Below the pieces are notes generated by a model. It made no database searches, was not told where the DNA came from, and saw only the letters and a program-made list of their open reading frames with translations. Below are positions 1-64,000 of a DNA stretch of 64,000 nt, piece by piece. A program made the translations under genes and the position numbers. The DNA lies in NCBI GenBank assembly GCA_033819885.1, contig JAQYUZ010000008.1:434001-498000 (forward strand), written 5' to 3'. Numbering within the stretch: position 1 is the stretch's first letter; every line of letters begins with the position of its first letter. Source of the stretch: Microbotryomycetes sp. JL201. Lineage: Eukaryota; Basidiomycota; Microbotryomycetes.

Positions 1-446
1 AGATTACGTCAGATTCCTGGTGGACAAGCTAGAGGCAATGGCGAAGGCTGGTTTTCGCAGGTGAGAGATGACTTTGTTGGTCGTTGACGTATTTCTTAGG
101 GGGTGAAACTGACGAGCGCGCTCGCTGCTTACAGGCCATGCCAGCGGCCGCTGCCGCCGCTGCTCAGCAGCAACCGACGCCGCCGAACGAAAATACTTCG
201 CCTCCAGGCACGGCTTCTTCTTGGTCTTCGATGTCAGCTTCACCGAACACCTCGACAATGGGAATCGAGCCTCTTGATCCGACCTGGATGGCGATTCCTC
301 CAATGAAGCCAGAGCACGTCAGACAGGCGCAAAGGCGCTCGAGCTGGGTCACGAGTGAACTCCCTCAGTTCATGGCCCCACCAGTAAACTTTCCCAGTGT
401 CGCTCACAGCTCGAACGAGCATACTGGGCTGTCTTCGTTGTTTTGA
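1..446 (+). CDS. 3' end of an unidentified protein gene (partial)
   Basis: The window opens inside a gene. A last exon of about 135-446 encodes an Ala/Gln-rich stretch, then a Ser/Pro-rich tail with motifs such as EPLDPTWMAIPP, and ends at TGA 444-446. The upstream piece (1-60) is followed by a good donor at 61 (GTGAGA), and an acceptor lies at 131-134. Joining those sites keeps frame 1 of the first exon. Frame 2 of the same exon reads more like protein (DYVRFLVDKLEAMAKAGF, amphipathic, resembling the second helix of a bHLH) but would need other splice sites. I cannot decide between them. No domain is recognised; the bHLH idea is weak inference. The tail is low-complexity and probably disordered. 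Confidence 0.5.
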
Positions 447-1065
447 GAGAGGTCGATGCTTGTGCCACCGAAAATTTGTCCAAACCACGGATTGCTTCAA
501 TCGGTGCTTCTATTCCTCGGATCTGGATTTACCCCCTTTGTGTAGCATTTTCTGCTTTACGTCTACGTTAGTTGTTGTGCAGCCGAGCCGTTTTCCCTTG
601 AAATTATCCGCAGTCGCGCGTCGTCGAGGCAGCTCGGTTGAGCTCGACTTCTTTCGCCACCTGCGTCTCGTGAGTGTCGTCCAACAAACGTGTGCGGCGT
701 GTGATCTGAACAGGTTGCCTCTCTCCTTGCCTTTCATTGCATCCGTGCTTGCATCGTCGTGCTTATCTGTGCGATGCCATGCACACCTTGGCCGTTCGTC
801 CTTCGCCGAAACCCTCGGTCAACGACACGCCGCGCACTCGCACATCTATACTGCGACCTTCCACGCATTCCCGACGGTCGTACTTTGCTCATTCGCTATT
901 AATTGATGTGCCCGTGCTCTCGCTGCTCTCTTTTCCTCCCGTGACGACGTGTACGCTGCCGCCGACACGCACTGACCGACACCGACCGGACGGGTTTCGT
1001 GTTCGCACGCACGCGCTCGACATTCCATCTCTTACCGGCACAGGCTAGTCACAGACTACCAAAAG
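447..1065. other. Intergenic, promoter and leader of transketolase
   Basis: About 620 bases without a supportable gene. It holds the 3' flank of the preceding gene and a pyrimidine-rich stretch (roughly 885-960) before the transketolase ATG at 1066. Open frames here (for example 397-906 on the plus strand) are not protein-like and have no splice context. No clear TATA box is evident. Confidence 0.6.
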
Positions 1066-3929
1066 ATGCCTTTCCAAATCGATGACCGAGACATTACCGC
1101 GATCAACACGATCCGCGTCACTGCGCTCGAGTGCGTGCGAGAGTTTCGGTGAAGCGCAATTTCAACACAGCTGACGGGTTGTTCCACCTTCGCGTCCTCA
1201 TTTGCGATTACTGTGCATATTAACAGTACGGTCAACAAGGTACGTTGACTTGAACACGCCGACAACGTTGAGACTCGGCGCTGATCCCACCTTTCGCTTG
1301 CAGGCCAACTCGGGTCACCGTACGTTGCAATCATCATTTCAGGTTTTCATTGAGACGACCTGCCGATGACTTCAATGCTGACTGATCCCTCTTTACGCCA
1401 CTATTAGCCGGTGCTCCCATGGGCATGGCTGTCAGTCTCGAGATCAATTTCTGCATTTGTGCAGACGCATGCTGACATCTTGTTGATTCGCAGCCTATCA
1501 CCCATGTCATGTTGAGTGCGTCCACCCTGTTTTGCACTTCAGTTCGCCCTCAAAAAACACAGTATTAACCTTTCTCTTCCTCTTTCCAGAGCACTTTTTC
1601 AACTGCAATCCCAAAAACTCGCAATGGCCTGGTCGCGATCGTTTCGTCTTGTCAAACGGTCACGGCTGTGCCCTTCAGTACACCTTTTTGCACTTGCTCG
1701 GCTACAAGGTCTCGTTGGACGACTTGAAGTCGGTCAGTGATGTCTCGTTCTGGGCAGATACACAGTCGCGTGCTCATTCTTTGATGTGTACAGTTCCGTC
1801 AACTCGGCTCAAAGACCCCTGGTCACCCCGAGGTTCACCACACTGACGGTATCGAGGTCACGACCGGTCCTCTTGGCCAGGGTGAGTTGAATATCATGTC
1901 AGCATCTTTACGCTTTGCGCTAACAGAGCGCTTCAGGTATTGCCAACGCTGTCGGCTTGGCAATTGCACAGGCGCACGTCGGCGCCACCTTCAACAGGGA
2001 TGGCTTCCCATTGTTCGACAACTACACCTACTGCTTCTTGGGTGACGGTTGCCTGCAGGAGGGTGTCGCATCTGAGGCTTGCTCGTTGGCTGGGTCAGTG
2101 ACAATTATCTCATTGTTACCTTATGCTCTCGGCTAATCATAATCTGCTCATGCAGCCACTTGCAACTGAAGAACTTGATTGCCGTCTACGACGACAACCA
2201 AATCACTATCGACGGCTCCACCGGCAAGTCATTCACTGAAGACGTTGCCAAGCGCTTCGAAGCCTATGGCTGGAACGTCATCACGTGAGTCGTAATCAAC
2301 TATGACCCTGGCTCATCGCGCTGATCGATCTTTCACTCAGCGTCAACAACGGCGACGAAGATTTGGAGGGCATGTATAACGCTCTCGCCCAGGCCAAGCA
2401 ATCAACCGACAAGCCTACGTTGATCAAGTTGCGCACGACGATTGGTTTCGGCTCGCGTGACCAGGGCACTCACTCTGTTCACGGCAACGCCTTGAAGAAG
2501 GACGACACGATCGAGATCAAGAAGAAGTTTGGTTTCAACCCGGAAGAGTTCTTTGCCATTCCTCAGGCAACAAAGGACGTGTACGGCGAGATCGCGGCCA
2601 AGGGTGCTCAGAAGGAGGCCGAATGGAACAAGCTCTTGTCATCGTACGAGCAGAAGTACCCCGAGGAGGCTGCCGACCTTAAGCGACGATTGGAGGGCAA
2701 GCTGCCGCAAGGCTGGGAGAAGGCTTTGCCTACATTCACGCCTTCGGACCCCGCTGTCGCCTCGCGCAAGTTGTCAGAGACTATTTTGGCCAAGTTGTCG
2801 GTCGCTGTTCCTGAACTCGTCTCGGGCTCGGCCGATTTGACTCCGTCCAACTTGGTGGGTTGCGTTGGCATCACCAGATACGTGTTGTCTTAGTTACTGA
2901 CCCGTCCGGACAGACCCGTTGGTCAAACGCCGTCGACTTCCAACCGCCTTCGACAGGTCTCGGCGATTGGACTGGCCGTTACATGCGCTATGGTGTTCGC
3001 GAGCACGGTATGGGTGCCATCATGAACGGTATGGCTGCCTACGGCGCCAACCTCGTTATTCCCGCTGGTGGCACCTTCCTCAACTTTGTCTCATACGCTG
3101 CTGGCGCCGTCAGGCTGTCTGCCCTATCTAACCTGAGGACTATCTGGGTCGCCACGCACGACAGTCTGTTTTTGGGTGAGGATGGACCGACTCATCAGCC
3201 TATCGAGACCGTCGCTTGGTTGCGAGCTCTTCCTGGCATTTACGTTCACCGCCCGGCTGATGGCAACGAGACCTCGGGTGCCTATGCCGCCGCCTTGCAA
3301 TCGGCACACGCTCCCTCAGTGCTTTGGTGAGTACAAGCGCATGTAAGTTCCTTTACATGTCGACTGAGATCTGATCTGTCTCGACGCAGCTTGACCCGTC
3401 AAAACTTGCCTCAACTCGAGGGTTCATCGATCGAAAACACTCTCAAGGGTGGATACGTCCTTCACGAAGAGTCGAACGCCAAGGTCACGCTCGTCGCCAC
3501 CGGTTCAGAAGTTGCTCTGGCTGTTGACGCTGCCAAGGCTCTTGCCGGCAAGGGCATTGGCGCGCGTGTCGTCAGTTTGCCTTGCTTTGAGTTGTTCGAC
3601 CAACAACCTCAGGAGTACAGGATGTCTGTCATCCCTGACGGCCTCCCTGTCGTCTCTGTCGAAGCCTACACCGTAAGCCATTTCCTTCCACGTCTTTCGG
3701 ATCGACTTCTGTGCTGACAATCATGTTGAACTTTGCTCTCAAGACTTTCGGCTGGGGCAAGTACGCTCATGAGCACATTGGTGTCAACACGTTCGGAGCT
3801 TCTGCGCCTGCAAAAGACTTGTCAACGCACTTTGGTCTGACGCCAGAAGTTGTCGCCGACAAGACTGCAAAGGTTGTCGAAGCGTACTCGAAGCGCACGG
3901 TCGTCTCGCCCCTGAACAAGGTTCTCTAG
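1066..3929 (+). CDS. TKL1: Transketolase, 683 aa, 13 exons
   Basis: Thiamine-diphosphate enzyme of the non-oxidative pentose phosphate pathway, moving two-carbon ketol units between sugar phosphates in the cytosol. Exons: 1066-1130, 1227-1239, 1304-1319, 1408-1430, 1494-1515, 1590-1732, 1794-1881, 1937-2093, 2156-2284, 2341-2854, 2914-3326, 3390-3672, 3744-3929 (2052 nt). Family hallmarks are in order: DTVNKANSGHPGAPMGMA near the N-terminus, the LSNGHG loop, the ThDP/Mg motif starting GDGCLQEG and ending DDNQIT, the pyrimidine-domain segment YGVREHGMG with its catalytic Glu, [15 protein letters not shown], and the C-terminal [12 protein letters not shown]. Length equals the usual fungal enzyme. 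The first five exons are tiny (four of 13-23 nt), although the gene is an ordinary housekeeping one. Identification is secure; a few splice sites are by phase and alignment only. Confidence 0.96.
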
Positions 3930-4342
3930 AAAACAATTCCGTCAAGAGTTTTTTTCTCTTTTCTTTTGGTGTTTTGAAGAGAGGAAAAATATGATCAAGG
4001 GTCTGGGTCTATAGACTGTGTCTGGTTTTCTTTTTGCTTTTTGAACATACAATCAAGGTTTGCAAAGTTTTTGGAGTGGCGTGAGCGCCGCCGAGCGACG
4101 GATGAGATTGTCCTTGGAGTTCTTTTGCGATTTGTTTCATGTGACGGTTTACTATCTACTGGATAGGAATACTGTTATGCGATTCAGGCTACGCTGCGTA
4201 ACCGGGCGCGGTACTCTCTTTGATGGTCCGCAGAATCTCGCAAGGGATTTGAAATGCGACTGAGTTTAACATTGCAAAACAAACTTTCAATTGACTACAA
4301 ACCCAGGAGGAAAGAAAAGAAGAGCCGACAAAAAAAAACTGC
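3930..4342. other. Convergent intergenic region (3' flanks)
   Basis: 413 bases between the stop of transketolase (plus) and the stop of the oxygenase (minus). It starts with a T-rich run (3948-3970) that may include the transketolase 3' end. No gene or repeat is seen. Confidence 0.6.
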
Positions 4343-5630
4343 TCAAACAGCCAAAGGCGTATGTTCTGTACCTCTTGAAGCTTGCCAAGTTTCTGGACCT
4401 TTTCTGTTTGCGACACGTTGATTAAAGATTCTCCTTTTGAACCAATCACCGGCTGTGACACCCTTTTCGAGTTTCGAGATTGATGGATGGTTGGCAGCGT
4501 TTTGAGCGATTTTTGACGAGAGAGAAGAGAGCGGTTCGAGAGGGCAATCAAAGTATGGTCTGATGAAAAAGACACAAGACCATCGAGTGTACTTGTCTTG
4601 AGGTGCCGGAGGTGGAATGACGCGGTGAATGTTCGAGTTGCTGCTCCGGCGGGTTAACAAGATCAGAAACGGTTAGTTTCTTGTTTGATGTCGAGACAAA
4701 GCAAGGACTGCTCACAAGATGCCGCCGCTAAATACGTTCAAGGTGTCACCGACATTGCAAACAGCGTGGCCTGGGAGGGGCTTGATGTATTGCCACTCGG
4801 TCGTTCCCGGTGGCAAGACTTGCAGACCGCCGGTCCCGCGTCCGTGCAGCATAGAGACTTTAGAGATCACGAAAGTCAGCTATCACGTCAACTTGGAGAT
4901 CCCTTCTGAGGCTCACAACTGCCAAAATCTACGATCTAAAGTCAGTTTGGCTAAATCGATATCTGTTCATCTTTGGACGCTCACCTGTATGCGCTCCAAT
5001 GCTAGCGGCTTTGCCTCCAATGTTTCCCTCCGGCATGTAACCCTTTTCTGACTCTGACGGCTTCCTGATGATACGAGTTTCGCTTCCAGACAGTTTCTCA
5101 GGTGTGTGCAGTGGCCTGAATGTGCCTTTCGGCAAGCCAAGCGGCTCCTCGAGTGCTTCCATCAGCGTCAACAAGACCTCGTTCGAGCGTTTCGTAAAGT
5201 CGGTGATCGTTGCCATGTTGTCCATGACGGGCTGGGGGTAGGTACGTTGACGGACGGTCGGATAGTGCCAAGCGTCGTCTTTTGCGACATTGATAAAGTA
5301 AGCTGTATCCTTGTTGCCTTCCTTGTCGACGTTATTTAATCCGGCAGCTTTGAATCCGGCAGACATGCCCGAATCACCTTGCTCAAACTTCATCAACTCG
5401 TCCATTGGCAAGTCGAACGTGTCTTCGCCAACTGCAAACACGGGTTCAGGGTCGACGCCATGGTTCTTGAGGTAGAAAAAGCCCAATTCCGAACATGCTT
5501 TGTAGAGAGTTTCGATGGCAGCTTTGTCGCCGGCTTTGACTTTGTCATAGTCGACGATCAAGAGCGGATGCGTTTCGAGATCTTCGGGGAACGGCTCAAC
5601 AGGGAACTTTTGTCGCACGAGTGATGGCAT
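4343..5630 (-). CDS. 2-oxoglutarate/Fe(II)-dependent oxygenase, about 365 aa
   Basis: Member of the isopenicillin-N-synthase-like superfamily of soluble dioxygenases, which couple 2-oxoglutarate decarboxylation to oxidation of a small molecule; the substrate cannot be read from sequence. Minus-strand exons: 5630-4985, 4928-4917, 4857-4716, and about 4640-4343. The N-terminal DIOX_N-like region includes ACSELGFFYLKNHGV. The iron ligands are visible: H-x-D in GAHTDFGS and the distal His in NSNIHRV. The Arg-x-Ser that binds 2-oxoglutarate is RWS near the C-terminus, and GGLQVLPPG lies between. The 12-nt second exon supplies the Asp of H-x-D. The start is the ATG at 5630, just before conserved sequence; an in-frame extension upstream lacks homology features. 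The last acceptor is ambiguous by one codon (4640 or 4643). It shares a 480-bp divergent promoter with the TOG gene. Confidence 0.88.
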
Positions 5631-6113
5631 TCTTGGCGAGGTTTGTCGTATGTACGTTAGAAAGAGGCTGGAGTGGAAAGGAAAGGAGAAGATGAATCGG
5701 ATTTGCGGGGAAGGTGTTTTCACCAAAGCACGATCGGCGAGAATGCACGACGGCAGGTTGTGCGGTAGCACAGGAAACGAGCTGCGTTTGCGCGTCAATT
5801 CGCTCCGTCTCGGCAAGTCTGTCTGGCCCCTCTGACGCCGCTCGTCATGCGCTCGGCGGGCAAACTGACAAAACCGCCGCCGCGAGCCGCTCTATCCGCG
5901 GCCGGCGCACGTGACCTCGAGATCCGAATTCATGGTATGAAAATCCAAGACTGAAAAATGAAAATGGGACTCTGCTAACTTGGTCATGGTCAGAGAATAG
6001 TGGTTGTGATGAAGCGCCAATTGTGTGTGTGTGTGCAGTGTGCCTTGCGTGGCGCGCTCGAGCCTCTGTTTGCCGCGCCCCTGCGAGGACGACATTTTTA
6101 CAGCGATTGCGCC
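5631..6113. promoter_or_regulatory. Divergent promoter with E-box CACGTG
   Basis: 483 bases between the oxygenase start (5630, minus) and the TOG gene start (6114, plus). A palindromic CACGTG followed by AC lies at 5908-5913, roughly midway. A short GT run is at 6022-6036. Shared regulation is inference. Confidence 0.4.
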
Positions 6114-9100
6114 ATGGACGCCGGCGGTGGCGCGAACGCGGACGAAGACTTTGTGTCGCTGCCAGTAGAGCAGCGCTTACAGCACAAGGTCAGCCGCCGT
6201 CGAGGTCTTTGCTGTTGTTTATTCGTTGAACCAACACGCGTGCGCCTGCGCCTGCATCTACACACATGCTGACGATCCTCGGGCCCGTGTACAGTCATGG
6301 AAAGCTCGTCTGTCTGCATATACCGAGCTGTGCAGCGTGTTCAGCAAGACGGCAGACGAGCATGACGCGGCGTTTCAACAGTTCACCGGCCAGGACGTGC
6401 GCGAGTGGCTGCGCGACAGCAACGCAGTCTCTCAGGAGAAGGCAGTCGACGCAGCATCAACTATGGTTCAATACGCCGGCAGGCAGCTAGCCAGGTGAGC
6501 CGGTCTCACGCTCGAGCGCGCACCACGCGCATGCGCTCGTTTAGGTGCAGCCTACTCGACCACGCTGACACCATGTCACCCAAACAGATCAATCAGACCA
6601 GAAGTGCTACCATCAGTCATTGAAAAATGCTTGGGATCGACGAGGGTTCGTTCAAGCCGTTTCGAGGTCGCGAAGTTGAGCATGGCACATCCTAACACAC
6701 GAGATACGCACAGGCCGGAACAAAGAACAAGGCGATTGAGCTTTGTCTACAATTAGTCGAGGCAGAAGAGGATCAGGCAGACGGCGTCATTGTCAGCCCT
6801 GCCTGATTGCCCGTCGCAGGCCAGAGCTCATGCTGACAGTCACGCCCCGCTTCGCAGAGCGACCTCGCACCTGGACTCGACGCAAAACAGCCCAAAGTAG
6901 TCGCAGGAGTCGTCAGTGTACTTAGAGAAATGGTCAAGTCAGTGGCGTGATCCTCGAGAACATGCCGCCCAGATCCGGTCTCTAATCAAGTACTGCTCCA
7001 CAGACTATTTGGACCGAAAACAGTCAACGTGAAACCCATCCTCAAACTGCTGCCCAAGATATTCGCACATGCCGACAAAAACGTGCGGGCAGAAGGCTCA
7101 ATGCTCGCTATCGCCTTACACGGCTACCTTGGGCCGGCTCTCGATCCTCATCTATCAGATCTTAAACCAGTCCAAGTGAAGGAGCTCGGAGATGCATTCA
7201 CGGCCGCGGATGCCAAAGGCGAGGGCTTTGGAGGGCTCAAGCCGACCAGATTCACTCGAAGTCAACAACGAGAAATGGCTATTCAGCAGGCGCAGCCGGA
7301 ATCCAACGACGATGCTGCAACTGATGCACCAGGTAAGCCCGGCTCTGCGTCTGGATCCACGGGCTGCCTCTTGACGTGCGAGCTCCTTAGGAGACGACAC
7401 GCCAGAGACGGCCGAGCCCGAAGCACCGCCGGATCCATTTGATTTTGCAGAACCTGTCAATGTCCTCTCGAAACTTCCGGAAGACTTTGACACAAACTTG
7501 TCCTCGACAAAGTGGAAGGAGCGGAAAGAGCTGGCTCTCGAACCTCTCCTCAGCCTCGTCAAGGCTCCGCGCTTGCAACCTGGTAACTATGACGATCTCT
7601 TGCGATCGTTGGCTGGACGTATGACAGACGCCAATGTCGTTTGTGTCGCTCTCGCTGCCAACTGCATGGAGGCAATCGCGCTCGGCCTTCGATCAGATTT
7701 CGGACGTTACAAATCCATCGTCGTGACGCCCATGCTTGCTCGAACGAAAGAAAAAAAGGCGAGCGTTCTCGATGCCATCGGCGCGGCTCTCGACGCCACG
7801 TTCGCATCAACGTCAATCGGCGACGTGACCGAGGAAGTGACAACATTCGCCAAAGACAAAAATCCATCGGTCAAGGAGCAAACGATCAGGTGGTATACCC
7901 GATGTCTCAAGACGACAAGTTCCCCGCCAACTAAGTCAGACACTGATTCAATCTTCGATGTGCTAAAGAAAGCTCTCGAAGACTCGAACGAACCTGTTCG
8001 AGCGGCGGCAGCGGATTGTTTGGGCACATTGATGAAGGTCGTCGGCGAGAGGGCGCTCGCCGGCAGAGTCGACGAGCTGGACGACTTGAGGAAAGCGAAG
8101 GTGAAGGAGGCTTTCCAGTCGGCAGTCATCAAGTTGAAGGCTGGCGCAGCCGCAAAACCTGCCCAAACGGCCAACGTGACCGCAGCCAGACCGAGTGCAG
8201 CGCCTGCAGCTCCCCGACCCAAACCTGCGATGTCAGCCCAGCCATCATTTGCAGCAGACAAGGAGAACGCTCCGTTGGCCGACGCACCGCCGTCACCACG
8301 ACCTCCTCCAGCCCCAAAGGGTCCTCCGGCACGATTGATGGTTAGCACGAGCAGTGGACATCTCCGTGTTCTTCTCTGACGCTCTCTTTTTTTGCAGGCG
8401 AAAAAACCGGTACCTGCTGCAGCGCCTGTCAAGAAAGCGGTATCCGCAGCAGTGACTACTAAACCATCTGTCTCAAGCAAAGCGAGCGAACCATTGAAGT
8501 ACAAGTACACTCAGGAAGACGCAGAAAATCAAGCCGAAACTGGTGGCTTGCCAGAAGCGATTATTGCTCAATTGCAAGACTCGAACTGGAAGCAGAGGCT
8601 GGAAGGCGTCACAGGGCTGTATGCCTGGCTTGAGGGAGGAGAGATCGACGCCGTCGAGAGCGAGCTCGTAGTACGGTACATGGCCAAGAAACCCGGTTGG
8701 AAAGAAAGCAACTTTCAAGTCAGTCTTCACCTCATCCCTCGTCCACTGGTTATCGGCGATTCAAACATGTTCTTGCGCAGGTTTATAGCAAGATGTACGG
8801 CATTTTTCAGCTGCTCGCAGAAAAGAGTCCGACTTTTGGCAAATCTTCGGCCGCCCTTGCGATTCCACCGTTGTCCGAAAAACTGGGCGATATCAAGCTC
8901 AAGAAGCCGGCAGGAGACGCGTTGACTATCTTTGCAGAGAAAACCTCCTTGCAATTCGTTCTCAGTCAAGGTTCGTGCGCATTCGAAAAGTTGTATCGTG
9001 TTGGTCTCTCGCTCGTACTGATCCGCGTCGACAGCCTACGAGCCGATGCTCAAACAGAAAGCCCCGAAAGCTCAGGCAGATGCCATCTCATGGGTAGAGC

Positions 9101-12100
9101 AAGCCGTCCGAGATTTTGGCATCGTCGGCTTGTCTGTTCGCGAAATGATCGATTACCTAATCGCCGGACTTAAAAGCACGAACCCAGCTGTCCGGACGAG
9201 CGCGACCAAAGCCTTGGTCACTCTGAGGCTCTATGTGGGATCAGGTGAGGTTTCGTTTGTGAGTCAGCGCGGATTGTCTTTTCATAACCGTCAACGCACA
9301 GAAATTGTTCAGTTCTTGGGCGACCTCAATCCGCAATTGCTGTCTACGATTGAATCGGAATTTGCCAAGGTTTCCAACGAGTCGGCACCCGAACCCACCC
9401 GCGTTGGTGCCGACACGATCGTGGCGATCGCTTCGTCCGCCAGCGCCACTGGCACAGCCAAAGGCAAAGCAAATACAGAAGATCCGATGGACCAGTTGTT
9501 TCCGCGTGTTGACTTTGATAAGCTCGTGCCGTCCTCGACAATCTCTGCTTGCGGTGACGCTAATTGGAAGATGCGCAAGGAGGCTCTAGAGTCGATACAA
9601 TCAATCTTAGAGGCCAACAAACGGCTCAAGCCATCGCCTTTATGTGAGTTTGTGCGAATTTGCGGGGCCGAGCAAAACGCTGAGTATCGTTGCGACGCAC
9701 AGCCGACTTGGCTGGGCCGCTCAAGCAAAGGTTATCGGACAGCAACAAGATTGTCCAGCAGCTCGCTCTCGACGTCATCGCTCGCATTGCTACTGGTATG
9801 GGCTCACCATTCGAAAGACACGCTAGAATGTTTGCCGCACCGACAGCTCAGATTTTGTCCGATCCGAAAGCGCCGGTTCGAGCGGCTGCCGTTGCCACTT
9901 TATCGGCCATGGCGGATGCGTCCGGCCTCGATACACTCATACCGGCTCTTGAAAAGCCACTCGACTCTGGCAATCCGATCCTGCGCAAAGAATTGCTGGG
10001 CTGGCTCGAGGACCGATTCAAAGACGACAACGTTGTCGCATCTGCAGACTTGGCGCCAATCGCCACATCGATATTGAGCTGCCTCGAGGACCGGACAGCA
10101 GAAGTGCGCAAGTCAGCGACTGCCCTATTACCGGGTCTGATTGCTCGAGCTGGTTACGACGTCATCATGGACTTGGTTTCCAAACTCAAGCCTGCGTCGA
10201 GAAACACTGTCCTGCCGTTTATTGAGGCTGCTAGAGCTTCTGCTTCGGTCCCGTTGGCTCAAAGTGCCGCGCCGAAGATCACGCCAAAGCCCGCTCCAGC
10301 GACTGCATCTTCGTCGTCGGACTCTACAGCGATAGCAGGAGTGCCAAGAGCCGTCGTGCCTGCCACAGCGCCTCGTGTCGCGGTCAGGCCAGGAACTACA
10401 GGCGCTCTTAAGACTCTCAGGACAGTTCCTTCCTCTTCCAGCCTGCCGTCAATGGAAGAACCGTCGCGACTGGCAGCGCCGAAACCAAAACCGTCACTAA
10501 AATCGTTGTCCGGCTCGTCTTCTCGAGCACCATCTGCGGCTTCCTCGTCCAGTCAGTCTGCCCTCCGAGAAGCCCCTTTTACAGACGCCGATCCAAAACC
10601 GAAGACCGTCAGAGCTAGCAAAGAGACGGGTTCGCTGCGATGGTTGGTCGAAGGCATACCACGACCGGACCAAGTCGAAGCCCTGTTGCAGCAAATGACG
10701 CCGCATACCTCGCCCGAGCTCATAGCTTTGCTGTTTAGCAAAGATCACAATGCCGAACGTGACTTTGTCGCTGGTTTGACGAGCTTGGACGAGTGCGCCA
10801 AAGACCCTGAAACGGCTGCTCAAATGTTCGACTTGACGACCGACGAAATCCGGGCACGTTTGGTCGCCAACGTCGACGTCGTGTTCAAGTACGTGACACT
10901 ACGGATTGGCTTGTCGAGTACGGTCATCACGGTCAAATGTCTGGACCTGATCGACCATATGATACCTGTATTGGACGAATCTGGATACAAGCTGTCTGAT
11001 TACGAGACGTCTGCTCTGCTTGTCAGCTTGATTGCTAAAGTGAGTCGTTCTCAAGCTTGCTTCAGAAAGATGCCGCTGATTCGGGACCCGCTCGCAGGTC
11101 GGGGATACAAAAGAAACGATTCGCAATCGTGTTCGTACCATCTTCAAAGATATTTGCAAAGTCTACCCGTTCAGCAAAGTCTTCAACGCAATTCTCGAAC
11201 ACGGTCTCGTCTCGAAGAACGCTCGCGTCAGGTCAGAGTCTGCAGACGAACTTGGACGTTTGTTCGCTCAACACGGAGCGAACGCTTTCCCCGTATCGAA
11301 AGCTCTGCCTCTGGTTGCAAAGTTGATAAGCGACCGAGACGCGGGTGTCAGGACGGCGGCTCTGCACAGCATTGGAGCCGTTTACACGCACTTGGGCGCC
11401 GAAGCAACGTGGAAGCTGGTCGGTCCTATCCCTGCAAAGGAGAAGGCTATGCTGGAAGAGAGATTGAAGCGGACAGAAGGCGGTGGCAATAGTGCTTCAG
11501 GGTCTGCAGCCTCTTCTCCGGTTCGCGCTGGCACGGCAGCTGTCAGACCTGCGGCAACGCCTGGCCGTGAACCGAAGAGCGCAGCACCTTCTCCGAGAAC
11601 ATCGGCGGTCTCATCAACATTGAGTGCAACGCCTGCGAAAGCAGTACCACAAAGGAGCGCGATCCCATCAAGACTGGCGAGGCCCCCGAGCGCGGTCGGG
11701 TCACCTGCCAAAGTCGGCATTCCCCGAGCGATTTCTCGACCGTCGATTTCTGCGACTGGATCCCGCGTACCGTCTACGACGAGCTCAATCGCTTCCTCAA
11801 AAGCAGAAGATGTCGAGGATGTTGGCGGATCTGATACGGCCGGTCTGATTGAAGCCGTTCGCGTCTCTTCAGACGTCAATGAATGTTGCGACCTTTTGAA
11901 AGACGTTCAAGCGCTTATTGCACGGTCTCCCGACGCGCTCGAAAGCTTCGCGGACGCTACGATCGACGCCGTTTTGGCGCAAATGCCGGCCGGATTCGAT
12001 TCGCTCACAAAGACAACCCCGCAATCGCAACTCCGGCTGTGCAAACATTTGATGCAGTCACTATCGGCGTTCTTCGATCATCGCACACTTGGCCAAGCCG

Positions 12101-13462
12101 TGTCGCCAGCTGTCTTGAAGGATCTATTGGCCGACTTGACCGCCCGTCTGCTCGACACGGCCGAACGACCCGAGTCTGAAGCCATTTCGAGTCTCTCAAA
12201 GGTGCTCAACATGGTCTTGATCCGGATATTCCATCACGCCAATGCCAACTCGGTGTTCAGCGGTTTATTCAGCGTGTTGGTCGAGGCAAGCTTGGACTTG
12301 AGGGAATTGACAGGTCAGGAATTGGACGAGCGCGCCAAGTATGCCGAGTTGGTCATGAAGGTTAGTCGCAGCTTTGGCAAGTCCCGCCCGAAGAGTGCCA
12401 GCTGACGCAACCGGACTATAGTGTTTGTGGAAAGTGTCAAAGACGGCTAAAGAAAGCCTCGAGCAGGGTCAACTCAACGTGTCGATCCTGCTTCGAGACA
12501 TGAACAATTTCTTGAACAAAATCCCACCGGCAGAGTGGAGGCGACGGGCGAGCGACAATGTCCCTTTGGCGGACATGCCTCTTCGTACGGCCAAGACAAT
12601 CTTGCAACAGATTGTCAACGTGTTTGCAAGTGAAGTGTACGATCACTTGGATGAGATCCCAAGTGCCGAAACTTCGTTCGTGTATCAGTACTTGCTCAGG
12701 CTTGAGAGCGCGGCGAGCGCCAGCAATGGCGACCCGGCAGGTCCGAACGATCGACCGAGCTCGAGTCTGTCCGCCAAGAGCTCGTCGACGGCGCTGGCAA
12801 GACAATGTTCACAAACATCAACGCATTCCGGTGACAAGGAGTCGGCATCCGTCGAAGGTTTTGCAGAAAAGCCGAGTTCATCTAGTCACGCCGAAACCGT
12901 CAAGCGACGAGAGTCGGTCGCAGGAGGCGCAGATGTCGAGATGAATCAAGCTTTGAAGCAGATTTTCGGTACGTGCCAATGCTCTTCTGGTTTCCTCGAG
13001 GCAATGCGCTCACGTTTTGACTTTGTTTAAATACGAATAGATCAAATAGGGGATCCTGCTCTTTCTCGGCAAGGTATTGCAGCTTTGTATGAATATCGCA
13101 AACAGCACCCAGAAGCGAGCTCGCGTGTCGCGCAATGGATGGCAGGTACTGGCAATTATTTTCAAACGTATCTGCAGCGAGCGCTCGACAACTTGGCTCA
13201 GGCTGACGAAGGTAGGTCGTCAAGCGGCTCGGTCGGCGGTTCTGCGGCAGCGATCCGGCAAAAGCCCGCCGTGGGATCGTCTACAACGCCTGCTACAGCG
13301 CAGAGACAAAGCGTCAGCGGTCCACCCGGTGCAGTGCCTGCCAGCGGTGACAGGCTTAGTCAGTTACACGGTGAGTGACCCTTGCTCGTACGTCTCGTGG
13401 GTTCGCATTGAATGGGTTGCTCGTCCGCAGGTGTTTTCGGCTTTAATCGACCCGCATCCTAG
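6114..13462 (+). CDS. STU2: XMAP215/ch-TOG/Stu2-family microtubule polymerase with five TOG domains, 2113 aa
   Basis: Binds tubulin dimers through TOG (HEAT-repeat) domains and promotes plus-end growth; acts at microtubule plus ends, spindle poles and kinetochores. Exons: 6114-6188, 6295-6494, 6588-6645, 6714-6791, 6858-6937, 7004-7332, 7391-8340, 8398-8718, 8781-8970, 9035-9244, 9302-9643, 9703-11039, 11098-12360, 12422-12968, 13041-13370, 13431-13462. Five HEAT arrays are seen at about residues 1-235, 285-515, 640-855, 895-1125 and 1250-1515, separated by Ala/Pro/Ser-rich linkers. Each begins with a Trp-containing helix typical of TOGs (SWKARLSAY, KWKERKELA, NWKQRLEGV, NWKMRKEAL, with a weaker form in the fifth). 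The final 120 residues match the conserved XMAP215 C-terminal helix block (YEYRKQHPE, GNYFQTYLQRAL). Budding and fission yeast homologues carry only two TOGs, so the layout is animal-like. Long antisense frames inside it are shadows. Confidence 0.93.
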
Positions 13463-14155
13463 AATGATGCATTTTTTTCGCCCCCTTCAATTTGAACCTG
13501 CTTTTGTTCACACGTGACGAGATGCGCAGGCGTCTTGAACGTTTGTCTGTCTAATATGTACGGTGTTCTGGAATGTAGAGTATGAATGAGCTCTTTTAGA
13601 GACAGCAATGTATGCCAGATAGGTGCCCGAGCCAAGCTCCGCGCACTTTCAACACTGCAAAGGGATTATCGGTTCCGCAAATCAGAGGGGCTTGAAGAGA
13701 ACGTTTGAGACCCCCGAAAAAGGCAAGGTGAGATGTAGACTCCTGACGCTCGGACGAAGCGAATGTCGCGAAGGAAGAGCTCGGACCCGCTGCTTCTTCT
13801 TGCTCGTCAACGGCGTACGCTGCACCTGCCCTTGGTGTAGAGTCTCGAGATCTGTCACGCTTGATCTGGCCGCATCGTCTTTCTTTCGGCGGCGACACCT
13901 TTACAGCCAAGTGGGCGTTTCTCTTGTCTTTTCCGAGCGCTCGTGTCGTGTGCGCGCACTGTGACGTCGTGCACAGACTTTGACGATCCGTGCCACTTGA
14001 ATGAGACAGTCATCCGCACATTACAACTCGTATTCGCTGGACTCAAACTCAGAGTATGTGTCTCCGTGTGTCACTGTGCAAACCGAGGAGCTTTGCCCGA
14101 CCTGATCACCGCTCGCCTCCGCAGCGTGTCCGCCTTGGCGCACTGATCCCCGAGG
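13463..14155. other. Intergenic, promoter of C2H2 gene 1
   Basis: About 690 bases with no supportable gene. GTGACGTC, a CRE-like octamer, is at 13961-13968, 188 bases before the next ATG. Otherwise nothing recognisable. Confidence 0.5.
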
Positions 14156-15950
14156 ATGCACAGCTTGGACGAGTGTGCAGAGAGAGAGGCGCTTGGACAC
14201 TCGGTAGACGACAATCGAGAGGTGGCCAACGGCAATCCATGTCCTGAGGATTCAGACGGTGCAAACACTTCTTCGGATTGTTCTCGGCTTGAAAACAATC
14301 CTGATGGGCTTCACTCTGGCGCAACAAGTGTGTACCAATGGGCACCACCTCTTCATGAGTCTCGTCCGGCGCATTGGCATGAGAACGTTGGCAAGGTCCG
14401 GCCAAATTTCTTACCTGCGCCGGTCCCTCGCCGAACGATTCCCCCGCCTGCACTCCTGACCTTGGCAGAAGAAGCGCTCTCTCAAGAGACAGAGTCTGCG
14501 TATTCTTTCTTACGATCGCAAGTCCGCGCAAACCCGAGCGCTCAACGGACCAGCATTGGTCTAATCGTCGAAACGCCCCTTATTCCGAATCGTCGACCGT
14601 CCGAGTCATCGGACAGTGTCAAAAATTTTCCGTGCGACGCTCCAGGTTGTCAAAAGTCGTTTGGGAGGAAGAGTGATCTCGTCCGTCATGCTCGAACTCA
14701 TCAGAATATCCGTCCGTTTGGATGTCCGTACACAGGCTGCGATCGTTCGTTTGCGCAAAGGTCGGCTTTGACTGTGCACATTCGCGTGCAGTATGTACGA
14801 CTCTTTGACAGGCCTTCATCAAGACAGCTGACATGTGTATATGGAACAGCACGGGCGAGAAACCCCACAAGTGTCAGGTTTGCAGCCGAGAGTTTGCGGA
14901 TTCGAGCTCTTTGGCGAGGCATCGACGCATACAGTCAGTCTTTTCAAGTGACAGTAATGTTTCTGGACTGACTTTGTTGATCAATGTAGCACGGGTACAA
15001 AGCCTTACACCTGTACTGTCACCGACTGCGACAAATCGTATGTTCGCAAAACTGCGTTAGATCAGCATGTGGCAAAGGCACACGGATCATCGGGTCCGGG
15101 CGACATGGCAAAGTCAACAAGAGTTGATCTTGCTGTTGGTTTCTCCACACACGAATATCCAGAGGCAAGTTCAGCCGATCAAGCCGAGCGGAATGGTCAA
15201 CAGTTAGGAATTCACGGTCCATCTTTGCCGGGGCCGCATACTCGCAAGACATCGATGAAGACAGAAAACCTTCAACACGGCTCCGTTTTCAGAATTCCAA
15301 ATCCAACGATGCGCGTAGCTTCTACGCCATGCCCTCTTCCTACATTCCCTCTGTTACGTCCACAACCGAATCACGCGGCTACACAAGAGGAATTTTTGTG
15401 TCACTCGGTCTCACAACGTTTCAAACCCAATGTCACGTCGCTAGACGCGTACTCGCTCGCTCGACAAAGAAACAGCAGCCCGCCTGATTTGCCTTATCAT
15501 GTACCTCCCCGACGAGCGTCGACATCCGACTTGGTCCCGCTTCGCGATTCCCGAGAAGTAGCTCACCAACAGAGCTCCATCTCTCGAGAAACGTCACCAT
15601 CGTTAAACGCCGCGCAAGCTTTTGATTCGTCCTCGGCATTGCACGTGTCCTTTCCTTCGAGACGCTCCGAACCGGCCTCTACGATCGTGCCATCAATCGG
15701 CCCTCAAAAAACTCGAGACATCGCCTCAGCGACGCAAAAGTCATTGGATGGACAGCTTCTTGTTCGAACGCCTGTTGGCCCGAGCCCGATACCCCATTGG
15801 CCAGATGGAACGATACCTCGTGTTCCAATGTCATACGCGCGCAGGTACCGGTTACGCCTCCCAAGCATACACGTACAAGACGTGATGACCGTCAGACCTA
15901 AAAAGCGAACAGGAGAACAAGACAAAGGTCGTCCAGACGAAAATCACTAG
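14156..15950 (+). CDS. C2H2 zinc-finger transcription factor 1 (four fingers), 559 aa
   Basis: Predicted nuclear DNA-binding protein. Exons: 14156-14790, 14850-14933, 14990-15950. About 150 disordered N-terminal residues precede four tandem C2H2 fingers (roughly residues 162-275). The finger cores are [42 protein letters not shown] and [15 protein letters not shown]. Linkers are TGEKP/TGTKP type. Both introns interrupt linker His codons, so each splice restores a zinc ligand. The C-terminal 280 residues are Ser/Pro-rich without a known domain. The order of finger types is the same as in the protein encoded at 18108-20476, marking the two as paralogues. The target genes are unknown. It is convergent with the cyclin gene. 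Confidence 0.88.
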
Positions 15951-16302
15951 AGAGCAAAACTCGTTCAAACGCAGTCGCAAAAAGTTCAAGGCGATCGACA
16001 AGACACTGGACAGGGTCAAGATGACCAAGTGATGGTTCATGAGCACCGTGATGGACAAACCGGTGACCCCAAAAGTGATGAAAGGTCGACGACGATCGAG
16101 ACGGTTTGTCCGCCTACGGATATCATCATCACGCGCGACGGGCCTGCTGAGAGGTAATAGATACTCGCTCTCGAGTAAGCCTGTCTTTGTAAAGACCCGT
16201 AATCCTGCATGACCTGCGGCTGCCATCATAATGTCTTTCTAAGAGTACAACAACAACGAGTTCGAGCTTGAAATCACACAAGTACGAGAGGCTGTCCTGT
16301 AA
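15951..16302. other. Convergent intergenic region
   Basis: 352 bases between two stop codons (C2H2 gene 1 plus, cyclin minus). The open frames here are short and not protein-like. No repeat is seen. Confidence 0.5.
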
Positions 16303-18008
16303 TCAAGTGCTCATGTTGACGTCTTTTTCGGTGGAAAGAGCTGAAGACTGGACGGGAGAAGCCGGCGCGGCTGAAATCGTTCCGACGAGCAGTGGCGTAG
16401 ACGCGGCAGGCGACACGGTGTCTGGGCCATCAGCTACAGTGGCGGAGGCCGATTGGTCTACTTGCATCGGTTCAACGGTCCTTTCGCCCGAGTTTTCGTT
16501 CGTTGTCGAAGCGAAGTGGATGGAAGCTGGATCTGTCGAGAACGGCGCCGCAGTTTGTTTTAGTAGAGTCGGAGAGACGAGCAAGAGGGCCGCGTCTACT
16601 GCTTGTGGTTTGAGCTATTTAAACAATGAAATGAATTGATCGTCTCCGAGACACGCTTGTACGGAAGGAGGGACGTACGACAGCAGCTTGCTCTCTGACA
16701 AAATCATCTTTCGCGAAAGAGTAACCGTCCAGCATGCGCTTGAGCGCGTCTGGAGCACCACTCAGTAAGCGCCGTTATCAATAGAAGCAAAGCAACGACT
16801 TGCCGACAACGTCTTCCGGTTCGACCGTGAGTGTTTCCAACCAGTACGGTTCCGGCTCAAAGTCTTCGCCCTCTTCTGTTCGCTCGTTTTCAATCTTTGT
16901 ACGTTCGGCCTCCGACAACAGGGACCATGGTTTGAGAGGCAAGTCAGTGTCGAGGTGGACGCAGGCGCCGACAATTGCCGCGGCGGCTACAACTTGAGGT
17001 CGATGTCTGAGCATCAACGTCGATGGTAAACTGGACGAGGCGAGTGAGCAGGAGGGACAGTATAAGCAGTTTTCTCCAAGATAGAAGCGATTTGTCAGCG
17101 ATTTGTCAGACACTCACGAGTCGGTCACGAATTGCCAAGCGACCCTGGCAACGTCCGTTCCGAGTGCCGGATTGTGCCTCCAGTGTTTCTCGACCACCTT
17201 GACGACTATCGGAAACGCATGCTGGACCTCCAAATCGAAACAGAGCGTGTTCAACATGACCTCTTCGCATTTCAAGACTCGTGCTTTCAAATCCTTGAAC
17301 GATGGATCACGCTCGTCGAGCGTCGGCACTGAAGTCGAATGGGGTTGACTGAGGTACAAGTCGCGAGCGCGACCTACGTCACGGGAGAATTCGAGACAAG
17401 CTTGGATAAAGTGGCGCAACGATTTCGAGCGTTCTTCTACTTTTGACGCGAGAAACAAAGCGGCCGTTGCGACGACCTGAACGTCGATGACAGAAGCTTA
17501 ATGCCGTGGACAGCGAAGCGCAGGTCGAGATTGACTCACGTTCGTGTCCCACTGCTGCATCGTCTGGCGCATGTAGAATCTGTGCATGAACACTGCGGCT
17601 GATGCAACCGGCAGCAACGGTCTGGTATGACGATGAACGAGGCGCACGTCGTCACACGGTCGAGTGATGGTCAGCAACGAACAAGCGAGATTGACGTCCG
17701 TCAGCGCCATGTAAGCCACGAGCGACAGTGCAGTGAAGCGCAGCTGGTTCATGAACGACAGAAGCTTACATCTGAAGTGCGTCTCTGATGTGCCATATGC
17801 GTTGTACGGCTTTGGCGCGTCCAAACTTGTCCTGCGAGCGCGTCAACCGGTCCTGAGGGCGATCAGGCACGATGCAAGACGGCGGAAACAGCAGTTCTTG
17901 GTCCGAGAACAGCCACTGAGACTGGCCAGGCGTCGGACGGGTCATTGGTTCGGCCGCGCCGGCGTGCGGAGGAAAGGCAGAAAGATAGAGGCCCGAGCTC
18001 CCGCACAT
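16303..18008 (-). CDS. Transcriptional-type cyclin (cyclin K/T/L-like), 434 aa
   Basis: Regulatory partner of a transcription-elongation CDK (Ctk/Bur/Cdk12 type; the exact orthologue is uncertain). Minus exons: 18008-17770, 17621-17540, 17476-17118, 17030-16800, 16760-16679, 16614-16303. The first cyclin fold shows QWLFSDQELLFPPS, AAVFMHRFYMRQ and the hallmark ALFLASKVEER. The second fold includes VMLNTLCFDLEVQHAFP and PQVVAAAAI. The C-terminal tail is Ser/Pro-rich and short. Start is the first ATG (18008) in the frame; a few codons upstream have no ATG. The intron at 16761-16799 is only 39 nt. The gene lies 100 bases downstream of C2H2 gene 2, same strand. Cyclin class was judged from these motifs by eye. 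Confidence 0.85.
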
Positions 18009-18107
18009 GTAGTCGAAAGAGGCGTGCACAGTCTCGTATTGACACGGTCACAAATACATAGACAACATCAACAAGCGCATGCGCCCATGGAGCAGCCCTG
18101 AACAAAG

Positions 18108-20476
18108 TCACATGAACAGTCCTTGTCCACCGCCGCCGCCACTCGCACCCGCTGCGCCCGTTGCACTTTCGAAATGCAGCTCATCTTCGGCTACTTCAAC
18201 TTGATGTCGACGCGCTACAGGCTCGGTCATGCTTTTGTCCAGCGGATTCGTTGTAGGTGCAGAGATCGATCGAGACATGTTGGCGCTGAAAAGCGATGGT
18301 TGTTTCATCGGCGACTGGTGAGAATGAATCAACGCCGGCGACAGCAGACCAGTGTGGAAGTGATCTTGAGGATGCTGTTGATGACTCTCGAGGTCATGAC
18401 CTGACGGTAAAAAGGAATCTTCGTCATAGTCTGCCGCCACTACGTGCAAAGCTCGACGTGGGCGAGTGGCTTCCGAGAGGCCATACGCTGCATTCGAGTC
18501 CCTCAGAGTGTCCTCCTCATCGTACAAGTCGCCCGCATTCATCTGACTGTGAGTTGTCATCAAAATTCCCGCCGATGAACTGCGACGCAATCGTGGCGAA
18601 ATTCCAAACGACGACAGTGAATGCTGGGTCACAAAGTTCGAGGTGTATTGAGGCTGATGGGAGTATAGAGGAACGTGCGCGTACACTCGCGCTAGACCAG
18701 AATCCTGATCGTCGTCGTTCTGGCCACTCCATTGAGCAGAGTATTTATGCCCTCCCGCAGTGGTGCCTCCGTTTGGCGAACTAAAGGCAGTCACGGGCGT
18801 AGGCAAATAGTCGTAGCCAGGATAGACCGGTGCGTGATTGAGCTGACGTAAGCCTTGATCATGATCTTGGGAATCTTCGTGAATGACTGCTGTGAACTGA
18901 GGTTGTCGATACACGGTAGTCATCCCAGACACTGATGCAGGAGTTTGATTGACGGTGGAAACCACTGCAGGAGACCTTGCGTGCCTTGGATTCTGATGCT
19001 GCTCGACCCAAGCTTGCATGTGAGGAGGATGCTGAGGTGGCGGCGTCGTATAGCCGACATTGTCCGACAGCACATTGGTGTGGCTGTGATACTCTTCAAG
19101 CTGCTTCTGTGCTCGTTGAACGAGTTCGTCTTCGGCACGAGCGCGCTGTTCGGCCCGAAACACACGCTCGCGCGCCAAATCTCGCACGAGAGGTCGTTCC
19201 GGGATTGCGGGCGACTCTTGAGCGTGACGAGATCGCGTGGTCAAGTCTTGAGCAATGTTTGGATCGCTTACTAGAGCCTGAGGCACAGTCTTTGCTTGCG
19301 GTGGCAGTTCGGGCAAGACATGCGGAAGCACTCGAAGTCGTTTGGCTGCAGCCGCAGCGCGAGATTTAGACGTGGGTGCAGACATTCGGCGCGTGAGACG
19401 TCTCGGTTGCCACTCGCCGTCAACAGAATCATCAACAATGTATGCCGCGTCCTCGAGACTTTCGTCAGCGCCCTCGATGTCTAGCTTGGACCAGTCTCCT
19501 CCATGTTGGACTGCCGTTTGTTGGCTTGTCAACTCTCTTTGATCGACGATAGATTCTGGTGGAGCTTCTTCCGGCGTTTCTGGCAACTCTGTCAGTGGCG
19601 AGACCGCATCTGTCTCTTCGCATGTTGTTTCCGTCAACGTGTTTGACCTTCGAGAGCGAGTCGGGCGATATGATGTCGTCGTATATGAATACGCCGAGTC
19701 TTCCGGCATGTACTCCACCGAGTGATTACGGTGAATGTGCTTTGTCAAGGTCGTTTTGCGGCAAAAGCTATAGAGGTACATTGGGTCAGCAAACGGTGGC
19801 ACGAGGACATCGCTGACATGAACTGACTCTTTGGGGCATTCAGGATACGGGCATGCGTAAGGCCGGATACCAGTATGGATCTGTGACATAATAGCTGTCA
19901 GTTCTTATGGTATATTCCTGACACCCGACACTCTCGGGTGAGTGGCGCGAAAACTCACTCGGCGGTGACGCGCGAGCGACGAAGAATCGGAAAACGACTT
20001 GTCACAGTTGGCAAACGGACATCTGTGCGGGCGTTCTCCGGTGCTAGAGAATCACACAGTAGGTGCATGCTTATCAGTCCCCCCCGGCTACGTACCAGAA
20101 CAGGGAGACAACTGAAAAGAGCTTACTGCACTCTGTAGTGGACTCGGAGAGCTGATCTCTGGATAAAGTCCCGGGAGCAGCCAAGCCATTGGCACTTGTA
20201 CGGCCTCTCGTTTGTGTGAATGCGCAAGTGTCTGATCAAATCGCTTCGACGAGAAAATGCCTTTGGGCAGCCTGGCTCGTCACACCGGAACGATCGCACG
20301 TTGCCACCACCTGTGCGTGAGCCCAAGTGACGAGAGCTATGCGCGTCGAGACTGTACGAGTCTTCCACGTCGTCGTCGTCGTCGCGAGGGGCGGCAGCGG
20401 CCCTGGGCGGGGCAAACAGCAGCGTGGAATCGGGCGACGACTGACGCCGGTGACGCTCGCGAGCCGCCTTGGGCAT
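18108..20476 (-). CDS. C2H2 zinc-finger transcription factor 2 (four fingers), 715 aa
   Basis: Predicted nuclear DNA-binding protein, paralogue of the factor at 14156-15950. Minus exons: 20476-20127, 20043-19959, 19880-19828, 19767-18108. An acidic, Asp-rich N-terminal part precedes fingers with cores [42 protein letters not shown] and [15 protein letters not shown]. The first linker intron splits the same His codon as in the paralogue. The third intron (19768-19827) lies inside finger 4, is 60 nt and has no stop in frame, so retention would insert 20 residues between the Cys and His pairs. The long C-terminal region is rich in His, Gln, Ser and Pro, with Gly-rich end. Start is the ATG at 20476. 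Confidence 0.88.
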
Positions 20477-21385
20477 CGTGCAGGGGCAGAACAACGTTCA
20501 AGGGAATGACAAGACTGGGTACTGGGATGGGGAAGGCTTCTGTGAAAGAGTCCAACCAGGTAGGGGAAAAAGGGACAAGGCCGAGGGGGCGAACACGCGT
20601 CCGTCTTCTGCGCTTCGGAAGCCAAACAACAACACTCTTAGCGCAAATTCCTGACACGAGCTGCGGAAATGCCTAGGAATGGCCAAACCGATGATCACTC
20701 ACTCTGCAAATCAAACGAAAAGTGAATCAGAGCTGCGGCCACAGTCGGAAATCTGTTCTGTTCGAAGACACGCCAGATGCAACGACGTTCCGTGTCCTCG
20801 ACAGTCCCGACTCTTGATTGAAGAAGTACGCTTGGACGCTCACGCCGCAGCCCGAGCGCGGGGAACACTGGCCTTGACGAGCGGCTGAACGACGTGCAAA
20901 CTTTGACTGTCGCGGTTTGCCGCACCACCTCGAGCGTCGCAGGGCTCAAATTTGTGTGTGTTGCGTGATCCTGTGCTTTCAACGTACAAGTGGGCGACAA
21001 CAAGATCAGAAAGGGCGATCTGCTCATGGAAGCTAGGAAGCTGCTGCGGATCGCTCACCTTTATTGTTCTTTCAACGGGCTGGAAACAACGACAGAGGAC
21101 TCGACCAAGGAAAAGCAACCCGAGAACGTTGCTACCAAACAAAAAAACGTTGAGACATCGTACCCTCACTGGGTCTTCTGTTGGTAAACTTCCGTGCGCC
21201 CGGATGCATCGGCGGCCGGGTTATTGTGTCTCAGACAAAAGCAGCTATGAAAGCACAATGAGCGCGCCCTAAAACAGTCGAAACAAAGCTCATCCGGCGT
21301 GCATCTACAACTCGTCTCTATACGAAGAAATTCAAATCCTCGCCACCAAGCACACACTTTGTCGTTTCAACCTTCCGACAACAAG
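20477..21385. other. Intergenic, promoter of C2H2 gene 2
   Basis: About 910 bases between the start of C2H2 gene 2 and the stop of the IPK1 gene. Overlapping short frames occur in all directions without codon or splice support. A long leader, usual for regulatory genes, is plausible. Nothing else is recognised. Confidence 0.5.
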
Positions 21386-23000
21386 TCAAGCGCACTCTCT
21401 GACCCGACACTGGTCCGGCAAGCCCGTCAACATTGTTCTCCACGTATCGAGAATATCTTTATCCAACTTGTAGTAATGTGGGACCTTTGACATAGGTTTC
21501 GGGTCCAGATCGATCAACTTGACCGTCACTCGAGGTTGTTGAGCTATCCGGGTGAGACGACTTTCTGGTGGACTTGTCGAGCTTGGCGACGGCGGAGATG
21601 TTAGCGCATGTTGTGGTGAGAGACTGGCAGGATCACGATATTGAAACCGTACAATCATCGAGCAATCTTTGAACGTGGCCGACATCAGGTAAGAGAGCAA
21701 AGCGCTTCGCAAGGCGTCTGATTCGCTGCGGACGGTTTCCATACTTGGACTTTCGGTTTGCAGAAAACGTCTGTCGAGCCAAGACTTCCATTCATCCAAC
21801 GAAGGCTGCCCACTCAGATTCTCTGGAAGCGCACCGCCCTCGAGATTCAGCGATGGCACGGTCGCCAGACCCTGAATATCGAAAGGGTCAAGCGAGCTTT
21901 GCAAGTCCTTGAGTGCTGAAAGGGCTGGAGATGTGATCAGGGCGTGTGTGAGCTGCGACGCAAACAAGTCGAGGGTCGATGCCGGTGCCTCATGCGTCTT
22001 GGATTGTAGAAGCAGAGTCCTCAAACGGGCGAGACCGGGATCCTGGATCCGATAACCTGTCAGGTCAATCGCCGACCCTGCTATAGACGACAGTCACTCA
22101 CGTCGTGCGGTTCGACTCGTTTCCCGTCGACAAAGATTCTCAGGTTATTGGCCGACCCATGACTCGCTTCCCATCCACTCCACAGCGCCTTGACCGCCTT
22201 GTTTACTCGTGCTTCGTCGCCGCTGTACAAATCGAGCGGGCAGTACCCAGACTGGTGGCGCTCGAGGGCTTGCATCGGATGCTTGTGGGCTTCTTTCATG
22301 TATCGATGCATACAGAACCTGCAATACTTTGTCTTGATGTCACGGTCAGAGTCGGGCAAATGTTGAGCCGACGGCACAAAACCCCATTTCGGCTGTTGCG
22401 AGGTGGCAAACGTCAGCTTTGAAAGTTGCCTAGCATCACGTCCGGACCCGGCCTCACCTTGATCTCGACACTGACGACGTTTGAGCCTCCGATGAGATCC
22501 TCACATATGACGACTTGAGTGCATCTGTCATCCACTTCGTCTTGCCCAAGTCGTTCAGGCGGTCGCTGTCCGCTGTCGTTCAGACTCTGGTTCAAGGCCC
22601 GCAGCCAGTCCGGATACACGTCAACTTGATCTTGAACGACACAGAGGCTGTCTTCGCACTCAGGTTTTAGGCGCGCAGCCCTCGCGAGCAACGGTTCGAT
22701 GACGTGTTTGCCAAACTCGCTGCTGTCGACCTTGTCGTACACTGCTGGCTCTTCAGATCCGGTCTGAATGTTATTTCGAGCGAGTTTGCGCTTCCTGACA
22801 CGTATCAAGAGGCCATCGAATGGCGTGGACAGGCCAGACTCGGCCGGGGCTCGAGCGCGAGACTGGTGCGACAAGACAACGTTGGCACCACCCTCGGCAA
22901 CGTACTGCCACTCTGAAGGATCAGTAGAGCTGAGCGAGGGCATCTGAGCCATCTCTGTGCGGCAGTGGAAGGAAGAGAGCCGCGAGCCGCGAGCCGACAT
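21386..23000 (-). CDS. IPK1: Inositol-pentakisphosphate 2-kinase, about 496 aa
   Basis: Converts inositol pentakisphosphate to inositol hexakisphosphate (phytate) with ATP, supporting nuclear mRNA export. Minus exons: about 23000-22458, 22392-22102, about 22042-21386. Family features: WQYVAEGGANVV near the N-terminus (ATP-binding lobe), LLIRVRKRK, VEIKPKWGFVPSAQHL spanning the first splice, and the signature TKYCRFCMHRYMK. The last exon carries VTVKLIDLDPKP, the catalytic/metal-binding Asp region, followed by PHYYKLDKDILDTW. The start is uncertain (ATG near 23000 or near 22950). The second intron acceptor was chosen by phase (59 nt, 22043-22101); a nearby frame reading LTGYRIQDPG suggests an alternative. 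It is followed upstream, after 66 bases, by the Ptc7-like gene on the same strand. Confidence 0.88.
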
Positions 23001-23065
23001 CCAAGCACTTGTGGGGCCCAACTTTGTATGACTCTACAATCGTGCGTGTACAACAACAGTCACTT

Positions 23066-24567
23066 CTAATCAATCTCGTCTATGACAGTTACGACAACAC
23101 AAACGTCATCAACCTTGCCTCCCGTCAGATCGTGATGGCCAAACCGCTTTGCTTCAATTTCGAACGGCGTCTTTTTATCGGGCTGCCGTCGCAATACGGT
23201 CAGGTCGACTTTCACAAGCGATCATTCAAACTCCGTAAAACTCGCCTTGAAGCTGCATAGCCTAGCAAAATTGACGGCAACGTCCGCAACAAGTTGAGCG
23301 AACGACCGTGTCTCTCCTTCCTCCTGTGCCTTTGCTGGGTTGCTATCCATCTCGTCGTACCGTTGCTTAACGAGCGCAATCAACTGCTCGAGCTCGAACG
23401 GATGCACATTATCGCTGTACCCGTCAGTCGCAGTCAAGACAATGTCGCCAGACCTGATTTGGGACAGACTTTTCGTTAGACACGTGTGATCAAACAGGCG
23501 GCGACCAAGATTCTAGGAATTTACTTTAACTGAGTTTCAAACAGGTCGGCGTTGCTCGGAAAGTCGATCAAAGCGCCGATCTTAGAAGCGCCCTTTGGCA
23601 TTTTTGAGAGCTGTCGAGGCGCATTGAAAAAATGAATCTGAGCAGGCTGAGAATAAACCACTTTGTATATCGGATCACTCTCGGGCGAAGCGGGCGAGGC
23701 CGGCTGGGGGCGCACGATGATGAATGTCGAATCTCCGAGACTGCAAGCGAATGCTTAGTCTTGTTCCGAACCGCCGCACAGAAGATACAAGCTTACTTGG
23801 CAGCCTTTAATGTGCCGCAATCACTAATTGCCAGGACACAGGCCGTACTCGAACCTTCAGAATGACAAGCTTCGGCTGACAGCGGGGATTGCGTTTGCCA
23901 CTCTGGACTCACCTGCCACAACGCCCTTCTCGCCCAAGACATCTTCGTAAGCTTGCTCTAGGATGGCTTTAGGATCGACAATGCCTCGCTTGACGGCTCC
24001 GTGAGCGTAAAACATGAGCGCTTGACTGAAATGAGACGGGTCAACGCCAGATTCTGTCCACCCTCCGACGCCATCGGCCACTGCCATGACGACTGTTTCA
24101 GATTCGCCAACGTCGTCTCCAGCTTGTTGATCAGCAGCAGAAGGTTGTGCCGAGCCACCTGTTTTCGCTCGCTCGAGCATGAACCAGTCCTCGCCCGCTC
24201 CCCATGGACATTGCTTCAAGACATTGTCCCTCCAGTCAACCAAAGGATGACCTCTTTCAAAGCCTTGCTGTACCCGTGTAGCGTTCCTCGCCCTCCAGTC
24301 GGGCCTGACTGCCGGTTGCTGTTCGTCCACAACGTCCGTCCGCTGCCCAGTCCCGTTCGACTTTGACGATTCAGGCTCGTACCTCTTTGAACCTGGCTTG
24401 CCGTGAAAGCTGTAGGCGGTCGACAGGCGAAAGGACCACGCGCAAGTCGAAGTTGACAATTCGCGGCGTCGTACACCGAAGCAGGAGCGCAGACTAGCAT
24501 TCTTGAGCGCATGTCGACCTGTAACGTCAAGTCGCACCACTTGTACACGGAGGGAGATCGCCTGCAT
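23066..24567 (-). CDS. PTC7: Ptc7-like mitochondrial PP2C protein phosphatase, 417 aa
   Basis: Mn/Mg-dependent Ser/Thr phosphatase of the PP2C/SpoIIE class; yeast Ptc7 acts in mitochondria on coenzyme Q biosynthesis. Minus exons: 24567-23913, 23854-23797, 23740-23525, 23453-23246, 23182-23066. Metal-binding motifs: GEDWFML, VADGVGGW, SGDIVLTATDGYSDN and the final GGKVDDVCVVV. NLGDSTFIIV bridges exons 2 and 3. The first 50 residues are Arg/Ser-rich without acids, ending RRRELSTST, a probable mitochondrial presequence. The start ATG at 24567 is the first in frame. The last intron (23183-23245) can only be removed in phase with a GC donor (GCGAGT), giving SFKPDKKTPFEIEAKR. Confidence 0.9.
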
Positions 24568-24737
24568 CTCCCAACCACGACGCCAGAGCACAAGACGACG
24601 AGCACAATGAAACTCGTCTGATTGCGTTCATCTGATCGCAATAGTACTCTTGAAAATGTACACTGCAACGGTATGATTACAATAATTAAAGCAAAGACGG
24701 TCTATGTGCTCTCTATGATGCAAGGACAAGATTCTGG

Positions 24738-26770
24738 TCAGTTCTCAGCCTCGGCCATCTTGCTCTTCTCTCTGATCTTGTGTCCGTACTTGAACAGCAC
24801 GAATGGGATTGGAACGAGCGCAACAGACACGAAACCGAGCAACGAACTGCCCCAGTCGATGCCAAGTTTCTTGAACATGATGCCGGCAAACAAAGGCGTA
24901 ACGCCACCAATCATACTTCGTTGAAAGTCGTTGCTGGCAAGAACAGACGCGACGTATTTTGGATCTGCAAGATGCACGATCGAGTCAGCGTGGCGTTACA
25001 GAGGCGCCCAGAGAGTCGGTGTCAGCTTACAGGCGTCGGGCAGGTAGCTCAGCACTCCCATAAACATCAACGTTGTTCCGATACCAAAAAATGACGTAGC
25101 AATAACTGGCGCAACCCACGAAGTGCGATTCGCGCTCCACGCAAACCAGAAAAGGCAGATGGGGTAGCACACTGAACCGACGAACGCAGGCGGCTTCAAT
25201 GGGGAAGAGCGAATCAGTCCGACCCGATCCGAGGAACCAAAGCAAGCGAATGAGCCTACCAAACGGTGCTCGGGTGCGAGCATACGTCCTTCACGCTCTG
25301 CCGCCCTGAACCGAGGCACGAAATAGATTCTTGCAAAGACGCGTCTGTCAGCATTGCTCTCTTAAACTTGATCACACAACAGCTTACCTATTCCACACGC
25401 ATAGCCCCGAGTAGCCAATGACAGATCCGACAAGCAAGGACAAGAATGGCAACGTCGAGATGCCGAGTTGCCACCTGTAGCCGATCTCAAACACGAGAGG
25501 GAACGATTCGAACCAGGCGTACAAGACGACGTACACGAACGTGATGTACAAGTTCAAAGCGATGACGATGGGTTCGGTAAAGGTGAACTGGAGCGGCCGG
25601 ACCAAAGTCATGAACAAGATGTCCTTGCCAGTCATGTGTTGCTGTTCAATCTCGCCTTGCGATTTGAGTTGCTGGTTGCCAGTCTTTTTGCGTAGACGAC
25701 GAGCGCGACGGACAAGAATGTTGATGGATGATGTTTCGGGCAGCGCAAAGATGAGAAACACTAAACTGAAGCCAGACAGCCACAGCATGATCCATGCGTG
25801 CCAATGCCAATTCTTGTACTGGATCGCAAAGCCGGACATGACTGGACCTAGAGCGGGACCTGCCGCAGCTGACAACTGTTGTCAAGCCGAAGCAAAGTCA
25901 GTTATAGCTCGCAAGAGACGGCAAGGAATCACGAGTGGACTCACGCCCCAAGCGCCGAGTGCATAAGGTCGAGTCGCAGGTTCGAACATGTCGCTCACAC
26001 TGAAAAAAAACAATCAGCTTGACTTCGCTCGGGCGTTGCGACAGGGGCAGCACTCACGATGCACCACCTGTAGCGAGCGGTGGACTGCCGAAGAACCCTT
26101 GCAAAAACCGGACGATGAAGAACGCAGCAGGACTGTTGGTCAGAGCTGCTGGCACTTGAAGCGCACAGTAGATGGCCAGAGTCAAGATGTAAGGCGCCGT
26201 ACGTCCGATGGCCGGAATCTCGGTGATTGGGCTGAGAACCAACGGTCCGATGGCGTAACCGATCACGAACAGTGAGAGACCGAGAGAGGCAGGAACTTGG
26301 CCCACGCCCAAATCTTGCATAGCTCCCATCAATCCAGGCGTGTAAATTGACGAACCAGCGTAGACTGACGTCGTCATCAAACAAAGGCATCCGGTGACGA
26401 ACGATTTGCGTCCGGCCGACCAGTTCATTGGGTTTTCTGGATCATCAGGACCGTACCAGTCGACAATGTGATCCTTATCTTGGTCTTGATCGCTGTCTCG
26501 ACTGTGAACGGCCGTCGCATCCGAGCTCGAATCATCGCTCGCCACCCTCCCTTCCTCAGCCTGCCTCTCCGTCTCGTTACCCTTCACATTCTTTGTACTC
26601 TTTTCTCCTTGATGAATCGAATGTTTACGTTTTTCGTTCTCGGGCAAGTATTTTGCTGGCACTTTGAAATCGTCTTGCTCTTCTGGATGAGTGAACGCGC
26701 GCTCGCCCGAGGCATGGTACACGACTTGACCAAAGAACGTGTCGCGCATCAACGCGCTCAATCGACCCAT
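24738..26770 (-). CDS. MFS drug:H+ antiporter-like transporter (DHA1), 571 aa
   Basis: Polytopic plasma-membrane exporter of the 12-helix drug:proton antiporter-1 family; the substrate is unknown. Minus exons: 26770-26058, 25999-25945, 25875-25388, 25329-25260, 25193-25031, 24964-24738. A hydrophilic, acidic N-terminal region of about 115 residues is followed by DWYGPDDPENPMNW, typical of Flr1/Mdr1-like proteins. Transport motifs include LSPITEIPAIGR (loop 2-3), RFLQGFFGSPPLATGGAS (helix 4) and the helix 5 antiporter motif GPALGPVMSGF. The central loop is Arg/Lys-rich. Helix 10-12 segments end with a short basic tail. The intron at 25194-25259 is 66 nt and open in frame. The promoter contains an E-box/CRE overlap. 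Confidence 0.93.
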
Positions 26771-27086
26771 GACACTCGAGCTTCGGATCTTATCTGTCCT
26801 GAGCTGTATGGCAACACAACAAAAGAAGAAAAGACGATGCGCCTCTGTCTACACGCGCGACGAGCGATGACCTCACGCGTAGCTCTGGCCGAACCTGGGC
26901 CGCCGCGGGCCTCAGCGATCGCTTTCATCACGACGCGTCTCGCCTCCCGGCAGGGCGAGCGCCAAGATCGCCTCAAAAATAGCTCTAAAGCATACGATCG
27001 CTCCCGATCATCGATCCGGCCACGACATGATCAGCGTCGCAAAAGGACATCACGTGACGTACGTCGTCTACCCCCTCCTTCATTTC
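26771..27086. promoter_or_regulatory. MFS gene promoter with overlapping E-box and CRE-like site
   Basis: 316 bases between the MED16 stop and the MFS start, both minus strand. CACGTGACGTACGTC lies at 27051-27065, combining a palindromic CACGTG with TGACGTAC. It is about 285 bases upstream of the MFS ATG. Such sites bind bHLH and bZIP factors in fungi; use here is inference. Confidence 0.45.
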
Positions 27087-30000
27087 TTACAACATTCGCT
27101 CGCACACATATGAACCCCCACAAGCACACTTTCCTTCAAAATCTCTCTCAAAAGCAGTCCATCTACCCGTTTCTGTGCCCGACAGGGTTCTCTTCTCGGT
27201 CCTGCTCAAACACCTGACGCACACTTTGAAATCGCCTTTTGGTGCGAGTCTGCTCTTGCGGATAAAGTCGATAGACACGACAGACGTATCTTGCGGCACG
27301 ACGGAAGAATTGTATGGCGTTTGCGGAGGCGTCGGAAGGAGATTAGGTAGGAACAAGTTCGAAGAGGACGAAGAAAACGCTGTCGAAAGCTTGGCTGAGA
27401 CGTTCGAGTCGGGCAACGCGAGCGAGTATAGCAAATGTTTCGTTCCTTTTGAATCTATCGAATCTCAAAGAGAAGGGTCAGCCGTCGAATCTACGCACGC
27501 GAAAGCACGAACACAGAGACTGACCCTCCTCAGTCATGGCCGCGTCGAGCTTTGTCAACAAGCTTCTGAATTCGACCAAGTTGAGCCCACTAAAGTCGAC
27601 AACGTCATCCAACACAGTCTTGGCCGTATCTACGACGCTGTTTTGGTGTAACGGAAACGAGTTCAAGAATGCCTTGAAAGACAAGATGTACTCTGTTGCC
27701 CGCAAGAGCAACGAACGCGTCGTTGAGCACAGCAATAGAACATCTCGAGGGGCCGAAGATGATTGGCTAGACGCTGAAGAGCATTCTTGAGCCAGCGACA
27801 GCGCAAAGTCGCAGCACCATGACGCGTAACCGATCAAAGACCATACGGGATCTTGTTTACGTTCACGATCAGCTTCAAAATACAATCGTGTGAAGAAACG
27901 CTGCTCAAACTCACCAGATTCACATGCATACTCGCCCGCTGCTGACCCTCTAGCCTTGACTTCGCATCGTTGAAAGGCGCGGCAAGTCGCCGCTAATTTG
28001 ATGACGTCCAGAGCGATTTCACCACGCAACGCCAGGCTTGGCGTGGCACTGAAATGCAAATCGACGTCAGAATTACCCGTTCCGCCACGTCGCTCCATCC
28101 CGACAAACCTATACGCTGCGGCTGCAACTCCCATCAGTTCAAACGCGAGAGCGCTGTTCTCGAGCATTCTTCCGCTCGGCAACATGTTCTGTAGTAAGTC
28201 ACGAGCGTGATAGATGACGGAGACGATTTCTTCTGCGATCGTGACAGCGTAAGTCCCCACCACAGCGCTTTCTTATATTAGAAACGCACTCTCGTCCTTG
28301 AGCGCCACGATACGACCAATCAGATCGGACTGATCCACCTGACGCGCCAACGAAGCAGCGACCATCAAGCCTAGCGTCTCGGCATTCGGCTGCCTCATCG
28401 GAGTAGGTACAAGGACCGGCGCAGAACGCGTATCAGTCGAACACAGCAAGGCAAGCGCGCCATTCGGTGACAAGCAGCCGTGAATTGCTGCCCAAAACAC
28501 GAATGTCAGTGCGCAATCTTGCGTAGCGTCCGACACAGCAATTCACCTCTTGGATTCGGTACGGCGACATCATCGAATCCGCCGAGTGGTAGTAGCGTGT
28601 TGAGGTCCAACAGCCTGACGGCGTTGGAGATTCGTCCTTCAGGAGAAAGGTTCATGATAGAACATGCTACACCTTGAGGTGTCGGAAATGGATTCGTGCT
28701 GAGAATGTTGACGAGGCCTTTAATTGACGTAGACGCCGCTTTTTGCGCAACCTACAAACTGACAATCAGCCGGCACCCGTGGTCTGTCTCCATACTGTTT
28801 AACGGACCCATTCTTTCGCTCCAACGGCAGCATCACTCTTCTTGCAATCCAATTTAGAGAACGCGCTCGACAAAGCGAGCGGTTCGTTTGACAATGTCCA
28901 GGTTGCAGCGCTAGATTCAACCTGTCCATTCTCTTTTGCTGCGCGCAGCTTTATCAGTTTGGCCACTATGTCGGTCATGGAGCCTGGACGAACCTGTCGT
29001 CGCGACGGCGAGCAAAGAAAGACCTGTTGCGCCATCTTTCATTTCAGCGACATTTCTCTCGATCCAGTGGATCGATCCGAGCTGCCGAAGTAGGGCTGTT
29101 CCTTCTGTATCTGATGGGTCGGACAGATGAACAGGCGGCAACTGCCTGATGATGACGCCTAAAATGACAGCAGTGAGCACTCCGTTTCAGCACCACTTCA
29201 AACGTTGGATCCCGACTAACGTGGTCCATCTGGTAGCATCATCTCAATTTTAAGCTCGGTCAAGTCAATCAATCTGATGATCGAGTCCTTCTTGACGGGT
29301 TCCTCGAAAGTGACTGTCTCGTCGTTACCATCCTGCTGTCCTGCTTGGGTCTCCGCAGCATCGTTTGCAGGACTTGGTTTCGCCGTCGTTCCAAAAGCTT
29401 CATCCAAAGCGCTAAAATCGGCAAAATCGTTGCTAAAGTCATCGGGCGAAGATGCAGCGGTCATCGTGGCAGGATTTGGCACAGTTTGTGCCGTCGCCGC
29501 CGCCGCAGCAGCCGCTGCTGCTGCAGACGCTGCTTTGGAAAGCAAGTTTGACGGCGAGTCGATATCGTCAAACGGATTCCGAGCCAGTCTCGAATGCGTG
29601 GCGATGATGAACGTGGTCTCGCCCTTTTCAGCTCCTTCACAAGAACTCAAGAAATGTCAGCTCGCTAGCCATGCTGCGATCGAAACAGGCAACTCACCAA
29701 AAGACATGTGCGAAGCACCAATCGCAGCTTTCAACACGACTTGTCTCACTGGGCTCGCAACGTGTTCCGAAGCTTCGGCCAATTTCAACTGCTCACGCAG
29801 TGCATCTGACCCGCTCGGAGCTCCACCAAGGGTTATGCTGGTGGTCAAGCTGTTCGGACTTGGACCTGCGGTGGGCATTCCGTCGACCAGATTGGCAACG
29901 AGTGCGTCCATAGCGTTGTTGGGCGATGTTCCGAGCGGATTTGCCGTCATAGCGGCATAGGTCGATGGAGTTGGGAGTGCCGTGACGGCAAGTTCAGTTT

Positions 30001-31088
30001 GTGCCGTTGCGGGCGACAGTGGGACAACTGCTGTCAACGGGACGAGAGGCACGCTTCGGGGAAGGTGGACAAACATGGCCTGTACACGACGAAGATGAGT
30101 GCAGCACGTCTGGCATGTGCGCATCATGACTCACCTCTTGAGTCGAGAGCACGGCGACGAACGCCGCACCGTTGACTGGAGGGGAACGACTCGGCACGCT
30201 CGTCAAAGGTTTGCCACTTTGGGTTTCTGGCGCCACAGTGTACTGCGCCGAGAACACATCAGCACCATCGCAGCTGTGTGAGAGGCAGGGCGAACAGGCA
30301 CGTACGTCTTTCTGCTCACCCAGCCACTTGACGGTGACGACGCGTTTGACGCTGTCATTTCGAGGCTCTGCGTAGATCGATCCTCGCTCGTGGCCCGTCT
30401 GTCGAGCCTGATCCAAAGCTTGACCAAACCTGTCCGCACGTTCTGACCACACAATGTCCCACTCGTTGATGCAGGATGACGAGCCCTGCTCCCATACCGT
30501 GATCAAGTCGAGGTTGTCGGTAGACGAGACTGCCAACAAATAAGCCGAGTCTGGGGAGAATGACAAGAGCGACACTTGGCCAGAGCTGTCGGTGTGTTTG
30601 TGACGGGGAGCAGTGCCATCCGGTGACAAAGAGTCCAAAGGTGCATGCTTGAAGACAGGCACCGGCACATCCAATTCGAACGACAGTGCGCTCTTTCGTG
30701 GCGCAGTCAATCCACTGAGGTGCTGCACCGTGATTCGGGGTTGAGATTGAGCAGACTCGACAACGAGTGCCGATTCTGTTGCTGTCGCCGTCGTCGTCGT
30801 CGACTGCGGCGGACAAGCGACGGCGATCAGATTCGAGCGGGACCACGCCACGGGGCTACATGCACAGCCAGAGCACGATCAGTTGGATGTATCGCGGCTG
30901 ATAAGATTGCGCTTGCTTGCTCACGTCTTCGTGTTTAGCGACACGGCGCGTGCCGCCGACTCGACCCACTCGGCACCACGTCCTGCAGCGTCCTGCGAGC
31001 CAGCTACATCGTAAGCTGGGTTCCTCCGGAGCCTCTTTGTTGGTCGGTACGACGCAGACGAGGGGGGCGCGCCGACTCGACCGTCCAT
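27087..31088 (-). CDS. MED16: Mediator complex subunit 16 (Sin4/Med16), 1138 aa
   Basis: Tail-module subunit linking activators to RNA polymerase II in the nucleus. Minus exons: 31088-30925, 30855-30306, 30242-30135, 30079-29698, 29634-29221, 29158-29024, 28983-28808, 28751-28547, 28487-28290, 28232-27525, 27463-27087. The N-terminal half starts with VAWSRSNLIAVA and has WD-like strands (VSLLSFSPDSAYLLAVSS, TVKWLG). An Ala-rich insert lies near 29490-29535. The helical middle includes NPFPTPQGVACSIMNLSPEG and SPNGALALLCS. The C-terminal exon ends in a Cys-pair module, CVRC and CACGG, resembling the zinc-binding end of Med16. The identity rests on overall layout and these pieces; another large WD-helical protein is possible. 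The intron at 30243-30305 is 63 nt and open in frame; that at 28984-29023 is 40 nt. Confidence 0.72.
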
Positions 31089-31205
31089 CACATGCGATCC
31101 CACAATGTGGCCCAAGCTCAAGGTTGTCCGCCGAGTCGACTTGTCAACTTTGGCGCATTACAGGGTGTACATGTCACTACTACGTCAAATCGTGTTTGGA
31201 TACGT

Positions 31206-32843
31206 TTACAACTTTCTCGTCTCTTCTTGTGCCTTCTGCGCACCGCGCTCTGTCGCTCGCTCAGCCTTTAGCAGACCACTCTTGACGGCCTCTTTGGCAT
31301 CGTAAGCGGCGTTCGACAATCCTTGCTTTGCATTCTCGGCTTCCTTTGCGGTCGCGTCAGCAGCATCTTGAGCTTTCTGTCCGGACCAGTTGAACCAACT
31401 TGAAGCTTCTTGCTTGGCTTCCTCAGTCTTGCGTTCAGCAAAATCTGAAGCTTGTCGTCCCTTTTGTTGCAAGTACTCCTTTTGACGCTGTGCTTCATAT
31501 TCGGCTCGCGAGGCAAACTCTGACGCATTGTCCTTCGCATTGTTGAGAGCGTGGTTCATCGACGATGCGGCAGAGTTGTACGTGTCACGGGCGGCTTCAT
31601 CAATCGTGCGAGTGTCGTAAGGACGGTTCACGGTCGGGTCATTTTGTCGCGAACCGAGAATGTCCATCCACGCGAGGCCCTGTCGGTTCAAATACGAGCA
31701 TCGTCAGGTTCGCACGTGCAACCTTATCCAAAAAGCCACATACTCCAGACTTGGCGGCATTGACTTCGCCGTGAGCGGCTGATTTGGCGTGCTCGTACTC
31801 GTTGCTCGCACGACGTTTAGCCTCATCAGCCTTGCTGCTGCCCCAAGACAACCAACTGCGACCCTCTTGCTTGGCGTCCTCTTTGGCGTCATGCGCAGCG
31901 CGCTTGCCACGTTCAAATGCAGCAGCGGCAGCGTCCTTGCCTTGCTCAACCTTCTTGCTGCCCCAGTTCAGCCACGAAGAGGCCTGGAAAGTCCGACCGG
32001 GTCAGTAGCCCGCCTGAAGGTGCGATTTATGTCACAACCGAGGTATTCACCTCTTGTTTCACGTCGTCAGCGGCGTCTTTTGCCTTTCGCTTGGCCTTTT
32101 CAGCCTCCGACTCTCTTGCTCCGAACCATCCCTTTACTTCCTCTTTGGCGTCATGAGCACTTTCAACGACTTTTCCCAGAGCAGGATCAATCTTGCTGCC
32201 AGCCCTGTTGCGTTCACTCGTCTCAAAGTCTCTCAATCGAGAGTTGTAAGCTTTGGACGTGTCGACGTTCAGCTTGTCTTCTGCTTTGTGAACGAGAGAC
32301 GAAGCTTTATCTTTGACGACTTCGAGGTCGTGTTTGGCTTGGGCACGAGGTGCTGGTTCAGACATGACATAGTATGCGGCGCCGCCGAGGCCGAGGACGG
32401 CGATGAGCAATCTAGGCGCGCGACGCAACGATTTCGTCAGTATCCCGGCATTGATGTAATTCTGCAAAACTGGGCAAGGGATGGGACTGACGGGACAGTC
32501 TTGCCTCCTCCGCCGCCTGAACGAGGGGGAGTTGGAGGCGGTGGTGGTGGCGGCACTCTGCCGGCGGTCGTCGGTGGCACTTGGGCCGCCGGTCGAGGTC
32601 CGTTTGTACCAACATTTGCTCCCAAACCCGGCGCAGGGGGTCTCATCGTGTTTGTGCTCTCTGCCTGAGTGGCACGGGTCGACAATGGACGTACAGCGGG
32701 GGCGCGGCGAGGCGCGAAGTAAGTTGACGACTGCCGAGCGCGTCATCAGGTCAACTGTCCGTCTTGTACACATCATATTGCACATAGTAGGACAGCACAG
32801 GTGTATGTATAGCACACGAGCTCACCTTGGCAGCGCGATACAT
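31206..32843 (-). CDS. Membrane-anchored LEA-like protein with repeated Trp motifs, 436 aa
   Basis: Function unknown; resembles fungal proteins annotated as calcofluor-white-hypersensitive and LEA-like proteins (recognition is weak). Minus exons: 32843-32826, 32664-32497, 32461-32051, 31983-31744, 31679-31206. The order is MYRAAK, a Pro/Gly-rich segment with a seven-Pro run, a basic stretch KSLRRAPR, then one hydrophobic helix (LLIAVLGLGGAAYYV, about residues 78-92), and a long Ala/Lys/Glu/Asp-rich amphipathic region. That region repeats a 35-40 residue unit ending in a Trp motif: WFGA, WLNWGSKK, WLSWGSSK and WFNWSGQK. The exon 3/4 boundary falls at a repeat edge. The basic segment plus one helix suggests an organelle membrane anchor. 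The intron at 32462-32496 is 35 nt. Confidence 0.75.
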
Positions 32844-32906
32844 GTTGGGAATGCTAAAGCGAAGGAAAGAGAAGCAGGGCTCTGCTCGAGGGCGGCGCTC
32901 TGCGCA

Positions 32907-32914
32907 ATGACGTC
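32907..32914 (-). promoter_or_regulatory. CRE-like octamer ATGACGTC upstream of the LEA-like gene
   Basis: ATGACGTC lies 64 bases upstream of the LEA-like ATG (32843, minus). It matches the ATF/CREB half-palindrome. Chance occurrence is not excluded, since the same octamer occurs in some coding sequence here. Confidence 0.35.
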
Positions 32915-33073
32915 GTTGTCACTGGGCCCGTAATGATTAAATTTCGAGGTGGAATGTCAAATACAACACAATGCTATCAACACTGCTGCAACATCATCAC
33001 TTGTCAAATATATACATCAGCTAGACAAGGTATGTACAGAGCAGAAAAAGGCGAGATCCCACTCTGCTCACTC

Positions 33074-34240
33074 TCACAAAGCATAATCTGTAGACAGCGT
33101 ATCTCCAGCGAGCGAGTTGATGTAAGCCACTCCCGCTTGACCCGCCCTTTCACGCTCGAGATACATTTGCAACTCGTGAGACATTTGGTCTGGTGGCGTC
33201 GTTTCAACAACGTGCGTCAACATTGATCGAAGTTGAAGAAATTCAGAATGTAGAGCGATGGCTTGCTGCTGCAGCATTTGATTGAGAACCGAGTATTCGT
33301 GCGCGCCTGTGCGACAGATCCAGACGAGCGAGATCAGTCATCTTAAGTCCGCTGCCGACGTGTCACGGATGGGCCCGACAACCCAAAACTCACGCGATTC
33401 AAGTTCTCCGACTCTTTGCTTCTTTCTCTGCCTGCTACGACTCGCCGCCAGCCTGTTACGAGCCAGGTATGCCTCTCGATCGGCGTTCGATTTGAAAGAA
33501 TGACCGGTCGCGCTGCCGCTCTTGCCACCTTTCGACTCTTGTTCGTCATGCTGATATACTCGTTCGGTACTAGCGGACATATGCTCGTTTACGCCGACTA
33601 GCCCGCTGCTCCGAGAATGGTGCAAATGAGGCGGAGTCGCGCTCGGTGGCGTTCGAGTTTCCGAGTTTGAGGCCGACGAAGCCGACTCGGTGGACGCGCT
33701 CGACGTCAGAGAAGGTACAGGTGACTTGCTTGGCGATGTTTGACCCAAGGCCGTCGTCGCCGACAAAGAAGAGTTCGATAGCGCCCTGCTCGTTGATCCT
33801 TTGCCGCCGTCGGCCGACTTGTGCTTTTGAGCGCCAAGCGAGGCGGGAAACGACTTTGGCGAGTAAGAAGAAGGCGGAAGCAAAGCGTTGACTCGGATGG
33901 GGGATGCAGAGTGGGTTCCATTGTGAGCTTGGTGCAAATTTGGCGCGTTCCAATGTGTCGAAGACGGACCGATGATGAGCTGCGGTTTCGAGTTTTGGTG
34001 CTGTGCAGTCGCATTCAAAGTGATGTGCTTTGGTTCGGGCTGATAGTGCTGCATCCATTGGCCTGTGGGCTCGGTATAGTGCTGGGGCTGTTTGCCTGGC
34101 AGATCAAGTCGGGCACCGTGTGAGGACGAAAAGTGCGCGGGCATCGAGGACGCGTCGACGGGAGACATGGCTGTGTGCCAGCCCAAATTTTCATGTCCAT
34201 ACATGCCTGAGTGATTATAATCGTCGTATGCGTCTCCCAT
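33074..34240 (-). CDS. ATF/CREB-type bZIP transcription factor, about 359 aa
   Basis: Predicted nuclear factor binding CRE-like DNA, of the Atf1/Sko1 broad class. Minus exons: 34240-33394 and 33306-33074. A Ser/Pro/His-rich region of 250 residues precedes the basic region ARNRLAASRSRQRKKQRV (about residues 260-278), with the invariant Asn and Arg of N-x2-AA-x2-(C/S)-R. The leucine-zipper heptads begin at ELESR and continue into exon 2 (YSVLNQMLQQQ, LHSEFLQLRSML). The intron falls between basic region and zipper. The start MGDAYDDYNHSG directly follows an acceptor-like CACACAGGT, so a further 5' exon may exist upstream of 34240. An ATGACGTC octamer occurs at 34480-34487 in the upstream region. 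Confidence 0.88.
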
Positions 34241-34873
34241 ACCTGTGTGCAAGCAAGCAAGTGGCATGGCAACAATCAGTCTCCCCTGACCTCGCGACTT
34301 GGGAACTGGCAGCAGAAGCGACTCACTCAACGGACCGTACGGTTGCGCCGTGCGACGCGTGCGCAGGGATGTGTGAGTTTACGACGTTGGGCCGCTTGTT
34401 GCACTGGCAGGGCGATCAGAAGACTGTGTGGCAGGATGGTCAAAGCCTTTGAATGACGAAGTCCAAAGCCAGCGGACGGGACGTCATTGTTTGACGGGCA
34501 AACGCGCCAGCTGGCAAGAGCCTCGAAGAAAGACGCTGAGAGGTGAACCGACTGCTGTGGTGATTGTGGCTGTACTCGCACTCACTCGAATGATCGCCTA
34601 CAGCGCGTCTTGCTTCACAGAAACGGATCAAATTTTTATAGAAGGTCTCGATGGACAGGAGGTGCGTGCAAGAACAGTAAAGTCAAGGCGCAGATGCAAG
34701 CGAGTGCGCATAGTGGGGGATTTTCGGGGTTGCGAGCGCACAACTGCATGCCGGTTTCACATTCTGGCCCGGAGCGCTGCAGTGGAAATTTAGTAGATCG
34801 TCGTTGATCGTCCGTCCGCGCGTGAACACACACGCCGTCGGCTGCACGAGCTGGGCAACACGGACGTGCCACA
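34241..34873. promoter_or_regulatory. Divergent promoter between bZIP and Zn2Cys6 genes
   Basis: About 630 bases between two transcription-factor genes read outward. ATGACGTC (minus orientation) is at 34480-34487. A frame at 34327-34581 (minus) has no domain and may be leader sequence or chance. Confidence 0.4.
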
Positions 34874-37649
34874 ATGCGCGGCGGCCTCGAGTACTCTGCC
34901 TACATGCCAGCGACGTCTGTCGACGGCTCTGTGCTCTCGTGGACGGCGTACGCAGATGAGCGGCGGACGATCAGTTCGGGCCAGGCCGACTCCGGCCCCG
35001 GAACACGCTCAGCCACTGTATCGCATGCACCGACCGAGACTGCTCAGTCTGAGCGCGACGCCGGCAGCTTGGCGCAGGCGCGCCGCGATCAGCACAGTGT
35101 CTCGCCGGTCGATCCGCCGCAGTCAACCACTATCGACCCGGCCCTGCCAGCACGCAAGAAGCACAAACACTCACCCTCAGGCACAGCCGCCGTCTCAGGC
35201 ACTCAGGAAACGGGCCTCTCAGGCGGCCAGGCAGACGAGCACACTGCAGACAAGGTCAGTGTCGCATTCAGGTCTCGGCCGATTCAACCGAGCCTCGGCG
35301 CTGACTTGCATCTCTCGCCTTGATCGAAACAGTCTTGCAAGACTTGCAGGTCAGTCACCAGGCACTCGTCCCTCTCGCGCGCCATATTGACCATGTCCGC
35401 TCTCTGCCACTCTGGAAATTCTCTTTGCCAAAAGGCAACGCAAAGTCAGAGTCAGTCGCGCTGTCCCCGCCCCGCCACATCAACTTGATGCGCACGGCTC
35501 GCCCGCTGACACGACCTCCCGGGCTCCCACAGTGTGACCGCAAGTGGCCCAAGTGCGGCAGGTGCACGCTCAAAGGCCTCGACTGTCACCTCAGCCAGCT
35601 TGTGCCTGTCGCGTTCGTCCACAGCCAACCACATCCAGCCGAGGTCCGCGTCGCAGAGCTCGAAGCGCGAGTAGGCAAGTTGAATTGGCAAAACGCGTCG
35701 GTTTGAATGCACTGCTGACTCGTCGCCGTTCACGCGCAGCTTCGCTCGAACAAGACATTGCCACCCAAAACTTGTTCCTGCCCCATGCCGCTCAATTCGT
35801 CGAATCTATCGACCTTGCCGCAAAAGGCGGTGACGCTGATGCGGCATTCGAATGGATGAAGCACAGAGAGACAGCCGATGCTGCGTCAACGTCGAGCAAA
35901 GCCGTTCAAACGGCGGCACAGACCCGCGTCGAACTCGCAGGCCAGCTCAGCGCCGAAACCCGCTCAAGAAACCCAAGCTTGCAGCGATCGTTCTCTCTTC
36001 ACCTCTTGGAAGCATTCTTTGCAGCGTGCTGCTCGAGCCTGCCCGTTTTTCGGCCATGGCACACACGTCTGCCGACTTTGTTCAACCTGCGCGACCTAGA
36101 TGCGCCGGACCGCGTCGCCGTCGCCGTGTTTTGTGCTATCGGTGCCAGATCAACGCCTCACTCTGCCTTGCTCGGTATTGCCAACGCTGCATCGGAGACT
36201 ACATCGCCAAGCACGCTCGCAATGTCGGGCATACGCCGCGAACAGGCTTGTCGAGCACTGAACGCAGAGGCAATCGACTTGTTCGAAAAGCTCTCGATTG
36301 CCGACGACACGTCCGAAAAGACTTTGAACGCGACAATGGCTCTCATGCAGAGCTGCGTCTTTAACGAGCTCGTTCCGAGGCGTAGCCGGTCGATGGTCAG
36401 GACCGCTTTCGGACAACTGAAAGACTTGCTTGACCTGACCGCTACAGACTCGGAGCGCAACCAGCTCGTCATGATGTACGGACTGCCCTTACTGCATGCC
36501 GACTCTGTCACGTCCGCATACGGTCGCAAAACTCCCTTGATCACGCAGCAAGATCTCGACAGTCATTTTGGTGTCATCAGACTGCCAGACTTGTCGAGCG
36601 GGACATTATCGTTCTCAGTCTCGAACATACTTGGCTCGGACCTGGATGACGAATTGGATCATGAGCGCTTGACGAAAGCGAGCATGGTCATTCTGCGGTG
36701 GATTGTCCAGACTCTGCGCGAGTTTGCCCGTATTTCTTCGCGTGAGCTCTTCGCTCTTTGTCCTCGTTGGCCTCCAAGAGCTCAGATCTGTCTTGCAGCT
36801 CGTGCCAGTCACAGTGCTCTTCCAATGGACGTCATCGTGTCACTATGGTCTGCCCTTGATCAAATCCATGCTTCTGTACAAAATTTGCAGCACTTTTTAG
36901 TCAACCTCGACAAGCTGCCGCCAGGTTGCGAGAACGACGGCTGTCAAGACCTGCACTTGCGATTCATCACGAGGATGAGCCGAGAAGTCGATAACGTGAC
37001 GTCACTCGTTCATTCGTTGCTCGATGAGAGGAGAAGTGGATCGCATGGGATGCCAGAGCAAGTTGACCAAGAATGGTACGAGGAGAGCGAGAAGCGAGTC
37101 AGAAAGAGTTTAAAGCTTGCTGCGTGAGTTTGTGTCGAAAAGACATCTTGTTTGTCGAGCTCTCTGCTGAAGGCTTCTCCTTCTTTACCGTTTCGCTCGA
37201 TGTGGCAGGTTCTATTTCGAGGTGACTTGTTCGAGTTCCCTTCTAAATAAACCCGACCATCTGACCACTGTCTTGTCCACCGTTAGGCTTACTCGATCAG
37301 CTCAGATCCCCACCAGACCTACTACCTCGCATGGCAACTCGAACTCATGCCAACCTGGACTCTGTTAGCCGTTCAAAGACACGGAGAACTCGATGGACCC
37401 CTCACGGCAGATCTCGAACTGACAGAAACTGAGCTTGACTGGATCGAAAAGGGCTTGAAAGTCGCAATGTCTTACCATCCCGTCGCTGAACGAAGATTGG
37501 CTCAAATCAAAGCGGCTAGACGTCTACCCAGGCCAGACAGTCAGTCTTTGTTTCTGCCTTCTTTGCTCTCAAACTACATCGTTGGTCGCTATACTGACCT
37601 TTTTAGGAATCGCTATCGAACCATGCAGGCCTGCCATCGAGAGCTAATC
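34874..37649 (+). CDS. Zn2Cys6 fungal transcription factor, 748 aa, eight exons
   Basis: Binuclear zinc-cluster DNA-binding protein; targets unknown. Exons: 34874-35254, 35333-35349, 35435-35450, 35533-35674, 35740-37123, 37209-37221, 37287-37539, 37609-37649. The cluster has exact spacing: Cys129-x2-Cys132-x6-Cys139-x6-Cys146-x2-Cys149-x6-Cys156, with sequence SCKTCRQRKVRCDRKWPKC. It is assembled from the 17-nt exon 2, the 16-nt exon 3 and exon 4. A short coiled-coil (VAELEARVASLEQDIA) spans the exon 4/5 splice, which requires a GC donor (GCAAGT at 35675). The long exon 5 holds a helical region like the fungal middle homology domain, and a 13-nt exon encodes part of LAAFYFEAYSIS. Start is ATG 34874. 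Confidence 0.9.
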
Positions 37650-38028
37650 AAGACCGACCTGGAATGAGGTTGCCGTTCGCTCTCAAACAAACGCTCGTCA
37701 ACGCCGTACCAAACTGGGGTTGATCGCCTCCCCATTCCAATATCATATCATACCTTTTGATCATGTAAAGCTCTGCTACATCGGATGATTGTTGTTCTAG
37801 ACTTGTGGTGTTGTATTGTGCTCGAACCTTGGCGACAGTCAACCATCTCAATTGAAACACACGAAAGAACCCGTCGTCTATGCTAATGATTTCAACATGG
37901 GCTCGAGATCCATTGAGCCACTGCTATCAAAATCGTGTAAACCCGTTCTTTCTACTACCACCCCTTCAAGTCGAACAGAAAAAAAAAAAAGTAAACAGTT
38001 CTTTGGCTGTCATACTCTGAACGTGTCT
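37650..38028. other. Convergent intergenic region
   Basis: 379 bases between stop codons of the Zn2Cys6 gene and the Slm1-like gene. An A-run (37980-37990) is present. Nothing else is recognised. Confidence 0.5.
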
Positions 38029-40269
38029 CTACAATTTGACATCATCCATCTTTTGACTAATGTCACCGTCTTGTTGGTCATTGTGGTTCTCTCCAGGTGA
38101 TTCAGTCACCTCTGTCAAAATAGGTGCTGACGAGGTTGTGGCTGCAGGAGGGGGAGGTGACGAAGGTATTTGTCTATGAGTCTCGTCGGACGTTGCCGAT
38201 CCAATATCTCCGACGTGCTCTTGTTGAGCTGAAGATCCAATATCGACTTCAGTAGGTTCGACAGATTCTGAAATCGGCTGGGCGGCAGGAGACCTCGGTG
38301 GAAGCGTAGGCGGCGCACCCTGCAAAAACCGAACGAACGGAACACGAAAGTCAGTCAGTCATTGTACAGCGGATCCCAGAAAGCAAAGCTATCTCGCCTT
38401 GTTGGCATCATCAGCAGCTGCAACAGCCGCTGCCGCACCCAGATCCCCTCGGTCACCTTCTGCCGTACCGTTTTGCAGTCTCGCTTCCTCTTCAGCCAAG
38501 CGTTGCGCATTAGCCTCTTGCATCTCTCGCTCCGCTTGTTCTCGTTCAGCAGCCAAAGCAACTTGAGGATCTTGATCGTCTCCAACCACGGCTGGGACCT
38601 CTGCCTTCTTAGTAAACTGTTTGCGCGCGAGACAAGAGTTCACAGCATTGTCAATCGACTGCACAGAGACGCGCGTATTCGTGCACGGGAGGAAACCAAC
38701 CTTTTCAATGTCTGTCCACCACGCGCTCAACTCTTCCCAGCTCTTTGCCCTCAAAACGTATTTACCATCGGGTGCGTCGACCGTGAACATCGCTTCTAAC
38801 TGTTTGCCTTTGCTACCGACTTCAGGCGTAGGCATAGGTCCCAAGGTGCAATGCCTCAAGGGCAGAGACACCGCAGGATGTGAGATGGGTGACGTCGACG
38901 AAGCGTACGAATGCAAATGACCTGACGGCGACAAAATCCAGAATCCAGTCGCCCAAGTCTTCAAGAACCTCTTTTGACGTTCGAGTACACCTTCTCGAAC
39001 AGGTTGAGTCAATGGGTCTTCACGACCTGTGTACTCGATGTCTTCAAGTCTTCGAGGGGCAGTGTCGGCTGGGATGACGTGATGGAGCTTGCTGAAAAAT
39101 GTCCATTCGGCATCTGGCGCGATCGTGTCGACTTCGCCACTGAGCAGCATCGAGCGCTGTTGATTGCCAAGGTGCAGGTTGGAGCTGTTCCGACAAATCG
39201 TGGTCAACGTCTTGACATCAAATCCTTCCGAGGCGGCTCACTTTGCAGACTCAAAGACTGTCCAGCAGCGCCCAATCTCGCGAAAGACCTCTTTCTCCTT
39301 CGCTTCTGTCCGTTCTGTCCAATTGATGACGGCCGCGAGCATCTCATTCTCCTTTGTGACTTGCTGCCTGAGTTGCGCTTCGACGGCCGCGCGCAAGATG
39401 ACTGGATCTTCGCCGCAAATTGTCTCTGCGTGCGAGTCGGGCCCGAGGGCGTTGCTCAAGGCTGTCAGGCAGACGTTCGAGGCGTCCCTGACGAGAATCA
39501 AGTCATGTCAATGTTGGCTCATTTCGTGTTAATGACGTTCGACACACCTTTCTTTCGTGACCGCGTCAGCCAATTTGCCCAGTTCCTTTTCCATGTTGGC
39601 AATGTGGGATTTGATGTCAGGCCGCTGTGCACCACCGAGTTCGAGTGAAGCATATGGTCAGCTAACTGTGTTCTTGCTGCCAGATCTCGTGCTCGACTGA
39701 CGAGCTTTTTGAGTGGCACAACGACGTTCTTGCTCAGATTGCGGGCGAACGCTTGATGATCTTCGCCCATCGCTTGCGTGGCGTCTTTTGTCATCTTGAG
39801 CAAGTCACCCCAGCCGTTAGCCGACACGTCTTCGGCGTCAGACTTGTGAGTGGACGTCGTTGCCGCCGGCAGGAACAAGCTCGACTCTTGTAAAGGCGCC
39901 TGGATGATGCCCGGTCCCGCCAGCTTTGCAATAGCAAGTCCATGGTTGTTGTGCGCAGTCGCCAGGCCTGGTGTCAACATGCACAAATCAGTTATGGTTG
40001 GCTTTCAGGCGCGAGACAGTTCGCCATTTAGCGATCGCTGCTGCCGGATGATGGCGGGGCTCACCGTCAAAATAGTTGACAAGTGATTTTGTGATGCGCT
40101 TAACTTCGTGACACCTGTTGATGAGGACCGAATGAGGTGCAGTGCCGCCGCTCGGCAGCGGATCCGTCGGCGCTCCCGCGTTCGGCGTTCCTGGCGTTGT
40201 TTGAGATTGCGCCGACGGTGGTGGCGACTTTGCCGACGTGACACTCGACGACGAGCCGTATCTGAACAT
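38029..40269 (-). CDS. SLM1: Slm1/Slm2-like BAR-PH protein, 623 aa
   Basis: Eisosome-associated PI(4,5)P2-binding protein; in yeast Slm proteins bring TORC2 to Ypk kinases under membrane stress. Minus exons: 40269-40065, 39967-39702, 39624-39548, 39487-39242, 39184-38398, 38319-38029. A Ser/Pro N-terminus leads into an F-BAR-like helical domain (SLVNYFDGLATAHNNHG, NLSKNVVVPLKKLRPDIK, then QQVTKENEMLAAVINWTERTE in the fourth exon). The PH domain in exon 5 runs from KRFLKTWATGFWILSPSGHL to WEELSAWWTDIEKVGF with the expected C-terminal Trp. A Glu/Ala-rich coil and a Pro-rich acidic tail follow. The last intron (38320-38397) appears to use a GC donor (GCGAGA). The 5' end faces the FunK1 gene across 284 bases. 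Confidence 0.85.
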
Positions 40270-40553
40270 GGTGAACGGCTCTCGGGACGGTTCAAATGTT
40301 GGCGTGGCTCGACGCGCTTGGCAGACAACGGTGGATTCTGCTGGTGATTATTGAACAAGAATTGCGGAAAAATCTCTGCTGTACAGCACGAGATGTTTCG
40401 CTGGCTGATCACTGCTGAAGTCGATGTAGACGCTCGTCAAACGCGTCGGATGAGGCGCGTCGTTCGCATCTCAGTCTTGTTCTGTACCGCCGCCGCACGT
40501 TTGCACGCCAGCCGAGGCTTCGCGACTGATGCACGTATTTGGCTGTCCATGCC

Positions 40554-43001
40554 ATGCCGCTTGACAGCGCGCGACCTGTGCGGCGTTCGCAGCGGCTCAA
40601 TGACGGTGACAACATGCCTGCAACAACCGGTAACCGCAAACGAACGCTCAGCATGTCCGACACAGTCTATCTCGATCCATGGCCGCCAACCTGCCAAGCG
40701 CAAGACCTGCTCGTGACCGAACAGAACGCTAATGTGAGCTCGCCCGATCAAGCAGACGCCGTACTCAAGCTCTGAAACAATGAGACTGACCATGCGCCAC
40801 TTCACAGGCTGTTCCAGCTCAAGCATCGGCCGCTGGCGAGCCTTCGATCGAGCCCGTCGCCGCAGCGCAGCCAAACTCTTCGTCGTCTTGCCTTTCCCAA
40901 TCATCTCGTTTCGCGACACCGAAAAAACCGTCAACCGACAGCAGTCAGATGTCGTCCGGGACCGAAGCCGAACACGCTCGTACACGATCACTCTTGCGCG
41001 GCAAAATTTTGGTTTCGGACGCGCCGACTATACTCGGCCAACTCGGCGTCGAACAGTCTGCTTGGGATCAGCACGTTGAAACGGCGCGAGATCGCCTCCA
41101 GAACGAAGAGCATGCCAGGGACGTGCTCACTCGATGCCAGACAGGCTTCAGAGCAGAGAGACAGCAAATGGGACACGGACAGACCGGCTACCACTGGTTC
41201 GAGGAGTTGGCCAGCTTGGTGAATCTTAATCCGATGTGCCACAGGGGCGATTGAGCACTGACGGTATGCTCCTCGTCTGTAGGGGGTCGCGAGTGATACG
41301 ACAACGACACACGTTAAAACTGCGTCGAAAGACATCTCCCTTCATGTGTTCTCGACCCCAACTCGAAGTTTGCGCATCGCAAGCGACGATCCACTTCAGA
41401 ACGGGAGGAAACCGGATGCCTCTATCATCTACAAGCACCCTGGCAACGTTGCAAGCGATCGTGACAGCTTCGAGCCGACGTTAAGCCACATCATCGTCTC
41501 CCTCGAGTTCACGGACACACCTGCCCGCATTTCCACAAAACGGAAAGTTTCTCTGAGCACGTTACCGAGGAAGCTACAACAGCTCGCGAGCATGCTGATT
41601 GCGGTCATGGCGACTCAGCCTTTTCGAACCCACGTGCCTGGTCTCGCAATATGCAAGGACACGGCGACACTGATGCTGCTGAGTCGCGAAGCATTCTTCG
41701 TTGCGAGTCTTGCCCACTGCTGGTCGAACAAAGCGGCCGAACTTGCGGCGCTTGCTACCACGCTGCTCAACCTCGAAACGTGGCAGATTGGCCTGTTCCC
41801 CTTGTTCAGGTATAGTCTGACCCCGCAGCATGGGTTGTCGCCCTCGCATCTCCGGACCGACGCTCTTCCGCAACATGTCCTCGACTTCTACGCGATGCGA
41901 GCATTCGAGGACATCCGGGTCCTGCGGCAGGTGTCGCCGCACCATTCGCCATTCAGCCGTGGCACTCTCGTCGTCGGCTTTGAGCGGCAAACTTTGGCGA
42001 CGCTCATCCTTAAGCGGCAGGCCGTAGCCCTCGATCGGCGACAGCGCGAGTCGAAAATCTGGGAAGCGATAGACGCATCAGCTGGCAAGCTGGCTCGGAA
42101 TACACTCGGCAAGCTCTCGCGGGTGCTCGCTACGGTCGAAGTCGCTCCAACGAGAAAACTCGCCTTGTTGCCCGATGACGCGATGGTCGCTCGTCAATAC
42201 ACGATTGTCCTCTACCGTAATCCCAGCACCCCGAGAGCTGCGCAAGCGCTTCTGCCGCGGCCCGTCTCTGACCATCCAGGCCCGACGCCAACTCAGCTTC
42301 TGTGCCTCATCAAGCAGGCGTTCGACGTGCTTTCAGACCTTTATTGGAGTGCGGGTGTTTTGCATTGCGACATCAGCACGAACAACGTGTTGCATTGCGA
42401 CGGGTCACTCGTCTTGGCTGACTGGGATTGTGCGATCGTCGCCAATGACAGTGCACCAGTAGGAAGCCGTTCTGAGCGGACGGGCACCATGGACACGATG
42501 GCCATAAACGTGCTCGACGCTGTTCAGCATCTCAGAGCCTACGAGGAGGACTACGGCAAAGCGGAAGCTGAGACTCGTGTCGGATTTGCACACTGTCTGC
42601 GGCACGACTTTGAAAGCCTTGCCTACGTCCTGCTCAAGGTCATCTGGGCAAACCTCGAGCCAAGCGCCGACAACGTCGAGCGAAAACTGACTTGGAACCA
42701 GCACATGTTCAACAATGCCAATGTCTCGATGGACAGCCTCATACTGTGCAGGCGGAGCCTTTGGTACAAAAATGGTGCAGGTGGACGGTCAGAACAATGC
42801 TTACGCAGACTATCGCCAGCGTTCGCGGACGTCGTGAGGTCTCTTTTCGCTCAACCATTCGACTCTTTCACCGAATTCGGACCAAACGAGGCCCTTGATC
42901 GAGTCACAGCAGAGCATGTCAATCGCGTCTTTGCCAATATTGCTTGGGAAGGCATCGAGACCGAGGCGCTCATGGCGAGATGGGGTGCCCGGCGCCGGTA
43001 G
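40554..43001 (+). CDS. FunK1-family fungal protein kinase-like protein, 769 aa
   Basis: FunK1 kinases are a fungus-specific, often expanded group of unknown function. Exons: 40554-40733, 40808-41218, 41283-43001. The N-terminal 250 residues are partly disordered, then PLQNGRKPDASII and THVPGLAICKD mark the FunK1 N-lobe region. The C-lobe has GVLHCDISTNNVL (catalytic loop, HCD in place of HRD, with Asp and Asn retained), LADWDCAIV (metal-binding DxD-type loop where most kinases have DFG), RTGTMDTMAINVL (activation/P+1 region) and RHDFESLAYVLLKVIW, the family signature. No clear glycine loop is visible, as is usual in the family. Start is the first ATG in the frame. Confidence 0.87.
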
Positions 43002-44050
43002 ACGATTGCTTCAGATTTGCCCCAATTGCATGTTTGAGTTACTTTGCCGTAACATGACAGAATGTGTACAAGCGTTTGTGTTGTCAGTTTGGTACATGGC
43101 AGTCCTTTGCTTCCCAGTGTCCCTTTCAATTCTGTGGAGGATGGACTGAGAGCCCACCGATGCGAGAGTTGGCCGTGCAAAGGTCAGTGGCGAGGTGGCG
43201 CGGCGGTCCTGGTCGAAAGCGAGGTGCGAGCGATTTGTTTTTCTTTTGAAGAACGTTGGAAACACATCAACAAAGCTCCACATGCCAGGCTTCTGAACTT
43301 GCACCGCACTGCACAGGCCTCTTTTTAACGGACAGGAATCCGTGCACTCGACGCGCCGCGTGAAGAAGAACGGGTCATTTCGTCGTCATGATAAAGGGAG
43401 CCCCGGACCGCCGTAGACTCATACCACTGCGATCAATGCAATTGCACATTGTGTGTATGTGCTCGTGTACCGCGTCGCCTTTCGCAAGTTCGCCTCGTGA
43501 ATCGCCCGTTGACCGGTGGTGGCAGGATCTTCATACATTCAGGAGTCTCGAAAGCGACTATTTTTGTTCTACTTTTCGCCAGCGAGAAGACTTGCACGTG
43601 GAGGCATCATGCTTTTGTCCTGCTGCGCGTCCAAATCCGTTGGAAAGAAGAAAACTCGGCGGGTGCAGTTCATCTTCATGCCTGTTTCCCATTCGCCATC
43701 TTGCTCGACGCACTTTGTGCGGCCATCCCTATGGCGCGGATGCACGGTGACTTGTGAACCTAAGTTTCACAGCTCGGGCATAACTTGTCGCCTCATCAAA
43801 GCTGGCGCTCGGCGCGCGCATGTTTTGCGGAGAGGCCATGTGCCCAGCCATGCAGCCGGCTCCATCGCACATTGTAGCTCAAGCAGGACGGTTGCATACC
43901 CGACATGTGCGTTGGCAACGCTCGCGCGAGGTACGGTGGCGTTTTCACGGCGACGGACACACAGACCGTGCAAACAGGGGCCGACGCTGACTGATGCGCT
44001 TCGTCACTGGATAATCTTCTGAGAAAAGGTTTTCGAAGGTAAAAGGCACG
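43002..44050. other. Gene-poor region
   Basis: About 1 kb downstream of the FunK1 gene. Several overlapping frames of 60-170 codons exist on both strands, none with recognisable domains or splice support. No repeat matching was noticed here. Confidence 0.5.
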
Positions 44051-44051
44051 G

Positions 44052-44345
44052 AGCACGACATTGTCTATTTGCACTGTGGCAACCCCTCCGCCTATGACAG
44101 GAGCAACGCACGCGCAAATGCATGCGGGCGCGCTAAGCGGTCGTGCTGGGGATCTACTTCAATTGGTGGGCACCAGGCCATGTTTGGCCTACTCGCCTGC
44201 TCAGCCTTTGTTTGCCCTTGCGCGAATGTCTCCTCTGAATCGCCTCCCGCAGGCCGTGCATCGAGAGGGCAGCCGAGCCAAACCCCAGTCGGCGGTACAG
44301 GGGCTCACACCTTGCCTCTATCGGCAGCGGCCCAGAACTCCTGTC
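44052..44345 (+). repeat. Repeat copy 1 (partial) of an unidentified family
   Basis: Starts abruptly with GTEHDIVYLHCG, nearly the same as GTEHDINYMHCG in copy 2 about 420 bases downstream. It continues with SPLNRLPQAVHREG (near 44225), matching SPLNRLWQLVHRQG in copy 2. It lacks the first part of the unit. Similarity was judged by eye. Confidence 0.7.
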
Positions 44346-44349
44346 GAGC

Positions 44350-44875
44350 AGTGCTTGGTCCACCAAGATCGGCGCAACGTTCGCCGTCGCCTTCCGGGCC
44401 AACTCGCAAACCCAGAATGCGGCTGTGCGTTTCGTCGCCGGTCGCGAGTTCGATTTGCTGTTGCCAATCCTGAGCGGCACCGAGCACGACATCAATTATA
44501 TGCACTGCGGCCTCGTGACGGCCGACGAAGAGACGTGCCCCGCGCCCATCCCACGCGAGCGCGATATCGCGGTCGGGCAGAAGATTACGCCTCACGGTGG
44601 GCCACAGGCCACCGTTTCGCATACTGGGTCAGGCCTCGGTTGTCGATGCGCGTGCGTCACCCTCAACGTCTCCTTTGAACCGTCTCTGGCAGCTCGTCCA
44701 TCGGCAAGGCCTCGATGGCCAGGGCCGTCCGAACGTCCCAGTCTGTCCACCTTGCCTTCCACGGCAGCGGCTTGGAGAATCCCGTCAAGCAGCGGTCGGT
44801 CCTCCGACTGCCATCGCGACTCGCGGGTGTCACAAGCCTCGTGCTGTCTTCAGAGCTCCTCTGTCGTCGACAGTG
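44350..44875 (+). repeat. Repeat copy 2, left arm of an imperfect palindrome
   Basis: Encodes VRFVAGREFDLLLPIL and GTEHDINYMHCGL on the plus strand, then a non-conserved spacer, then QLVHRQG, HLAFHGSGLENPV and LRLPSRLAGVTSLVLS. Matches copy 3 in opposite orientation; the axis lies near 44879. The frame changes inside the copy, so either an intron or decay separates the two coding blocks. Confidence 0.75.
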
Positions 44876-45668
44876 TGTTGAACATTGCCGCGCATAGGGC
44901 CCTCAGAGACAGGACCAGGTTTGTGATCCCCGCAAGTCGCGATGGCAGTCGGAGGAACAACCGCTGCTCGACGGGGATCTCCGAGCCCCTGCCGTTGAAG
45001 GCAAGGTGCAAAGGCTGGACGGTTGAGCGTCCTTTGGCAGCGATGCCTTCTCGATGCACGAGCTGCTGAAGGTGGTGCAGAGGAGAAAGGTTAGGGTTAT
45101 GCTCGCGTATCGACAACCAAAGACTGACCGAGTACGCCGGAGCGTGGCCATCGGCCCACCGTGACGCGTAATGCCCAGCGCGACCGCAATATCGCCCTCA
45201 TGTCGGGATGGCGAGGGGCACGCCCCTTTCGTCGGCCGTCGCCAGGCCACAGTACATATACATAATACTCTGTTCGGTGCCGCACAGAATTGGCAAGGCC
45301 GATTCGAACTCGCGACCAGCGACGAAGCGCATGTCCGCGGTCTGAGTCAGCGGATTTGCCCAACAGACGAGGGCGAGCGTGGTAGCGAGGTCGAGGGTTC
45401 TTGACCAAAAGTGCGCGACCTCTGCCGTAATAGAGGCCGGTACCATGCGCGTCATTTTGACGCTTTCGCGTTTGACGAGTCGAAGGAGGAGGTCGATGAA
45501 GCCTGGCGACGGTGTATCAGCAAGCACGGTCAAACGAGGTTGCAGCGACTGACCATCCTCGGATTCTTCCGGATGCACGTCCAAGCTTCGGAGCTTGGCG
45601 ACAAGATCCAAGTCGGCTTGTTCAGCCAGAGTTGCCTGGACTTCGGTCTCGGACTCTTTACGTTCCAA
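44850..45668 (-). CDS. Possible gene of unknown family over repeat copy 3
   Basis: A 156-codon open frame (45668-45198) runs into the palindrome arm from unique sequence. Outside the repeat it reads as a charged helix (LERKESETEVQATLAEQ) followed by SPGFIDLLLRLVKRE and FWSRTLDLATTLALVCWANP. A second block, 45065-44850, ends in a stop codon and could be its last exon after an intron. The 5' end has no ATG; an acceptor-like CTTTCAAG precedes it, so upstream exons are likely if the gene is real. No domain is recognised. The gene may equally be a degraded member of the local family. Confidence 0.35.
44885..45405 (-). repeat. Repeat copy 3, right arm of an imperfect palindrome
   Basis: Minus-strand counterpart of copy 2: RFVAGREFESALPIL, GTEQSIMYMYCGL, then QLVHREG, HLAFNGRGSEIPV and LRLPSRLAGITNLVLS. 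The second block (about 45065-44850) is preceded by a convincing acceptor with a CTAAC branch-like motif and pyrimidine tract (45068-45095), suggesting a real intron between blocks. Confidence 0.75.
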
Positions 45669-46692
45669 ACTTGAAAGATTTACATTTCGGCTCGTGGGAT
45701 TGGATCACTATGTTGCCAATGCTGAAACAAGATGGAAGGATTTCGCAATATAGAGCAGCTTTCGCCACGTAGGAGCTGACTTCTACAGTGAGTTTTCATT
45801 TCACCTGTTTCACCAGCTACGTGCTCATCTCAACGAAAAAACGGCTCGGGAGAGAGGGCCAAGCATCGTGTGCGGCTAAGGCAAACAGCCAACGGCCAGT
45901 GGGCGTTCTTCGTGGTCTCGACGGTAAGCAGGCCGTTCGCATGGTTTGCTAGTGCTGCGCGACAGAACGGCGGGTCGCTCAAAAGCGTAGTTCTCCGCAA
46001 GCTAGACTTGCATATTGCTTTTAAATCAGACGATATTGTCACGCATACAACTCGTCCGTCAAAAGTCTTCATTTGCTACTGGTAGCCTTAGGCGGCGCTT
46101 CCCAATTCGCGCTCGACTGATCGTAGATCATGAGATTGATTACGCAGCCAGACTGATACCAGTCGTCCAGGCTTATTTCAGTCGTCCGTGGTGATGGCTC
46201 CGTTCATTAACAAGAAAGAGGTGTTGGCACTGTAACACCTCCTATCCAGTATCGCGTGTGTGCGCGAGCGACTTGCCAAGTCCATCGGCCGTCGTTCTGT
46301 TGCCCCGACAAGACATCGTCTTGGGTCAACTTTACCGTGACATTCGTGCCGAGCGCGTCGCTGTACGTGTCAAGCCTGTCGTCGCTGACTTGAACGCGCG
46401 CCGCGCGCAACGATCGCCCTGCGCACGACAACAGCCTTTGCACGCGGGAAGCAAGGTCGCAGCGGCAAGCTTGATCCTCGTGGACGCGGCCAAGAACGTG
46501 TCAATCGACGCCAACGTTTGCGAGCGAGCACAGGCGCTCTTGTTTTGAATCGCGGGCGACGTTGCGCGCGACCGCCCAAGGACAGCGGTGAGTGCGAGTA
46601 TGGCGTCTTGTTGGCGCAGTGCACGAGCACAGGAAAGCATGGACTGATGACGCCCGCCTTTGTTTACTCGGACAGTGTCCTCCTCGCAGGCG
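45669..46692. other. Gene-poor region before the MYST gene
   Basis: About 1 kb. A minus-strand frame at 46443-46207 (ending TRYWIGGVTVPTPLSC) and one at 46072-45830 are open but have no ATG-splice context or domain. An acceptor-like CTCGCAG precedes the MYST ATG, so a 5' leader exon may lie here. Confidence 0.45.
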
Positions 46693-51312
<4,620 letters not shown>

Positions 51313-51617
51313 GCCATGTCACAATGTCGCCTTTTCGCTCGGTAGCAATGGTGTGCATGGGACTGTGGCATTTTCCAGGCTTGCATCGCGGACTTTTCGG
51401 ACACATGAACGGAGCTGAAGAATTATTTTGGATCGTGCCTCTCCTTTTGATGTACCCAAAAAAAAGTAATGACAAACACTAGTTTACGACATGGAAACTG
51501 TGCGGCCCCACCTTACCCGAAAGCTGAAGGCGATGACGTCGTTGGCCGCGTCTGCGGGTCTGTCGTCCTCGGACCGTTTTTCCCTCGATATTGACTGTCG
51601 GAAGCTCGACCTTGAGA
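51313..51617. promoter_or_regulatory. Intergenic, with CRE-like octamer
   Basis: 305 bases between the MYST stop and the DUF3429 gene start. ATGACGTC lies at 51533-51540, 78 bases before the ATG at 51618. Confidence 0.4.
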
Positions 51618-53209
51618 ATGCTTTCGAGGACCTTGCTTCGCTCTGAGCTGTTTCAGCGGACCGTCACGGCGTCTGTGCCTCGTGCGATCGCCGTTCGGTC
51701 GTTGTCGACGACGTCGAGGTTGCTGTTGACCGCTCCCTCGCGACCTAACTTGGCCACTGGTTCAGTAGCTCAACAACCAGGCTCCAAGTCTATCAGGGAG
51801 CTCGGCAAAAACGCAAAGGAAGAAGTACAAGGCGTAGCACAAACCGTCTCGGACGTCATCTCTGGAGGAGGCATCGCAGAGCAACAGAAACAAGTCCTTA
51901 CAGACAAGAAAGGTGACCATGGTGGAATGGGAACTCTTACAGCTGATCTGGTAAATTGTCACGGCGGTCCCTTTGCTTTCTGTTTGAACAAACTTGGGCA
52001 GACCAATGAAGCAAGGCGCGAAGGCTGACTACTGTACGATGATGGGGTACAACAATTGTAGAACGCAGTCAAGAACCTCGGTCAAAGCATTCCAAAACAC
52101 GCATTGATCTGGGGAGGCATGGGCTTGATTCCGTACGCTGGTACGGCCGCCGCCACAGTTCACCTTGCCCGTCAAGCTTCAATCGCCGTTGACGCTTCGC
52201 GTGCGTGCCATCAACGTACTTCAATCAGAAAATTGAATTGACTTGCTCTTCTTGATGCCATAGGCTCGACCGGTGTCGACCCGGAAGCAGCGCTGCTCGT
52301 TTTGTCCCAAGTCCAACATTTGCAGATCGCTTACGGCGCAGTCTTGTTGTCATTCCTCGGTGCTATTCACTGGGGCTTTGAGGTGCGGCCGCCACTGGTT
52401 GTGCTACAGTCTCATGAATCGACACGCTAACGTTCGAGCACAAATTCTCAGTTCGCCAAGTACGGCGGCGTGCTCGGCAACACACGATATGTCCTCGGCA
52501 TCGTACCTTGCGTTGTTGGATGGGGATCTTTGCTCTTGGCGCCGCAATATGCCCTGCTGACGCAGTGGGCGGGCTTTTTTGGAGCTTGGTACATTGACCA
52601 ACAGGCGACAGTTCGTGGTTTGACACCGAGGTGGTACTCTACCGTCAGTCCTCAACAACGAAACATCGCGGCCACCCTGCTTGTGATGCTGATTGCTTCA
52701 GCCCGAACAAACAGTATCGCTTTTGGTTGACGGCGCTTGTCGGATCGTCAATCTTGCTGACTTTGGCCGGCGAGAGTTACTTTGGGCCTGACGCAAAGAC
52801 GATGAAGACAAAGTCCGAGGTTCTCGCCATGGCCGAGGGCAAGTCTCGCAAGCCAACCATTCCTAGAGGGCAAGTCTTTAACGTGTCAGTAGAGCGATTG
52901 CGTCGGGAGCTGATTCTTGGTCGAACACTGCAGTGAATCTGCCGACCTGGGAGAGATGAGAGTTGCCAAGACCAAGGAGAACGCAGACGCTTTTGTGCAG
53001 TTTTCCAAGATTGACAAGGAGCAAGAGGAGAAGGAAGCAAAGGAGCAAGAGGAAAAAGAGGCAGAGGAGCAAAAGAAGCGGGAGGAAGAGGCAGTGCGTA
53101 ATCACAAAGCTTGGCCAAATTTGTCCGCGCTAACATTCGTGTGTTGCAGACCAAGGCTGAGCGCGAAGAGAAGGCGAAAAAGGGAAGAGCACAGAGTGGA
53201 CAATACTGA
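51618..53209 (+). CDS. Mitochondrial DUF3429/TMEM69-like membrane protein with coiled-coil tail, 385 aa
   Basis: Function unknown; DUF3429 proteins are small multi-helix membrane proteins found in mitochondria and bacteria. Exons: 51618-51950, 52062-52200, 52264-52382, 52452-52643, 52715-52869, 52934-53093, 53150-53209. The N-terminus (MLSRTLLRSELFQR to RSLSTTSR) is a clear presequence. Hydrophobic segments include HALIWGGMGLIPYAGTAAA, YGAVLLSFLGAIHWGFE (the family signature), YVLGIVPCVVGWGSLLLA and FWLTALVGSSILLTL; GLTPRWY is also typical. The tail (exons 6-7) is a Glu/Lys-rich coiled coil, unusual for the family. Exon 5 joins exon 6 only through a GC donor (GCAAGT at 52870), which avoids a stop at the start of the alternative reading. 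Confidence 0.85.
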
Positions 53210-53486
53210 ACGGAACAGAATAGTTGAGAAGCTTTCAAGCATGATCATTGTTTGGCACATGACTGTATATTTCCTTTCGAACGTTTCGGCGAAGGGCTGA
53301 GAAGGCCCGAACAGGTCACGATCACCCCTTCCCATCGCCCTCTGCCTAGCTGACAAGCGGCCCATTCTCAGTATCTGAACCGTCCATCTCCTTCGTAGCC
53401 TCTAGAGCGTGTCGGGTACAGCGTCGACGGCTCGCGGATCCTCCGCAACTTTTGCTCATCGCCGACGAGCAACAACATTGACGAGC

Positions 53487-54082
53487 ATGGCACCAGCACA
53501 GCTAGAGTTGTTCAAGTTTGCACTATGTACGTGCGACCGCTCCACGCCGTGACCTGCTCAAGCTGTCGCCACAGCGGCTCAGCTTGAGCACCTCGAATGC
53601 CACTGCATCGGCCGTCCACAAGTGTCTGACCATATGCCTTTCTTTTTTTGTGCTCAGATGTGTTTGTCCCTATCGCTGCCATGATTCACTATGGTGACCC
53701 GGACTGGTACGAACGCCATGTTGGACCGCTGCGTGAATGGTACAGGAGAGACGATCTAAGACAGGTGAGAGCATTCCCGAATGATTCAGAACATTGATGT
53801 TGACCTTGTTTGCCAACGCATCACGCACTATTCCTCACGCGCCTTTTGCTGTCCGCCGAGAAACAGGTTGCGCCACCTCAAACGACGGACGAACTCAAAG
53901 CCGAGCTCGACAGGTTGAGAGATCAGCGGCTCGCAAGAAAACAAAACAAACTGGCAACGTCTGGGATTGGCTTGGATGACGAAGCCAGAGGTCCAGCAGC
54001 GTCTCAGCCGAGTCCAGTGTTGGACGCTTTGAGGGGAAATCAAAGCAGCGAGGCTTGGAAGCAGGAGAAGAGATGGGTGTAG
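53487..54082 (+). CDS. PET100: Pet100-like cytochrome c oxidase assembly protein, 120 aa
   Basis: Mitochondrial inner-membrane chaperone for an assembly intermediate of complex IV. Exons: 53487-53526, 53658-53764, 53867-54082. The N-terminus matches the family layout: LELFKFALYVFVPIAAMIHYG (a non-cleaved targeting/membrane segment, split across the first splice), then GDPDWYERHVGPLREWY. The remainder is a charged helix (ELKAELDRLRDQRLARKQ) and a short polar tail. The length fits Pet100 (about 100-120 aa). The first coding exon is 40 nt. It is close downstream of another mitochondrial membrane protein gene. Confidence 0.82.
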
Positions 54083-54538
54083 TGAACTCAGGACAAATCT
54101 GTTGCGCTGTATCACATCCGAATGTCCAGGACGAGGGTGCAGGACATGTGAGCTCGGGAATGCCGATCAAATATCCTGAATGTGGGCCACCAAGGGTGGC
54201 CATAAAAAAGCTCGGCAAACAGTCAACATTCTTATTCGACAACCGTGATGCGGACAAGAGGTTTTGACGTTTCTGAGGTATAATGACCTATGTCCAGGTA
54301 TCGTCGCCCTGGCTACACGCTCCCAGCGATGGCCTCAAGAAGGCGTGAATACATTCGTGTTTTAAGCGTTCAACTTGAGCTATACTTACGTTTGCCCGTG
54401 AATTCTTGACCTGGGCTCTAATGACGTCATTACTCACCCTTTCGCCGGCGCCGTAAGCGCGAGCCTTCGGGCTAAACACCTGCCATCTTCACCTCTAAAC
54501 CTTTACCGCTCAACGTCTCTGTCCAACTCTCAAGTACA
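54083..54538. other. Intergenic, promoter of the Hsp31-like gene
   Basis: 456 bases with no gene. It contains the CRE palindrome listed separately and short pyrimidine-rich sequence (54490-54530) just before the ATG. Confidence 0.55.
54421..54430. promoter_or_regulatory. Perfect CRE palindrome ATGACGTCAT
   Basis: Ten-base perfect palindrome, 109 bases upstream of the Hsp31-like start codon. This is the optimal site of ATF/CREB bZIP factors; such a factor is encoded at 33074-34240. Confidence 0.6.
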
Positions 54539-55240
54539 ATGTCTGCAGCAAAGCGCATCGTCCATGTGGTCACCAACGTCTCCAAGTACGAGAACAAGCC
54601 AGAAGAGAACATTCCGACCGGACTCTGGGCAGGGGAGCTCTCCCACGCCTGGGACGTGTTTGCTGAAAAAGGTTACCAGCAAACGATCGTCAGTCCGAAA
54701 GGCGGCAAAGTCCCTATCGAACCAAAGTCGCTGCAGTTCCCCGCAAGTGATGCTTCGGCGAAATCATGGACCGAACAACAGGACAAAGTCGCTCTGCTAG
54801 AAAACACCAAGTCTGTGACCGACGTTGACGCCAAAGACATTGACGCATTGTACTTGACCGGCGGTCACGCCGTCATGTTTGACTTTGACGACGCAAATTT
54901 GCAAAAGCTTATCATGGACGTTTGGAAGAACGGCGGTATCGTTTCATCAGTTTGTCACGGTTACTGCGGCCTGCTTGATGTCAAGGACGACGCCGGCAAG
55001 TACTTGATTGCAGATAAAAAGTTGACTGGCTTTTCGTGGAACGAAGAAGTCATGGCGCTCGTATCAAAGCACGTACCATACAATGCCGAGGAACGTGCAA
55101 AGGAGCGCGGCGGCAAGTATGAAAAGGCGCTTGTCCCGTTTGTGTCAAACGTCGTCGTCGACGGAAAGCTCGTCACAGGCCAAAACCCTGCTTCAGCAAA
55201 GGCGACGGCCGAAAAGATTGTAGAGTTGCTGTCGGTCTGA
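54539..55240 (+). CDS. HSP31: Hsp31/DJ-1/PfpI-family protein (glyoxalase III-like), 233 aa
   Basis: Single-exon gene. Yeast Hsp31 converts methylglyoxal to lactate without glutathione and acts as a stress-induced chaperone. The family catalytic set is present: Glu33 in LWAGELSHAW, the nucleophile Cys139 with His140 in SVCHGYCG, and the strand YLTGGHAVMFDF before it. The cap region has FSWNEEVMAL and VPYNAEERAKERGGKY, typical of the Hsp31 subclass. Length matches the yeast protein (237 aa). The last residues (ATAEKIVELL) form the usual C-terminal helix. It is the only intronless complete gene here, which fits rapid stress induction. The promoter has a perfect CRE. Confidence 0.95.
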   Translation: MSAAKRIVHVVTNVSKYENKPEENIPTGLWAGELSHAWDVFAEKGYQQTIVSPKGGKVPIEPKSLQFPASDASAKSWTEQQDKVALLENTKSVTDVDAKDIDALYLTGGHAVMFDFDDANLQKLIMDVWKNGGIVSSVCHGYCGLLDVKDDAGKYLIADKKLTGFSWNEEVMALVSKHVPYNAEERAKERGGKYEKALVPFVSNVVVDGKLVTGQNPASAKATAEKIVELLSV

Positions 55241-56249
55241 GCAAAAACCTTGCTGCATTCAAGTTCTTGTGAAGTGACGTAAACAACGAGGTTCTCGCAT
55301 TCTGATCTCTCGCGGGGGAACCTGCATGTAGACCTGACCAAAAGCGAGAGCGAATATCTGTCTGCAATGCGGCATACGATTTCTCGGCAAGCTTTAGTTG
55401 GTGTCTGATCCGATGAACCGGGCAAAAAGGATGCAGCATTGAGAGCAGAAGAATGCAAGCCGTCACCTGCGCAGTCTGTGCTTTGTTCATCGGTCGGGTT
55501 TGCGAGGAAACTCTTTTGCCATTGTCGATCTCATGTACCTCCTTCTCTCGTTTCCTGATTGTTCGCGACGACAGCGAATCGTTCAATGTTTCGCGTCGGA
55601 TTGTTTCCTGACGGTCAGAGGTTTGCGCGAGGCTCGCTTTCAATCGCCGTCGAGTATTTACTGTCCCATTCGACAGACTTTAGAGATAATTGAGGGTCCG
55701 CTCGGGGCACACCCGCGGATTGCGAAGAGGCAGGAAGGCCTGGGCCCTTGTCTTTTAAAATGAAGGCCTGGACCTGTTTGCGCAAAAGATTTCGGGCTCA
55801 CGCGGATGTTTTCGATCGCGATCGGCATTTTGGCGGGTACATACGGGCTGTTGTGCGGGCGGTGCATGACTGACACGAAAATCAGGCGTATCAGCTGCGG
55901 CCCGGCGCCGAACGAGGACTGTCCGATCGCTAGCCACGCTACTCTTTTCAAACACACAAGGTCCGCTGTCTTCACGTGCAGTTGATCGAAACCCGATTGT
56001 GCACAAAGACATCAGACTCGAGCAGAGGCGACAGGGAGATTTCAAGCCACCTTGGCGCGACGACAGTTGCGTCAACCCCTTCCTCACCACACCTGCTACA
56101 ACACCTGGCGGAGTAGCACCGATCCCTCGTGATTCGTCAACCTATCCTGGTCTTTGTCAGCGGCAAGCTCGGGGGAAGACGTCAATCTCGTTTGACAGAG
56201 CGAGTGCGTGCACGCCAGTCTGCGCCGATACACCTTGAAGCTGGATACA
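55241..56249. other. Intergenic, promoter and leader of SKN7
   Basis: About 1 kb with no supportable gene. Minus-strand frames here (for example 55458-54961, overlapping the Hsp31 gene) are shadows or chance. The length suits a regulatory gene with a long leader. Confidence 0.55.
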
Positions 56250-57833
56250 ATGTCAGACTACCACCACTACAACGGAGGCGCCTATCAGCAGCCGCCCCAC
56301 GCCGCGCACCACCACCACATGCTGCGCGGCCAGCAGCAACCGGCCCCACCACCGCAGCACGCTGCGCCAGACCAGCTCGACCAAGCACCGACGACGCGCA
56401 AGCGAAAAGCTGCACAGCACCAGCAACAGCAGATGCACCAACAGCTCGAAGACGACGACGAGGACGAGCCGAAACCGTCAAAGGACAAGTCTGGCGGATC
56501 AGACTTTGTCAAAAAGCTGTACAAGTGAGCACTCTCTTTCGTCCCTCATAGTCGTAAAAGCCCACGATCGGTCTCGACGCGTGTCTGACAACGTCCTTCC
56601 CGTCGCCGCAGCATGCTCGAAGGCGGCCAGTATCCAGACGTCGTCAGCTGGGGATACACAGGAGACTCGTTCGTCGTCAAGGCAGGTTCAAGGAGATCAA
56701 ACTGCAGCTTGGACTATCGCTCTGACCCGTCTGTGCGGCATCTAGGACATTAACGCGTTTACGAAAGAGATTCTTCCGCTTCATTTCAAACATTCCAACT
56801 TTTCGAGCTTTGTCAGGCAACTCAACAAATATGATTTTCACAAAGTAAAAGGAACAGAAGATAGACCGAGCCCATACGGAGAGCATGTGAGGGCTCCTCG
56901 TCGGATTCATGATTAGCCGCTACTGACTGTCGACGTATGATCCAGTCCTGGGAGTTTACGCATCCAGAGTTTAGGTCCGACATGCAGACGTCGCTGGAAA
57001 ATATTAAAGTAAAGTGGTGACGCCAGTATGATCATCTTGTCTCCCAAAAGGCTGACATCGGGACCCTTTTTCAGCGCAAGGCAACGTCCAAAAAGTCAGG
57101 AACGACGGCAAGGAAACAAGTTGCAGACAGCCAATCACCTGGGCCGTCGTCGATGAACAGGAACAGTGACGTGCAACGTCAATTGGATCAGCTGCACCAT
57201 CAGTACCAAAGCATGACCCAGCACATGAGTAATATTCAGCAAGACTATCAAGTCGTCATGAACGAAATGATGAACTTTCAGCGTAACATGGTCGCGCAAG
57301 ACCAACTCATGCAAAATTTGATTCAATACCTGATCAACCTTGAAGCTGGTGCGTGTCTGTTATGGGGGGTATGGTGACTGCAGCGCGCATCATCATGACT
57401 GACCTTTCGCAAACTTTCGTGTCGTAGATCAGAACGCGGCGACGACGGGCAGCGGCAACACTGCGAATGCGCAATCAGATTTTCAACCGTCGCAGCAAGC
57501 ACAAAAGCTCATTTCGTCATACACCGAAGTCGCCAGAGCGTCCTATGATCAGATCGCAGACCTGTCAAGGCGGGCGTCCGTGTCTGGCAGCGGTCTGCCA
57601 CCGATCCCTTTACCTCCTCCAGGGTTCGGTCAACTCGACATGCGAGGAGGAGCATTCAGGAGAGATGACGAACCGCCCCGCAACGACGGCTACGGTGATC
57701 ACGAGCAGCACAGATCAGCAAGCGCCCAAGGTCAAGCTGCCAGACAAGCTCAGGAACATCAACGTCAACAACAAGCACGTGACCATGCGTCCGCAGGCCA
57801 AATGCGGCCTACTTCTGCTCAGCAACAGCAGTC

Positions 57834-57870
<37 letters not shown>

Positions 57871-59149
57871 CAACAGCAGCAGCAGCAACAACAAAACCAA
57901 GGCAGTGCGAGCAGGACTGACTCGCCGATCGGGCAATTCCAACCCCGACACTTTCAACATCCGAGCGCTTCGTCCGGCAGCAACGAACCTGGTCAAACAC
58001 AGACTATGGTCACTGCTGAAGGTAGCGGCAGCAGCCGTAGACAGACGTACATGCCCGGTTGGGCTGTACCGCCGCGCGTCTTGCTGGTTGAAGACGATGC
58101 CGTTTGTCGCAAGCTTTCAAGCAAGTTTTTGGAAGTGTTTGGTTGTCAGATTGACGTTGCTACCGATGGTGTCAGTGCCGTCAACAAGGTATGTACGAGC
58201 AGACGGTCCTCTTTCTTTCGGGCTTTGGCTGGCAAAACGAGATCTGACAAGACGCGGACACGCGATCGCAGATGAACATGCAAAAGTACGACTTGGTTCT
58301 GATGGACATTGTCATGCCAAACCTTGACGGCGTATCTGCCACGTCCCTCATCCGTAAATTCGACCCAATGACGCCCATCATTTCAATGACGAGCAACTCT
58401 GGACCGAATGACATTATGACATATTTTTCACATGGTAAGTCGACAAGACGCGCGGGCCATTCGGTAGTCGTACGGCTCGCTGTGGCACTATTGTTGACTT
58501 TTCGGTTTGTTCCGGCGCTATTGTAGGTATGAATGACATTTTGCCGAAACCGTTCACAAAGGAAGGACTACTCGGCATGCTCGAGGTGCGCCCTTATTCT
58601 GGTGAAATGTATGGCAGATTGGATTTTGTTTGCTGACAACACGCGTATCGATGCTATTTCAGAAACATTTAATTCACCTAAAAGTGATGCAACAAATGGC
58701 CGAGATTCCGAGAGCACTCGGTTTTACAGATAATCAAATTCAAGACGCGTTGGCCGTTTCGACTTTGGGAGAAGAAGGCACGATCATGAACCCGTTCTCA
58801 TCCATGGGCATATCTGGTACGTTGCCTGCGGACCGCGTTTGTAAACGAGGCTGCCGTCGATACTGACGGCGCGTGGGATGTGGCGACAGACAACGATTAT
58901 GTCGAGATGCTGCAAGGTATTGCGCTCGAAAAGAATGGCAAGCGCGAGCTCGAAGTCGTGTCGACGATGGATCCGCGCGAAGGCAAGCGCATGAGGTTCC
59001 AAGAGGGTCAGTCCTTTGTAACTTCAATCCCACCCGGCTCGTTGTTTTTCCTTTTCTTGCACTTTTGTATCGGCGGCGCAAAAGGGCACAAGCTTTTCGC
59101 TAACTTGTGTGTGTCTGTGTCTTTGGTTTGTGCAGTTGGTGAAGCCTGA
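56250..59149 (+). CDS. SKN7: Skn7-like HSF-domain response regulator, 696 aa, 11 exons
   Basis: Output factor of the fungal two-component phosphorelay, acting in the nucleus on oxidative, osmotic and wall stress. Exons: 56250-56524, 56612-56681, 56746-56886, 56946-57008, 57075-57348, 57428-58188, 58272-58434, 58527-58585, 58663-58816, 58890-59006, 59136-59149. A His/Gln/Pro-rich N-terminus precedes the HSF-type DNA-binding domain ([41 protein letters not shown]). A coiled coil follows ([12 protein letters not shown]). After a Gln-rich linker comes the receiver domain: LLVEDDAVC, phosphoacceptor Asp in [13 protein letters not shown], the conserved Thr in SMTSNS and Lys in PKPFTKE. Exons 2 and 3 join only through a GC donor (GCAGGT at 56682), restoring SFVVKDINAF. 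Confidence 0.94.
57820..57900 (+). repeat. CAG/CAA repeat encoding polyglutamine in SKN7
   Basis: A nearly pure CAG/CAA tract encoding over 20 Gln with one Ser interruption, between the coiled coil and the receiver domain. CAA interruptions occur toward the 3' side. Length is likely variable between strains (inference). Confidence 0.9.
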
Positions 59150-59371
59150 AAAAGGATGCGCGCGGTCAAGAATGGCATGCTCTTTCTGTATAGTTTGTCC
59201 TTTATAGCCCGTCTCGGTTGTTTTTTTCCACCTAGGAGAGGGCTTTGGTGTGAGTCTTTGTGTCAAGTGTCGTGTTGCAAAGTAGTCTGTTCCTTGTTTG
59301 CGGCACGTGATCTCCACTCGCCTTTGACGGCGCGCGGCCGGCGGGATTTTTTTTTGACTTTTGAGACGGCC

Positions 59372-60466
59372 ATGGACGCTGCTCACGTCGATGCTCTGTG
59401 GCGTGAGTTTGTGGGAGCTGTTCGCAAGAAAAGTAACGATATGAGGACGCTCACCGTGACCCACCAGACACTCACGTGTACGTGCTCGGTTTTCTGCGGT
59501 CTCAAGGTCTCGACAAGGCTGCGGACGAGTACCAGACCCAAGTCACCTCAAAGCTGGACAAGGCTTTTAAAAAGCACAGGAAACAAAAGTCGAAGCGAGC
59601 TGTTGCTGACGCTCGATTGACGGACGACGAGGACGTTTGGACGACGTTGGCGACGAAAACGCATCACAACAAGGATACAGTAGACGATGACGAGACAAAG
59701 CCAGGTGACGAATTGGTTCGACAGAGTAAAGAATGTACAGGTGCAGAACTTGTGCCGCTCGTAAAGGCCAAACTCGCTTTGCAGTGAGTTTCTCTCTTTC
59801 TCTCTCGGGGTTTGGCCCGAATCAAAACAGTGTCGAAATCAGGGCTCCGCTGATAATGACGCTCATTTGCATTGTTTTCATGTTTCTTTCGGGCGCAGAG
59901 GAGGAGCGAAACAATCAACCGTCGTCGGGACAGACTCGGAATCGAGCTCGTCCAACAGCGATTCTGATAGCAATAGCAGCAGCAGCAGCAGCAGCGATGA
60001 CGAAGATGATTCCGACGGCGACTCTGACGATGAGTCTGACGCAAAAGACGTTTCAGACCCCGCGTCTGAAGTTGCAGTCGCAAATTTGGTTCACGAAGCA
60101 GTCGAGGGCGTGAAAGCGGTAACGGACAAGGTTGTGAAAGCAGTCGTGCCCGGCAAGAAAGATCAAGACGACGATAAAGAGACCAGCTCTGATTCTGAAT
60201 CGACTGACTCGAGCGACTCTTCGTCCTCTTCTGATGATGACGAGGAAGAGCATGAGGAGAACAAGGCAGAGGAGACAGAGTCGTCGACAACCGGTGGAGA
60301 AGAGGCCGTTGCAGAGCTTGTCATCCGTAAGTTTGATCGTGATAGACCGCGTGTTGATGTTTTGCGATGCCAGCAAACTCATGTCTGCTTTCTTCCATTC
60401 AAAGCGAGCAAAAAGCGCAAGGCTTCGGACAGCTCGTCGTCATCTTCGGACAGCGACAGCAGCTCG

Positions 60467-60498
<32 letters not shown>

Positions 60499-61168
60499 TT
60501 CCGACAACGACAAACCGCCAACGAAAAAGACGAAAACGGCTGATCGAGCATCCGCCGTACCCAAGCATATCAAGCAAGACGTGTCAGCCGCCTCTGCAAC
60601 TACCTCAACGACAGGCACACCTGTTAGATCTCTGTCTAGCGTGGCGAGCGGCCGGGATTCTCCTGCGGCGTCGTCGTCAGGATTCAACACGCCGTCCGGT
60701 AGCGGCGGCGGCGGCAACGTCAAAAACAACAACAACAGTGGCAAGAAGAACCAGAACGAGAGATTTAGACGTGTCAAAGCCGAGGACGTTAAGTTCCTGG
60801 ATGACCGATTGAGAGACAACTCGTTTGCAGCAAGGGTGAGTTTCCGTGAGACATGATTTTTGCTTTCCGTGCAATCTCTTATTTAAACAAAGTCCTGACG
60901 CTATTTTCCATCGGTGGCGTGTCAATAGAATGGTGGCATGAGCGATTATGGCAGCAAAGCATCTGCTGATTTGATCGTCACTCGAGGCAAGGGCTTTACC
61001 AAGGAAAAGAACAAGAAGAAGCGGTCAGTCTCGATGTCACTGGATTTTGTAGAGATGCAGGTAATCGCTGACATTTCATTCACTGATTAACTGCGTGGTC
61101 TCGTGTGCAGTGGGTCGTACAGAGGTGGCGAAATTACGATGCAGAGTCATTCGATCAAGTTTGATTGA
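59372..61168 (+). CDS. SRP40: Srp40/Nopp140 (NOLC1)-like nucleolar phosphoprotein, 452 aa
   Basis: Nucleolar chaperone of snoRNP biogenesis, heavily phosphorylated by CK2. Exons: 59372-59402, 59468-59783, 59899-60326, 60405-60835, 60929-61023, 61111-61168. The N-terminus has a LisH-like segment (YVLGFLRSQGLDKAADEY). Two acidic Ser/Asp tracts follow (about 59938-60050 and 60421-60505), alternating with Lys-rich pieces as in Nopp140. The C-terminus is the conserved SRP40_C domain: RRVKAEDVKFLDDRL, NSFAAR, SYRGGEITMQSHSIKF, with DLIVTRGKGFTKEKNKKK before it. The first coding exon is 31 nt. The end is TGA 61166-61168. Identification of the C-terminal domain is secure. Confidence 0.93.
60421..60505 (+). 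repeat. TCG/TCA repeat encoding polyserine in SRP40
   Basis: Tandem TCGTCA trinucleotide pairs give a run of about 16 Ser, flanked by Asp-Ser pairs that are CK2-type sites. Confidence 0.85.
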
Positions 61169-61454
61169 ACTGCCCACGCATTTCGAGTTCCCTGATCAGA
61201 GAGCAGGTAGTCTGGGCTGCAAACGATATGCTGCGTTTGCTTTCATGTTATACGACCTCTTTGCAATCTGGTGTCACACAGGGCACGAGCACGTCGAGCG
61301 ATTTCCTTTTATGCTGATCTGTGAGCGGATGAGAAAAGGATGTAACTTGAACAAATTTATTATGCAGCGTTGCTTTCACATGACGGATTTCGTCTCTTGT
61401 TCGTATCTCACACACCTTCTCTTTGTGCATTGCCGACGCGGAAGCACCGACCCA

Positions 61455-62703
61455 ATGACGGGTACGAGACCGGATACGGCTTGCGCAATGTGCGACGTGA
61501 CTGACCATTTCGTTGTCCGTAACCTTCCCATATGGACCTTTTAATACGCTCGCGTGCCGGTCCTGTTCATGCCGTTCACTTGCTGGTCGGCCGCCGCACC
61601 TGCTCGATCCGAATGTGATGTACGGACGGACGTCTGACAGACTACGAGGAAGAAAGGAGATCAGAACTTGAAGTTCTAGAGAGCATCTATCCTGACGAGC
61701 TGACCGGTCCGTCTTTTGCTAGGGTCACTTTGCAGCGTGACCACAGCTGATCATCTTCTGTGCACAGTCATCTCTCAAGACCAACTCAAAGTCAAAGTTG
61801 AACCCGAGACGCAACGTGAAGATGACCCTCGTCAGTCGACTCGGGAATGATTTGTTTGTTGCAAGCAAATCTAACTTTCCTCTCTCTCTCGCTCTGTGCG
61901 TCTGTCTGTGCATGAACGGCTGGTAACAGACATCGTTCAACTGGTCATCAAGTACACACCGACATACCCAGACGAGATTCCATTGATCTCTATCGAGCCC
62001 GACGTCGGCACGTTTGACGATGACGAGTTGATCGAAATCACCCGACGGGTCGATAGTCTTGCTCGAGACCAATTGGGAATGGCCATGGTGTACACTCTGA
62101 GTCAACAGTTGAGGGAAGTGCTGAGTGATGTTTTGAAAGCAAGAAGAGAGAGGGAACAGAACGAGGCCAACGAACGAGCGAGGTTGGAAGAAGAGGCGAG
62201 TCGAGTCGTGTTCGAGTGAATCGTCTCAGACTGACTGTTTGGTCTTGATCAAGGCCGAGGCGAAGAAAACAAAGGGGACGCCAGTAACGAAAGAATCGTT
62301 TGAACGGTGGAAGGTCGAGTTTGAGCGCGAGATGGACGAGCTCGCCAAGCGGCAAGAGCTTGAACGGTTAAAGGCCTTGCCTTTGAAAGAGAGGGACGAG
62401 CTCAAGAAGCAAATGGCCAAGCCGACGGGCGAGTTCTGGGGCGTTTTAGGTTGGCCTCTTTCACGTCTGACGGATTTGCCACCTTGGTTTGTTTTGACAG
62501 GCCGCGAGTTGTTTGAGAATGCGACGAACGCAAGCTTGATTACGAGTGACGCAGCATACGTGGATGACGACGATGACGCTGTCGAGGTCGACTATTCCAA
62601 GTATGACCGTACTGCCGGATTCGCCGACGACAGCGACGAGGACGAGGAATCTCGTGGTGCACGGCCCAAGATGGGCGACCTGAGTGATGATGATGACGAC
62701 TGA
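61455..62703 (+). CDS. GIR2: Gir2/RWDD1-like RWD-domain protein (DFRP2), 259 aa
   Basis: RWD protein; yeast Gir2 binds Gcn1 and the DRG-type GTPase Rbg2, tuning general amino-acid control. Exons: 61455-61461, 61641-61706, 61768-61830, 61930-62195, 62254-62428, 62501-62703. The RWD domain has LEVLESIYPDEL and the signature YTPTYPDEIPLISIE, ending VYTLSQQLREVLSDVL. A charged coil follows, then the DFRP2 block KGTPVTKESFERWK and KPTGRELFE, and an acidic C-terminus with Asp runs. Only 7 coding nt (ATGACGG) lie in exon 1; this gives MTDYEEERR, the family start. Two introns (62196-62253 and 62429-62500) fit best with GCGAGT donors, though a GT alternative exists for the second (donor near 62450). 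Confidence 0.85.
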
Positions 62704-62732
62704 GTGACTGCATTCGAGGCGAATCATCAAAG

Positions 62733-62771
62733 GGTATGAGTGTGCGTGTGTGCGTGTGCGTGCGTGTGTTG
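62733..62771. repeat. Imperfect GT microsatellite
   Basis: Alternating TG/TGCG units just downstream of the Gir2 stop and upstream of the acetolactate synthase promoter. Probably variable in length. Confidence 0.7.
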
Positions 62772-62884
62772 TACTACCAGTTGCTGCTCGATCGAGTCGA
62801 GTGGCGTTGCCCCACATTCGCGGCCCCCCTTTTTTTCACTTGGGCCCAGAGTCTTTTCGCCGCCGCCGCCGCCGCGCGCGCGCT

Positions 62885-62891
62885 TGACTCA
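62885..62891. promoter_or_regulatory. Gcn4/Cpc1-type site TGACTCA
   Basis: Perfect consensus TGACTCA, 43 bases upstream of the acetolactate synthase ATG. Acetolactate synthase genes are general-amino-acid-control targets in fungi. Confidence 0.55.
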
Positions 62892-62933
62892 AAAAAGTCG
62901 CGGCCCGGCCATTGACGAGCTTGACCAGGCACC

Positions 62934-64000
62934 ATGTCGCGACCGATGCATCTCGCTCGACGGGCAGCCGCTCAACATGGCTCCAAACTGTCGACACAGC
63001 GCAATGCAGCAGCAATCACGGCAACAGCCATGCAAAAACCCGCCGCCGTCGCTCCGTCCTTTGCGCGCTCGCTCGCAACCGCCTCGGGCTCCTCGCAGGC
63101 TCAGGTCCAGCCAGCAAAGTGAGCCAAATTGTTACAAGCGCTTGACTGCATTCGATTGCTCGATGCGGTCTTTCGTGCGTGCGCGTGCGCGAGCGAGCGC
63201 GAGTCAAAACCACGCCCATTGTCGTGCAGCAAGGCAATGCCGTTCCCGACATTGGCCCTGTCGACATGCTCTGACACTCGTGCGCCGCGCATGCAAAGAC
63301 CGCCAGACTCGGAATCCCGTACTCGAGGCGGCGTGCAACTCGTGTGCTGACTCGAGGCGCTCTCGTTCGTTCTTTTCAGACGCCCGCAGCCGGCACCCAC
63401 ATTCCAACAGGTCCCAACGAGGCAGAACGCACCGACGTCGGCACCGGCGCCACTGACGCGCGGCGTCTCGCCCAACGAGCTAGACTCTTCATTCATCGGC
63501 CTCTCGGGCGGCCAAATCTTTCACGAAATGATGCTCAGGCACAAGGTCGAAAAGGTGTTTGGATACCCGGGAGGCGCGATTCTGCCCGTGTTTGACGCCA
63601 TCTACAACTCGCCTCACTTTGATTTTGTGCTGCCGAGGCACGAGCAAGGCGCCGGACACATGGCCGAAGGCTACGCGCGCGTCAGCGGCAAGCCAGGCGT
63701 CGTCCTCGTCACCTCGGGACCGGGAGCAACAAACGTCATCACACCCATGCAAGACGCGCTTTCGGACGGCACACCGCTCGTCGTCTTTTGCGGACAGGTT
63801 GCCACTTCGGCCATCGGCTCGGACGCTTTCCAAGAGGCAGATGTCGTCGGCATCTCGCGCAGCTGCACAAAGTGGAACGTCATGGTCAAAGATATCGCAG
63901 AGCTGCCGCGCCGCATCAACGAGGCGTTCAAGATTGCAACTTCAGGCCGACCTGGACCGGTCCTGGTCGACTTGCCAAAGGACGTCACGGCCAGCATCCT
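62934..64000 (+). CDS. ILV2: Acetolactate synthase catalytic subunit (partial, 5' part)
   Basis: ThDP/FAD enzyme making acetolactate and acetohydroxybutyrate, the first common step of valine, leucine and isoleucine synthesis, in mitochondria; the target of several herbicide classes. Exon 1 is 62934-63118; intron 63119-63379 (261 nt, long for this window); exon 2 runs from 63380 past the window end. The N-terminus ([18 protein letters not shown], then [10 protein letters not shown]) is an Arg/Ala-rich presequence. The N-terminal ThDP domain is plain: [17 protein letters not shown], the catalytic Glu in [23 protein letters not shown] and [16 protein letters not shown]. The 3' two thirds lie outside the window. 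Confidence 0.97.

Follow-up and report, generated by a model that had tools for sequence, protein, structure and literature searches.

The closest described systems are the U2-type GC-AG introns of other fungi, for which the published text gives a mean share of 1.009% (Frey and Pucker 2020, PMC7072748). The values stated for single species are 0.77% in Fusarium graminearum, where AG flanks the GC and AAGT is frequent in the intron (PMC3577648), and 1.7% in Trichoderma longibrachiatum (PMC4324775). The MYB genes of Ganoderma lucidum and G. sinense are described as having five and six GC-AG introns, in 41.7% and 38.5% of MYB genes, respectively (PMC7407476). In the algae Aureococcus anophagefferens and Micromonas pusilla the share is given as 39.6% and 22.2%, with a genomic G+C of 69.5 and 65.9% and a canonical U1 5' end (PMC3033335).

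The introns analysed here, from the basidiomycete Microbotryomycetes sp. JL201, have the same GC donor, AG acceptor and strong following context as those described for fungi, but a predicted share of 4.7 to 7.7%. Ganoderma is likewise a GC-AG-rich basidiomycete, although the published account concerns one gene family and ours a 324-kb genome sample; these MYB genes give some precedent for a fungus in which GC-AG introns are frequent. Both algae, as described, combine a high share with a canonical U1, as is the case here in a fungus with a window G+C near 54%, and the puzzle posed by this combination is common to the three organisms. We found no fungal genome-wide share this high in the article text searched, and prior publication is possible. 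What is new is the case, a rather strong elevation in one fungus, while the intron type itself is well known and only its frequency is unusual. From gene models and homology we infer, with considerable confidence, that these introns are of the ordinary U2-type GC-AG kind and are excised by the normal spliceosome, and that they account for about 5 to 8% of introns compared with about 1%.

Frequency of GC-AG introns in the genome sample

The window is the whole stretch of DNA analysed, 64,000 nucleotides (C78:434001-498000) of a 17.15-Mb genome in 92 contigs. Its genes and its dense, short introns are of a kind expected in a fungus, probably a basidiomycete. The sample comprises the window with 200 kb upstream (264 kb) and 60 kb from three other contigs, giving 324 kb or about 2% of the genome. 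Genes were predicted with a spliced, two-strand, codon-boundary Viterbi finder that uses donor, acceptor and branch matrices, intron lengths and a 4th-order coding model. Training was iterative, on the window and the 200 kb upstream, with GT donors only; GC and other dinucleotides were offered afterwards. As GC donors were absent from training, this later offer is a fair comparison. The trained finder describes donors that resemble G/GTGAGT, a CTGAC branch, a CAG acceptor and a median intron of 63 nt. GA, GG, AT, TT and CT were offered as controls for GC. A raw motif count without gene models (G-N-R-N-G-N with a branch and YAG) was non-discriminating, at 228/282 per strand for GC, 196/242 for GA and 195/206 for GT. 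Scanning the window for tRNAs and for Rfam families gave no match.

With seven donor classes in competition over the 264 kb and their shares refitted, the 507 introns comprised 469 GT, 37 GC and 1 CT, with GA, GG, AT and TT at 0. When each class was instead offered alone, with its share fixed at 5%, there were 37 calls for GC and between 5 and 9 for each of the five controls; with the share fixed at 1%, there were 23 for GC and 0 to 2 for each control. Eight column permutations of the GC donor matrix gave 5 to 12 calls, with a mean of 8, versus 37 for the real matrix, which suggests that up to about 8 of the 37 calls could be due to chance. The gain exceeded 2 nats in only 21 of these 37, and three appear misplaced or wrong: 35667 (replaced by 35675 below), -196271 (gain of 0.16 nats; negative positions lie upstream of the window) and -140418, in a class-II DAHP synthase whose model with the GC call lacks a segment that we presume to be present in this enzyme. 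Three of the largest control-class gains (8.78, 8.37 and 4.81 nats) sit where GC answers better (-133397, -127311); the exception is a CT call at -67203, with 3.10 nats, which does not coincide with a GC-better intron.

The window count of the finder, 7 GC donors in 111 introns, matches the original prediction of some 6% in roughly 115 introns; it includes 16803 and 35667 (35675 in the corrected Zn2Cys6 model) and omits 62429. The finder predicts GC at 30 of 396 introns for the 200 kb upstream, and at 10 of 103 for the 60 kb on the three other contigs, which lay outside training. When GC and the five controls were each started at 1% on the same 60 kb, GC took 5 of 101 introns, GG 1 and CT 1, with zero GC in one of the three regions. 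Among genes scoring at least 10 over the 324 kb, GC accounts for 45 of 583 introns, or 7.7% (CI 5.8 to 10.2), under the fitted prior and for 27 of 574, or 4.7% (CI 3.3 to 6.8), under a cautious 1% prior. The predicted share in the 324-kb sample, between these two values according to the prior, clearly exceeds the mean of about 1% for fungi.

Conceivably, the GC introns are a regulated group with inefficient or alternative splicing, as GC donors pair more weakly with U1 at +2. We regard this as unlikely, since at least one predicted GC intron occurs in 30 of the 96 predicted genes, several of which, for instance those for MetRS, RPA1 and septin, have housekeeping functions, and since the introns are not clustered per gene (two or more in 5 of 90 genes, versus 6.0 expected). 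Within the upstream sequence, 24 kb picked post hoc (-147.2 to -123 kb, L007-L009) hold 12 predicted GC donors among 68 introns, four of them in one Ste23-like gene.

Donor choice in the window and homology across the junctions

All seven GC hexamers named in the original prediction are present, those at 23245 and 38397 on the minus strand and the others on the plus strand. At each site, all frame-compatible donor and acceptor pairs were scored exhaustively, and the best GC pair was compared with the best GT pair in nats. The predicted features of the window are as follows; nats are the lead of GC over the best GT pair.

16750..16803, minus strand: additional GC-AG intron in a cyclin-like gene, missing from the earlier list; GCAAGT, 54 nt; 7.2 nats; deletion gain 6.76
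23183..23245, minus strand: GC-AG intron in a Ptc7-like PP2C gene; GCGAGT...CAG, 63 nt; 5.6 nats; retention not open
35435..35450, plus strand: 16-nt microexon completing a Zn2Cys6 cluster; both flanking introns begin GTCAGT
35675..35739, plus strand: GC-AG intron in the same Zn2Cys6 factor gene; GCAAGT...CAG, 65 nt; 9.8 nats
38320..38397, minus strand: GC-AG intron in a Slm1-like gene; GCGAGA...CAG, 78 nt; 9.0 nats; retention not open; junction beyond the BAR and PH domains
52870..52933, plus strand: candidate GC-AG intron in a DUF3429 gene; GCAAGT, 64 nt; ambiguous; junction outside PF11911
56682..56745, plus strand: GC-AG intron in the HSF-type DNA-binding domain of SKN7; GCAGGT...TAG, 64 nt; only 1.9 nats
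62196..62253, plus strand: GC-AG intron in a Gir2-like RWD/DFRP gene; GCGAGT...AAG, 58 nt; 9.1 nats
62429..62500, plus strand: candidate further GC-AG intron of the Gir2-like gene; 72 nt, with an open frame; GC donor not required

The GC donor had been held to be required at seven sites. Five of these are well supported, with a predicted intron that has a GC 5' end and an AG 3' end and whose removal restores the frame; 52870 is ambiguous, and at 62429 the GC donor is not required. In the Ptc7-like gene, the exon downstream of the predicted intron aligns with the C-terminus of the PP2C structure 6ae9, with gaps near the junction. In the Zn2Cys6 factor, the upstream exon is fixed by the frame of the zinc cluster (PF00172, 36.3 bits). 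The finder placed its own donor at 35667 because it missed the 16-nt microexon. With the microexon read by hand, the spliced reading gives CKTCRQRKVRCDRKWPKCGRC, which is matched by PF00172, and 35675 is then clearly the best donor.

The predicted GC donor of SKN7 is decided by homology and not by the pair score. The HSF domain scores 114.0 bits with the GC donor versus 79.3 with the best GT parse, which deletes 13 residues at a cost of 35 bits, and the alignment to 5d5w, listed just as a 'putative transcription factor', is gapless at the junction SFVVK/DINAF. In Gir2, the donor at 62196 has the top gain among the 37 GC calls (9.87 nats), and its omission loses the DFRP_C match, which at 27.1 bits lies just under the cut-off of 27.5. 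The DUF3429 donor has a rival, GTCAGT at 52885, situated 15 nt downstream in the same frame and with the same acceptor, which would give a 49-nt intron; GC leads by 1.3 nats, and the choice stays ambiguous because GTCAG donors are common here. For Gir2 62429, retention scores 7.2 versus 7.0 for splicing, and DFRP_C gives 27.1 bits retained versus 23.6 spliced, both under the Pfam cut-off of 27.5. The frame is open on retention and the Pfam score is 3.5 bits higher, so that the earlier wording was too strong for this site.

Alignments to solved relatives, of which the best one or two were printed, cross seven GC junctions without a gap. One is that of SKN7; the others lie in the 200 kb upstream:

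Septin: one GC junction, NNEG/CWEPI
MetRS: two GC junctions; no gap at either, and a one-residue gap a few residues before the first
RPA1: one GC junction, MLRG/WYDTEG
Naa20: one GC junction, DEDGF/DMRKPL
Ste23: one GC junction, DDRQY/RLLTL

We scanned 23 of the 30 GC-bearing genes against Pfam, several of them as windows, and scored GT-only rivals in nine genes. The GC model was higher than the best GT-only model in 9 of 9, the sole contrary comparison being that of Gir2 62429 with retention. In addition to SKN7, the scores were:

Septin: 352.8 bits with the GC model, 339.3 with GT only
Nucleotide-sugar transporter: 297.1 bits with the GC model, 279.8 with GT only
MetRS: 243.5 bits with the GC model, 221.6 with GT only
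CwfJ: 104.9 bits with the GC model, 92.1 with GT only
HTH_DNAJC9: 96.1 bits with the GC model, none with GT only
Naa20 acetyltransferase: 50.8 bits with the GC model, 38.0 with GT only; the lower score is due to the rerouting of upstream exons, and the GC junction is outside the domain
zf-C2H2: 48.3 bits with the GC model, none with GT only
Gir2 DFRP_C: 27.1 bits with the GC model, none with GT only

These results bear on the explanation that the GC donors are a modelling artefact, the real donors being nearby GT sites or the introns being retained. Such an error is possible singly, at 52870 with its GTCAGT alternative and at 62429 if the sequence is retained, and GTCAG donors, being common here, are easily overlooked. 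As an account of the whole set it is improbable: at four sites of the window (Ptc7, Zn2Cys6, Slm1 and Gir2 62196) the best GT pair falls 5.6 to 9.8 nats behind, GT parses lose conserved residues or domains in SKN7, Gir2 and genes outside the window, and control dinucleotides receive almost no calls in full competition. The original prediction was of real GC-AG introns at several times the fungal 1%. An independent model reproduced this elevated share, also on unseen sequence, with homology in support at several junctions, from which splicing of the introns may be deduced.

Donor composition and the U1 snRNA

We compared the 45 GC donors with the 501 GT donors that survive the same prior penalty. 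C at +3 occurs in 0 of 45 GC versus 113 of 501 GT donors (P 2.7e-5), while the search matrix allots 22% to C at this position. The GC donors more often carry A at +3 (24/45 versus 94/501, P 9.6e-7), T at +6 (36/45 versus 276/501, P 0.0014), A at +4 (40/45 versus 374/501, P 0.03) and G at -1 (29/45 versus 241/501, P 0.04). A at -3 is also commoner, but does not reach significance under this matched control (P 0.07, 45 versus 501), and G at +5 is about equally frequent in both. With +2 omitted, GC donors pair with the 5' end of U1 at a mean of 6.2 of 10 positions and GT donors at 5.1. The GC donors are a distinct class, which differs from GT donors in ways that the search matrix would not yield. 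A YTRAY motif is present within the last 50 nt of 38 of 45 GC and 429 of 538 GT introns, a comparison that is not fully independent since the finder scores the branch motif.

The 5' end of the U1 gene (C7:112439-112616) is AUACUUACCUUG, canonical opposite +2. The match scores 31.1 bits versus an Rfam gathering threshold of 69.5; there is agreement with the family at the 5' end, and the first loop is similar. A genome search for a second or variant U1 at E up to 10 returned this single match, with the canonical ACUUACCU. The exact pattern ATACTKACCTTG occurs at 8 genomic places, four per form; one is the U1 gene and the other seven are raw pattern matches. The N-terminal finger of U1C, read by eye across an intron beginning GTCAGT, presumably has an ordinary sequence. 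With a canonical U1 and an ordinary-looking U1C finger, the splicing machinery looks normal. A U1 changed at position 7, or a second U1 variant, that pairs with GC donors is invited by the high GC-AG share and by the U1 score below gathering; the canonical form of the lone match makes it very improbable, and the extra pairing of the GC donors would then be needless. Base-call or assembly errors or polymorphism turning GT into GC, in favour of which nothing was found, are hardly credible, as they would not avoid C at +3 (0/45) and would make other dinucleotides (the five together, 1/507).

In the reading that we favour, of ordinary GC-AG introns and a normal spliceosome, a U1 snRNA whose 5' end is canonical would recognise the 5' site. 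Stronger pairing elsewhere would make up for the pair lost at +2, with a purine at +3 that is often A, with A at +4 and T at +6, and with G commoner at -1; the G at +5 would be retained as in GT donors. The high rate may stem from a neutral T-to-C change at +2 that is tolerated in donors that are otherwise strong, in agreement with the known behaviour of GC-AG introns.

GTCAG donors and the reading of positions +2 and +3

The GT donors have a peculiarity of their own. Of the 486 introns examined in the 264 kb, 84 start with GTCAG and have normal lengths, and over the 324 kb C is found at +3 in 122 of 538 GT donors (23%), mostly as GTCAG. This C is a mismatch to U1 that is apparently rare elsewhere. 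Two explanations were considered and rejected: introner-like repeats, since intron-to-intron BLAST among the 486 introns gave 0 hits at E up to 1e-3, and a variant U1 for GTCAG donors, since the lone U1 match at E up to 10 is canonical. GC at +2 and C at +3 were never combined in the 45 GC donors.

Separately, the U6 snRNA gene (L028 1501-1683; G000:C63:52479-52661) contains an apparent intron directly after ACAGAGAA, with mRNA-type ends GTAAGA...TTAG. The U2 gene of Rhodotorula hasegawae reportedly carries an mRNA-type intron.

The canonical U1, the 5 to 8% of introns with a GC donor and the 23% of GT introns with C at +3 together tentatively raise the possibility of a lineage in which the reading of +2 and +3 is generally relaxed, although we think this rather doubtful. 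In such a lineage, the spliceosome would put up with a single mismatch in the U1 helix and depend on positions +4 to +6; an altered protein of the U1 or U6 snRNP, or an RNA modification, could underlie this.

Some gene predictors ignore GC donors; according to the text of one report, they go unrecognised by Augustus (PMC5677156). Should GC make up 5 to 8% of donors, a substantial share of the gene models of this genome would be wrong, as at least one GC intron is predicted in about a third of its sampled genes. A fungus that combines a normal U1 with a relaxed reading of +2 and +3 would also offer a natural experiment on the requirements of the spliceosome at the 5' site.
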